Below, piece after piece: positions 1 to 64,000 of a DNA stretch of 64,000 nt; within the stretch, counting starts at the first letter, position 1; every line of letters starts with the position of its first letter. The stretch is from Chrysoperla carnea (taxonomy: Eukaryota; Arthropoda; Insecta; Neuroptera; Chrysopidae): positions 58,506,181 to 58,570,180 of the forward strand of contig NC_058340.1 of assembly GCF_905475395.1 (NCBI RefSeq), given 5' to 3'. The notes under the pieces were generated by a model, which was given only the letters and a program-made list of their open reading frames with translations, searched no databases and was not told where the DNA came from. Both the position numbers and the translations under genes were made by a program.

Positions 1-2018
1 CAATGCCTCGTGTTTTTTAGCGACGATGCTGTCTCTAGACAGGTAGAACATCCCCGTATATCAATCATGCATTTTTTCTTAAAGGTAACAAATTAATGAG
101 GTGCTAATTACCTAAAAAGAGAGAGTCGTGGCTAAAAAGCGCACCGTATTTGGTAACCAAAGCCAATTTCTGCCCTCCGATATTTTTTAGCGCTACGTAA
201 CTGTATGAAATCCTGGCATTGAATTTTATACAATATCATAATAATAAATACTCTGACAAATCAGTCCTTATCAACTTTTAAAATAATGTTTAGCTTGATA
301 AAAAATTAAATTTAGCAATAACCAGCTCCTAGACTATATTAATTTATGTAAAAAAAATTCTTATGATGTTCTAATATTTAAAAAAAATAATTATTTTTTT
401 AATGCTTGTGTAGAGAAATTGTTTATATATACATATAATTTTTTTCGTTTTGGTTAAATTGCTTATTTTAAGTAATCAAGTTTAAATAATTAGAATTATA
501 TTTGTTGAAAATTATATTATTAATATACTTTTTTTTGGAATCTCAAATATTGTATAAAATAAATTGAATAGATTTATTATTATCAAAAATATAAAAATTT
601 GGTGATAGTTTTATAAAAACTTCTTGTTTCAACCTATAATTTCGCTTCATGGAACTGCAATTAATCCTCTATTTCTTATTTAATCGGATAATTTCAGATA
701 ATTTTTGTCGTAAATTGCAAACAGTTGACTTTGGATACCTCGACTTTCACGAGAAAATGAAAAAATTTGCGTCAAAGAAATTTTCCCAGTAACAAGTTAG
801 TTTATCTGTGAGTTATGAAGGTTATGAAATCGTTTTTTACCTTGAACAACCGGGGAAATAAAATAAATCGGCTTATCAAGTAAATCGTGTTTTTGTAGTT
901 TGAGTTATCGAGAGTCTATTAATGTCGCTCAAATACTGTAATTGTAATTTTGAGTTCCTATGAGTTCTTTATTACAAACAGAAAAAGAGCAGGAGCTATT
1001 CAGGAGAAACTAATTTTTACCTACTAAAATGAAGAAAAATTTATTTAAAAAAATTGTTCTACGGCGTATTTCCAAATCTAAATAAAGTTATGCATACGAA
1101 TGCTGCGTTTAATTTTATCGCTCTTATAAAATCGCAAATGAATAACAATACTTCATTTACGCGGTCACAAAAACAAGCAAACTGCGTTCTTTTATTTTAT
1201 ATCCAGCTCTTATAGCCCAACCATATTAGCTGTCAACAGCAGAAAAATTTATAATTAGGCGAATTTTTCACATTTTCACAGACAATTCATTCTGTATCCG
1301 ATGTTTTTCAGATATTTTAGATGAAAAGTTGTTTTTCGGAGATAATGCTTCCTGCAATTACGTGTCTGAAAATTCTTGCATAAAAGTTTCTTTTCTTCTG
1401 ATAATTCAATGACTTAGAACAATATTTATATTTTATTGCTATCCCAAGCCGCAGGACATGAAATATTCATGGAAAATGGTTCCCTGTAACCTGCTTCATC
1501 CAAACATCATTAAAAAAGAACTTAAGATTTTTTTCGAAAAATTTTATTGTTGGTTTAAATTTGGAGAATTTTTGTCTCGAAAAACGGAGTCTCCGACTCG
1601 TGTTCAGAGAGGCGGCAAACATATATAATCGATGGTAACTTTTTATCCGTTTATTAACATATCGAAAAGACGACGAATACAAAAATTCGGCTATCTATGA
1701 GAAAGTTTTCGCAGATAGGTTGTTTTTATATATGTAATGAGTGGGCTATTATAGAAGTTATGTAGATCCTTTTCTTAATAAAAAAACAAAACAATAAATA
1801 ACAGAAAGATGTTACACATCTGTCAAAAACTTTTTGGTCATTCATCATGAATATTGTTTAAAATTATTCAGTCATGTATCAATCTACAAGGGCAGCATCA
1901 TTCATTCCATCACAGACTGAAAATCCATTTTATGGTTGGTAAAGAAATATTACTCAAATATTCTTAATATTGAATCATATTGATATTGATCAAAATTATG
2001 GTGGGTACTAATTTCTAG
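1..2018. other. Left flank, no gene recognised
   Basis: AT-rich sequence with only short open frames, none with recognisable protein content. The missing first exon of the downstream carbonic anhydrase-like gene may lie here. A stretch near 1874-1933 runs into a possible donor (GGTTG then GTAAAG), but its phase does not join cleanly to the exon at 2019, so I do not call it. Confidence 0.5.
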
Positions 2019-4524
2019 ATTACAATACTGCAAAAAACACAAAGTGGATAAGAACACAAAATCCAATCCCTCAAAATGCTGCACCAGTAAATATTGATAT
2101 AAATGCTATGAAAAAAGTGAATTTTAATAATTTAGAATGGTTCAATTACGATTTAAAACCGCAGAAACTGAAAATTACTAATACGGGACATACTTGTAAG
2201 TATTAACGTAAGACCATTTTAACGACTTTGACGTTAAGGAAAACTCCCGCGATCAAAAATCAAGTATAATTTAAAGAACTTAATGAATCCAATCCAAATT
2301 GGAAAAATCTTGAAATTAAGTATTATAAAAAAATTTCAAAAAGGGGGCGGATGCTAGGAGAAGCAGGATTGTGGATATATAAAATTCGATAAATAGAATA
2401 GATATGGAATTCGAGGAATTCGCAAAAGCGTAAAATGTAGAATTCCGTAGACTACGAAATTTGGATAAATAATATCAAATTATTTTCAATAAGTACGTAA
2501 TTTGATCACTTCGAATTGATACCTACCATAACAAACATTATTAAGGTAATTTTGTAACAACATAAAAGAGTTTAATAATGGGAGGAAGCTAAGATGAAAC
2601 TGTAGTTTGAAATATAAAAAAACTTCGCGATACAGGGTAGTAATGCATTATGCGAAACAATTTTGAAATGAGGAAAGAATGTTTAAAAATATCTATATTT
2701 TTGATTGCAGTAATACTAAGTGGAAAATGGGAAGGTGAAGGACCTTATTTAGCAGGAGGAAATTTACACGGAAAATATGTATTTTCCCAGTTGCACTTTC
2801 ATTGGGGTAAAAGCAGTGATGAAGGTAGTGAACATACTGTTGACGGGAAAAAGTAAGTTTTTATTATAACTTGTGTTAAAAGTACAAAATTGTTTATTTA
2901 AATTAGAGTAGGAAATAATCTTTATTTATTGCCGAATTTCGACACATTTTGGAATTTAATTATTATTTTCATTATGAATTTGAAATTATTGTTGAGAGAC
3001 GCTTGAAATTTATATTATTGGGAGCTTAGAAAAAGAAATATTCTTTTTTGCGGTTGGAACGGTGCTTGTTTTGGATAAACTATTATCGATTTTAGATTTT
3101 GCTTCTGGAATGTTAAAATCAAAAATTAATTGCAGAGCTGATTTATATAAAGGTATCTTTTAGCCCGAGGTTAGTGTAATAATGTAATTTTTAATCCAGC
3201 ACTGCAAATCGTATTTTCCCCGCTGCATTTGAGCGACAATAAAACGGAGCGCAATTGGAAGAAATTTTTTTAAGCACCATATATAATTACCTTTTTTTTC
3301 TTCTCTAGCTTTAACTATAAAAAGTATCTAAAAAAAGCATTCATAAAAGTGGAAATATTTATCACCGCCTCTTCCTAGAAACAGGTTTAATGAAAATCTT
3401 GTACTAATAAAATCTATTATTCCAGATATCCTTTAGAAATGCATGCTGTACATTATAAAAGTACTTATGGATCACAAGACAATGCAATGAACCACAAAGA
3501 TGGAATGGTAGTTTTAGCTTATTTTTATAAGGTTCAAGCGAAACACAACGAGGTGTTTGAAGATATTATAAATGGTATACCAGCTGTACAACGATGTGCC
3601 TCATCTATATACATCGAACCAAGACCACTTAATTCATATATAAAACCATTCACAGAAGATTATTTTATGTATTGGGGAACTGTATCAACCAATAATTGTG
3701 GTCATGTTTTACTATGGTTGATTTGCCGCGAAGCAACTGCAATTGCTGAGTGCCAGGTAAAATGAACTACTTCTGTACTCAAAATTCAAATTGCCAACTC
3801 ATTTGTTTAGGCTTAGCCTATGTTTACGGTGTAAGCTTTTTACACGGCTTAGGAAAGTATTCGCAGCTTCAAATCGAAAATGGGTATTGGTTAATATAGT
3901 ATTCTATGAATTCAACTTGCGACATTTTCTTATAAAAAATAGCTTTCGGTCAAATTTTCTAAAATTATGGATTTTGGCATCGCCACTAGCATATTCAAGT
4001 CCAATTTTTGTAGATATATGGGCCTTAAAAGTTCAAAAATAGACAATAAGAGGTACACGAAAACTAACTCTAGCATAATATTCACCTGACGAGAAGGGAC
4101 ACTGGAAAACTTTTAATAAAAATTAAAAAACCCATTCAACAATATCCTAGAGTCCTAGATAATGGGTGCATAAAAAAGTAGTTTCTTACTGTTTTATTTT
4201 ATCAGTTCTACAATTTTCTAGTTCTATACATTTTTTCTAATTATTTTTATTACTTAATCGCTGAAATCAGTTTTTTTTTAAATTTTACAGTTAAAAGCGT
4301 TTAGAAGATTACTTGATGGAAATGACGAACCAGTTGAACGTAATTTTCGTAAATTAATGATTCCATCAAATACTACGATATATTATGTAAATCCTTCGAA
4401 AATACCAAGTTTAAGACTATCAAGCCGTAGTAAAATAAATGCAGATAAATTGGGGCATGATTCTTTTTCGATGAAACAAAAATTGAGTATTAATAAAGAC
4501 TATTGTAACTATAGAAAATTATAG
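2019..4524 (+). CDS. Alpha-carbonic anhydrase-like protein (5' exon missing)
   Basis: Four exons with consistent GT-AG sites and phases: 2019-2195, 2711-2852, 3426-3756 and 4291-4524 (TAG stop), giving about 294 residues. Family motifs appear in order: a diverged APVNID in place of QSPINI, NTGH (the proton-shuttle histidine, His64 in human CA II), QLHFHWG (zinc ligands 94 and 96), [19 protein letters not shown] (zinc ligand 119 in EMH) and RNFR near the C-terminus. Active alpha-CAs hydrate CO2 to bicarbonate on a bound zinc. All three zinc histidines and Glu106 and Glu117 are kept, but the usual GSLTTPPCxE reads [10 protein letters not shown]: gate Thr199 is Ser, both prolines are Asn and the conserved Glu is His. 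The Cys that often forms a disulfide is present. Activity is therefore uncertain. The exon with the signal peptide and start codon was not found. Family assignment is firm; activity is inference. Confidence 0.85.
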
Positions 4525-5704
4525 AAAGTTCCTAGTAATTTTCAAAATAATTCAATGCATTTTTCAGAATTATTTTTAATTACCATTTCCATGAAAGTTT
4601 CAATTACAAGTATAGAATATTAACCAAAAAAATTCACAAACGAATGTAATATCTTTTTCAATCTTTTGTATGGTTTTCACCTCAAACAAAACAGTACATG
4701 GAATTTTTTAATATTTCCCACTTTACCTAATCTTGGTGCTTAGTGGTAAAAATATTTCTGTTCAAAGGGTAAGGCAGATTAACGCCACAATATTTTAAAC
4801 AGTGCCATAAAGTTAATTCAACAGAAGGGGCAAATACGCCCGTTAAAAATTAATAGGGTAAAATATTTTACTGATAATATTTTTAAAGAAATTTCATTCT
4901 CCGATGTAGTAATTCCATATACTCTTTTGTCTGAAAGATGTGGCTATTTGAGAAAAATCTACATACATATGTCAAACATATGTAAATTAGATTAAGAAAT
5001 GTAGGGAAATAAGATAATTGGATTTTTTAAATAGGTCATGTGAACTGCATCTTTTCATTTAATAATAATTCATTGTTAACCAAAGCACTAAATAAAACTA
5101 TTACGTAAAATTAAAAACTTTATTTTTTATACAAAGCAGTTTAGCTCAGAGCTAAACTTAAAGCATAGAGCTCGAATTTATTCAATTTTTTAAGTAATAT
5201 GTATCTCCATTTTAAAACAGACGCACCAATCAATACAAAATTGTCTACAAAATCACAATTTTGATACCGAATGGTAGAAATTTTATAGTTTAATAGTTTG
5301 AAGAAATTTTGATATAAATAACTGTAAAAATATAATTAGTCTATAAAAAACAAAGCCTGTAATCTTTAAATCATCCTGCGGCTTAGCCGCAGCGACCAGC
5401 GTTGTAACTACCTTTTTCTTTCAAAAATTTGGCAATTCAATTTACTGAAGGTCACCAATGTCATTATATTCTTGTAACAACAAACGACTTGAAATATTGT
5501 GTTAGGCGAGGAATGTCGAAGCAATGGTATGTGTCAAGGCTAGCAATGGCACGCGACATAATATTTTGGGCACGTCACCGACTACAAAGTTCACTATGAA
5601 CTATTATTTTACTTATTTTGTATAAAAAATTTTATAAGAAAAGAAGAATCTCTGTAAATTTGTTTTATGAAAATGTACATATTTTTTAGTTATAAATAAG
5701 TAAA
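4525..5704. other. Intergenic, AT-rich; one short hairpin
   Basis: No coding content seen. A perfect 7-bp stem with a 3-base loop (CTGCGGC-TTA-GCCGCAG) lies at 5376-5392 and is GC-rich against an AT-rich background. It may be part of an old repeat. Confidence 0.5.
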
Positions 5705-5838
5705 AATCATTATATATATTTTAAATTTTGTTTTATTTTTTAATTTTCTATCCTATTTTTTCTTTCAGAACAAAATTACCAGTTAATTAATTATTTAGTA
5801 AAGGTAAGTATTAAGTTAATTATATGGAAATAAATAAG

Positions 5839-5905
5839 CTGGGTGGCTGTGTGGGTATAGCACTTGTCTCTGAAACCAAGGTACGCTGGTTCGTAGCTTG
5901 GTGTG
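5839..5905 (+). repeat. tRNA-like stretch (possible SINE head)
   Basis: A B-box-like GGTTCGTAGCTTGG lies about 45 bases after an A-box-like TGTGGGTATAGCAC, and CTTG...CAAG could form an anticodon stem. The acceptor stem does not pair, so this is not a working tRNA. It resembles a tRNA-derived SINE head and faces the similar stretch at 10056-10125. Confidence 0.35.
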
Positions 5906-6100
5906 ATTAACATTTTTACTTTTAAATTAAATTAATTTTTCCCGACGTTAAAAATTTTCCACTCTTTTTATAGTTTAAATTATCTATATACCCCGCCCTC
6001 TTGCTATAAATAACGTCAGTTATATAAATATGTCATAAATCACTATTCTGTCGGGGTGGGAATTTAAATAATCATAAATATATCTAACTCTTAAAAGTCA

Positions 6101-6184
6101 TGTTCTCCTGTTACAAAATATTAAAAGATAGTACAAAAATGGCTTGGTTATGCTAAAATTTAAAACTTTTCAATAGGAGAACAT
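6101..6184. repeat. Short element with AGGAGAACAT ends, unit 1
   Basis: Starts TGTTCTCCTGTTACAAAATA and ends TTTCAATAGGAGAACAT, an imperfect inverted repeat about 85 bp long. It is probably a tiny internally deleted relative of the larger inverted-repeat elements to its right. Confidence 0.45.
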
Positions 6185-6205
6185 GTCATTTAGTTTGCAT
6201 CAGTT

Positions 6206-6300
6206 ATATTCCCCTATTACAAAATATTAAAATTTGTATTTATAAAATTAAAAAATCGCTCGTTAAAACTAAAATTTGAAATTTTGGTATAGGAGAACAT
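6206..6300. repeat. Short element with AGGAGAACAT ends, unit 2
   Basis: Starts ATTCCCCTATTACAAAATAT and ends TTTTGGTATAGGAGAACAT. It has the same plan as the unit at 6101-6184 and is separated from it by about 20 bases, giving a near-tandem pair. A third start of this type (CGCCTATTACAAAATATT) follows near 6334 and leads into the long inverted-repeat arm. Confidence 0.45.
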
Positions 6301-6376
6301 GTTATATATTTTATTCAACTTTTTTGTAACATATTCGCCTATTACAAAATATTAAAAAAATACTTATTTTGCTTGA

Positions 6377-6595
6377 GCTCCGCGATCTTAGCACCTCATG
6401 TGCGGAATTTCGATTGACCAATTATACCATCTAAAAGGTCAGAAATTGGTCATAAAAGGTCAGTTGGTCTCATTAATTGGTCAGCATCAGAAAATTGTTT
6501 ATTAAAGATTGAAAAAACTCCACCTATGCGCGATCGGGAAGCATTCGCTGATAATTGGTCAGCTAATATAAATAATTGGTCAGTTTAATTTTATT
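6377..6595 (+). repeat. Long terminal inverted repeat, left arm
   Basis: Runs from GAGCTCCGCGATCTTAGCAC to AATTGGTCAGTTTAATT. It is nearly identical to the reverse complement of 9493-9760, except that it lacks about 55 bases present there. It contains repeated copies of AATTGGTCA or its complement TGACCAATT, plus GGTCAGTTGGTC, like the sub-terminal binding-site repeats of many DNA transposons. Together the arms bound an element of about 3.4 kb, later broken by other insertions. No transposase matching these ends was found inside. Confidence 0.75.
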
Positions 6596-6630
6596 ATATT
6601 CAAAAAATAATATAATTTCGAAAAAATTTT

Positions 6631-6903
6631 CAATTTTTTCAACATTTGTACTAGGAGAACATAAGTGGGAATTAGTAGTTCCTGATAAGGAGAAAGGTGA
6701 GTAAGTGTTTTCACCCCGAAAGTCTAAAATTTTATTTTGGCAGAAAGTTATTGGTCTGCCCACTAGAGGTCACACTCACCAAACACGGGTGTGCAGACCA
6801 CTAACTTTCTGACTTACGAGGTGACAACAATTACCTTGCTATCAGGTACTACTTATTCCGTCCGTCCTTGATGTTCTCCTAGTAGAAATGTGAAAAAAAT
6901 TGA
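6631..6903. repeat. Inverted-repeat element (about 270 bp)
   Basis: The outer ends are inverted repeats of about 32 bp (CAATTTTTTCAACATTTG... and its counterpart near 6870-6903), both reaching ACTAGGAGAACAT. A second inverted pair lies inside: AGAAAGTTATTGGTCTGC near 6741 and GCAGACCACTAACTTTCT near 6795. The whole could fold into a long hairpin. It shares the AGGAGAACAT end with the short units at 6101-6300. Confidence 0.6.
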
Positions 6904-7037
6904 AGTTTTTGAACGAAAAAAAACTAATTTTTTCATCATTTACTAGGCAAACATGCTGTGGTGGAAATTTGAAAAAAAATGAAAATAAAAATCAGATTTT
7001 GCTTAAAAGATTTAATGAACTTTTTTTAAATATATGT

Positions 7038-7108
7038 CCTCATCTAGTTTCGAACCAAGGGACTGGTTATTCGAAGTCAGATACGCTAACCATTATACCA
7101 TTAGGGCT
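7038..7108 (-). repeat. tRNA-like stretch, degenerate
   Basis: Read on the minus strand it has an A-box-like ATGGTATAATGGTTAGC, a CTGACTTCGAA segment resembling the anticodon region of an Arg-TCG tRNA, and a B-box-like GGTTCGAAACT. The acceptor and T stems pair poorly, so this is a pseudogene or SINE head rather than a functional tRNA. Confidence 0.4.
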
Positions 7109-7924
7109 CTGTTATTCGTATTAATAAATAATTATATTCATATTTTCGACTTTCTTAAATTATAACAAAAAGTAAAACTCATTTTCGGAAAATTTTGAGT
7201 AGTATTATTACAAAAAAAAAATGGCAAACGAAGTTTGAAATACTTACCTATCGTGAAGTTCGAAATACTCACCTATTTTTAACTGAAATAATATTGTATA
7301 GCTACAGAGAGATGGGGAAAAATAAAATAAAAACAGGGTTTGAGTTTTCAACTTTATTTAAATGAAATCAAAATACATAAAAACTATTTACGAATTACTT
7401 GCACATAATTCCATATAATTAATTTCATCTTAAAAAAATTTGTTTGCATCAACTTTTTTTTTACAAACCAAATACCACACAAAAATAAAATGAAAATCCA
7501 AAAAGAATATTACGTATTTACAATCCAACTTCTTTATCTCACCTATATTTTATAAGAATTTGTTTGTACCTTTACTAAAAAAAAATTAATTAGTTAATTA
7601 ATAATTTTGTTCTGAAAGGAAAAATGGGATAGAATAAAATAAAACAAAATTTAAAATATATAACGATATTTATTTATTTATATTAATTTGAAAACGTTAT
7701 CCCGAAAATTGATTTTTTACTATATAAAATAACCATTATTATTATTCATTCAAATTTTTTATAGGTGACATATGTACAAATATATATAATACAAGTGAAA
7801 ACAAACAATTGACTGAGTTAATTGTTGAAATACCATGCATAGTCAGTGTTGATTTATTTATCACATTACACATACAAACATGTGACACATACATAACTGA
7901 TAATCAAGTATAGTACCTATTATA

Positions 7925-8320
7925 AAATTTCCGCCTAATTGGCGCCCTCACGAGTAAACAGTGATGTTTATGAAAAAAAAATTTTACATTTAAACTTTTG
8001 TTCTATCTCTAACGGTTTACAAGATGGGTCCTACGGACCCAAGACCCAATTCACCTATGATGCTCTTTTACGAACTTGACCTCACTTTTTACGTCCTGAG
8101 TACGCTGTAAAAATTTCAGCTCGATATCTTTTTTCGTTTTTGAGTTATCGTGTCCACAGACGGACGGATGGACGGACGGACAACCGGAAATGGACTAATT
8201 AGGTGATTTTATGAACACCTATGACAAAATTTTTATACTAACATCATTATTTTTAAGCGTTACAAACTTGGGACTAAACTTAATATACTATGTATATTTC
8301 ATATATACATGGTATAAAAA
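7925..8320 (+). repeat. Dispersed repeat family 1, copy 1
   Basis: Contains TTGAGTTATCGTGTCCACAG, a run of GACGGACGGATG-type tetranucleotides, CAACCGGAAATGGACTAATT, and an end with CGTTACAAACTTGGGACTAA. Related copies lie at 47690-47900 in the same orientation and at 18055-18300 and 55168-55385 reversed. No coding capacity remains, so I leave the class open. Confidence 0.7.
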
Positions 8321-8426
8321 GAGTGAAAAATTTAAATAAAAGGAAAAATTCATTTTTTTAAAAGTAAAAATTTTATCCATTTTTTTTTTTTGATATGGAC
8401 TACTATTAAATATACATGTATATTTG

Positions 8427-8434
8427 ATAGTAGT
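8427..8434 (+). repeat. hAT target-site duplication, left
   Basis: ATAGTAGT, an exact match to 9329-9336. Eight bases is the standard duplication length for hAT elements. Confidence 0.85.
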
Positions 8435-8469
8435 CAGGGGCGTAGCTACCGCCGTATTTGCCGTATCAA

Positions 8470-8518
8470 TTACACACTTTGGGGGCCCCCGGGCCACGGG
8501 GGCCCCCAAAGTGTGTAA
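8470..8518. repeat. Perfect 21-bp hairpin, 7-base loop
   Basis: The stem arms are 8470-8490 and 8498-8518 (TTACACACTTTGGGGG then CCCCC, and its exact complement), with loop GGGCCAC. It is very GC-rich for this region and lies 35 bases inside the hAT element's left end. It may be a sub-terminal structure of the element or a later inverted duplication. Confidence 0.85.
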
Positions 8519-8630
8519 GGAAAAAGAATAAAAACTTTCTAATTTATTTTATTTTACAAATGACAAAATTCTATAATAATTTAATAATCTAATTTAATTA
8601 TAATAATTTAATAATCTAATATTTAATAGT

Positions 8631-9173
8631 TTGCTAAATGAATCCAAAGATTTAGCAAAAAAGTGGGGGGTAACAACTGTTTTTAAAAACAGTAGGCGAA
8701 AGATAACGAAGCGTTTTTTTGATGAGTTATCACAAGATGAGAGAATTTCCGACCCGGAATCCTATTTCAAAGTCAATGTATACTATTGCTGTTTAGATAT
8801 ATTAATTTCTCAAACTAAAGAAAGATTTCAGAGCCTTTGCAACCTGAGTAGTATATTCGAAATATTACAACCGGAGAAACTCCTATCTTCTTCAAGCGAA
8901 GAGATATTAAACGCTTCCGGAAAACTGTCTGCTAAATACAGTAAAGACATCTCACTTAATCTTTGTGACCAATTAAAGGCTCTAAAAACATGCTTAAATT
9001 CTGAAATTAAAAAAATTTATTCCATTAAAGAACTCATTGAATTATTGCTAGTAAAATTCAATAGGCTTGCATCCAGTTTTCCCGAGGTAATCACAGCATG
9101 GTTTTTATTCTTGACCCTTCCAGTTACAACCGCAACGGCAGAAAGAAGTTTTTCAAAATTAAAAAATATTTAA
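8631..9173 (+). pseudogene. hAT transposase, C-terminal fragment
   Basis: Open frame of about 180 residues. Its last part reads LTLPVTTATAERSFSKLKNI, the hAT C-terminal dimerisation motif seen in zinc-finger MYM type 1-like and other domesticated or mobile hAT proteins. The BED zinc finger and the catalytic domain's early acidic residues are absent, and the full protein is normally several hundred residues longer. It is a remnant within an internally deleted element, not expected to be a functional transposase. Confidence 0.85.
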
Positions 9174-9328
9174 AATTCGATTTTTATTTGTAAAATGGGT
9201 AAATTATGTGATAAATAAATATTACTTCTCACAATATTTTTTTTCTTTTGTGAAAAATCTTTACCTCCATATAAGGGCCTCCAAAAAAATTTTTATACGG
9301 GGCCCCGACAAGGCACGCTACGCCACTG

Positions 9329-9336
9329 ATAGTAGT
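9329..9336 (+). repeat. hAT target-site duplication, right
   Basis: ATAGTAGT, identical to 8427-8434, directly after the element end CGCCACTG. Confidence 0.85.
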
Positions 9337-9492
9337 ACATATAAAAAAAAAAAAATTATAAAAAAAATATTTCCCCTACTCTGTCTGGTTTATAGTGAAG
9401 AGCTGTGCGTAAGTACTCACTGCCCTGATAAAACCATCCGGCTCAAAGCATGCGCGTTACGACAGAGACAACTTTTTTAATTTTTTTTAATA

Positions 9493-9760
9493 TTAAATTA
9501 AACTGACCAATTATTTATATTAGCTGACCAATTATCAGCGAATGCTTCCCGATCGCGCATAGGTGGAGTTTTTTATTTTTTCTGCGAATGAGGTGCTAAA
9601 CTTATTAATTGACCTTGAAAAACTTTAATCTTTAATAAAAAATTTTCTGATGCTGACCAATTAATGAGACCAACTGACCTTTTATGACCAATTTCTGACC
9701 TTTCAGATGGTATAATTGGTCAATCGAAATTCCGCACATGAGGTGCTAAGATCGCGGAGC
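9493..9760 (-). repeat. Long terminal inverted repeat, right arm
   Basis: Reverse complement of the left arm at 6377-6595, with about 55 extra bases around 9583-9640 that include an additional GAGGTGCTAA motif. It carries the same AATTGGTCA-type sub-terminal repeats. Weaker inverted similarity continues outward to TTTTGTAATAAGAGAACATG near 9834-9853, matching the ATTACAAAATATT end on the left. Confidence 0.75.
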
Positions 9761-10055
9761 TTTTTGCTTGCTTTTTTGTTGTATGTGTATGTACGTGCTA
9801 AAATTTATTCTTGTTAAATGAAATTTTATAAGATTTTGTAATAAGAGAACATGTTATTTTACAAAAAAATAATTGTGTTAGTCCCACTTTCCTACTTATA
9901 TCAGAAATCACTCTTCTGTCAGGGGGTGGGAATTAAAATAACATAAAATATACCTCGCTCTCCTACTTGTCGCTTTTGGTTCTTATAACAATTATCTAAA
10001 ATAAAATCTAAATTAACTCGGCATAATAATTTATTTAATTAAAAATTAAGCAGTA

Positions 10056-10125
10056 CATTGCTAGATACGAACCGAGGTACTATATAACCTGAGGCGGCTA
10101 TGTTAGCCACTACTCCACCTCTGAG
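10056..10125 (-). repeat. tRNA-like stretch (possible SINE head)
   Basis: On the minus strand: GGAGTAGTGGCTAACATAGC (A-box-like), then CCTCGGTTCGTATCTAGC (B-box-like) at tRNA spacing. It resembles 5839-5905 in inverted orientation, and both are followed by an AT tail of similar composition. The stems are too poor for a functional tRNA. Confidence 0.4.
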
Positions 10126-10417
10126 ATATTATTCTTACCCATAATGTAATATGAATACCTTTTACTCATCTTTTTTCAATAAACTCGCTTTCTTAAAAGA
10201 GGGTATGTAACTTCTTAATAATAAATTATATTAAATGACATTCTTTCTTTGATTTTTTGATTTTTATATTGTTTTTTTTTTATTATCACAATTAAATCGA
10301 AATGGAAAAATTATATTCCGGTGTATATATGCTTTTTTAATAGTTTTTTGATTACTTATGTGTTTAAAATAATAGCTTAACCAAAAATCATGATTGGTAT
10401 TTCATTCATTAAAAAAA

Positions 10418-13400
10418 TTATGTTTTAATAAAAATATTCTCATGTTGAAAGTCTAGATGTTTGTCTTTTATCATTTTAAAACGAATATGTTCAATGACGA
10501 ATATTCCAATTGACACGGTGACACCCACAATAAAAAATTTAAACGCAAAATTAAGGTCCTCAATTCCGGCGCTTGTAAAATAATTTTGTTGGTTTGCACA
10601 ATATGGTTTTTTCAAATAGAATCGTTTCCAAACTCTTGTTGCGTGGCCTGTTTCATAAAGAGTTTGGTACCTGAAACATTAAATTGTATTAAAATTTTTC
10701 AAAATGTATTCTTTTAGCATCACTATAAATTTATTTAAGTATTTCTTATGACTTTCTTAAAAGAATTATCAAATTTGATATAATAGGTATATTATAGTAT
10801 GTAGTGCTTAATTAAGGTTGAAGGAAGGACCAATTACATAGCGGTTGATAATCTGTAAGAGCTAACATGTTGGCGGTTGCTGTTGTTTTCAGCAATTGTC
10901 AATGGGATCGACCATGACGACCCAAGTAAATGCTTACTCGACGAAAAGAACGTTTAATAAGTTTGGATACCGGGACACAAGCGTATAGTGACTGTTTGTA
11001 ATATTTTTTTGAATGGAAGTATTATAGGGAAAAAAATTAATATTTTGACCATCTCTAGCCAGAAAAATGAATTGGAACTTCGTTCTGGCGCCAATCATGT
11101 CAATTGTTAGAATTCTTTTAAGCAAGCTTATTTTCTCGCCTGCTCCGATGATTTTCTTTGGCGTTTATCGCAAGAATAAACAGATTTGGATTTGTTTTAA
11201 CCTTTTTGCCACTCCTGTACCATGAACAACTCCTGGTCTAAAATACTTACGCTACTTTGAAAATTTCAACATAAGAGGAATTATGTGACGTAATTATCCA
11301 TCCATGTGTGCTTTGTACGAAAGTAATTTCGTGAATATCACATTTTTCATGCTCAAAGAAATATTTTTCCACTAAATGGTAGGCGATTGTTGGTATTGTT
11401 AAATAAGAAAATGGTTCATTTCGTAAACGTTTAATACCTTCATGAATTGGAATGAATATTTCATTTTCAGGTATATTTTTCATTTTTTTGTTATACAAAT
11501 ATAATCGCTCTGGATTCGAAATATTCTGAAAAATTTAATTAAAATTAAAATGGGCAGGCTGCTTAATCTCCTTTAGTCTATACAAATGCAGATCCGACTT
11601 GGCAAGACCATTTATTTTAATATTTCTTGGGAAGTAAATTGCAAACTTGTTGATTTTTTCGGGTTTTCTTGAGCTATAGCCATTTTTTGGTCAAAATTTT
11701 AGATTTTTACAATAAGCGTTTCTTTCCGTGAAGAATGGAATCGAGATGTATCCAATTTTTGATCTCATCCCGCACCTAGATTAAAGGAATCGATTTCTCT
11801 TGGCCAATATGCGACAATTTTTCAATCAGAAATCTTCGCCATGCTTACAGGTGCCCAGATCTGTAACACGAGAGGTGGAAGTGGAGCACATAATATCAGC
11901 TTCTTTACCGATAGTCTGTCCACACTTCGGGCCGTTGAGGCGTCAAAATTTCAATCGAAGATAGTCTATGAATGCGCTCTTGCGTTAAAGAGAATGAAAA
12001 AGGGGACTCTTTGACCCGAGAAGGGTCGTTTCAAACGCCTCTTTCACCTGGGCCTGCCATTCCCATAGCCAGATTCTCCGTAATTTATCGAATCAAGAAA
12101 TGGCTACGACAAGCTCATCTTGATTACTGGAACTTTGCCCATTTTTATAGATATTACAGATTATCTGGACTGATACTTACATTGAAATAAGTTCCAAAAT
12201 ATGATCCTTCTACTCCAAATTCTAATTTAGAATTAGCTATATCAATAATTGTATGAATACTGTCGCTTGAAGATTGTAAAATAACGACAATATATGCTGT
12301 GTAAGCATTATAAAGGAACATAAGCGATATAAGTAACATAAGTAATATTATTTTTCCAGCCTTACTCCGTGGTTCTACTTCTGTACCTTGCTGAGACACA
12401 GTGGCAACTATTACTAATACTAGGTCACTTAGTTTTGAGTGTAAATAATTTATACTTTTACAAAAAAAGATCTGAAATAAAATTGTGTTAGACTATGAAT
12501 AAGGGTAGTAGAAACGATCGCTGGACTCTAATAGATAAAAAGAACTCGTTACAGGCCTTAAGTCATATCGAATGAAATCCCCCTTTTTAATAGTCGAACG
12601 TTAGGCACTTTGAGTCTATCAGTTGGTTACAAAGTTGGTTTATGTCTCTATCGATTGGTTACAAAGAGCAGAATTATCATTTGTCTTCTCAATTCAAGAG
12701 GGAAATTTCGCTCGTATCTTACTTCTCATACTACGACTATGACTTGATCCTAGTTAATATAGATTGTTTTTTTAACCCCCCGAACCAAAAAAGAGTTTTT
12801 ATAAGTTTTCCCTCTATGTGTTTGTGCCTGTTTGTAGCATCGTAGCGCTTAAACGAATGAACCAATTTGTTTTTTTTTGTTTCTTTTAGAAAGATAATTT
12901 AATGGAAAGTATCCTTAGCTATGTTTCATGTCCGCGTTTTAGGATTTAGTACCCGGAACAACTAAAAAAAAGACCTTCAAAATTGTTTCAGTTTGGAGAA
13001 GGCTTTAAGGCAAAAAGATAATTTAATGGAGAATGTTTTTAGATATGTTTCAACTGCATGTTCAGGGTTCCGTACCCGAATAATTTCGTCTTTAACTTAA
13101 CGATTTTCTTGATTATGCTTTCGAGAATGCTACATAAACTGAACACCGATCGTAACATGACTAATATTATTTTTCCCCAGGGTTTTCACATCCTTAAATT
13201 AAGACGGTAAGTATAGACAACTTGGCATCACTTAAACCAATAGCCGAAAAGCTACCATTACTTAAAATATGACCTGCGTAAAGTTACCTGATCGTATACT
13301 TGATATTTTTCTTCAATAAATGTTGTAACAGCTAGTAATATAATTGCAACCAATGTAAGCGCAGCAATTGCTATCCATGTAGTACTAGCGAAAGTTAAAG

Positions 13401-16400
13401 TAAACAAATTTTCAACATAAGATAATCGCGGTTGTCGAAATATTACTTTTGCCTGTATTGATGAACTTGGTGATATAAATTTTACACTTAAACGAGGTGA
13501 CGTTATAAAATAACTGGAACCTTGAAAAAGTTTTAAATTACATAAAATTATTTTAGTTCTGAACCTTCCACCGCCATTTTAGCGTTTTTCTAGTAGTTAG
13601 GTGTTCTTTATATTAAGACAATCGAATGATTAATAGTGCATTTCTTTTACAAATTCTAAACTGTGTTTGCTTTTTTACAAAGATAATTTGCATTCCGAGG
13701 ATTGACATAAGCTAATTTTGATCCTGGGCAAAGGCGATGATTACCAAAATTTATAGATAAATATTCCCTGCGGTTTAAATATTTTTAGACAATTTAACAT
13801 GAAGTGAAAAATGTCCTTTCACGGCATTTTTTAGTTACGTACTATAAGGTATCTATTTAGAGGTAGAAGTTGGATTTACCGCCTCTGAACATTTAATTTA
13901 AAGAACCAGGAAGAAAGGTAATGGCAACTTTAGCCTCTCCAGCTAATGGGGTTACCACCTCAAAGTACGCGGGAAGTTGGGAGATAAACCAGAAAGTCGG
14001 GTGAAATTAATCTAATTATATCACCGAATCATATTACTTTACAATATTTTTACCAGTTTTGCCATAAGTAAAAATTTAAATAAATATCCTTTAAATAATT
14101 TAAAATAATAGCTGCTCGTAGAACAGTCGAATTTATCTGAATATCTATAAAAAAAATAAACTATTTTGATATCGGGAGTCGGGAGAAACCATACGATTTC
14201 TGGAGTCTTTCGATCCAATCTGTAGTACTACCAATTGTGGGTGCTTGTCAAATCATCCGATGTCGAAATAATGATGACACAAAATAGCAGAGCGTACGTT
14301 TACATTATTTAATCAGTTTCTCACATTGTTGAAAATAAATATTCCATTTTTAGGTTTTGAAAGGTCTTTCCGTGCATACAAATATCATTTATTATAATAT
14401 CACTTACCTATATCAGCATTTTTTTCCAATACAAGTTTAAATAATCCTTTTGGTAGACTATTGTGGTATACAGGTCCACCTAAGCTATCCGAAATCACGT
14501 ATGTACCGGTGCAATTGAAATATTCATAAATGACTTGTGATAGTATATAATTTGATTTCGATAATGTGTCTATGTGAGGCGTTCTGAAAATACGTAAATA
14601 TCAGTAATGTAGCAGTTCTTAGACGTTGAATGTTCTTTTTGTTGTTCACTGTTCTGTTAAACAAGGGCAAGGGCATTAATGTTTCAACATTTTACTAATA
14701 CTTACTTGTAGGTACCCAATTCTGCCAGGCTCTTATTATCGTGAATAACTAGACCTACTCGAAGAGACGTAGCTTGATGTAAATTTCTTCTTCTACGTGA
14801 TAAAATCGGAGTACTTCTTTTATCAATAAGTGTATTATTATTGGTCCATTGTCCATAATGTTCAACAATTATTGGGGTATTTTTCGTAATTTTATATGGT
14901 TGGAACAACTCAAATTGGATGTTTTCATTTTTTTTTAGACTGTGTACAAATATTACATCACTGTCTAAGTAAATTCCAAGTGAATTTAATATGTTCATTG
15001 ATTCTGGATCAATGTTTGTATCATTATAAAATGAGTTTTTATCAGAGAAAATTAACCACCTGTATGGACTACCAAAAAGACCTAGACGATCTGCCTACAA
15101 AATAATATAATAGTTTTTCTTTAGTTAAACAAACTTATTATTTCAACAAAAAAAAGACTAAATTGTGAGGTGAGTGTCCGTTTTTATATAATATTGTTTG
15201 CCAAACATCGAACAATCCAAACCTGATCTTTTGAATCATTGTCGCAGCTTAAGAGCCAGACTATCAAATAAAAAAACTTTTAACAAAAAGAAATCCGACT
15301 TATAAAAAAAACTATTCCAAAACAAATTAATATGCACTAAAAAGTAAAAAAATAACGATAATATAATGTAGTTATTTTTGTTATTTTTGGAGTCGGTATC
15401 AGCCAAGTTAATGTAGCAAACTGTTCTGCCACAGTCTGTGTACGCACTTTTTAGTGCATATTAATTTGTTTTGGAATATAGGTTTTTTTTTAAGTCGGGT
15501 TTGTTTTGTTTTGTTTTTGTAAGGTTTTTTTATTTTGTGATTTTTAGTGATTCTGAAGTACACAAACTAATTTGTCACTAAAAAAAGAATAATCGAAATC
15601 GGTTGATATTTAATGCAAATTAAATATCACACATACTTAATGCAAATTTAAGATTTATATGGTTTTCTCATGGATGCTATTGTCAGAACTGAACCAAATT
15701 GAAATGGGACCACAAGGTAAACATCAGCTTTTAAATAAAAAAATCGGTCCACTCAGTCTAAAGTTCTGAGGTAACAAACATAAAAAATAATACAGTCGAA
15801 TTGAGAGCCTTATCCTTTTGTTTGAAGTTGGTTAAAAATTACTTGGTTTCGAATCAGCAGCCATTTTGGTGCTCGAAAAGATTAATATCAGAAATTATTT
15901 CCTATCATATGAAGGAGAAATAATCCAGACATTCCTTTGATAAACTAAATTTTTAAAATTATAATAACCGTACTACTTTACTACGCCCACCTGTTTCAAA
16001 AACAGCTCAGTGTCATCGCATTGTAGATCGACTATAAACAATGCTCGATGGGGTGGAATAGGATAAAATAATTTATTACCATCAACATTTTGAATTAAAA
16101 TGCCTTGAACATTTCTTAATCCTGAAATACTTTTTATCAAATGTTTTTTATATTCTATAAATAAAAGCAAATAAATATTTTAATAAGATTATTTGGTATT
16201 GATGAAACTTTAATCAATACAAAATGGACCGAAAATTCCATACGTTCGACATCAATATTAGATGTTATGAAAAGTTCAATTCGAGAGAAAATCGAGCCCA
16301 AAAAAATCTGTTTATCATTATATATCAATGATTAATTCATCACATTTGAACCTTGGACCTGTGTTAAATTAATTATTATGCCTACAAATGTATAATCATC

Positions 16401-17528
16401 CCCAAAAATTTGATGTTCAATTTTGGTGTGGTGCCAAATTTTTGATGTGCCTTAAATTCCGAAGAAATTATTTGATAGATTTTATTATATTAGCAGTAAA
16501 ATAATGGCGAGCACGACAGCAGAGGAAAGTTTTTTGGACGGAATGAACAACAACAGGAGAAAAGCAAATCAAGTTTCGAATTCCACGGTTAATATTACTA
16601 AAAATGAAATTTTTATAAAATTCAACCCAGACCATTTTTTCAAGTCCAAATTTACTAAGATTATTTTGATTTTAGGAGGAAATGCAAAATTTGGTGTTAA
16701 TACTCACTGGTGTAGCTAACCTTGAGGGCGCCCTGTCAAGATTTATTCTCGAGACCCTTTTAGAAATTTTAGACATAGGGAAGTGACAGTCGGGGCCCGA
16801 ATTGTTAAAAAGATCGACGATATTTAAAATATATTATCAAACATTATTGAAAATTAGTAAAATTTAAATATTTATTATAATCAAAATTGTAGAAAATAAA
16901 TTTTACTATAATTTTCTTGCTCCTTTTTTGATTTACTTAAAAAAAAGCAAATCTGGTTTATTTTGCGATTGCACGATAAGTTTCTAAGACATTGTCTGAA
17001 CTGGTTTCGCGATGTTACACATCGTCTACGATTTTCATCGATATTTCAGAAACTCTTCACCCAATGGTCAAAGGGATCAGATTTTTGTGTATTTTGGGTC
17101 AAGAGTATACCCAAAAAAATTATTTTTATCCAAATTGGAGACTTTTTTTTTATACTCTTTTGAAAAAATCGAGAAAATCAGAAAAAATATTTTGTTTCAG
17201 AATTTGATGCAACTTGGTAGGTATATTTGGGCAATTTTGACCAAATTATAAAAATCGGGTTCATTTCACGATTGGATGAAAATGATTTTTATCTACACAA
17301 AAAATATTTTTGAAATTTCCTTAAAAGAAACAAATCAAGAACATCTTAATCTATTTACAATTATTTCATATATTGTTACTTACCAAGGTTCCAGCAAAGA
17401 AAATTATAAATAACGGTTGGTTTATTTTCAAGTAAACATAATTCTTTAATAAACGCAATTTTATTGAAATCAGCTGCAATTAATTGTATGAATTGCAAAA
17501 ATATGAAAAGTATACCACGAAAATTCAT
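10418..17528 (-). CDS. Ionotropic receptor A (IR75-like), intact, 8 exons
   Basis: Exons in transcript order: 17384-17528, 15991-16154, 14706-15094, 14408-14583, 13288-13520, 12181-12471, 11251-11525, 10418-10670, giving 641 residues with no stops. Visible parts: signal peptide (about 1-20); RRRRNLHQAT at the start of ligand lobe S1; GGPVYH and LEKNADIG within S1; membrane segment 1 at about 340-360; pore with QQGTEVEPRS near 395; membrane segment 2 at about 410-434 with FLYNAYTAYIV; ligand lobe S2 in exon 7 (EGIKRLRN, FFEHEKCDIHEI, GWIITSHNSSY); and KKPYC before membrane segment 3 at about 602-622. The pore and S2 motifs match the insect IR75 group, olfactory IRs tuned to acids or amines in known cases and thought to work with co-receptors such as IR8a. 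Introns over 300 bp hold mostly unrecognised AT-rich DNA. Intron 2 has an inverted-repeat element at 15292-15501. Confidence 0.88.
15292..15501. mobile_element. MITE-like element in intron 2 of receptor A
   Basis: A stretch of about 210 bp with inverted ends of roughly 50 bp. The inner 31 bases (TTCCAAAACAAATTAATATG onward) match exactly between 15315-15345 and 15446-15476. The outer part holds AAATCCGACTT and its partner AAGTCGGGTTT. The corresponding intron of receptor B, which shares flanking sequence with this intron, lacks it, so the insertion came after the A/B duplication. A related truncated copy lies at 19358-19523. Confidence 0.8.
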
Positions 17529-17586
17529 ATTTGACCTTCTCTTAAATGTTATGTGATTTTGAATGATCCTGACAAAAGATTGATTG

Positions 17587-17593
17587 ATTTATA
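17587..17593 (-). promoter_or_regulatory. TATA-like box upstream of receptor A
   Basis: TATAAAT on the minus strand, about 60 bases before the start codon, close to the spacing in B, C and D. TATA-like words are common in AT-rich DNA; only the shared position supports it. Confidence 0.3.
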
Positions 17594-18054
17594 TTTACCA
17601 AATCGTAATTAATATTTTATACAAAATAAATAACTCAATTATTATGAGCAATTATCTTTGTTTTCTGATTTAGCCGATTATAATCATAAAGCAGAATTAT
17701 TCAGATACCTTATCATTATATCATATTCATGGAGTGTATCAGTAAGTTCATGGAACAAATCGGAGACATTCGATGCATTGATAAACACTATGGTATAAAT
17801 TTTCTACAACTTTGTACCTATATAATAAATATTTTGAGTTTAAATTAAATTTTTGGATGAGATATAGCAAATATTTTTGTAAAATAAATTATAATTTTAC
17901 AGAAAATATAACCAGATGAAAACCAGATGTATGTCAAAGATAAATTTAATGTATTCTTCCTTGGGTGCAAATCACACTTGGAGCCGTAGGTATTAAATAT
18001 ATCTATATGTATATATATATAAAATTTTATACCATATATATATATATATAAAAT

Positions 18055-18300
18055 ATATCCAGGTATATTAAGTTTAGCCCCAAGTTTGTACCGCTAAAAA
18101 ATGATGCTACCAACAACAATGTTGGTACAGGTATCCATAAAATTACCTAATTAATCTATTTTCGGCTGTCCCTCTGCCTGTCTGTCTGTCAACACGATCA
18201 CTCAAAAACGAAACGAAACGAAAAGAGGTATAAATCTTGACAGACAAACACACACACATAGCGGGAAAACTTATAACACCCCTCTTTTTGTGTCGGGGGT
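18055..18300 (-). repeat. Dispersed repeat family 1, copy 2 (reversed)
   Basis: On the plus strand it reads TATTAAGTTTAGCCCCAAGT, then ATAAAATTACCTAATTAATC and a CTGTCTGTCTGTC run. This is the reverse complement of the family end at 8290-8100, more diverged. Confidence 0.6.
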
Positions 18301-19357
18301 TAAAAATAATCCTGATGGACTTACAATCCAGGAATAACTACAAAGAAATTAATTTGCTCTCCAGGAAATAGAGAACGTTATTAAAACCTGAAAAACTTAA
18401 ATTGATGCCCATGAGTACAGAGTCATTTATTGCAACGTATTACAAACACGCATACTCCTTTGAGTCACAAAATCTGCACTAGTTGATTATCCATTTTTTA
18501 TTAATTCGGTAAAAATTCTAAAGTTTGCAAGGTCTAAAATTTCTAAGGTTTGTTAAAAATAGTTATGATATGTATATCATCAAATATATTTTAGAGAAAA
18601 AAGTATGGCACCTTTTTTACATATTTGCTCTGTGCAGATTTTGTGACGCAGAGATACGTTAGACGCATCGCTCATGAAATCTCGCCCTAAATTATTTATT
18701 ATTTTACAAAATCATGTGTGTGAAGCTACGAAGAGTATCGGTTAGTAATTAAATTTACAAGTAATTTATAATAGCTAGTCATTTATTTACTACGGTACAT
18801 TTTTCATTGTAATCAAAATTATACAAGTGCCTTATAATAGAATTACCTGAAGGTTTATTAAGATGCCGTTTTTACAAAAAGCTTTGATGAATATTTTAGT
18901 AACGAACAAGTAATTGCTCAAATTAGATAATTAGAGTAAAGCTAAATTGTTTCATTCTTATACAAACACAAAAAAGAATATTTTATTATAATTTATGAAT
19001 TATATTATTATCATTACATACTTTTTTGTATATAGGGTGTCAAAGAAATCATTTTAATCAGTAGGGGCTGTACTTAAATTACGTAACGCATTTAGAACGA
19101 CTTTTCAACCCCTACCCTGCCTATGTAACAGATTGTAACAAATTATTGAACCCCGCTTCCCTCTGTTTCGAACGTAATTTTTTTTCTTTTACGAATTTTA
19201 GAGTATTATGGTTAAAAACCTTTTTATGGTTAAAAAAAAATTTGCGTGTGCGGTCGCAAAGTGCTACTATCTAAAAATATTAAAATACTAAAATATTAAA
19301 AGCTAGCTACAGTCAAGAGGGTAAAGTTAATTAAATTTGTTTTTAAAATTTTGATGA

Positions 19358-19523
19358 TTTATCAGCCAAGCTAATGTAGCAAACTGTTCTGTCAGAGTTG
19401 TTTCCTTGGCTGACACCGACTCCAAAAATAACAACAACTTTAACTACATTATATTATCCTTATTTGTTTACTTTTTAGTGCATATTAATATGTTTTGGAA
19501 AAGTTTTTCTTTTGAAGTCGGTT
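19358..19523 (-). mobile_element. Truncated relative of the 15292-15501 MITE
   Basis: Read on the minus strand it repeats AACCGACTT, TTCCAAAACA, ATTAATATGCACTAAAAAGT, GATAATATAATGTAGTTA, GGAGTCGGTGTCAGCCAAG and AACAGTTTGCTACATTAG in the same order. One inverted end is missing or was not found. The copy in receptor A appears internally shortened by comparison. Confidence 0.65.
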
Positions 19524-19909
19524 ATTTTATTCTATCTACCTGCTCGGTTCAATATGGTAGTTTTAATTGATCGCCTGAACTAATTCTAATTGATTAGGTG
19601 ACTACCTATATTCGAACTACATTAAAATCTTTATTAACACTCGAAATCGAGTTTTCTTGTGCACAATTTTTTTTGTAGATATTTAATTCCAATTCAAGGG
19701 TAGCATGATGAATAACAAAACACATGGAAATTGGAAATTACCAAAGTTCAATGTTAAAGTGAATTGCTTGCTCCGCCATCAAGTGTCATAAATGATACGA
19801 TTGATCATACATACGTGGATTCCCTTTTGCTTTGGAATATTACAAACATAATAGGTCCAACTTGTTTAACTGACCGTAGAAAAATTGTCCGTAATATTTT
19901 GTTATTCCT

Positions 19910-22900
19910 CTAAAAACTTCTCCGGGAACGAAATTTCACCCAATTTTGAGAAAACTTTTTACGTGGTAGATGTTTGCTTTTTTTCATTCGATATCGAATA
20001 AGTTCAGAGACAAATATTCCAACTGAAACGGTGACACCCACTATAAAAAGTTTAAATGAAAATTTAAGATCTTCAATTCCAGCGCTTGTAAAATAATTTT
20101 GTGCATTTGCACAATATGGTTTTGATAAATAAAATCGTCTCCATACTCTTTTTGTGTGGCCTGATTCAAAAAGCATTTGGTATCTGGAATAGAAATTTAA
20201 TAACGATTTTTATAATCTCAGTATTTGACTCAGAAGCTATTGTATCGAAGTTATGCATCAATTTGAATCTTTCGTAATACAATCGATCCTCAATAACATG
20301 AATTTGACAACTGTTATTTTTTATACAATGTATATATGAAACTAGCTGACCCAGCGAACTTCGTACCGCCTAACAGTCGATTCTTTTTTTTTATAACACC
20401 ACTCAATTGTTTTACTTTCCCGGAACTCCTCTACTAACACTTAAACTTTATGGTATGGTATTAAAGTTCAAAGAGGTAAAAAATTGCTTCTTTTGAAAAA
20501 AAAACAAATTACGTTTAAATGTTTTCGAAAAAGGAAAAAAATGACATTTTTTATAAACACTGTAGCAAACACTGATACCCAAAAGTAACTCAGTCAATTG
20601 TTATTTTCACTTGTTATAATAAAAATAATGATTACAAATTGATATTGTCTCGTCAATCACACAGACCACTATCACATGACCTGTCTTATTAGCGATAGAA
20701 AATAATGCATAAATTTAATACTATGGTCTTCTGATCCAAATTAAATACTTACGCTACTTTGAAATTTTCAATATATGTTGAATTATGGTATGTAACTAGC
20801 CATCCATGTGAGCTTTGTACGAAAGATATTTCATTAATATCGCATTTTTCGTGTTCAAAGAAATCTTTTTCTATTAAATGATAAGCGATTGTTGGTAATG
20901 TTAAAAATGCAAATGATTCGTTTCGTAAACGTTTAATACCGTCATTAATTGGAAGGAATATTTCATTTTCTGGTATATTTTTTACTTTCTTGTTATACAA
21001 ATATAATCGGTCGGGAAAAGAAATATTCTAAAATAATTTTATTAAATTAGTATCATTCTTGAAATATTGGATCAAATTATAATTGATTTGTATCTTATTA
21101 AATATAAATTTCCTAATAATTGACCCAGGTATAAAATCGAGAGAAATAGCTTACTTATCAAGTCTGTTTTTCCTCATTTTCAAGGTTATCGTGCTGGCTA
21201 ATGACTCACGGTCTAAAAATGTACCGCTTAGGAAAAAATAGGCATGAGTAATAATATTAAGATTTAATTTTGTTCATTATGTAATTTGTATATCATATCT
21301 GTAATAAAATTGCCTATGATTGTCCAATTTTACCTAGTCAATGACTATAATTTTATGGTATTTTGTGAATCGACTACATCTATTTTACTAACAACCTTAA
21401 CCCAGGATCAACCATGCCAAGGATATGAGTCCATACTTACGATGAAATAAGGTTTATAATATACTTCATCTGCTCCAAATGATAATTTCGAGTCAGCGAT
21501 ATCTATAATTGAATGAATACTGTCGCTTGAAGATTGTAAAATCACAACAATGAGCGCTGTATAAGCATTGTAAAGGAACGTAAGTGAAATAAGTAACATA
21601 AATAGTATTAATTTTCCGGCATTACTTCGTGGCTCTACTTCTGTACCTTGCTGAGTTACAGTGGCAACCATTACTAACATTATTTCACTTAATTTAGATT
21701 TTAAGTGATTAATACTTGTATGAAAAATGACCTAAAACAAAATTTTATTCCAAAATAAAAACAAAATTAATTTACTCGTCGTCAAATTACCTGATCGTAT
21801 ACTTGGTACTTTTCTTCAATAAATGTTGTAACAGCTAGTAATATAATGATAACCAATGTAAGTACAGCAATTGCAATCCACGTAGAATCAGCGAAAGTTA
21901 AAGTAAATAAATTTTCAATATACGATAATCGTGGTCGTCTGAATATTATTTTTGATTGTATTTCTGAACTTGGTGATATAAATTTTGCAACCAAACGAGA
22001 TGACGAGAAAAGATAACTGGAACCTTATAGATTTTAAATTATTTATACGATTAGATACAAGAAATTAAATTTTATGTGATGAAGTTTGGAAGTTTTCTAG
22101 ATGTATTGAAAACGTATTCGCTTAATAGTCAGGTGTTTTTCTATATTAATATATATCTTAATATATATATTTCTTGTGTGCGTGTGTATGTAATTGAACT
22201 CCTCCTAGACGGCTGGACCGATTTTGATGAAATTTTTTGTGTGTGTTCGTGGAGATTCGAGAATGGTTTAGATTTACAATTTGGTCCAGTACAACTGTTT
22301 TTGAGGGCTCCGTACCAAAAAAATGAAATTTCATTAAATGGTGGGAGCGCATATAAATCATATCACATTATGTATACTATGTGTACTATGTATTTTTAAT
22401 AGTATTCAGGTATTGTCAATAGGCATTTATTAGAGCCATATGCGAGCGCAGCGAGCTCTAATTAGAGCCATATGCGAGCGCAGCGAGCTCTACTATCAAA
22501 GGTCAGGCCAAAGGTCGAAGGTCAGGCCACTCCAATAAATAGGAGTTAAATTGGGGTTTAGCGGGATGGGTTTAGCGGACAGGCTAAACGTAGTATAGGT
22601 ATTCATGAATTGGAGTTACGTTTTTACGGGACAACGTCCGTCGGGGCCGCTAGTATATATATATATAAGTAGTATAAAGAGATAAAATTTGTTTTGTTTG
22701 CCTGGAAGGGGTAATTTCTGGAACTACTAGAATCATTTTAATGAATGAGTTGTTGTTGGATTCGACAACACATCGTGTCAGGAGTAATATATGCTATAAA
22801 GTGTTCTGGAAACTATGGAATGGCGACCACCAGGCTACCATTTTTGTTTTTTTAGATAAAAAAGTTTGAATAAATGGAAGCAACCGGAAGCTCGTGGTAT

Positions 22901-25568
22901 TTAGGATTGTGCTTGGCCTGAGTTGATCCCAAATGGACAGGATCGACAAATAAAATTGGCTAAAATTGGCTTTATTAACACGCGAATTTAAAAAAAAAGT
23001 TTATAAATAACAGCTGTTTGCCGAATAGTTTTAAGAATTGTTTTTGTCACTTATTTACATTCGGAAAACATATCTGATATGGCCATAATGGATAACAACT
23101 AATCGGGTAAAAATTAGTTTAATGTTCTTGAATCAATTCAGATCGTCCTTTGAGATTTTTGTATGTTCATTGAAATATCACTTACCTATGTCAACTTTTT
23201 TGTCTAATACAAGTTTAAATACCCCTTTTGCCTGACTAGGATGGTAGACAGGCCCACCTAAAAGATCCGAAAACATATATGTCGCGGTGCAATTGAAGTA
23301 TTCAATAATAACTTGTGTTAATATAAAATTGGATTTAGATAATGTGTCCACATGAGGCGTTCTGAAACATACGTAAATAATCAATATTAGCAAAGTGGTT
23401 GCTCATCTAGACATTGATGATGTATCTTTTTTATCGTTCGATAAAAACAAGGTGTTAATTAAAATACCGGGCTTTACTTCTTCAATAGTTTACCTTTTGG
23501 GTGTGTTAAAACAATAAAAACTATATATAATAATCCAAACTACATTTTAAAGAAAATAATTTTGTTAGAACATACATCTGGGAATGTGGAAATCCAGAAT
23601 AAGTAAAATTACCTATTTTGAATACAGAATTTGTTGACAAGGAATCCTAAATAATTACGTGGCGGATTTCCAGATTGAAGTCGTGACTAATTTTTTTTTT
23701 GGCTTATACCGGTGGTTAACGAAAAACATACGATTTATGATGTAAAATGAATAGAAAATATTTGATAATGAATAGGAAGTACCTAATAAAGAATAGCTCC
23801 CAAGAAATTATTATTATTTTAATTTTTCGAAGGCGAATTTTCTACGAATTTTCTTAGAAACTTTGTATACGAATTCTTTTTCTTAGTATTATTTGTTCAT
23901 ACTTACTTATACGTGCCCAGTTCGGACAAGGTTCTATTATCGTAAATAGCTACACCTATTCGAAGAGACGTAGCTTGATGTAAATTTCTTCTTCTACGTG
24001 ATATAATCGGAGTACTTCTTTTATCAATAAGTGTATTATTATTGGTCCATTGTCCATAATGTTCAACAATAATTGGGGTATTTTTCGCAATTTTATATGG
24101 TTGGAACAACTCAAATTGGATGTTTTTATGGCTTTTTAGACTTTGTACAAATATTACATCACTGTCTAAGTAAATTCCAAGTGAATTTAATATGTTCATT
24201 GATTCTGGATCAAGGTTTGTATCATTATAAAATGTCTTTTTATCAGAGAAAATTAACCATCTCAATGGACTACCAAAAAGACTTAGACGATCTGCCTACA
24301 AAATAATAGGTATAATAGTTTTTCTTAATTTAAGAAAACTTAAATTAAAAAAAAAAGATTAAAGTGTGAGATAAACGTTCGTTTTTAGTACGAATATTGT
24401 TTGCCAAACATCGAACAATCTAATCCTGATTTTTGAATCAATCGGATTCTCATATTGGTGACTCGTGGTATAAAAGTAAGTAATAAGTAAGACTAAGACA
24501 TAAGGTAAAGTATTTGCAAGCAATGATATTGACAATAAGAAGATTGATGTGAAAAACTCTTCTGAAAGCACCTGCGAAACATTTTTATGTTTATATTACC
24601 GTTTTAGATTACTATATTTTGTAAATCTACCTTTTGTAGAAAACCCTCAGTATCAACGCATTGTAGATCGACTATAAACAATGCTCGATGAGGTGGTGTT
24701 GGGTAAAACAATTTATCCTCATCAACATTTTGAACTAAAATGCCTTGTACAGTTCTTAACCCTGACATACGTTTTATGAAGTCTTTTTTAAGCTCTAAAA
24801 TTTAATAAAACTTCATTAATAGTTTCGTGTATGCACTGTTGAAAATCTGAGTCAATGGGCAGGAGGTGGAAATTGGCATTTGGTTAAAGTTTTTTCGAGT
24901 TTTTAGGAGGCAAATGCCTTTTTTTGACCCCCTTGGAGCTGTCTTTGGAAAACCTATAATGCAGTACTGCACTAAGTGATGGAATGCTTGTTTTTTGGCG
25001 ATTCTTTACGAAAAGTAGTAAAAAACTATTTATTATCAAATTTTTCTTTGTTCGCGAAAAACGATCCGTGGAAAAATATCTTCATTTTTATCGTCGATAT
25101 ATTCTTTTCCACGAATATTTTTCCTCACTCCATTTAATTTATTTAAAAAAAATACAATCCAACATAAATCAACCAAACAGTATAATCATAGTCGACTCAA
25201 ATCGGTTAGTTGAGTCGATCTAATTTGAGTTGACTTTTTTTTGGTTGAAAAATTATTGCTCTTTTTTGTCATAGATATTTCAACTAAACCCAAAAATCAT
25301 TTCAGTTGTCATTTTTCAGTACATGGAGTGTTTCTAAAATTAAATTTGGCCCACCGGTTTTACACCTCCAGCTCATGACTTTAAATGTTTGATAATATAG
25401 TTTAATATTCTTACCACGTTTCCAGCAAACAAAACTATAAATAACAGTTGGCTTGTTCTCACGTATACATAAGTTTTTGATAAATTGTATTTTAGTATTT
25501 GTAAAACTTGCTGTGGCAATTATAGGCTGTATAAATGCCCAAAACAGAAACAACGTAGGGACATTCAT
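19910..25568 (-). CDS. Ionotropic receptor B (IR75-like), intact, 8 exons
   Basis: Exons in transcript order: 25415-25568, 24631-24794, 23907-24295, 23186-23361, 21791-22023, 21441-21731, 20753-21027, 19910-20183, giving 651 residues, open throughout. Exon lengths 2-7 equal those of A exactly. The start chosen is MNVPT at 25568, which aligns with the other copies and is followed by a hydrophobic signal peptide; an in-frame ATG at 25607 is less likely. It carries the same landmarks as A: RRRRNLHQATSLR, GGPVYH, a membrane segment ending AVTTFIEEKYQVYDQ, pore QQGTEVEPRSNAGK, FLYNAYTALIVVILQSSSDS, FFEHEKCDINEI and SKPYC before the last membrane segment. Its cytoplasmic tail is the longest of the four. 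It pairs with A through the extra codon in exon 3 (ATSLR) and a related intron 2. Repeats lie in intron 7 (20341-20560) and intron 4 (22130-22650). Confidence 0.88.
20341..20560 (+). repeat. Repeat fragment in intron 7 of receptor B
   Basis: Opens with ACTAGCTGACCCAGCGAAC and TTCGTACCGCC, a start shared by many dispersed insect repeats. The right limit is uncertain and no coding remains. It is absent from the same intron of A, C and D as far as I can see. Confidence 0.4.
22130..22650 (+). repeat. Repeat element in intron 4 of receptor B
   Basis: Bounded by AT-rich microsatellites. Its text (GTGTGCGTGTGTATGTAATT, GACGGCTGGACCGATTTTGA, end CGTCCGTCGGGGCCGCTAGT) is of a kind widespread in insect genomes. 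The end, a short GC-rich hairpin followed by CTAG before T, would fit a Helitron 3' end, but the left end was not confirmed. It contains the 32-bp tandem duplication at 22430-22492. Confidence 0.45.
22430..22492 (+). repeat. 32-bp tandem duplication
   Basis: Two adjacent identical units (TTAGAGCCATATGCGAGCGC, then AGCGAGCTCTA and a spacer A). Each unit starts TAGAGC and ends GCTCTA, so each can also form a small hairpin. Confidence 0.85.
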
Positions 25569-25620
25569 GATTGAGCTTTTATATATTATAGGCTTTTTTT
25601 CATACATTCAGGACTGATGA

Positions 25621-25630
25621 TTTATATAAA
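25621..25630 (-). promoter_or_regulatory. TATA-like box upstream of receptor B
   Basis: TTTATATAAA, 53-62 bases before the start codon, matching the spacing in C and D. Another TATATAAAAG lies only 8-17 bases before the start codon, too near to be used. Confidence 0.4.
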
Positions 25631-25712
25631 CTAATAATTAGTACATAAAAGTAATTTTTGATAATCCGTACTTTTGCTAATAATGTGTACTTTATTTGTA
25701 ATTTGTTTGTAG

Positions 25713-25770
25713 TTTATAAACAAAGGCCTTTGATAAAATTGTTTCTTTATCTCTATCAAAAATGCAATTA
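25713..25770 (-). promoter_or_regulatory. Conserved upstream block, receptor B
   Basis: A block 145-202 bases before the start codon, shared with C (34651-34710) and D (43406-43470). On the plus strand it holds ATAAACAAAGG, CTTTGATAAAATTGTTTC, CTATCAAAAATGCAATTA. It contains GATAA/TTATC-like words. A role in receptor expression is inference. Confidence 0.45.
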
Positions 25771-26787
25771 AGCTGTCAATATTCTCAAAATAATTGTTGT
25801 ACGCAATTAATTCTCAATTGGAAAGCAACATAAAGTAAAAGTACCGATCGTAAGCTTTGTACGACTTCAGGACAGGATAAAATGAGTTTCTTTCGAATGT
25901 TACATGGTAGATGTTTGAATTAAACATGTTCCTAATGCACGAGGATGGGATTTTTCTGTCAATTAACGTCAGGCAACCACTCTAAATAAAATATTTACCC
26001 TACGAAATATTATTCCAATAAATAATGGTACTTAGTTTCATTATTATTATGTAATCGAAATTTCGAAATCCTTAGTTAAGTCTGGCTAGCGGCGAGGGCC
26101 GGCTCTAGATTTTCATGGCTTGTATCAACATGCTCTTTCGTATCTCTTTCTAAAAGAGAATTTAATATACCTACTTGCTGTTGTAATAATAAATATAGTG
26201 TCTACATCTGAAAATAACAGTACAGTGTTTTTACCGCTTGTATGTACCAGGGACAAATTCCAGAATTTTAGAAGTAATATCTCGGAAACGGCTCAATTTT
26301 TATTATTCCACTGTACCTGGGTGTGAAAAAAGAAAATTGGAAATATTAACAGGATTTTCGAAAAATAAAAGTACCCAGGACAGGCAGAATATGAACACCT
26401 ATAACATATCCAAATCAAAGGGTATAATTGCAGAGCTTTAAATTCAATTGTAACTTTAAACTTTAACCATTCTTATCTGGAAAATCGTTTTTCTTTATAA
26501 ATTTTTTTTACCAATGAATATTGAAGAGGATTCTTAAAAAAATTATAAAATTTCACGCAAATCGAAGAATGTTTTATGCCAATCAAAAATTTGTGCTTAA
26601 ATAAATGTATTCACATAGGCAACCCCCCCTCCTCCTTAAAAAGGTGGGAGAAGTTTGACCACATTGCAATTCGGGAAAGTGGGTTTTATGTATCTTCATT
26701 GATCTCTTAAGAAAATGCAACAAAAAGATTGCATTCTTGAATTTTTCGCACTTTGACAATATTCTAGACCACATTACGTAAACAAAG

Positions 26788-27030
26788 TATGATTCTCCGT
26801 ACCCATATCATTTGTATCGACATTCTTGCTTAGACATACCCAGTCCTCTTTTTAACAAGATACTCAATAATAAAAACTACGTAAAATTTAAATCTTTATT
26901 TTTAATAGAAAGCAATTACATTTATCATCAACATATTTTTAAATGTAAAAATAAAACTACTTATATAAAATGCGAACTAGAAAAATACCCAATATATAAA
27001 AACAATAACAAATTAGATAATTCTTTCTAA
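26788..27030 (+). other. Open frame of unknown nature, copy 1
   Basis: A frame of about 80 codons opens after AAAG at 26787 (YDSPYP...) and ends at TAA. It contains YRHSCLDIP, NYVKFKSLF, IFKCKNKTTYIKCELEKYP and KLDNSF. No ATG begins it, so it would be an exon or a decayed gene end. A second copy at 36136-36378 keeps the frame without indels while several codons differ. It lies opposite in strand to the receptors, downstream of C. I do not recognise the protein, and no matching partner exon was found nearby. Confidence 0.35.
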
Positions 27031-28153
27031 ATGCATTTTAATCAAATATGAAAAATTTAGGTTTTCTTTTTTTATCTTGTAGTCTGATAAAAGACTTGTG
27101 TATTGTAATCTTTCTCGGCAAGCAGAACTTTTTCATCATTAGGCACGCTATTTCATTGATTGGGTATTTTGAGATAAACGGGATATTATTATAGATGGAA
27201 AATAAAAAATCGCACCAGCTATAATCTATAACATTTCATGTGATGAATACACTCGAACATGTGATCAGTACACTATAATGTTTTAACTGGCTCGATTTTA
27301 ATGACATAGAGTAAATTTTGTAATACAAAACAAAATAGTTGCCGTTTTGAAATATTTACTGAAAATTAATAAGATTAATTCGTGTAGGATTTAAGAAAAT
27401 CACGTAGCTTGCAGTGAATGAAAGTATACGACTAAGAGTGAAAAATGAAAAATTACAATGCGTACTAACAATTGAAGAATAATTTATTTTCGAATTTTTG
27501 ATTTCGATTTATTGAAAAATGGCCAATCTGCAGAAATGTTGCTGCAGTGTCAAACACGATTTGTTAAAATGCATGTTAAAACAAGAAAATTGTACCTTGT
27601 GAAGTGTGCCAAACGTCCAATTTTTCGGGATTTTTAAAACTTCTATTCTCAGAACACTGCCAATGAATTTTGTCTGCCATATTGTGTCCAACCTGTAAAA
27701 GATGTTTACTTAAACCTGCCATCGACTCCATAAGGTAAAAGTAATATTTTTTCTTCTATTTACCCTCCACCTTCTCACATTAAAACTGCCATACAGTTGT
27801 ATACGTATGATTGGAAATAAATGCTCCTAAATTGACCTAAAAGCTTACCAGATGGCGGACGGTAAAGAATCAAAATTTGAATGACGCTTCATCTCATTAT
27901 TTCATGAGATTCTTGAAGAGGTACTTGAAATAGTACCTATTTAAAAAAAATGCATTCCTGACTCTAAAATTTAGTTTCTAGATATAAAGCTTTAAAAATT
28001 TCTAGATATAAAGCTGTCGACCATTTAGCTATCAAAAGATATAAACATTGATCGATTGTTTAGTATACTACGCAAAGCATAACAGCTGGGAAATAACTTA
28101 TTTTAATATGAATTTTTTTTATGAAGTTCCTATGACTTCGTGAAACTGAATAC
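27031..28153. other. Spacer downstream of receptor C
   Basis: Mostly AT-rich, with no gene seen. Long stretches (such as near 27050-27160 and 27290-28060) match the spacer downstream of receptor D at about 36400-37400, as expected if both came from one duplicated segment. Confidence 0.6.
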
Positions 28154-31100
28154 TTAATTATCTTTTATCTTTCGATGACGAATATATTCAACGACAAATA
28201 TTAAAATTGAAACTGCAACGCCCACTAAAAAGAGTTTAAATGCAAAATCAAGATCCTCAATTCCTGCGCTTGTAAAATAATTTTGTTGGTTTGTACAATA
28301 AGGTTTTCGTAAATAGAATCGTCTCCATATTCTTGTTGAAAGGCCTCTTTCATATAGAGTTAGGTATCTGAAATATATAATAAATTGATTCAAAATTTTT
28401 CCAAATGGATAAGGTTAGCATTAGATACAGAAGCCATTAAATCGAAACTGTACATCAATTCATATATTACAATATATTCGACGTCACAATAAGATAAACT
28501 CTTTGGCATTTTTTCAATCTCTATCATGCCCCTGAAACATTTGCCCTTAAAACAGCATATTTCAAAATACAAACCTCAAATGGACCATATAAACGTCCCT
28601 GAAAATTGAAGTAAAGGGTAAGAAATGTATGGCTTTTACTACAATGATATGGTATAGAGATCGATACTGTAGTAGCTATGTTAGCAGACGTAATATGACA
28701 GTATTTAATAGGGCTATCCACCAGAAGTATTGTGGGTATCGCCAACCAGTATGGGCCTGATGCCCAGACTGCATTGGCTCGTCCGCTATAACTATTGCTA
28801 ATGTTACTATTCCCTCAATTCAGTATACATAAAATAATTTTGTATCATGGTCTTCTGATCCGAATTTAATACTTACGCTACTTTCAAATGTTCAATATAT
28901 GATGAATTATGATGTGTAACTAGCCATCCATGTGTGCTGTTAATGAAATTAATTTCATTAATATCACATTTTTCGTGTTCAAAGAAATATTTTTCCACTA
29001 AATGGTATGCGATAGATGTTAATGTTAAAAACGCAAACGATTCATTTCGTAAATGTTTAACTCCTTCATGAACTGACATGAATATTTCATTATCAGGTTT
29101 ATTTTTAATTTTTTTATTATATAAATATAATTTCTCAGAAATAGTAATATTCTACAAAATATTTAAAAAAAAATTAGAAATATTTTGAATATAACTAAAT
29201 GAAATAAATTTAAGTTTCCTAATTTTAGAATTGGTACAGACCAATCAAGCAGGAAATACTTTCCAAAACTGATAATTAATCGATCCTGATTTCTTAAAAC
29301 AAAGGAAATTCCTTAGAGGATTTTAATTTTCGTTTAATTTTTTGACATCTCTTTTATGGTATTTTCATTTTTTCTTAAGAAATGCAAAAAAAAAAATCAT
29401 CGATATTCCCTATTTGGGTACCTACAACTTACATGCATGTAGAGATACAGACGATACTTACATTCAAATATTGGGTAAAATATAAGTCCTCTGCTCCAAA
29501 CGTTAATTTAGAATTAGCTATATCAACAATTGAATGAATACTGTCGCTTGAAGATTGTAAAATCACAACAATGAGCGCTGTGTAAGCATTGTAAAGGAAC
29601 GTGAGTGAAATAAGTAACATAAATAGTATTAATTTTCCAGCATTACTTCGTGGTTCTACTTCTGTACCTTGTTGAGTTACAGTGGCAACCATTACTAATA
29701 TTATATCACTTAATTTTGAGTGTAAGTAGTTAATACCCGAATGAATAGTGACCTGAAAAAAAAGATTTTATTTTGCTAAAAAATGTATATAAAAAATATG
29801 ATTCGCTATATTATGATGGGCAAATGCGGTACTCATCTTAAAAGACGGTGCTTGATCTTAAAAGTGAGTGCAGTAGAAGAGTGGTACTTTTTAGGGCTTC
29901 CCCACATTAGTGCAACTTTAAGGTTGAAAGGAAGCAAGCAATTTGTGCAACCTTTGAGGAGAGCTTAAAGATGTTTTTTGTACAGCAAATAAGATTATCC
30001 AAGAAAACAAATTTCCTAAAAATCTTTGTTAAAAGTTTTGAAAAATTTTTACAGGTTCGGGATTTTTTTAATATTGGTTTTGGACATTTTCCATTCGAAA
30101 TGATATTTAAATTAAGTTGCATACAGTTTTATAAACCTGAAAAACGAGTAGGTATAATTGAAATATTTACGTTTCCCTTGTTAAACATGTCATTGCTCAC
30201 TGTTTAAGCCCTAGAGGCACAAAAATTAAAATAAAAAACCTTTACTTATTCGTCAAAACATTACCTTATCATATACTTTGTATTTTTCTTCAATAAATGT
30301 TGTAACAGCCAGCAATATAATAATAACCAATGTAAGTATTGCAATTGCAATCCATGTAGAACCAGCGAAAGTTAAAGTAAATAAATTTTCAACATAAGAT
30401 AATCGTGGTCGTCTAAATATTATTTTTGCTTGTATTTCTGAACTTGGAAATATGTATTTTACATTCAAACGACTTGCCATTACAAGAAAACTGGAACCTT
30501 AAGATTGTTAATATAAGAAATTAAATTTTACAGGCGAACAGTTTTCTTGATTTCTATATGTTATTTTGAAGAAAAATTATTCGCCTTGTTAACTAAATCT
30601 AGCCATAATTTCAATAATAAAAACTGATAAACCAATTATCGGAAAGAGATGTTACAAATAAGAATTGTAGTTTACCAATGCCAATACTAGGAAGACTTAG
30701 TTTTGGTTTTAAAAAGTTTATAAATAAAAAATTCTAATTTCTTTTTTATACATGAGTACCTAAAGCTAACAGGCTCGATACATGCAGAATTCCGCCACTA
30801 AAAATAGGTCAGAGAAATAATGTATAAGTGAGTAATACTATCTTTTTTTTATATTATTTCTCTAGTTACTTATTCCTAAGTGTACATTTTTAAAGAGTTT
30901 CGTCGTCATTTTTCGTAATTAGCTGGTACGATAAGCTTTAAAATGGGGGGTAAAGATAGAATATATATTATGTAAAGATAGGGTATGGAATAGCCTGTAT
31001 GGAATAGTAGGTCGCATAAGTGATCTCCAAAGTTTTCCTGGCATACGCACAACATCTTTAGGTAAGGTGAGATAATTTCCGTTTCGTTTATCTACTATTG

Positions 31101-34100
31101 ACATTTTTTCCATTTTTCTAAATCACAAGATTTAAAAATTAGGGAGGGATTCCACATTTTGTGCACCTTTTTTAGCTTCATATCTCGCGCGTTGGTCTTA
31201 TGACCAAAAAAAAAAATTAGTTAAATCAGATAAAAAAGTTTTATAAATTATTTTGCCTTTTGGTAACGGAGACATAAAAATTCTCGCCCGTTAGATTTTA
31301 GAATTCTCTCATTTATTCGATTAATAAGTTCTTTAAGATTCTTATAATACATAATAATATTTTAGAAAATATCACTTACCTATATCGACCTTCTTTTCTA
31401 ATACAAGTTTAAATATTCCTTTTGGTGGCATATTATGGTAAGCAGGTCCACCAAAAGTATCCGCAAACAGATATTTACTGGTACAATTGAAGTATTCAAA
31501 AATAACTTGTGATAATATAAAATCGGCTTTAGGAATTGTATTTATATTAGGTGTTCTGAAAATACGTAAAAATTAGTAATTCGACTCCCTATTTCGAAAT
31601 TGAATACACACGTTGATATAAAATATCACTCTTTAGTTCGTAGCTAAAAGCTGCTTAATTAATTTTTTTAAGCCAGATTTTTAGATTTCAAGAATAAATT
31701 AACGCTACAATAATGGATACGTTTTGTAATAACACAGTGATCAATGAGCGCTCACTAAACACTTTGAGTGAGACTTAGTCACGGTAGTAAGGGCTCACTG
31801 ATCACTAGTTCTCAAAATGCAGCCAATATTTTTAAAAGTATCGATCTCAATTTAAAGATCGATTCAGAAAAAAACAAAAACCTCAAATAGTACCTTCCTA
31901 AAAAAAAAATTGGTAGCAATTACTGGTCTTTTTATACATATACTAAAAATTCGGATCATTATTTACTCATTTATTTCCTGCTGTTACTGGCAAGTCACCC
32001 TCTTGCTCGTCTTAGTTCTCAGTTAGCTATTAATTTTAATTATAAATGAAGTAAATGATCTCACCGATTACTATTCCCAAAAAGGCAAACATTGTGGATA
32101 CTCACTTGTAAGTGTTCAGTTCTGCCAGGCTGTTGCTATCGCGCGTAACCGTAGCTACTCGAAGAGTAGCTTGATGTAAATTTCTTCTTCTACGTGATAT
32201 AATCGGAGTACTTCTTTTATCAATAAGTGTATTATTATTGGTCCATTGTCCATAATGTTCAACTATTATTGACGTATTTTCCGCGATTTTATAAGGTTGA
32301 AATAACTCAAATTGAATGTTTTGATGGTTTTCCAGACTTTGTACAAGTATTACATCACTGTCTAAGTAAATTCCAAGTGAGTTGAATACATTAATTAATT
32401 CTGGGTCAATGTTTGAGCCATTATGAAATGAATTTCTATCAGAAAATATAATCCATCTATATGGACTAACGAAAAGATATAAACGATCTGCCTACAAAAT
32501 AATTAAAAAAAGTACTTGTATTAAGTTGTATTAAGTATCTTTACACCTTGTAGCTCGAAAACTTGCTGATCTGTTTTTGAACAAGGAGACCTCGAGCGAG
32601 CGTGGGCGTAGAAAGACCAGTCCGTAACATTTTGTTTATTGTAAAAAATCTGACATGTCATAAATTGGACTAGTGAGGAACGCGCGTGTGCCACAGAAGA
32701 CCATTTTACAATAATCTTCATTCAGCAACCCATTTAAACCCCTTTCAATCCTGAAAGGGGAGTGAAATCTCCTTTTGCGACGCACAAGGGGTAAAAGAGA
32801 CACGTTAGATTGATCTTAAACTTTGAAGAGGTAAGATAAGCAGTTATGAACGCCTTGTGAAGCGAATTTTTGTTATCCTAACGCGAACTGCAATTACATT
32901 TGGGAGGGATTACTTTTATTGACGTCTTATTTCTCTTTACTTTACGGTGGCGCGTTTAGCCGGGTGAGGCTTTTTTTATTAAAGCAATCTGAATACAATG
33001 TGCATTTCGATCATCTGAGAGTTTTGAATCAACATAAGGCTAACATTCGTTAAATCCCAGTCGATATTCAGGCCACTAAGCTTGAGAGAGCGAACATAAA
33101 TTTACAAATTGAGTGTCTATTCTATGTTTATTGATGCGAAGTTTAGAGAAGGGATCGTGGAAGCTGAAGCAACAGTTAATTACATTTTTTTGGTTTATTT
33201 TCAGCAACACATTCTAGAGAACACACCCTTAAACAACGCCATTTATTTAGGTTCATAACTTCTATAACTCCGATAATATAAATTGTGCGAAGGGTAATGT
33301 AAAAAAAGGCTTAAAGAGTAAAAGGTTAAAGCAACATTAGTGGCGGCTATCTAGTCTGCTAATATACTACATGTATTTAATAAAGCGACTATAGTCTTTT
33401 AATTTTTCATCAAAATTAATTACAATTTAAATTTTAAGCTCTTAAACAATTATAAAAAATTGTGATAAAAGCCAGATGTCTTCTAAAAACATTTTGCAGT
33501 TATTAAATCTACCTTTTGCAAAAACATCTCGGTGTTAGGGCATTGTAGATCGACAATAAACAATGCTCGATGAGGTGGTATGGGATAAAATAATTTATTT
33601 GTATCAACAATTTCCATTAAAATGCCTTGAACAGTTCTTAACCCTGAAATGCTTTTTATGAAGTCCTTTTTGAATTCTAAAATTGAATGAAATATCATTA
33701 ATATAAGTATATACAGATTTATGTATTCCTGCTATTGACTCTAAATTTTTACTAGATATTCTGTTATACACTGATGGAAATGGTATTTTTTGTAACTCTT
33801 AAATTAGAATGTTGTTATCGGTTAAAAATGTAACATTTTTATTCGAAACATTTTTCCATTAACCGTGTAGCGTAGGGAAAAAACGGAGTGAAAAGTTTTA
33901 CCTATAATTGTTTTTTCGTATGTCTTCTGCAGAATCTAGGCACTTTTCGAAAAAAATTTTCCATTAAAAGTGGTTTGCTTTTCTAAAAAGACCTTTTTTT
34001 TCAAATTGAATGAAGAAACGCGCTAAAAGCTATGATATGTAATTTCCTTATTATTCTCCGTTACACACCTTATTCTATAATAGAATAGAACTAAGCATAG

Positions 34101-34511
34101 CACGATCAAATTCACTCGATTTGAAGCTGTAACTTTCTTTGAATCGATCTATATTGAATGGTCTTCCGGTAAAGTTCGCCAAAAAACTTTTTCATTTATA
34201 TTATCTCTTATTCTTTTTATATTATTATATTCTTTTTATATTATCTTTTTATTTATTTCATCACTTAGTACATCATTGAATGATACACAAACTTGTACAA
34301 ATTTATGAAAAAGAATAAGAGATTGTTACTGAAAATGTATTTTGATTTTCTTACCACGATTCCAACAAACAAAGCTGTAAATCACAGTTGGCTTATTCTC
34401 ATGTATACATAAATTTTTAATAAATTGTATTTTATTATTTGTATAACTTGCTGTGGCAATTATAGATTGTATAAATATCCAAAATATAAACAGCCAGGTT
34501 AAGAAATTCAT
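28154..34511 (-). CDS. Ionotropic receptor C (IR75-like), intact, 8 exons
   Basis: Exons in transcript order: 34355-34511, 33513-33676, 32106-32491, 31380-31555, 30265-30497, 29462-29752, 28877-29151, 28154-28367, giving 631 residues, open throughout. The start is MNFLTW at 34511, aligned with D; an in-frame ATG 15 bases upstream is possible. Exon 3 is one codon shorter than in A and B (ATLRV for ATSLRV), as in D. Landmarks: KRSTPIISRRRRNLHQATLR, GGPAYH, membrane segment 1 before AVTTFIEEKYKVYDK, pore QQGTEVEPRSNAGK, FLYNAYTALIVVILQ, FFEHEKCDINEI, RKPYC and membrane segment 3. The tail stops earliest of the four (EYIRHRKIKDN). Introns are AT-rich and largely alignable by eye with those of D. 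Intron 7 has no recognised content beyond two short unsupported open frames. Confidence 0.88.
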
Positions 34512-34560
34512 GCTTGAACGTTGCAAAAAATAAACTTAAAAAAAATCTAAATAATTGCTC

Positions 34561-34568
34561 TTTATATA
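34561..34568 (-). promoter_or_regulatory. TATA-like box upstream of receptor C
   Basis: TATATAAA on the minus strand, 50-57 bases before the start codon, at the same distance as in D. The surrounding CTGGCTGTATATAAA is kept in D as GGCTGTATATAAA. Confidence 0.45.
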
Positions 34569-34650
34569 CAGCCAGAATAAAAGATTTTTAAAGATTAGTT
34601 GGAAAATAATTTTTAACTATCTATTTTTGCTAATTATATGTTTTTTATTT

Positions 34651-34710
34651 TATAAACAAAGGTCTTTGGATAATTGTTTCTTTTTCTCCATCAAAAATGC
34701 AATTATGTTG
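34651..34710 (-). promoter_or_regulatory. Conserved upstream block, receptor C
   Basis: Plus-strand text TATAAACAAAGGTCTTTGG, TTGTTTCTTTTTCTCCATC, AAAAATGCAATTATG, 140-199 bases before the start codon. It corresponds to the blocks at 25713-25770 and 43406-43470. Confidence 0.45.
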
Positions 34711-36135
34711 TCGTAGGTCATTAATTCATTTTCAATTCCAAACTAGTACAAAGTATAAGAGCCGACTGTGGGGAAGGATATTGTACCATTTTCTGTAAGG
34801 ATATTGTACTACCTTCATTTTCAATGTATTATTAATGTACTGTTTCATATTCATTTTCTTTCGTTTTCTTTTTTTTCCGTTACCTAAGTGTAAATTATTA
34901 AATGGGAAACATTTGTTACATACATTTACACAATGTAAAAAATATCCATATATAACTATGTTTGGTGGAGAAAAATAAAATACAAGCCCATACTAAAATT
35001 TTTCAGTTGTAATGATCCACCAATAATTCTGTTGAAAAAAATGCTCCTATATGTAAAAGTACCTAAGTTTAAGAACTATTGCGTCATTTTTGCGCGGTAC
35101 AGTTGAGAATATGAATGGCGTACCCCTTGGTCTCTCCCCCCTGCGCCAGCAAATATGTTCGCGTTACTGGATACTCTGCATAAGTATTCGAAGCGAATTA
35201 CGTAAATGCTGTACAGAAAAAAATCACTTATGGCTTCGGAAATTGACGGAAAATATATCTATATATATATAGGAGACTTTCTATAGATCTATATAGATAG
35301 TCACTCATCACGATATCTCTGGAACTATAAGACCTAGAGACTTGAAATTTGGGAGGAATATTCCTTTTGCCAAGTAGAGGTCAGCTAAGAACGGATTTTA
35401 CGAAATTCCACCCACAAGGGGGGTTGCGGGGGTGTTCATGAATAAAAAATTCATGTTTTTCAATTATGGCTTTTAATAGTTCAAAACTTGGTCAGAATGT
35501 TTTAAATTACATTTAGAAATTTTTTTAACCTTCGGAGGGTAGAAAGGTGTAGCGAGAAAGTGGGAAGGAAATATCGAATATTTACAAATATACCTAAGTG
35601 GGGTATCAAATAAAAGAGCATGACGTGTACATTACAAAACTGTTATCCAACGCAAGGAAATGTGGAGGGAGGGGTGAAGTGGGGATGTTGCCCAGCAAAG
35701 CGGGTAGTTCCTAGCTAGTATATATATATATAACCAAAATGGAACTAAATACATTTTTTTTTCAAGTTTTTAGGAGGGAGCTGCCCTTGTATGCCCCACC
35801 CCCCTTGGCGACACCATTTCCTTCGGTAAACAATATCTTGGCTACTACGATCTTCAAAATTCCTCTCGGAATTGGCTCTATTTAGGGAACTAACTGGTAT
35901 TTTTTGACTCAAATAACCGAGATTACGTATATATGTATTTACGTATAGCCATTTCCCTCCGTAAGAAGTTGGCAGTAGTCTGACCACATTGCAACTTGGA
36001 AACATGGTTCTTATGAATCTTCATTGTCCTCTTAAGAAAATGCAACCATTACGAACTTGCACTATATTGTTTTGTCAAAATTCTAGGCTACATTACGTAA
36101 ACATGAGAGGTAAAATCGAACTTCAAATCACAAAG
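34711..36135. other. Spacer between C and D, with a repeat insertion
   Basis: No gene recognised. The middle is taken by the repeat element at 35270-35730. From about 35740 the sequence resembles the region near 26600-26790 upstream of the first copy of the unknown open frame. Confidence 0.5.
35270..35730 (-). repeat. Repeat element between AT tracts
   Basis: On the minus strand it begins ACTAGCTAGGAACTACCCGC and TTTGCTGGGCAAC, the same start as the element at 58103, and contains the shared CACTTCACCCCTCC phrase. It is bounded by TATATATA tracts on both sides. No coding capacity was seen. Confidence 0.6.
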
Positions 36136-36378
36136 TATGACTCTTCGAACACCTGCCATTTGTATCGACATTCTTGCTTAGACATACCCACTTTTCTTTT
36201 TAACAAGGTACTCAATAATAATAACTACGTAAAATTTAAATCTTTATTTTCAATAGAAAGCAATTACATTTATAATGATCATATTTTTAAATGTAAAAAT
36301 AAAACTACTTATATAAAATGCGAACTAGAAAAATACCCAATAAAAGAAAACAATACCAAATTAGATAATTCTTTCTAA
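36136..36378 (+). other. Open frame of unknown nature, copy 2
   Basis: Counterpart of 26788-27030: the frame opens after AAAG (YDSSNTC...), continues with CHLYRHSCLDIPTFLFNK, NYVKFKSLF, FKCKNKTTYIKCELEKYP, and ends KLDNSF then TAA. Here the frame also stays open upstream to about 35989, without a convincing start. The two copies differ at several amino acids but not in length. Unknown function; it may be a decayed exon carried along by the receptor duplication. Confidence 0.35.
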
Positions 36379-37428
36379 ATGCATTTTAATCAAATTTGAA
36401 AAATTGAGTTTTAATTTTTTCCAACTATAACTATGGACATCTTACACAAGTCTGATAAAAGACTTGTGTATTGTAATCTTACTTTTTCGGCAAGCAGAAG
36501 TTTTTCATCACTAGGCACGCATTTCACTGATATGGGTATGATTACATGTGATGAATACACTCGAGCACTGTATATAATTTATACTATAATGTTTTAACTG
36601 GCTTGATTTTAATGATATAGAGTATATGTTGTGATACAGAACAAAATAGTTGCCGTTTTGAAATATCTACTGAAAATTAATAGGTGTAGGGTTTATTAAT
36701 TAATTCGTGTAGAGTTTAGGGCAATCACGTGGTTTGAAGTGAAATTATTTAATATCCCCAGTAGGTAGACTAATTTTATACGACTAAGAGTGAAAAGTGG
36801 AAAATTATAATGCGTACTAACAGTTGAGGAATCATTTATTTTCGAATTTTGTATATCGATTTACACAAAAATGACCAAGCTGCAGAAATGTACTGCAGTG
36901 TTAGACACGATTGATTAAAATGCATGTTAAAACAAGAAAATTGCACTTTGTGAAGAGCGGTAATGACCAATTTTTTCGGGTTTATTAAAACTTTTATTCT
37001 CAGAACACTGCCATTGGATTTTGTCTGTCAATATTGTTTTCAGCCTGTAAAAGATGTTTACTTAAACCTACGATCGACTCCATATAGTAAAGGTAATATT
37101 TTTTCTTGTATTCACCTTCTACCTTCTCACTTTTAAACTGCCATACGGTCGTATACGTATAATTGGAAAAAAATGCTAACAAATTGACCTAACAGCTTAC
37201 CAGATGGGTGGCGGTAAAGAATCAAAATTTGAATGACGCTTCATCTGATGAAATAGTACCTATTTAAAAAAAATGCATTTCCGACTCTAAAAGTTTATAA
37301 AGATATAAAGCTTCTATTTATAAAGCTGTCGACAATTTAGCTATCAAAAGATATAATCATTGATCGATTGTTTAGTATGCTAACACGCTAAGCATAACAG
37401 CTGGGAAATAAATTAGAAAAGTTATAGT
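36379..37428. other. Spacer downstream of receptor D
   Basis: AT-rich and similar by eye to 27031-28153. No coding frame stands out. Confidence 0.55.
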
Positions 37429-40400
37429 CTAATATATCTTTTTTATGAAGTACTTCGTGAAACTGAATACTTTGTTTTTTTTCTTTCGATGACGAATATA
37501 TTCAACGACAAAGATTAAAATTGAAACTGAAACACCCACTATAAAAAGTTTAAATGCAAAATTAAGATCCTCAATTCCTGCGCTTGTAAAATAATTTGGT
37601 TTGTTTGCACAGTAAGGTTTTCGTAAATAGAATCGTCTCCATATTCTTGTTGAAAGGCCTCTTTCATATAGAGTTAAGTATCTGAAATATATAATAAATT
37701 GATTAAAAATTTTTCAAAATGGATACGGTTAGCATTAGATACAAAAGTCATTGTATCAAATCATATATTTATTCGAAATCAATAAAATGAAGTCTATGGT
37801 AGTTTTCACAGTCCCTGACATGTACCCGATTTGTTATCAAAGCAGCATATTTCAAAACACCAATATCTAAGACATCATTCTATCATTACTTTCATAGCTC
37901 AGAATTTGTAGACGATTACGTAAAAGATATCTATTTGAACTCTAAGTTTGTCTATACGTGAGGTTAGCAATCCAAAATGGACCATTTTTTAAATTAACAA
38001 GCCAACGACTTAAAATTTTTGAAACTTGATGTTTATTTCTTTAGAATTCGAAAACTCGAGCCTCGATTATTAAATAAACTCGATAACTTGACATTTTTGT
38101 AATTTTCAATGATATTCTTTTTATTCAGATTCGACTCACCCACCCGTATCACACGTGGATAAATGCATTTGACAATCACTTAACAACTTCCAACTGCCTT
38201 ATGACCGAAAGAAAATGATGCATAAATTTAGTACCATGGTCTCCTGGCCCTAACTTAATACTTACGCTACTTTTAAATGTTCAATATATGATGAATTATG
38301 ATGTGTAATTAGCCATCCATGTGTGCTGTTAATGAAATTAACTTCATTAATATCACATTTTTCATGTTCAAAGAAATATTTTTCCACTAAATGATATGTG
38401 AGGGATGTTAATGCTAAAAACGCAAATGATTCATTTCGTAAATGTTGAACCGCTTCATGACCTGACATAAATATTTCATTTTCAGGTTTATTTTTAATTT
38501 TTCTGTTATATAAATATAATTTCTCAGGAATAGTAATATTCTACAACATTAGAAACACTTTGAATATAATGCATTTACAGTCAATTTGGATAGTAGGCGA
38601 TACTTACATGCAAATATTGGGTAAAATATATTTCGTCTGCTCCAAACGTTAATTTCGAATTAGCTATATCAACAATTGAATGAATACTGTCGCTTGAAGA
38701 TTGTAAAATCACAACAATGAGCGCTGTGTATGCATTGTAAAGGAACGTAAGTGAAATAAGTAACATAAATAGTATTAATTTTCCGGCATTACTTCGTGGT
38801 TCTACTTCTGTACCTTGTTGAGTTACAGTGGCAACCATTACTAATATTATGTCACTTAATTTTGAGTGTAAGTAGTTAATACCCGAATGAATAGTGACCT
38901 GAAAAAAAATTTTATTTTGCCCTTAGCAGATACCCACTCAAAATTACAAATTTTTATACAAACCATCGTTCCCTTTTCACTACCAAAATGACGGAGTTTC
39001 ATACAAACATTCATCCCCTATTTGACCCCCTTAAAGAAATTCATCATAAAAAAGCGATACAGCAAATTTTTGCCTCAAATTTTGAGCTCATATAGCCCCA
39101 CCTTTTTAACCCCGTTATTCGTCGATTTTCAATTAAAAACGAAACTCATTTTTCATCAATTCTTTTAAAGAATGTTTATGAAAACTTTGAAGTAGATTGA
39201 GCCAATGAATCTCGTTTTCCCATAGAAAAATTGCCCCCATTTTTCATCCTCTTGGGGGTAGAATTTCGGAAAATCCTTTCTTATCGGATGCCTACGTAAT
39301 ACAAAGAACACAACCTTCAAGTTTTCGGTCTCTACGATCAGCGGTTTAGGCTGTGCATTGATTCGTCACTGAGTCAGTCATTCAGGACAAAGCATTTTAT
39401 ATGTATAGATAATAATATCCATATAACTCCATATAACCAAACTCGGTGCCCATCTTAAAAGATGGTGATTGCTCTTAAAAGTCAGTGCAGTAAAGAGATA
39501 TTTTTTAGGTCTTCCCCACGTAAGTGCCACAAGTATAAGCACAAAATTTTTCCAAAATTTGTTTTCTTTCAAGTCGGGCCTAATTACAAAATTTGTTTTA
39601 GTTGAAAAATGAGATCAATCTATTAAAAATTTGTTTTTTCGGAAAATCGAGACGTTTCCTTAAAAAATTTGTTTTCTCAGAAAATTCGGACCTGTCTTTC
39701 CAAAAATTTATTTTTTCGCAAAACCGCCGGTTAATTCACGGACCTGAATTAACCACAATCCGCGAATTAGTAATTTGATACAGGGTCTTCATTATTCATA
39801 TACTAAAAACATTAATTTAGGTTTCATAAAATTACCTGATCGTATACTTTGTATTTTTTTTCAATAAATGTTGTTACAGCCAGTAAAATAATGATAACCA
39901 ATGTAAGTACAGCAATTGCAATCCATGTAGAACCAGCAAAAGTTAAAGTAAATAAATTTTCAACATAAGATAATCGTGGTCGTCTAAATATTATTTTTGC
40001 TTGGATTTCTGAACTTGGAAATATATATTTTACATTCAAACGACTTGCCATTACAAGAAAACTGGAACCTTAAGATTATTAATATAAGAAAGTGAACTTA
40101 TATAGGCGAACAGTTTTGTTGATTTCTAGTGTTATTTTGAAGGAAACCTATTCGCCTGGTTAATTGTTAACTAAATCAAACCATAATCATATGATTTGTT
40201 TTAAAAGTTTCTTGCCATTTGGTAACGGAACACTAAAAAGTCTTGTCCGTTGGAAATAAACCCCTCTTGATTTTTAATATGATAATATTGTAGAAAATAT
40301 CACTTACCTATATCAGCCTTTTTTTCTAATACAAGTTTAAATATTCCTTTTGGTGGAGTATTAGTGTAAGCAGGTCCACCAAAAGTATCCGTAAACAGAT

Positions 40401-43266
40401 ACGAACCGGTACAGTTGAAGTATTCAAGAATAACTTGTGTTAATATAAAATCGGCTTTAGGAATTGTATTTACATTAGGCGTTCTAAAAATACGTTAAAA
40501 TTAGTAATTTTGGAATACAGTGGTAATTGAGCGCCCACTAAACATGTTGAAGTGTGAGTCTCCGTATTTGGTAAGCGCTCACCGGTCACTAGTTCCCAAA
40601 ACGCATTCAATATTTTAGAAGTAACCATCTGAATTTAAAGATCGATTCAGAAAACAAAAATTCCCAAAGATATACTTTCTAGGATTGGTAGCAATTTCTA
40701 GTATTTTGTATTGAGATTTTACACTATTTAAGATCGGCTCGGTTCTCGGTTGGCTATCACTTAAAATTTTAAACGAAGTAAATGATCGGAGAGTGTGCTT
40801 AGTCAACATATTTCAGTGCTCTCCGATTACATTTCATCAAAAGGCAAACATTGTGCATACTTACTTGTAGGTGTACAGTTCTGCTAGGCTTTTATTATCG
40901 CGCGTAACCATAGCTACTCGAAGAGTAGCTTGATGTAAATTTTTCCTTCTGCGTGATATAATCGGGGTACTTCTTTTATCAATAAGTGTATTATTATTGG
41001 TCCATTGCCCATAATGTTCAATTATAATTGACATATTTTCCGCTATTTTATAAGGTTGAAATAACTCAAATAGAATGTTTTGATGGTTTTCCAGATTTTG
41101 TACAAGTATAACATCACTGTCCAAGTAAATTCCAAGTGAGTTGAATACGTTAATTGATTTTTCGTTAATGCTTGTGTCATTATAAAATGAATTTGTATCA
41201 GAAAATATAATCCATCTGTATGGACTAACGAAAAGATATAAATGATTTGCCTACAAAATAATAAAAAAGTACTTACATTAAGTTAGTATACCACGTGCTA
41301 CATCTTATAGCACGAAAACTTTCTGATCTGCATTTGAACGCCAACAGCAAGAGAACCTCGGGTGACTTTGGGGGTGGAAAGGCCGGCCTTTAGCATTTTG
41401 TTTATTGTGAAATATCAGACATTTCATAAATTTGACTAGAGAGGAACGTGCGCCCTGACAGGCGATTTTCAGTGGCTGGATTTAGCCGAACGTGGCTTTT
41501 TTTATGAAGCCTCCTGAAAACTAGTATGTTTTCCGATCATCCGAGGATTTTGAATCAAAATAAGGCTAACATACGGTAAATTACTGTAAGCTTGAGACAG
41601 TAAACATAAATTTTCCAAAATTGAGTGGTTTGAATATACCTATTTTACGTCTATTGGCACCAACAGTTTAAGAATGGGATCGTGGAAGCTGAAACAACAG
41701 ACACTCTGAATATTACATTTTTTGTTTATTTTCTGCTACAGCTAAAGAGTCTAGAGACCACATCGCCATTTATATAGGTTCATAACTTTCATAACTCTTA
41801 CATAATATACTGTGAAAAGAGCAATGTAAAAAAGGCTTAAATATAGTAAAAGGTTAAAGCAACATTAGTTGCGGCTATCTAGTCTGCTAATTTAGAAGGT
41901 ATATTTAATAAAACGATTAGTTTTTTAATTTTTGACTTTTTTAGAAATTTTGTTTCAAATCAAAATTAATTACAATTTAAATTTTAATCTCTTAAACAAT
42001 TGTAAAAAATTGTGGCTGACATAATATAATCTGTCTATTAAAACATTTTGCAGTTATTAAAGCTACCTTTTGCAAAAACATCTGGGTGTTAGGGCATTGT
42101 AGATCGACAATAAATAATGCTCGATGAGGTGGTGTCGGATAAAATAATTTATTTGTATCAACAATTTCCATTAAAATGCCTTGAACAGTTCTCAACCCAG
42201 AAATGCTTTTTATGAAGTCCTTTTTGAATTCTAAAATTGAATGAAATATCATTACTATAAGTATATATATAGGTTTATGTATCCTTGCGATTGACTCCAA
42301 ATTTTTACTAGATATATTCTGTTATACATTGATGGAAATGGTATTTTTTGTAACTCTTAATTTAGAATGTTGTTATCGGTTAAAAATGTAGCACTTTTAA
42401 TTCGAAACATTTTTCCATTAACCGTATAGCGTAGGGAAAAAACGGAGTGAAAGGTTTGACCCAAAATTGTTTTTTCGAAAAAAGCTATGATATGCGGTTT
42501 TTAATAGGGTCTTATAGGGTTTTGGTATCAATTGCTATCTAAACTATTCGGTTTACAAAAAAATGTTTCAAGCAATAAAAGTTTGTCTTTTTATAAAGAA
42601 CAACTTTCTAATTTAAAGTGTTCGACAAATGTTTGTCAGTTATGAATTAGTGTGAGGTTTTAACTGAACTGGAAAGCTTAGATTTAATTCAGTCCCCGTA
42701 TAAGATGTGCGCTTTTGAAATGTTTCGCGCATATGTCCAGTTAAAAAAACACTCTGTATACAAATCAATCAAGTCTATCATTTGATAAAAAAATTTTTTA
42801 AGTAAATCAGATTGACGCATTGATTCTTTAACTTTAAAAGGTACTTTTGTGGCTATTCTTCCATAAACACCTTATTCTATAAAAGAATAGAACTAAGCAT
42901 AGCCCGATCAAATTCATTCGATTTGAAGCTGTAACATTCATTAAGTCGACCTATAATGAATGGTCTTCCAGTAAAGTACGAAAAAAAACTTTGTCATTTA
43001 GATTGCCACATAGTACATCATTGATTGATAAGAAGAAGAACAAGAAAACCGCGACCTTCAGAGCTGCAATCCAAGGATTGTTACTGAAAATTTATTTTGA
43101 TTTTCTTACCACGATTCCAACAAACAAAGCTGTAAATGACAGTTGGCTTGTTCTCACGTATACAAAAATTTTTAATAAATTGTATTTTATTATTTGTAAA
43201 AATTGCTGTGGCAATTATAGATTGTATAAATACCCAAAATATAAACAGCCAGATAAAGAAATTCAT
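37429..43266 (-). CDS. Ionotropic receptor D (IR75-like), intact, 8 exons
   Basis: Exons in transcript order: 43110-43266, 42067-42230, 40865-41250, 40308-40483, 39836-40068, 38608-38898, 38266-38540, 37429-37681, giving 644 residues, open throughout. The start MNFFIW is followed by a hydrophobic signal peptide. Landmarks match C: RRRKNLHQATLRV (one Arg changed to Lys), GGPAYTN where the other copies have a His, membrane segment 1 before AVTTFIEKKYKVYDQ, pore QQGTEVEPRSNAGK, FLYNAYTALIVVILQ, FFEHEKCDINEV, RKPYC and membrane segment 3. The last exon reads through the position where C stops and ends KYFIKKIY. Intron 5 carries a repeat insertion (38928-39405) that C lacks. C and D are each other's closest relatives here. 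Confidence 0.88.
38928..39405 (+). repeat. Repeat insertion in intron 5 of receptor D
   Basis: About 480 bp present here and absent at the matching place in receptor C (after TTTTATTTTGC). It ends with phrases common in insect dispersed repeats: CGGAAAATCCTTTCTTATCG, GATGCCTACGTAATA, GGCTGTGCATTGATTCGTCA, CTGAGTCAGTCATTCAGGAC, then a TTTTATATGTATAGAT tail. These resemble LINE 3' ends, possibly RTE type. No coding was seen. Confidence 0.6.
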
Positions 43267-43315
43267 GCTTGAACGTTGTAAAAAATAAACTTTAAAAAAA
43301 TCTTATTAATGGCTG

Positions 43316-43323
43316 TTTATATA
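43316..43323 (-). promoter_or_regulatory. TATA-like box upstream of receptor D
   Basis: TATATAAA, 50-57 bases before the start codon. It sits within the small palindrome GGCTGTTTATATACAGCC. Confidence 0.45.
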
Positions 43324-43405
43324 CAGCCAGAATAAAAGATTTTAAAAGATTTCTTGGAAAATAATTTTTAACTATCTATTTTTGTTAATTATATGTACTT
43401 TATTG

Positions 43406-43470
43406 TATAAACAAAGGGCTTTGAATGATTGTTTGTTTCTTTTTCTCCATCAAAAATGCAATTATGTTGT
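43406..43470 (-). promoter_or_regulatory. Conserved upstream block, receptor D
   Basis: Plus-strand text TATAAACAAAGGGCTTTG, TTGTTTCTTTTTCTCCATC, AAAAATGCAATTATG, 140-204 bases before the start codon. It matches C closely and B partly. Confidence 0.45.
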
Positions 43471-44493
43471 CGTTCTTGTAGGTACATAATACATTTTCAA
43501 TTGCAAACTAAAACAAGGTATAAATGCCGACTGTAGGATGTTGTACCATTTTTTTAAAAATATATTGTAGGTAGCATTTTCATTTTTAGGGTATTATTCA
43601 AAGTACTCTATGTCATTTTCATTTCATATTTGCTCGTCGCGCCTTTAAAGCACGCGCCTTTAGACACGTGCCTGCTTTGCCTTGCTTGGGTAATCTACCT
43701 CTTAGGTACGCAATAGCTTCTCTCTCCCCTATATTAACAATAAAGATTGGTAAACAAATTTGTTTAAAAATTAAATAACAAATAAAATGTAACAGGTAAT
43801 AAAATTATGTTGTCAAAAACTTTTTAATTTATTTATAATTTGTTAAACGAATAATTTTTGTTGACAATGTATACATTGTTCTATGGATTTTATCGATTGC
43901 CTGATATGTACTTTACTTTTAAGTCAAACCACATTTCCGTAAGAAATTTTTTAATCACTTTTCTTAACTTTAAAGTTCAAATATTATGCTTTATTATAAA
44001 TAAGTGCATATAGTAAAAAAATGTCTGATGATGAGTCTTGTATTTTTAACGCGAAATGATTCCTAATATGAAGAAAAGTACTATCCCAATGGATGCCCAA
44101 AATAGATATGTATTTTTTATTTATTGTATAATTTCAAATACATCCTTTTCTTCACGAAAATGTATATAAATATGGGTAGCTTAGGTACCTCATGTATTAA
44201 TTTTATTTAAAGTAACTAAAAATTTCCACGCTTGACATTGAAAATGGTATTAAAATTATCAACGATTGAAAATGACGCAAACAAAATTAAATTAATTATA
44301 CTATAATTATATTATGACAAATCAAATATGCAACTGTATGATATTTAACTACCTTAGACAAATCAAATATGTAACTTAATTATATTAAAATACTTACTTA
44401 CAATTATTTATTTTATTTATATTAAATCAAATTTTTTAATATGTTTTTTTCAGTAATTATTTTCCACTGATAATATTATATTAATGTTAAGAT

Positions 44494-44525
44494 CAGGGGC
44501 GGATCGCGAATTTATGGGGCCTTTA
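44494..44525 (+). mobile_element. Possible solitary hAT-like end
   Basis: CAGGGGCGGATCGCGAATTT then ATGGGGCC resembles a hAT terminal repeat. No matching inverted end or target duplication was found downstream, so this is a remnant at most. Confidence 0.3.
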
Positions 44526-47289
44526 GCTAATATTACTTAGAAGTCAGCAAATAATTACTCAATCTAAATTGCCATTTTTTAATTTATATAATACTCCAGC
44601 CGAGAAGTAGGAAAGCGTGGGGTTTATAACATAAACATGTGGTTTAGATGCGATTTTTTAGTGATTTTTGAAAAATGAACTTTTTTGAAGCGCCATATCT
44701 CGATAATGAATGGTCACAATTATAGGAAACTTACATACTAATGAGCCAATCCTAGTGGCTCGGTTTGCTAAGCTAATTCCGTACTCGGTATGCCTAGGGT
44801 ATGTCGTCATGTAGACGCTCATTAAGATGGGGTTTTTCTGGAATTTTAACTTCTAAGGATGTGAAAAGCGGAATGAAAGCTTGTATGCAAATCTGTCATT
44901 TTCTAATCCACTATTGAACTGATTTTACAAATTCTTCCGTCTATATAATGCTTATAGCGTGGTAGTCTTTGTTTTTAAAGTTGAAATTGCCCGAAGCAGC
45001 GGATAATAGTGATGGGATGGAGTATTGTATGCATGCAAGAGGTGTACTCAGCTTCTTAAAGTAATTGAAGAGCTGAAGTTATCAGCAAAAATGTTGTACC
45101 AAAATGGACCTTATGGCCTAAGTGTGTCAAACGATAGAAATGGAAGATCACAAAAGTCTGCGTCTAAAACTAAGTTTAATGCCAAATTCGGTTTTAGTCG
45201 TTCGGATACAATCGATCTTACATCTTACAAATTGATCTTACAAATTGTAGGTAGTTAAAACACGTATTATTATCTGCGAGGTGTTTTGAAGTTCCAAGAC
45301 ATTTCCATTTTTACATTCAATTTCTGCCGAATTGATTTTGAAGATCAGAGTTCTTTGGATTAGGCATATGAGACATTTTCCTCAGAGACGAACCATTTTT
45401 TAGTAGACATACTATATACTACCAGAATTCAAGTATACATGTACTTAACATTATAAAATATTTCATGGGTATATTCCTTTCGATTGTCTATTAATCTATA
45501 TCAATGGACAACTTTAGCTGGTTAATTCTAAGTATAAACAACTATATTAAGTATTGGCGTATTGTTCAAAATTCTAAGCATGATACTACTTCTAAGTAAC
45601 ATTGTAAATTATTTTACTTAACTTATTAAACTCTCATTATTACACTTTTCTAAGCTGAGGCTGAGTTATTATTTATTGGATGAACGAATATAAATGTTTA
45701 TTAGATTGCAACAAAGTCATTTTGAAGGCCATTTATTTGCCGTTTTGTTCAAGTATTATTATCAAAGATATAACGGGTGAAACTTAATTATTGCAATTGA
45801 TGAGCAAGATCAAGAGCAACACTCGAAAGTCTAGAATTTGGTATTGCACATTTTGTCTCGGTTTTACACTTGCTTTCATACCTCTAGTCTTGCAAGCTTG
45901 TTGCAAAACTCTTGGATATTTACACCTTTCTAATTAATCAAGAACCCAGAAACGAGTATACTATTTTAGCAAGAATTAAAGTTACATTTAACCTATTCTT
46001 TCAAAATTTGGGGTTTTGAACGTCAAAGAACATAAAACTTAAAAACGGAGAACAAATTTGCGTTTGTGAGATCTACACCTAACTGAGTTTTTATACATCA
46101 CTCACAGCAAATTCAGTTAAAAAGAAATTACATGGTAAACCATTTTAATTTATTATAGCAAATAGCTCGTTTTGTAGTTGACCAATCAAAAAGTAACTTA
46201 AATAAAAGTTGCAGAGTTTGATGGGGGAAATCATGTTCTAAGATCCTGAAAGGTAGGAGATAGAATAACACTTTAAAATAGAAAGTTGATCCTCATAAAA
46301 AACTAACATTTTTTAACTAAAACGTTTTTTCGATAATCGTTAGATTGGTAGGAGCAGACTTTTTTTCAATTTTTGCTCATCTTATTACCCCCTCCCCCTC
46401 TATCTCTAAAATGGCCGTTCTGCCATATATATGTCCTGTGAGAGAAAATGCTCTACATCGACTCAGGAGCTTATTAACCACGCGACAGAATCTAGGGTTC
46501 ATGGATATTTTTTACGTGCCATATTCTAGAATATGCGTGTTTATGTTGTAAAATACAAATTTTGTCTAAAAATGAGCATTTTTAGAACTATGCTAAGTAT
46601 TGAATTTATTATGTTCCTATTTATTAGTTCCTATTGGAAAAGTTGAAAATTTTATGTATCTAATCTAACTATTATAAGATATTTTAACCAAACAATATCT
46701 TTGAGAAACATAAAGTTGTTCCAAATAACTTTGTTATTTCTCAAAATATGATACTAGAAAACAGAATAGCTATTTGTTACAATCCTATCTGAAAGCAATA
46801 AATCTAAATAGTTGTTAAAATTTTTGCGTATCGTAAGTATTGCTTTGTTAAAGTTTCAATCAGTATAAAAATAATATGATATCTAATAATTTAGATAAAT
46901 GAAATAAGAGTGTAAATTAAGATTTGTTAAATAAAACGAATTCAAATCAAATTAACGTATAATGAAATATACATTTAATGAAGTTATTTCAAATATAAGA
47001 GAGGTAGATTAACATATATACAGAGTGTTCCGAAAAACCTAAACGTATATGAATATTTCAGGTATAGATTAGCGTACAATTTTTGGAATTATTTTGTAAC
47101 AAGTCAAAATTTGACTAGAAGACCTTTAGACCGTTAAAAGTAACTGAAAATAAACGATTTTATGAATTTATACAAAGACAAAAAAAAAAAACTAAAAGAA
47201 AAGGAAGGTTTTGGCATCTAGTTTAAGACCCTTCTAAGGCGCAATATCAAAAGTGCTAGGGTTGCGTTAATCAATTCTTTGTATACATA

Positions 47290-47600
47290 AAAAAAAAAAC
47301 GATTTTTGGTCAATATTTCGGAAAACATTAACTTTATGAAAAATAGTTTCAAACAAAAATTGTCGGAAATTTTATTCCCTACAAAAAATGTAGAGTCGAA
47401 AATTATGATATCTTCAGCCATTTTTCCGAAAATTGGGAAAAACGGCCGAATATATATATTTATATGCTAATTAACACTAAAGATGAAACTAACTGATTTT
47501 ATAAAAAAAATTTTCAAACGAAAGTTGTTGGAAATTTTTTTTCCCAAAAAAAATATAGAGTGAACAATTTCGATATCTTTAGCTGTTTTTAAAACGACAA
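47290..47600 (+). repeat. Degenerate two-unit tandem duplication
   Basis: Units near 47325-47440 and 47500-47600 share the order TTTCAAAC, GTTGGAAATTTT (or GTCGGAAATTTT), a TTCCC-type run, TATAGAGTG (or TGTAGAGTC) and GATATCTTTAGCTGTTTT (or GATATCTTCAGCCATTTT). It precedes a copy of dispersed repeat family 1 and may belong to it. Confidence 0.5.
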
Positions 47601-47689
47601 TTTTATATATATCTCTCGTTAATTATCCTCTAATTATGTGTAAAAAGTCCTAAATTTTGTTACTGGGGGCTTTTTTAGATCCCTGATTG

Positions 47690-47900
47690 CGAATTGAGTT
47701 ATCGTGATGACAGACGGACAGACGACAGACGACAGGCAGAAAGACAGACATACAGACAACCGGAAATGGACTAATTATGTGATTTTATGAACACCTATAC
47801 CAAAATTTTGTTTATAGCATCAATATTTTTAAGCGTTACAAACTTGGGATTAAACTTAGTATACCTTGGTATATTTCATATACATGGTATAATAAAGGAA
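47690..47900 (+). repeat. Dispersed repeat family 1, copy 3
   Basis: AATTGAGTTATCGTGATGAC, a GACAGACGGACAGAC run, CAACCGGAAATGGACTAATT, GATTTTATGAACACCTATAC and CGTTACAAACTTGGGATTAA, in the same order as 8135-8300. Confidence 0.7.
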
Positions 47901-49129
47901 ACGATAAATTATAAAAAATTAAATAATTTTGGAAAAGAACACTTACAAGTATGGAACACGAAGCTGAATACATTGAGGCAAAAACGAATTTAAGATCACT
48001 GTTTAAGAATAAATTTTTAACGATGGGAATATTTTGACAACTTCAATTTTAAATTAAATTTTGCAAATTCTACGTATAAACATGTTATCTGTTATCAAAA
48101 TTAACCAGTCATCGTAATTAAAATTTTTATTTGCTAATTTGAAACATTTATAAACAAATAATTAATAACATTTATTTTGCATATATTACATTAAAATTAT
48201 TATTGTTGATGTAAGTAAAAACAGTTATCTTTAGTTCATTTTTGCGTCAACATATTCATCTTAGCGTCCCATGTATGCGCGCTCCGTTTCCCTTATAATC
48301 GGTTCTACTTCTAAATAGTCCACATTTCTAAACGACCATTAACATTCCTGTAGAACTTTTTTCAATTTGTGCAATGCACAGGGTAGTATTTTCGATTCGG
48401 TACATTCGATGTCAAAAGTGAATAATTGAATGAGTTTCCCATATGTAAACAACTTAAGTAGACACCTTAATATGTAATAAAATTGCCTATAAAGAAAAAG
48501 AAAGTAAATTATCACTTATATATTATTTCTTTAGCCAAGAACACCGCACTGCGATATTCCTCACTTAAGGTATTTTTTCTTAATGGGGTTTTGCTCTTGA
48601 TGATAACTCACTAAACAAGTTTCTCCACACTATCTTGAACATCCTGTAATATTAGTTTATATCATAGCAGCTTTACACTAGAACTCATATTTTTTTACGC
48701 AAGCATAATAATATTATTTATTACGTACGTACATTATCAATTTAATAGATCTTCTCTCCAACGAACTGAACATTACAATGACGAATGAAACGACAGACAA
48801 ACAGACAGCATTATTTAAATATTATATCGTTGTTATAACTTTCAATGATTTTTTATTTTATTTTATGTATTGAAGGCATTATTATTAAGTGTTAACTGTG
48901 TTCAACAAAAGTGCAAAAATTATTTAGCATTCATAAACTATTATTTAATAAATACTAATTAATTATTAGATATGTACTTTAAATATTCAGCTATTAATTA
49001 ATTTATTTTTAATTATTAATGTATAGTGACATTTAGTGTGGATGATACGAAATAAAACAATATGTGAATTGTTAAAAAAAAATTAGTGTTTTTTGTATTT
49101 AAATTATATTATTAATTAATTTTATCAAA

Positions 49130-52100
49130 ATGCCGTTAAAAGAACCAATAATGAAAGCAACAATTGCTGCACACTCATCATTCAGTTCCACAGAATCATC
49201 ATTATCAAAGCCTGAACATTTAGCGGAAACAGAAATCATGAATACAAATAGTTTTGCAAAATTAAAATTTGGTGAAAAAGTTGTGTTTTTACGTAATTAT
49301 ATAACTGTTGAGCCAATGTTAGCGTGTTATATAATGCCGAGTGTGTTATCTGGATTAGCTGTACAAAATATGAATTTACAAAAAGCGTGTCGAGTTAATT
49401 TAGGATATAGCGATGAAGTAAGTTAATTCATTTATTAGGGATCTGGAGCTTGCAACGCGTTATAAACGTTTTTGACCCGTAGGTCGATGTTTCAAAAAGT
49501 TATTCGTTATTGTCTCTCTGTGATCCTCATTTAAAAAGCTTTATACTTCGTAAATAATTTCTGTAAAATATTTTGTATGAAAAATTGGATAAATAGCGAG
49601 TTCATAGAAAGACAACGTTTTTCTTTTTCTCTTAATATAAAAAAACAGTCTTTCTTATTTCGATTTTTTGGCTGATGTGAAAAATTTCGTTTGGCGAATA
49701 AAGCCGCGATACTTTGGTAAATCTCTTCTTTTTGGAAACCGCTGCAGAGCATTGCAGGTGATGAACAATGAACAAAACTCATATGTTAGAAACACTAAAA
49801 AATCAACAACTGTTAAATAAATAAAGTTATATTCTTTTGTAACCAATTAAAAATGAATTAAGTATAGAAGAAAACCAATGACTATTTTCAGTATTGTCAA
49901 AATTTACAAAATTTGGATTTTCGTCAAGGAGAAAAAATCAAAATGAAATTTTAAAATAAATATTTTACTTTGAGGTAAACTTGTTATCGATGTATTTTCT
50001 CACGGAAACTGAATTGCAACATTTTAATCGTATCTATGCGTAGAAAAATAAGCGTTCAAATTGGCGATGTTAGCGAAACATAAAATTGTTTGAAAAATGA
50101 AAATTTACAATATTATACTGAACAAAATTTTACAGTAAATAATAAAACATTTCTTCATCGGCATAAAATTATAATTTTTTCAAATTCTTTTGATATATAA
50201 AAGTGGTTTTAATGTTTAAAACTTTCTGTTATGAAAATATTGTAGTTCGCATTTAGTTAAATGATCAATACATACTTGAAACTTCGTGAGTAGCTTACTT
50301 TTGACGAGTCTATCAAACTTTCTCTCTATACGACATTTCAATGAGCATGATAACGTCACATTAAAGCTACCGATCTGAAAAAACGCAGCAGAGTATTTAT
50401 CGGACACTATGACCACCTGATAACATTAATAATTATGAAACAATTCAGCAAAAGTAATTTTTTTAGATAGATTTGGAATCGCTAAGAAAAGAATTTTGGA
50501 AAATGATTGAAGTTTAGTGATGAGCACCAATACCAAATCTTGGCTAATTTATCTGTCTTTATCTTACATACTTAGGCTTTAACTTTGCTATAGGTCTTAC
50601 CCATTGATCTTATATGGTCGGAGTACAATCGTAGACGTTCCGCAGATATCATATCACTTCCAAGGGCCTCTGTTAGCAAAGTTGTTGCGGTTATTACAGG
50701 ACACTGGTTGGGCGGCAGGCATGCTGAACGCCTGGGTCTGGTAGTGTATCACGACTACTGCAGGATCTGTCACAGTGGTGAGGAGCAGTAGACGTCTCAT
50801 CTTCTCTGTCACTGCCCAGGTCTTGCCATGAGAAGATGGAATTACTTGAGCCAGCCTCTCTTCGACGATTTCTCCGACCTAAAGTCCGTCGACGTCAAAG
50901 CTCTCCTCCTGTTCTGAAACAGCTCCAAATGGTTCATGGAGTAGTGGCCGAGAAATGGTCAACGCTGTTTTCGGTATCACAATGGAACCTATGGTCTAAG
51001 TGTGTCCCACTCCAACCTAACTTAACCTACCTATTGATCTTGGCCCTGTTGTAATGTAACTGTTTATGTTTAACATACTTAGTGTTGTGCTTTGATCTTA
51101 CTCTTACACGTATGAAAGACCAAACAAGACTTGCAGGACCAAGACCAAGATCAATGAGTAAAAGACAAAAATTCTAAGCCCAATACACTAAATTCGTTAA
51201 ACAAAGATAGTCAAATACAGTCTTGGTCAAATTGGAGTTTGGGGCTTTTAAACTATGACGACAATATATTTTATACCTTTTATATATATCATACCTAGAT
51301 AAACTGTGGAAAACTATTTTTAGAGTAGGAAATAATATCTGTTTAATTTCACAATCAGTTTCGATATGTATGTAATTTAATTCTCCAAATGTAGTAAAGT
51401 TTTATTTCAAAAACTAAATCCCCACATCGGAAAAAAATCATTGTAATTTATACACAATGGGAGACTCATTAATTTTTAGTTTTACAGGATCTGTATTACG
51501 GCTTCCCCCTTACGAACATTAATTGCAAATTAAACGAGACAAGACATTTCTGTTTCATGTGTGATAGTATTGTTATATATGTTACATTGAACTTTTTGGT
51601 AAACGGAATCAAATAAATTTGGAAAATTATAAATATTTTTTTGAAATTTAGAAATATTTTTATTAAAATATTAATAATTATTATATGTATATTCGACTAA
51701 TATATGTCGAACATATACTATTATGGCTAATCAATAAGTGTTCTAAATAAGGCCATATAAGATTAGTTCTAATGTTTTGTACATTTTTATTCTGATTATT
51801 TTGACTTTATAATCTTTCGCCATAGCTCAATCTTGGTCTCGCAGAATTAATAAATTAATTTGTTAATTTTGCAAAACGAGCTTTTAGCTATAATAGATTA
51901 AAATGGATCACATACATCTTGATGAATTGTGAGTAAAAAAAATAAGAAGTTTGAGGAGAAAGCTGAACAGAAGTAACCCCGAAAACACGAAAGCAAATTC
52001 AGATGCACATAAATACTAGCTTATATGGTTGTTTGTTTCGGAATTAGCATAAGTTTTTTTCTGGTGTTAATAAAGAGAAAGAAAAAAAAAGCTAACCGAC

Positions 52101-55100
52101 TAAAATGTTTACTCATTTTAGCGATTTAAATCTTGGTTCGACCATGATACAGGACAGGAACAAGGAATAGACCTTAATAGACTAGCTTCTTGCCCGAAAA
52201 ATGAGTCAGGTCTATAACTTGGGCACCACTCGCATCAATTTCTAAAATCTCTCCAAAAAACATTTCTGGTCTAATCCGATACTTCGAAAATTTTGTTCTT
52301 AAAGCTGATTTATGCCAATGCAAAACTGAAAATACTTGATAAATCGCTTATGGGTTAGTTATTTAAGTAAAATTTAAAACTGTTTCGAAAAGGTCCTAGA
52401 ATTTCATATACATAGATTTTTGCTTAATAGCCTTGCCTTAAAATATGTAAAAATCCTGATCCTATTTATTAGTTTTGTTTTAGTCTAAATTTTTTGCCGG
52501 TAAATATTTTGTTAATTGCTACATTTCTTAATTCGTTACTAGTTTCGAATCAAATTTGATTCTTCTTCAGACAATCTTGAAAATTGATTTTTTATATAAA
52601 ATAATTATGGTCCATCTCATTCAAATTAGTCCAATATACCTGCTAAAAATTTTATGTATGAATAATGATTGATATTAATTACAATTTCCAGATTTGTTCA
52701 GCGTTGGTGGAAAGGAAGACTACAAATTTTTCACAAGAGGAAATTGAAGTACAAACATTAGTAGCAGGCATGACTGTATGGAAAACAGCATTACAAAGCT
52801 CTATACCTGCATTTTTAATAATGTTTTTGGGTGCGTGGAGTGATCGACGTGGTCGTCGAAAACCGTGTATGCTTTTACCAATAATTGGTGAATTTTTAAC
52901 AACAATGGGACTTATTCTTTGTACATATTATTTTATGGAATGGCCAATGGAAGTTGCCGGTGTTATAGAAGCAATATTTCCAGCATTAACTGGCGGTTGG
53001 ATGACAATGTTTATGGCAATCTTCAGTTATATCGCCGATATTACTACGGTTGAAATGCGAACATTTCGTATCGGTGTTGTTAATATTTTCGTATCGCTTG
53101 GAATTCCCATTGGAACAGCATTAAGTGGTGTACTTTATAAGCAAATTGGATTTTATGGAATCTTCTCTATATCGGCAATGTTTTATTTAGCGGGATTCTT
53201 TTATGGAGTTGTATACATACAAGAGGCAAATAGTAAAATTGATGAGGATACACCAGGAGGTTGTCAAGATTTTTTTAACCCTCGGCATGTGTTAGAGACC
53301 TTTCGAATTATTACTCGAAAACGTGATGGGAATACTCGAACGTTAATTGTCTTATTAATGTTAGTATTTAGTGTCATTGTTGGTCCTTTATATGGTATGT
53401 TTTCTTACAATATTTCTTTATTGTATATCTAATTCGGGATTATTCTATGTTTATAGGTGAAACTGCAGTTATGTACTTGTATGGTCGATATCGTTTTAAT
53501 TGGGATGAAGTTGATTTTAGCATGTTTGCGACTTACTGTGTTGTTATAAATCTCGTTGGTAAGTTATTATATTCTAATTTTTCCATTAGTAAATATTCGA
53601 TAACGTAAGTAGTATAGCGATTTCGAAAATTTTATTGATGAATATGTTTGTGTTGCCATGTAGATATTGACCAAGAAATTGCTTCCATTCAGTTAAAGGG
53701 CCTAATACTTCTTTCGAAAACGGTTCAATTTTGCAAAAAAATCTAGTGTTTCGCAAAGTACGAGGCGAGGCGAGGTTTTGATATCACCTCGTTCTCGGCA
53801 AAAATTATTGCAGTACTTTGATATACGTTCCAAAAAACTTCAGGAATAGAAATCAGTAAATAGATCTCGTTCTTCACATGTTGCATACTCGGTAAAACCC
53901 TACTTTTTTTTATTCATTTTTAAGGAATTATTTTTAAACTAAATTTTTTAAACGAATTACGTTTTATTAATTATGCTTTATAATATTGTCTAATTAATTA
54001 ATCATGTGTTATATCCGTGTATACATTATTGCTAATAGTTTAATTGAATAATTTATTATTATTAATAAAATATTTATTGTTCAATTTGCAAACAGTGGCG
54101 TGGAACTAAAGTGTTAAAGATATGAATGAGCTTTCTATCAAATATATTAAATAAAGAAAGTATTTTAGAAAAACGAACTAAAACTTCATTGATGCAGTTT
54201 TATTTGTTGATCAATCAGCTATAAATGTCGAAGTAAGCTATTTCTAATAAAACTTTTAGTTTATGTTGAGAAATTTTTTAACTCTACACTGTAAAAATTT
54301 TCTATTGCTTGTATTACAAAAATAAGTACTGGAATGGCACAAATTTGAAAAAGTAGTTTTAGGATAAACAACTTTTTATTATATCATGAAAGTCTCATTT
54401 AAATATCTGCAATTCGGAAAATTTTTCGAATTTTCAATGTATATTTTATAATTTTTAAACTTTTATAGACGGAATTATAAAAATATCGAATATAAATACT
54501 CAAGAAAATCTAAACAAGGAAGGGAAAATGCCACATCACTTATCCACTAAACCTGAGTAGTGGTCCTAAATACATTGTACAATTTTCCTGATGCTATAAT
54601 AACGCCACTGTCCTCAAATCAATTTCTAAAGGTTATCTAGTAAAAAAATATAATGTACGTCATTATCGTAACTTCTGATTTTTTTGTAAAAATAAAATTT
54701 GTTAAAAATATTTACTTCAGAATACATTTTTAGAATAATTATTGCTATTTATAGATTATTAAAAGTATAAATAAACTTTTTTATATATAAAAAATTAATT
54801 TTAATAATAAATTATTGATTGATTTGGAACGTCTGTATAAAATAATCTACAATAATGTCATTTATTAAATTATACGCACTTATTCTTCGAAATAATATCC
54901 AATTTATATATAAATTTTTGGACTATAGTAACTATGTGACCTTATTTAATTGATTTCAGGGGTGAAAATAATAAATAAATATTTTATTAAACCTTGACAC
55001 TTTTACTTTATCTCTGTCCAAAAATTAATCACCTAAATTTCCAAGTTTTGTTATAGATATAATTATTGAAGAACATTACGCTAACAGATTTGGGTACATT

Positions 55101-58100
55101 TCCATAAAACTTAAAGTTGTTATAATTTAATAAAATCTTTATAATTGTTCTTCATAATTTTAGTCTCAAGTTAGTAACGCTTAGAAATGTTGATGAATGA
55201 GATATATTCATAAAATCGCCAAATTAGTCCATTTCGTGCTCAGGACGTAAAAAGTGAATTTGAGTTCGTAAATGATCAACATACGTAAAGTAGGTCTTGG
55301 GTCTGTAGGATCCATTTTGAAAACCGTAAAAGATAGAACAAAAGTTTAAATATAAAAAATTTTCCTTGTGAAAAAATAAACAACTTTTGCCTGAAACAAT
55401 TTTTCGAGAAACATGCAGTCGAGAATTCGAAAAGTTAGATGATTCACAGAAGTAGTTCCCAGTAAAGATGAGAGCATATCACACCAACCACCATAAAATA
55501 TTTTTCCAATAAAAAAAAAGATATTTCATATACGAGGTTTTATTATATCATTCTTATTGGAAAACTCCTTACAAATTCATAGGCAATTGCCTTAGGATTA
55601 GATACTTTGATATTGTCAATAGCTTGTAAAGCATATCGACCTTTCGAGCGGGTCAGGCGTACGAAATTCATCTTTCGAGCGAGAATTATATATAAATCGA
55701 GCAATAAATAACCAGAATTTTATATAGCGCCTTAAGCAATGAATGGGTTGGCGATGTACTTCCATATGTACAAGCCATTAACATTGTTTATATAAATCGT
55801 GGGTCTTATAATTTCTCAATTCTGATAATTTTTTGTTCAATTTTTTGATGATATAGTCGGGTTGGTCATTTTTAAGCATTTTTATGGCAAATGTTTAAAG
55901 AAATGTATAAAAAATTAGAATTGCAACAATTTTGAAATTTTGCTTCAAGAAGACTTTAATTAACTCGACTTCATAAATAGTCTCCGATTTAACTTATCAA
56001 AAATAATCTCTTTCGTCAAAAATTTGACCTCAGCACCTCACTTCTGCATTTGAATAACTATCAGGAAAACAAATTTTAATAATCTACATATTCTTCATGA
56101 AAACACAGAAAAACAGTCACAGAAAAAAAGCCTGTGAATGGTAAAACATATTAATACGAAAGATAATTTTATAAATGTTAGATTTTTAAAGACTAAAAAA
56201 CAGTGAGAAAAAACGTATTTCAACTGCGATCTAAAGAGAAGAGGAAAGATATTCTTTTATGAACTTTTTTCCAGTCATCAATCTCAACACTAATCATGTA
56301 TGTGACAGAGTAAAACTAATTTTAACATCATTAAATAGGTTTAAAAATGTAAAATAAAAATATGGTTTTATTTCCGTTTATCATACGCATTGTATTATAA
56401 GAACACCTTACATACAAGATTCAACAAATCTCAAATATTTATCTTTTTACTAAACTGTATAAGTTAGAAATTAAGAAGCAATTAATAATAATTAGGAAGT
56501 AATGAACATATTTCATAAATCATTAATTTAACGTTTGTTATATGAACATGTGGTAACAATTTTATGATAAATTTTTAAAGAATGATTACTTTAATTTGTT
56601 AACCATGAAAATTTACTTATTATTTGTTTTCATTTAAATTAAACAAACCTTGCTCACATTAATATGTTTACAATTAGATTATTTTAATTTTTATAGACAT
56701 TAATAACACTAAATACATAATAAGCTTTTCCTGAAAAGGTCGTTTGTGATTTATTTAACAAATTGAATTATTTTAGTTTCTACTGGTTTATATGTCTTAA
56801 TTCTGGATAGATCTCCTTCTAAAGAGACAACAAAATTCTCTATTACTTACTAATTCTTAAGTATAAATACATTTCTCAATTGAAATCAGACTTTTAAAAA
56901 AAATTCAGCAAATAAAACTTATGTAATTTCGTCCAAACCATTAAGGCGTAAGTTTTGTTACTTCCTTTATTCTCGGGATACTCGAGGGTAGTTTTTTAAA
57001 TCTGAATTGTAAGTTTACTATATAGGCATTATGCTTCTTTCTGAATCTTTATGCCAAATTATGGATACATAAGTTTTTAAGATCTTGCTGATATTATTTT
57101 TTTTACTATTGTTAATCTTAAAATATTTGTCGAAGATGGCGGTTAGGTAAAAAATTTACAAGATCTGACTTGAAACCAAACCTCCATGTAGCTCTTTTTA
57201 TGCAATTTTTCTCGATATCTCATATCTTATTCAAGGTAAAAATTACCTTGTAAACTGAGCTTTATTGAAAACAGAAATAAAAATGTTTTCTCTTTATCGA
57301 ATTGACCGCTTAAATATCATGCTAGATTAAATAATTGGCTTTTTGTATCACGGGAATTATTTCAGGCTCTGTTTACTCTTTTTTGCCACATTCGACTATA
57401 TTATTATACTTATAGCTACAATTACTAAATCCCATTTTTTGTTTTTCAGGTACACTAATATCGATAACAGTGTTCAGTCGTTGGTTAAAATTAGATGATA
57501 CAATTATTGGAATTATGGCGTGTTTGAGCAAAGTTGCTGCTAGTTTTATATACGCTTTTAGTAAGACTCCAACATTATTTTATATCGGTGAGTATGTCTA
57601 TTATAAAAAACAATTGCCTATTCACTTACATCTATGGACGAAAATAATCCCATTTGATCTCTTCGAATTCTTAAAATGCCATTTGGTTTACGGAACGCGG
57701 CACAGACATTTCCACTATTCATGACTGAATTATAGGTCTTCTTTTATCTCGACTCTCTTTTACGAGTGGCAAGTAGAAACAGCCTTACGACTTATTGCCC
57801 ATCTTCAAAATACTTGGGTTTTTTTGATAATTTCTTAATACATCCCTGACTTATTCCTTTATTACCCTACTACTAACATTAACTTTAACAAACGATTCAA
57901 TCAATTCAAAATTTCACCTGATTTAGTTAATCTGTGCAACTTTTGCACATAGCTTAGGCACTGTTAAATAACGAATGCATTAAACCACGCATCATCCTAC
58001 TTTATATTTTACTATCCCTTTCAACGTCAACTGTTCAACACAGTACATATAAGCATAAAAATTAATCAACCAAGCGAGTTTCTATTTATATGTATATAAC

Positions 58101-60784
58101 TACTAGCTGTGAACTACCCGCTTCGCTGGGCAACTTCAATTTTAAATACAAAGGTTTTTGTGTTAAAACCTTCACTTCATATGCCGACATTATTTATCCT
58201 CCTTTTGTTCACAATTTCGTCGATTTTATTATTTTGGTGCGGAATCCTAATTCGAGGGCAAAAACCCTGGCTGTACCCTGATACACCTCGCTGTGGGTCA
58301 TTATGGCTGCATAGAAATGGATGAATAGTATCTAGTAAATTTTATAAACCCCCCACTAAAAGAGTTCACAACTTTTAAACGGCTGAACTGACTACCATGT
58401 AACTTAAACTTGGGTATATTTGAAAATATTAGATCGTTCATTCCCACCTTCACCCCTCCTCCACACTCCTTGCGTCGGGTTTAGCCCCAAGGTTAAAAAT
58501 ATATAAAAACAATCTTTGAAGCTGGTTGTATTTCGCGTCAAAATTTAAACCCCTTACAGCTCTCTTTTCGTATTAAAAAACTACTCTATGTCCCTTCTCA
58601 GGCTCTAGACTATTTCCTGCCAAATTACATTTGAATGGATTCACTAGTTTAGGCGTGATTGCGTAACATATATACATACATACATAAAACCATACAGGCA
58701 GGCAGAATTACTTTCGCATTTATAAGTAAGGATTATACTTAAATCGGGGACTTACAATCTTAAATGTAATATAATATGACAAATTTTTTTGTATTATGAC
58801 ATAATTAAAAAGTTTAAAGAGGAAACTGAATTATTTATTACGCCTTAACTTATTAACAAATAATTTATATCAGTTGTTTGTTTTAAGTAAGGGCAGTAAT
58901 AGTATTGCTCAAATATTATTGAAATAAATTAAATATTCATTATTATTTAAATGTGGGGAATGACTAACATTAATTATATCCCACACTGTGAGACATACAA
59001 AGTATATAAATCGGAAGTTTGTATGCATACTCTTTAACGAAGTCCTTTATTGAAAGATTGGTTTTTATTCATTTTTAAATAACTTTGATTAAGTTGATGG
59101 TTATGGTAAACTTCATTGTCTACTTTTAAGCCTCGTATCCTCAGTTTCGATAAATCCCTTCAGTTTCAAAATTTCCAGAATAGAAGTAACGAAGTTGATG
59201 TTTAATGTACCATTTTTATAGTCCTGTTAGCTTATAATTTAATAATTCAGCTTGGTATTGCGGTCTCCTGTGATTACAACCAGTAGTTATGCATCTCGGA
59301 ATTTTCTTATGATTCAACAACGTTCACTTAATTTTAGTAGTATGACTCAATAATCTCGGTTTCGATTTATCTTCTGCTGTTTTTTCAGTTAAATTTCCTC
59401 GATATACTATCATTTAATTAGTTTGTTCAGGGACAGCACTAAATCTACCCACTCTTTCCGAACTTCTTTATGTGGACGGAGCTTAGATGAGTAAATAATG
59501 GCACCTCCGTATGATCTGTCACGATAGTTTACAAGAGTGAGTTAATGCAATTTTTAAATGACAAGCAACTTTGAGTAAACTGTTACACGTAGTTCTCACA
59601 CGAGATTATTTCTTCATTATAAAGTTATTTTGCCAGTTAGGATTTGAAGGTTAAAACTCTGGCACTTTTCAATGTGATTCTGATTATTTTGATTATAAAA
59701 TGTATGTTATATTTTTTTCCAGCTCCTTTAGTGGATATAATCAGCGGAACGGGTGTCATTGCCATGCGATCAATTACAACGAAAATTGTTGCTTCGAACG
59801 AACAAGGAAAAATTCATTCTTTATTTGGAGTATGTGAAGCTATTGTTCCACTTATTTACAGTCCAATGTACAGTGTTTTATATGTGAATACACTTAAAAC
59901 TTTACCGGGTGCTTTCTTTTTATTGGGTGCAGCTATGACATTACCTGCAGTTGGTATATTTGCGTAAGTATTGTGATAACACAGAATATCGGCTTACTTA
60001 TACTCTATTATGTTCTAACTCATTTAAAAAAGAATACAAGTTATCCCATATTTGTTAATAACGAGTTGGGTAAATAATCACAAGAACATGTGAGATAATC
60101 TATACGATCTTTTACTAGATAGAAATGGGAAGAAAATCGGGTGCGTTCGAAACGTGTTTAAATAAAAAAAGTAAAACGAGAAGAAAGTGAACCCGATGAA
60201 ACATCCTCTTTTCTGCCGTTTCCCAAATCCTTGTTATGAAAATATTCGGACTTTTCCTGTTTCGTAACCATTTTGCTATACTTTAACATTTAATTTACAA
60301 ATGATTTAAGTAGTGGTAGCTGGGATTTACACAGTCCTCCTTTAAACATCCCAATTGTCTAAGTTTAGTTTTTTTAGCGCTCCAAACAGTCACTTCAGCG
60401 ATGATGCAGCCGCATTCACGAATTAAATTTATTGATTGACATCAATACTCAAGTAGAGCTTATCTATGAAGTCGTTTTTGTAGAAATAAAGTGTACTGTC
60501 TACACCTGCTTAAAATTTGAGTTCGGGATGAAATACTAATAATAAATGAGGTGAAATACTATTGGCTACGTTGAATAACCGCGAAATAACCATTGACATG
60601 TAGTTTATCGATGTGATCCTGTAAAAAAACTAAAACTGATGTTAAGAATATTTAATTAATTGATTTAACCTTTTCTAGGTGGATGTATATTTTACAAAAA
60701 CGAGACCGAATAAACAGTGAAAATCCAGTAAAAGGTCCAGACATATTTAAGTATACAATACCAGTTAATGAAATTGTCCCCTAA
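49130..60784 (+). CDS. SLC46-like major-facilitator transporter, 6 exons
   Basis: Exons: 49130-49417, 52692-53394, 53457-53558, 57450-57587, 59723-59963, 60679-60784 (TAA), giving 525 residues with matching phases. It begins MPLKEP after AAA, a good context. The first membrane segment follows RNYITVEPML, then QKACRVNLGYSDE, a phrase typical of SLC46 proteins. Exon 2 holds GAWSDRRGRRKP, the MFS loop 2-3 motif, followed by several membrane segments. The later exons complete the second half (WDEVDFSMFATYCVV, GVIAMRSITTKIV, GKIHSLFGVCEAIVPLI). SLC46A1 in vertebrates is the proton-coupled folate transporter; other members move different small molecules, so the substrate here is unknown. The length is ordinary for the family. 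Introns 1 (3.3 kb), 3 (3.9 kb) and 4 (2.1 kb) carry repeats; intron 2 is only 62 bp. Confidence 0.9.
50585..51050 (+). mobile_element. Non-LTR retrotransposon fragment (3' end of ORF2)
   Basis: Lies in intron 1 of the transporter, and its GC-richer base content differs from the surroundings. One frame, starting near 50669, reads VITGHWLGGRHAERLGL, then CRICHSGEEQ, a stop, and TSHLLCHCPGLAMRRW. This is the C-terminal cysteine-rich tail after the RNase H region of I, Jockey or R1-type elements. In-frame stops show it is dead. It ends near CTAACTTAACCTACC. The 5' part is absent. Confidence 0.75.
55168..55385 (-). repeat. Dispersed repeat family 1, copy 4 (reversed)
   Basis: In intron 3 of the transporter. 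On the plus strand it reads GTCTCAAGTTAGTAACGCTT, ATAAAATCGCCAAATTAGTC, CAGGACGTAAAAAGTGAATT and AGATAGAACAAAAGTTTAAA, the reverse complement of 8270-7980 without the tetranucleotide run. Confidence 0.7.
58103..58733 (+). repeat. Repeat element in intron 4 of the transporter
   Basis: Starts CTAGCTGTGAACTACCCGCT, TCGCTGGGCAAC and ends GGCGTGATTGCGTAACATAT, a CATACATACATA run, ACTTTCGCATTTATAAGTAA. The start is shared with the element at 35270-35730. The tail type is common among insect non-LTR retrotransposon or SINE ends. Two short open frames inside carry no recognised protein. Confidence 0.6.
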
Positions 60785-61000
60785 TTTTCAACAAAGTATT
60801 ATTTTATTTTTAAATATTTAATTTTTATTTACAAAAAACAAAAACAAAATGTAAAGCAAATAAATAAAAAAAATTCATTTAAAAAATGTTCAACAATATT
60901 TTTTTCCTAACTTGACTACATTATTACTGAAAATAATCATATTTTGTGGAAAAATAAGGCCAGCCGCAGGTACACACATGTAGTAAAAAATTTAAAAGTT

Positions 61001-64000
61001 TTAAAATTTGAGTTTGAATTGTGGTGGTCGAAGATTTTTTTCCACTGTTTTTTTTATTTGACGTTTATCACCGTAATGATTAATAAGCATATTTACAAAT
61101 TTTGTACTTTGTTCTGAACGTAATGGAATATTTAAATCTGTTGACCATCGAATTATCGCTGCACAGTGATAAAAGTCACGTTTCAAATCTAAAATAAATG
61201 TTTAAAAATTATTTATTATAAATTAGAAAAAAAAAATAGTGTCTAGTCACGATAATACGTTTTTATTGTCCTCGTTTTAAAAATAATTTTAAATTTGTAT
61301 ACGTTTGTAACAAATATTTCCTTAAAATGGTTTGATAAAATGCTCGTAGTTTAATAAGCTTATAAATCGATAAATTTTTAAAAAACTCAATGACCTCTAC
61401 ATTAAACATTTTCGGTTATTTTACAAGTGGTCATATTTATAAAATACGTCATGTAAGCAAGAAGCGTGAACGTGAGAGGGGGAGGAGTGAAGATTAGATG
61501 GAGTTTTTGTTATCATAACAGAATTTCTTTTTAAATTTTAAATTATTTAAAAGGGGTCGTCAAGCAATTATGAAACGGTATTTGCATGAAGTTGTTCAAA
61601 AAGTCGAAATATTTCTTGGCGAATTTTATGAATTCTCATATGAAGTCAAAGATCATTTTTGATCTTTGGATGATATTTCCGCATATTCACGTTTTAACCA
61701 ATTCAAACCAATTTTGTTGAAAGACATATATTTTCCGGAATTGTATTAACAACGAGAACTACTTAAAAGAGGCTGGAAAAATCATCGTAGAAACAGGTGA
61801 GCACATTTCATGCCAAATCGGAAGCGTAAGAAATTTCCTGCCGTTGAAAAATTTCTAATTTTTCTAAATTTTATGATCCCAGGGATCTAATTTAAAATTT
61901 ATTTAACATCAAGAACAATAATATACTACCCAAAACCATATAGCCTGGATGGCTTGGAAAATAAAGGCAATATACGCGTATGACAATAGTTTAAAACGCG
62001 ACTAAGCACTTCTAAACCAAAACTGAACTTACAATGATGATCAAATAATAGTCGTAAAGTTGAAATATAATGTTCAGTCATTTTATATTTTAAAAATAAT
62101 TCAAATAATCGCTGTACGACATCACTTTTGTTTGTTTTTAACGCTACTGATACTATATGCTTATATTTTTCCGATAAATATTTACGTAATTTTGGATTAT
62201 CTTCTATCATTTGTAATGCAGATGTTTGATCACTAAACCATTCACTTAAAATGCATGTTTGCCATAGACATTCAAGTGGTGCGTATTCATTATAATTTGT
62301 TGCTAAATCTTCGGTAAACTCTCTGATTTGAACTGAAAAAACATATTTTATGATAAAAATATCTGTGAAATAATATGGACCGGGCGATTTCATTTAAAAA
62401 AATGGAATAGTAAAATGCAGTCAGCATTTTCCATAGGACTCTCAAAAAAGTGTTACATAATTCTTAATGTGGAATGCGAAATTCTATGCATTCTATTGGG
62501 ATCTGACAAAAGGCGGCATGACACCTGGTTGTCAAAGTAGAAACTAATTTCAAGTTACAGCTTTTAGTGTTGAGCATTGCAAAGTTTGGAGTTGATTACT
62601 TTTTGCAAGTTATAATTACAACAATAATAAATAATTGATAAAAAAATTATATTATGGCGTTTGAGAAGTATTTTCTTCAATTTAAAAGCACGAAAAAAGT
62701 AAAGTGTTGTGTGAAATTGCCAAAGTCGTTCCAATACGAATACAGATCTGATTTTTCATAATTTGCCTCAAGCAGGCAAATATTACACGAAAGTTGAAAA
62801 TAATGTTGGTAATTTTGAGAAAATTGATGTCTTAAAATAATGGCAGAAAACACTGCAATTAAAAATTTCTTTCCAAGCCAAAAAGTGTGCTCACTTCATT
62901 TAATATTATTGAGCTAAAAAGATTACTGTGTTTTGGCATCAAGAATACTTGAAGAGATATTTATTTATCTATATCGATTTGATGAGACTTTTCTTTTAAA
63001 TTAGTTGTTTATTAGTATGAAGTTAAACTGAGCACATCCTCCTCACTTTCGATTTGATTTTTTCCACATTTAATCACTAGACCTGCTTTCAATAGTATTT
63101 CACCTTCAGTAAAATTACGATTACTCGGTTTTGTTTGCCCCTAACAACAAATTTCATTAATATTAATCATTTTTATTGCTATGTTATTTTTATAATTTGT
63201 CACTTTATGTCAGCCATGTTTCTTTAGCCCCGCCCATATGTCAGATCCCAATAAGACATGGGACTAAAAACAGTCCATTTTTTAATTCCTTGCGCTAGGT
63301 AACCCCAAAGAACACATAAAAATATTTCTTATCCTTAATTAAGAAGTAACTTTATTTTGAATAATTCAAAAAGGCTGACTATATTCTATAGTTAATTGTT
63401 CAATGAATTTTACTTATTCACATGAATTTAAAAAAAAAACAATTTTATTACTTACCTAAAATAGCTTCTGTTCGTGATTCAGTTGTCCTTCCAATTAAAA
63501 ATCGTAATAATAAACATAAATTACGACGTAGATAAAAGTTACATATATATAAATCTTTAAAGATTTCTATGGAACTCTGTACATTTCCTTGAATCCATAA
63601 TGCTTCAGCTTCATATTGCTGACATTGTGTAATATTCGAATCATTAACTATCTTTACTTTTTTCCCTAAATCTATTAATCTTAAAACATTAGCTTTGTCA
63701 CCATAATGGCCGCAAATTGATAATAAACTTAATAATACTTTAAAATCTAATACTTTTTCATTTACAATGCAATAGTTTATTAACGTTTTAATTGCACCAA
63801 AATTCTCTGTTGCAATATACTTTCGTAAAAAATTATTAAAGTCATGATTACTTATTACTGATAATTCATTAATGTCTATATGATTATTATCATTCTTTTT
63901 TAAAAGTGTAAACAATTTACTTTTCGACATATTAATTGCATCCCATTTTTCTGATTTTCGTTGTATTAATTTTTCGGTAAATTCATCGACAACATCTACT
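61001..64000 (-). CDS. Helical-repeat protein of unknown function (partial, 3' exons)
   Basis: Three exons read leftwards: 63456 to beyond 64000, 62033-62332 and 61001-61188, with fitting splice sites and phases and a stop at 61001. At least 344 residues are visible, rich in paired helices (FGAIKTLINYCIVNEK, FKVLLSLLSICGHYGDKANV, YEAEALWIQGNVQSSIEIF, VVQRLFELFLKYKMTEHYIS). The spacing of the repeats suggests a TPR- or PPR-like fold, as in mitochondrial RNA-handling proteins, but I cannot name the family. The start lies outside the window. The gene ends about 215 bases from the transporter's stop, in tail-to-tail arrangement. Introns of 1123 bp (62333-63455) and 844 bp (61189-62032) show nothing recognisable. 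Confidence 0.7.

Follow-up and report, generated by a model that had tools for sequence, protein, structure and literature searches.

As shown in Table 1, four receptor genes, A–D, lie on the minus strand at positions 10418–43266 of the window (the whole 64,000-nucleotide stretch that was analysed) on chromosome 4 of Chrysoperla carnea. In the spliced models all 28 introns are GT-AG, none of the four frames contains an internal stop, and the phases are equal in all copies, the last two as the original prediction had stated; its eight-exon plan also proved exact to the base for exons 2, 4, 5, 6 and 7 (164, 176, 233, 291 and 275) and for exon 3 (389 in A and B, 386 in C and D), and exons 1 and 8 vary in length. 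Each gene has seven introns, a trait of antennal-type ionotropic receptors (IRs), which are multi-intron rather than single-exon; 4–15 introns are given for Drosophila antennal IRs in PMC2924276. The proteins share 70–90% identity over 626–643 positions, and their likeness is therefore not due to chance. No fifth copy, fragment or pseudogene was seen in the window, where tblastn with the A–D proteins gave 128 HSPs, all in known exons, in agreement with the earlier claim of an array with no visible pseudogene.

Table 1. Receptor genes, homogenised tract, upstream blocks and youngest duplicated unit in the window.
Feature	Positions	Strand	Exons	Exon lengths (bases)	Protein (aa)	Remarks
Gene A	10418..17528	-	17384-17528, 15991-16154, 14706-15094, 14408-14583, 13288-13520, 12181-12471, 11251-11525, 10418-10670	145/164/389/176/233/291/275/253	641	IR75A_N 50.7 bits, Lig_chan 42.1 bits
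Gene B	19910..25568	-	25415-25568, 24631-24794, 23907-24295, 23186-23361, 21791-22023, 21441-21731, 20753-21027, 19910-20183	154/164/389/176/233/291/275/274	651	IR75A_N 46.6 bits, Lig_chan 39.6 bits
Gene C	28154..34511	-	34355-34511, 33513-33676, 32106-32491, 31380-31555, 30265-30497, 29462-29752, 28877-29151, 28154-28367	157/164/386/176/233/291/275/214	631	IR75A_N 52.7 bits, Lig_chan 39.1 bits
Gene D	37429..43266	-	43110-43266, 42067-42230, 40865-41250, 40308-40483, 39836-40068, 38608-38898, 38266-38540, 37429-37681	157/164/386/176/233/291/275/253	644	IR75A_N 49.3 bits, Lig_chan 42.0 bits
A/B tract, A side	14698..15238	-				last ~144 bp of intron 2 and exon 3, in which divergence returns over the final ~45 bases; 89.8% identity with 23899-24440
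A/B tract, B side	23899..24440	-				partner of 14698..15238
Upstream block of D	43357..43467	-				111 bases, query; genome search lists three places, before D, C and B
Upstream block of C	34602..34708	-				90% identity to D block
Upstream block of B	25648..25770	-				70% identity to D block
Youngest duplicated unit, copy 1 (gene C and flanks)	26631..34856	-				self-comparison, repeat families; outer matches to 35956 and 43624
Youngest duplicated unit, copy 2 (gene D and flanks)	35956..43624	-				self-comparison, repeat families

The equal exon plan had also been read as a sign of selection, and this reading was rejected. The sister gene of the array on chromosome 5 (C5) also has exons of 233 and 275 bases, and an exon of 275 recurs in four further loci; since the sister shares these lengths, the plan predates the array and was inherited, so that equal lengths are no evidence for selection. 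Similarly, the split in exon 3 length between A and B and between C and D is confounded, because the putative gene-conversion tract between A and B covers this exon.

The array was built by successive tandem duplication, with C and D the youngest pair (dS of 0.15–0.16). As to how the A, B and C/D lineages branched, the AU test rejected none of three trees in any of six segment sets, one of which comprised everything but the A/B tract (lowest p 0.0588), and a tree of S1 and S2 placed B with C/D at only 63%. The upstream block of B–D was found neither at gene A nor at the C5 sister; the upstream regions of A and the sister gave a best local score of 37, a value obtained without a shuffle control. 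Gene A, which does not carry this block, may differ in its place or time of expression. Weak block scores were also seen in two other loci, L040 and L043 (34 and 36, where the highest of five shuffles reached 24 in each case), and both are absent from the genome-search list.

A and B share a tract of about 540 bp that spans the final part of intron 2 and the greater part of exon 3, and this tract is best read as gene conversion between A and B later than their duplication. A distinctly unlikely alternative is that the low A/B divergence of exon 3 reflects special purifying selection there, for instance on an embedded splicing or regulatory element; it would fit with the finding of a single tract, with topology tests of the tract that, with the sister gene as outgroup, rejected none of three trees, and with a run test on third positions alone whose P of 0.031 loses significance once corrected for six pairs. 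However, dS in exon 3 is 0.42 for A–C and 0.39 for B–C, so this region does not evolve slowly overall; the A/B similarity reaches about 144 bp into intron 2, with a score of 121 compared to 15–35 in the other six A/B introns; and the run test on all polymorphic sites gave P=0.0004 (about 0.002 corrected). Gene conversion also enters another, very improbable reading, that some copies are redundant or decaying and that their frames are intact only through recent duplication or repair. The youth of C and D, the likely A/B tract, and dN/dS of 0.71 in S1 for B–C and 0.59 in the last segment for both B–C and C–D speak for it. Against it, just one clear conversion tract was found, and C and D show no indel in 1,882 exon sites (all of exons 1–7 plus 200 bases at the start of exon 8, unequal C-termini excluded) compared to 22 events over the 1,374 sites that align in introns 1 and 2, the two of seven introns under the 25% mismatch cut-off set beforehand (introns 3–7 have a mismatch of 0.27–0.43). 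In neutral simulations with branch lengths set by hand, means of 7.8–22.5 stops per copy accumulated, and even for C and D, whose branches are short (0.08 per site, also set by hand), only 1/300 and 0/300 runs, respectively, stayed stop-free. Pairwise dN/dS estimates for the copies are 0.30–0.38 (NG86) and 0.21–0.29 (YN00), so all copies are constrained; values well below 1 had been named beforehand as a check, and they support constraint on every copy.

The four proteins show IR architecture: an N-terminal IR75A_N domain, S1, pore-bearing membrane segments, S2 and a last membrane helix. A–D are four complete, constrained genes. The IR75A_N profile (PF24576) scores 46.6–52.7 bits against a cut-off of 27 in all four, which upholds the proposed IR75-type identity; Lig_chan, the S1, pore and S2 core of the ionotropic glutamate receptor (iGluR) superfamily, is also above its Pfam cut-off in each, and a PDB profile match to the kainate receptor GluK2 has an E of 3.7e-23. 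IR8a/IR25a and iGluRs, unlike other IRs, carry a large amino-terminal ANF_receptor domain; none was present in any of the four proteins among the Pfam families listed up to E 0.1. The IR75 label is based on the Pfam profile and a tree of this genome's receptors, rather than on named insect orthologues. In this tree A–D are monophyletic and sister to the C5 gene with 100% support. In a genome-wide tblastn search (70 of 111 initial candidates scored), the other matches all lie elsewhere, and the closest listed is the gene at C5:5.66 Mb, with 46–47% identity to A–D over about 600 positions.

Residue positions in the binding site were taken from a sequence–profile alignment, not from a structure. 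The carboxylate-binding S1 arginine is kept in the array (R301 in A, R304 in B, C and D) as well as in the C5 sister, and the GluK2 arginine aligns to it. This arginine is present in each of the 15 other loci that cover this column, one of them an iGluR; it is therefore weak evidence for acids and no discriminator in this genome. The five-gene clade of A–D and the sister has lost the acidic agonist residue, which 15 of the 16 other scored IR loci retain; the exception, L046, has S at this column and E one place on. The Cys before the pore QQG motif is also lost in the clade and retained in 14/16 other scored loci. The residue table covered A–D and 20 loci and left out L045, L047, L001, L002 and L004–L008; L003, L041 and L050 are blank at the acidic column, and the sister (L029) was grouped with the array, leaving 16; the models of L039 and L043 have no S1. 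In the profile alignment, the positions of GluK2 T690 and E738, the latter the amino-group-binding Glu, are F/Y/F/F and I/L/L/L in A/B/C/D. The published tuning hotspot, equivalent to GluA2 Y732, is W in all four copies, and tuning by this residue was rejected since W is invariant.

It is conceivable, though rather unlikely, that A–D belong to a lineage of antennal-type IRs, particular to lacewings or Neuroptera, that lies close to IR75 proper but outside it, with IR75A_N marking a wider N-terminal family; the mechanism would be the same, and other ligand classes (amines, aldehydes or others) would be possible. Consistent with this, the profile also passes for the C5 sister (29.3 bits) and C3:65.42 (36.4), reaches a much higher score at the divergent locus C1:112.73 (72.7), and in a genome scan also matches C3:39.03 and two places within C4:24.24–24.25, so that the domain is not confined to one branch; the node joining the array and its sister to the C4:28.3, C2:40.2 and C4:6.9 receptors has only 67% support; and the clade has lost the acidic residue and the Cys that most other loci keep. 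Conversely, the profile discriminates, with no match in C1:19.97, C4:28.33 and C3:11.66 and a score under the cut-off in C4:6.94, and all four array members lie far above 27 bits. The likely reading is an ordinary tandem expansion, lineage-specific in C. carnea, of a single tuning IR of the IR75 type.

Among known systems, Drosophila Ir75a, Ir75b and Ir75c resemble the array in the IR75 N-terminal domain, the IR channel core, the presence of several related IR75 genes and the S1 arginine. The lacewing proteins differ in that the acidic and, by profile alignment, the threonine agonist positions are not kept and the hotspot is W, a comparison drawn from published description. It has been reported that drosophilid Ir75a orthologues keep all three main iGluR agonist-binding residues (PMC8575457); since the T690 and E738 positions are replaced and only the Arg of the three is kept, A–D were not classed as Ir75a itself. 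Lepidopteran IR75p/IR75q, described in PMC8822749 as subfunctionalised acid sensors, are also a lineage-specific IR75-type expansion, but a separate one in another order, likened here by description rather than by sequence. Beetles likewise have several IR75 members per genome (8 in Trypodendron lineatum, 11 in Dendroctonus ponderosae); the parts of PMC11302349 and PMC6720082 consulted make no mention of gene conversion or shared upstream sequence, and this likeness is again by description, not sequence. GluK2 shares the S1–pore–S2 core, aligned over profile positions 265–621, and differs in that the lacewing proteins have no ANF_receptor match and carry Leu/Ile in place of its amino-group-binding Glu.

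IR8a is the co-receptor of known acid-sensing IRs. In sensory neurons, each lacewing protein would serve as the tuning subunit of a cation channel formed together with an IR co-receptor. The channel would open when an odorant, in all likelihood a carboxylic acid that lacks an amino group, binds between S1 and S2 via the kept Arg. The copies are probably acid-tuned receptors. It has been reported that organic acids are ligands of Ir75a and Ir75b and that acid-sensing IRs retain the Arg while nonacid-sensing ones do not (PMC8575457), and that, of five assayed moth receptors of the IR75p/q type, two respond to C6–C9 acids (PMC8822749). Among A–D, dN in S1 and S2 exceeds dN in the pore, with a bootstrap interval that excludes 0 in five of six pairs; as the difference is greatest in these two segments and smallest in the pore, the copies probably share gating and differ in tuning. 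They may, as the original prediction suggested, detect related odorants. All of this could be joined in one reading, which as a whole is unlikely: a lacewing-specific IR75 sublineage would evolve by modules, with conversion homogenising part of the N-terminal half and ending near the start of S1, and the ligand-binding halves diverging freely; having shed the acidic contact and gained a hydrophobic pocket, the receptors would sense amino-free, perhaps longer-chain acids, and A would have escaped the B–D upstream element into another neuron class.

Green lacewings are important aphid predators, and clusters of smell and taste receptor genes are common in insects. Literature searches on IR75 in lacewings listed no paper whose title marks it as a study of lacewings, and little was found in print on lacewing IRs; among the papers listed in a wider search, the only one with a lacewing title, on Chrysopa pallens, describes 16 IRs, with IR75 unmentioned in its main text. 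What is new here is the tract of about 540 bp shared by A and B, the block upstream of B, C and D, and the loss of the acidic residue with the Arg kept. With four copies, one homogenised stretch and a divergent binding domain, the array is a compact natural experiment on how tuning changes after duplication.

When the gene models of the array were rebuilt from the sequence, exons 2 and 4–7 were constant in length among genes A–D and exon 3 differed by one codon. The outer coordinates came out at 10418 and 43266, all 28 introns (28/28; 59 to 1,229 bases) follow the GT-AG rule, intron phases are identical across the copies, and none of the four spliced models (0/4) carries an internal stop, so that the four-gene structure of the original prediction is borne out base for base. 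The window corresponds to C4:58506181-58570180, which puts the array on the common green lacewing's chromosome 4; the assembly has 337 contigs and totals 559,487,470 bases. Because this assembly was annotated by NCBI, according to a passage of the Chrysoperla carnea genome paper (PMC10116181), RefSeq very likely contains the four genes already, with automatically assigned names.

The other features of the window are collected in the table. The antisense open frame in intron 6 of A may, by its appearance, come from the RNase H of a non-LTR retrotransposon, a label for which Pfam gave no support. Within the transporter gene, the exon candidate at 59641-59964 had no Pfam match, and the terminal open frames probably belong to a protein-coding gene extending beyond the window.

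Features of the window surrounding and within the receptor array
Feature	Coordinates	Strand	Evidence
Carbonic anhydrase gene	2644-3762	+	Pfam Carb_anhydrase, E 6.3e-24, for 3394-3762
Carbonic anhydrase exon candidate	2644-2853	+	by eye
hAT-type transposase fragment	8607-9170	+	Dimer_Tnp_hAT, E 2.7e-5
Open frame, intron 6 of A, antisense to receptor	11763-12011	+	by eye
Major facilitator superfamily transporter gene	52662-59964	+	MFS_1, E 1.6e-19, for 52662-53429
Large open frames	61929-63999	-	two pieces without Pfam match

Each of the four proteins scores above the curated cut-offs of Pfam IR75A_N and Lig_chan, and a profile built from C, A, B, the C5 sister (a single receptor gene at C5:5.66 Mb) and two further relatives, with D left out, aligned with GluK2 across the pore and the flanking ligand-binding halves S1 and S2. 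The proposed identity of A–D as IR75-type receptors is well supported, if short of proven. Hydropathy places membrane segments where expected in 4/4 proteins; the N-terminal hydrophobic stretch clears the threshold that we set in every copy but B. Twenty further receptor-matching stretches of the genome were modelled with a purpose-written splice-aware aligner, which recovered the exons of gene A except the stop codon; no receptor model came from two of them (L045, L047), and a third (L041) gave a pore fragment and nothing more. A tree of 25 sequences from this genome unites A–D and makes the C5 gene their sister, each at 100%; support falls to 50–75% at several deeper nodes, and short outgroup fragments, with 46 to 174 of the 414 columns, limit the tree. 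In the genome scan, IR75A_N matched most strongly in a divergent receptor, L044 (C1:112.73 Mb; 75.1 bits, 72.7 in the model), whose pore segment is YNFYTSSVVSSLL, where relatives read like YTSYSANIVALLQ.

The original prediction, which set out the shared exon lengths, also suggested that selection keeps the copies. The exons of the C5 sister measure 163/493/179/233/297/275/196 bases, with exons 2 and 3 of the array fused and the remaining exons lining up. An exon of exactly 275 bases also occurs at C3:65.42, C3:39.03, C1:19.97 and C1:112.73, and at C1:19.98 two models give 275 and 276. Since matching exons recur in these loci, the exon plan is a character inherited within this receptor group, and it therefore says nothing by itself on selection in the array. 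The claim stands on other evidence, as pairwise dN/dS among A–D is 0.30–0.38 (NG86) or 0.21–0.29 (YN00), well below 1 for all pairs; the exons of C and D differ by 0 indels over 1,882 compared sites, against 22 indel events over the 1,374 sites aligned in their introns 1 and 2; and when each coding sequence was evolved neutrally in simulation, on branches that we set from the dS values at 0.08 to 0.30 per site, the mean number of stops was 7.8 to 22.5. Constraint has held all four copies. For S1+S2, dN exceeds that of the pore; bootstrap intervals leave out zero for 5/6 pairs and include it for A-B only. In the regional breakdown, made for four pairs, the highest dN/dS was 0.71 (S1 of B vs C), and therefore no positive selection is shown by this coarse measure. 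Elsewhere on chromosome 4 (C4:6.93-6.95 Mb) lies another tandem trio of related receptors (L036, L037, L038), with 11 exons each in one model set and exons of 133, 190, 166, 173 and 206 bases in common, a pattern as in A–D; an alternative model of L038 differs in the first exons.

The copies have not diverged evenly. A 14698-15238 and B 23899-24440 are 89.8% identical over 547 columns, including about 144 bases of intron 2, and the A/B local alignment score is 121 for intron 2 vs 15–35 for the other six introns, about as low as when an intron of A or B is aligned with its counterpart in C or D (13–37, one 66). Exon 3 shows a synonymous divergence of 0.12 between A and B, against 0.29 to 1.70 across their other exons; for A-C and B-C, the exon 3 values are 0.42 and 0.39. 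The longest A/B run of identical polymorphic sites lies in exon 3, with P=0.0004 in 5,000 shuffles, or about 0.002 once the testing of six pairs is allowed for; with third positions alone, P=0.031 is not significant once so corrected. Runs were also found in exon 1 for B-C (P=0.0008) and B-D (P=0.0004), perhaps for no other reason than that A is unusually divergent in this exon. Topology tests on the tract, with the distant C5 sister as outgroup, did not tell alternative trees apart. Gene conversion is the best reading of the tract, and it is a point added to the original prediction. The similarity stops near where S1 begins, about 45 bases before exon 3 ends, and therefore covers N-terminal-domain sequence while leaving out most of the ligand-binding domain; a single tract is too little to show selection for this confinement. 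Two copies of a sequence of about 117 bases, inverted relative to each other and 90% identical (15295-15407 in intron 2 of A and 19405-19521 between A and B), are possibly a small dispersed repeat.

Upstream sequence divides the array differently, and this split of A vs B–D is likewise new. A block, AATTGCATTTTTGAT ... CCTTTGTTTATA, is common to B, C and D about 140–200 bases before the start codons, and local alignment found none upstream of A or the C5 sister. Intron alignment between B and C or D has been lost, save a weak intron 7 signal (B-D score 66). Searching the genome with a 111-base stretch of D gave 3 places among the matches listed, all within the array. The block may have a regulatory role.

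The lacewing array resembles IR75 in-paralogue sets of other insects and is a further case of a common, known kind. It has been reported that IR75 genes form groups of close relatives in some insects, pseudogenes among them (PMC2924276), that beetle counts are 8 to 11, with only four in Agrilus planipennis (PMC11302349, PMC6720082), and that 2/5 assayed members of the moth IR75p/q expansions respond to hexanoic acid and to octanoic and nonanoic acid (PMC8822749). The Ir75a/Ir75b tuning hotspot, described there as the GluA2 Y732 equivalent (PMC8575457), is W in 4/4 array copies.

Binding positions were read from the profile alignment to GluK2. The carboxylate-binding arginine is present in A–D and the C5 sister, and is kept in 15/15 non-array loci with letters there, the C5 sister and an iGluR included. 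All six sites of the loop directly before it (residues 298-303 of C) vary among copies, C and D being identical. At E738 and T690 of GluK2, which we take to be agonist-binding positions, A, B, C and D have I, L, L, L and F, Y, F, F, respectively. The C5 sister also has L at the E738 position, where the other IR loci with letters have E or D in 15/16 and S in 1/16 (L046, divergent). That the whole clade has lost this acidic agonist residue is a further addition to the original prediction, and a pocket with the arginine and without the acidic residue would fit carboxylate ligands lacking an amino group.
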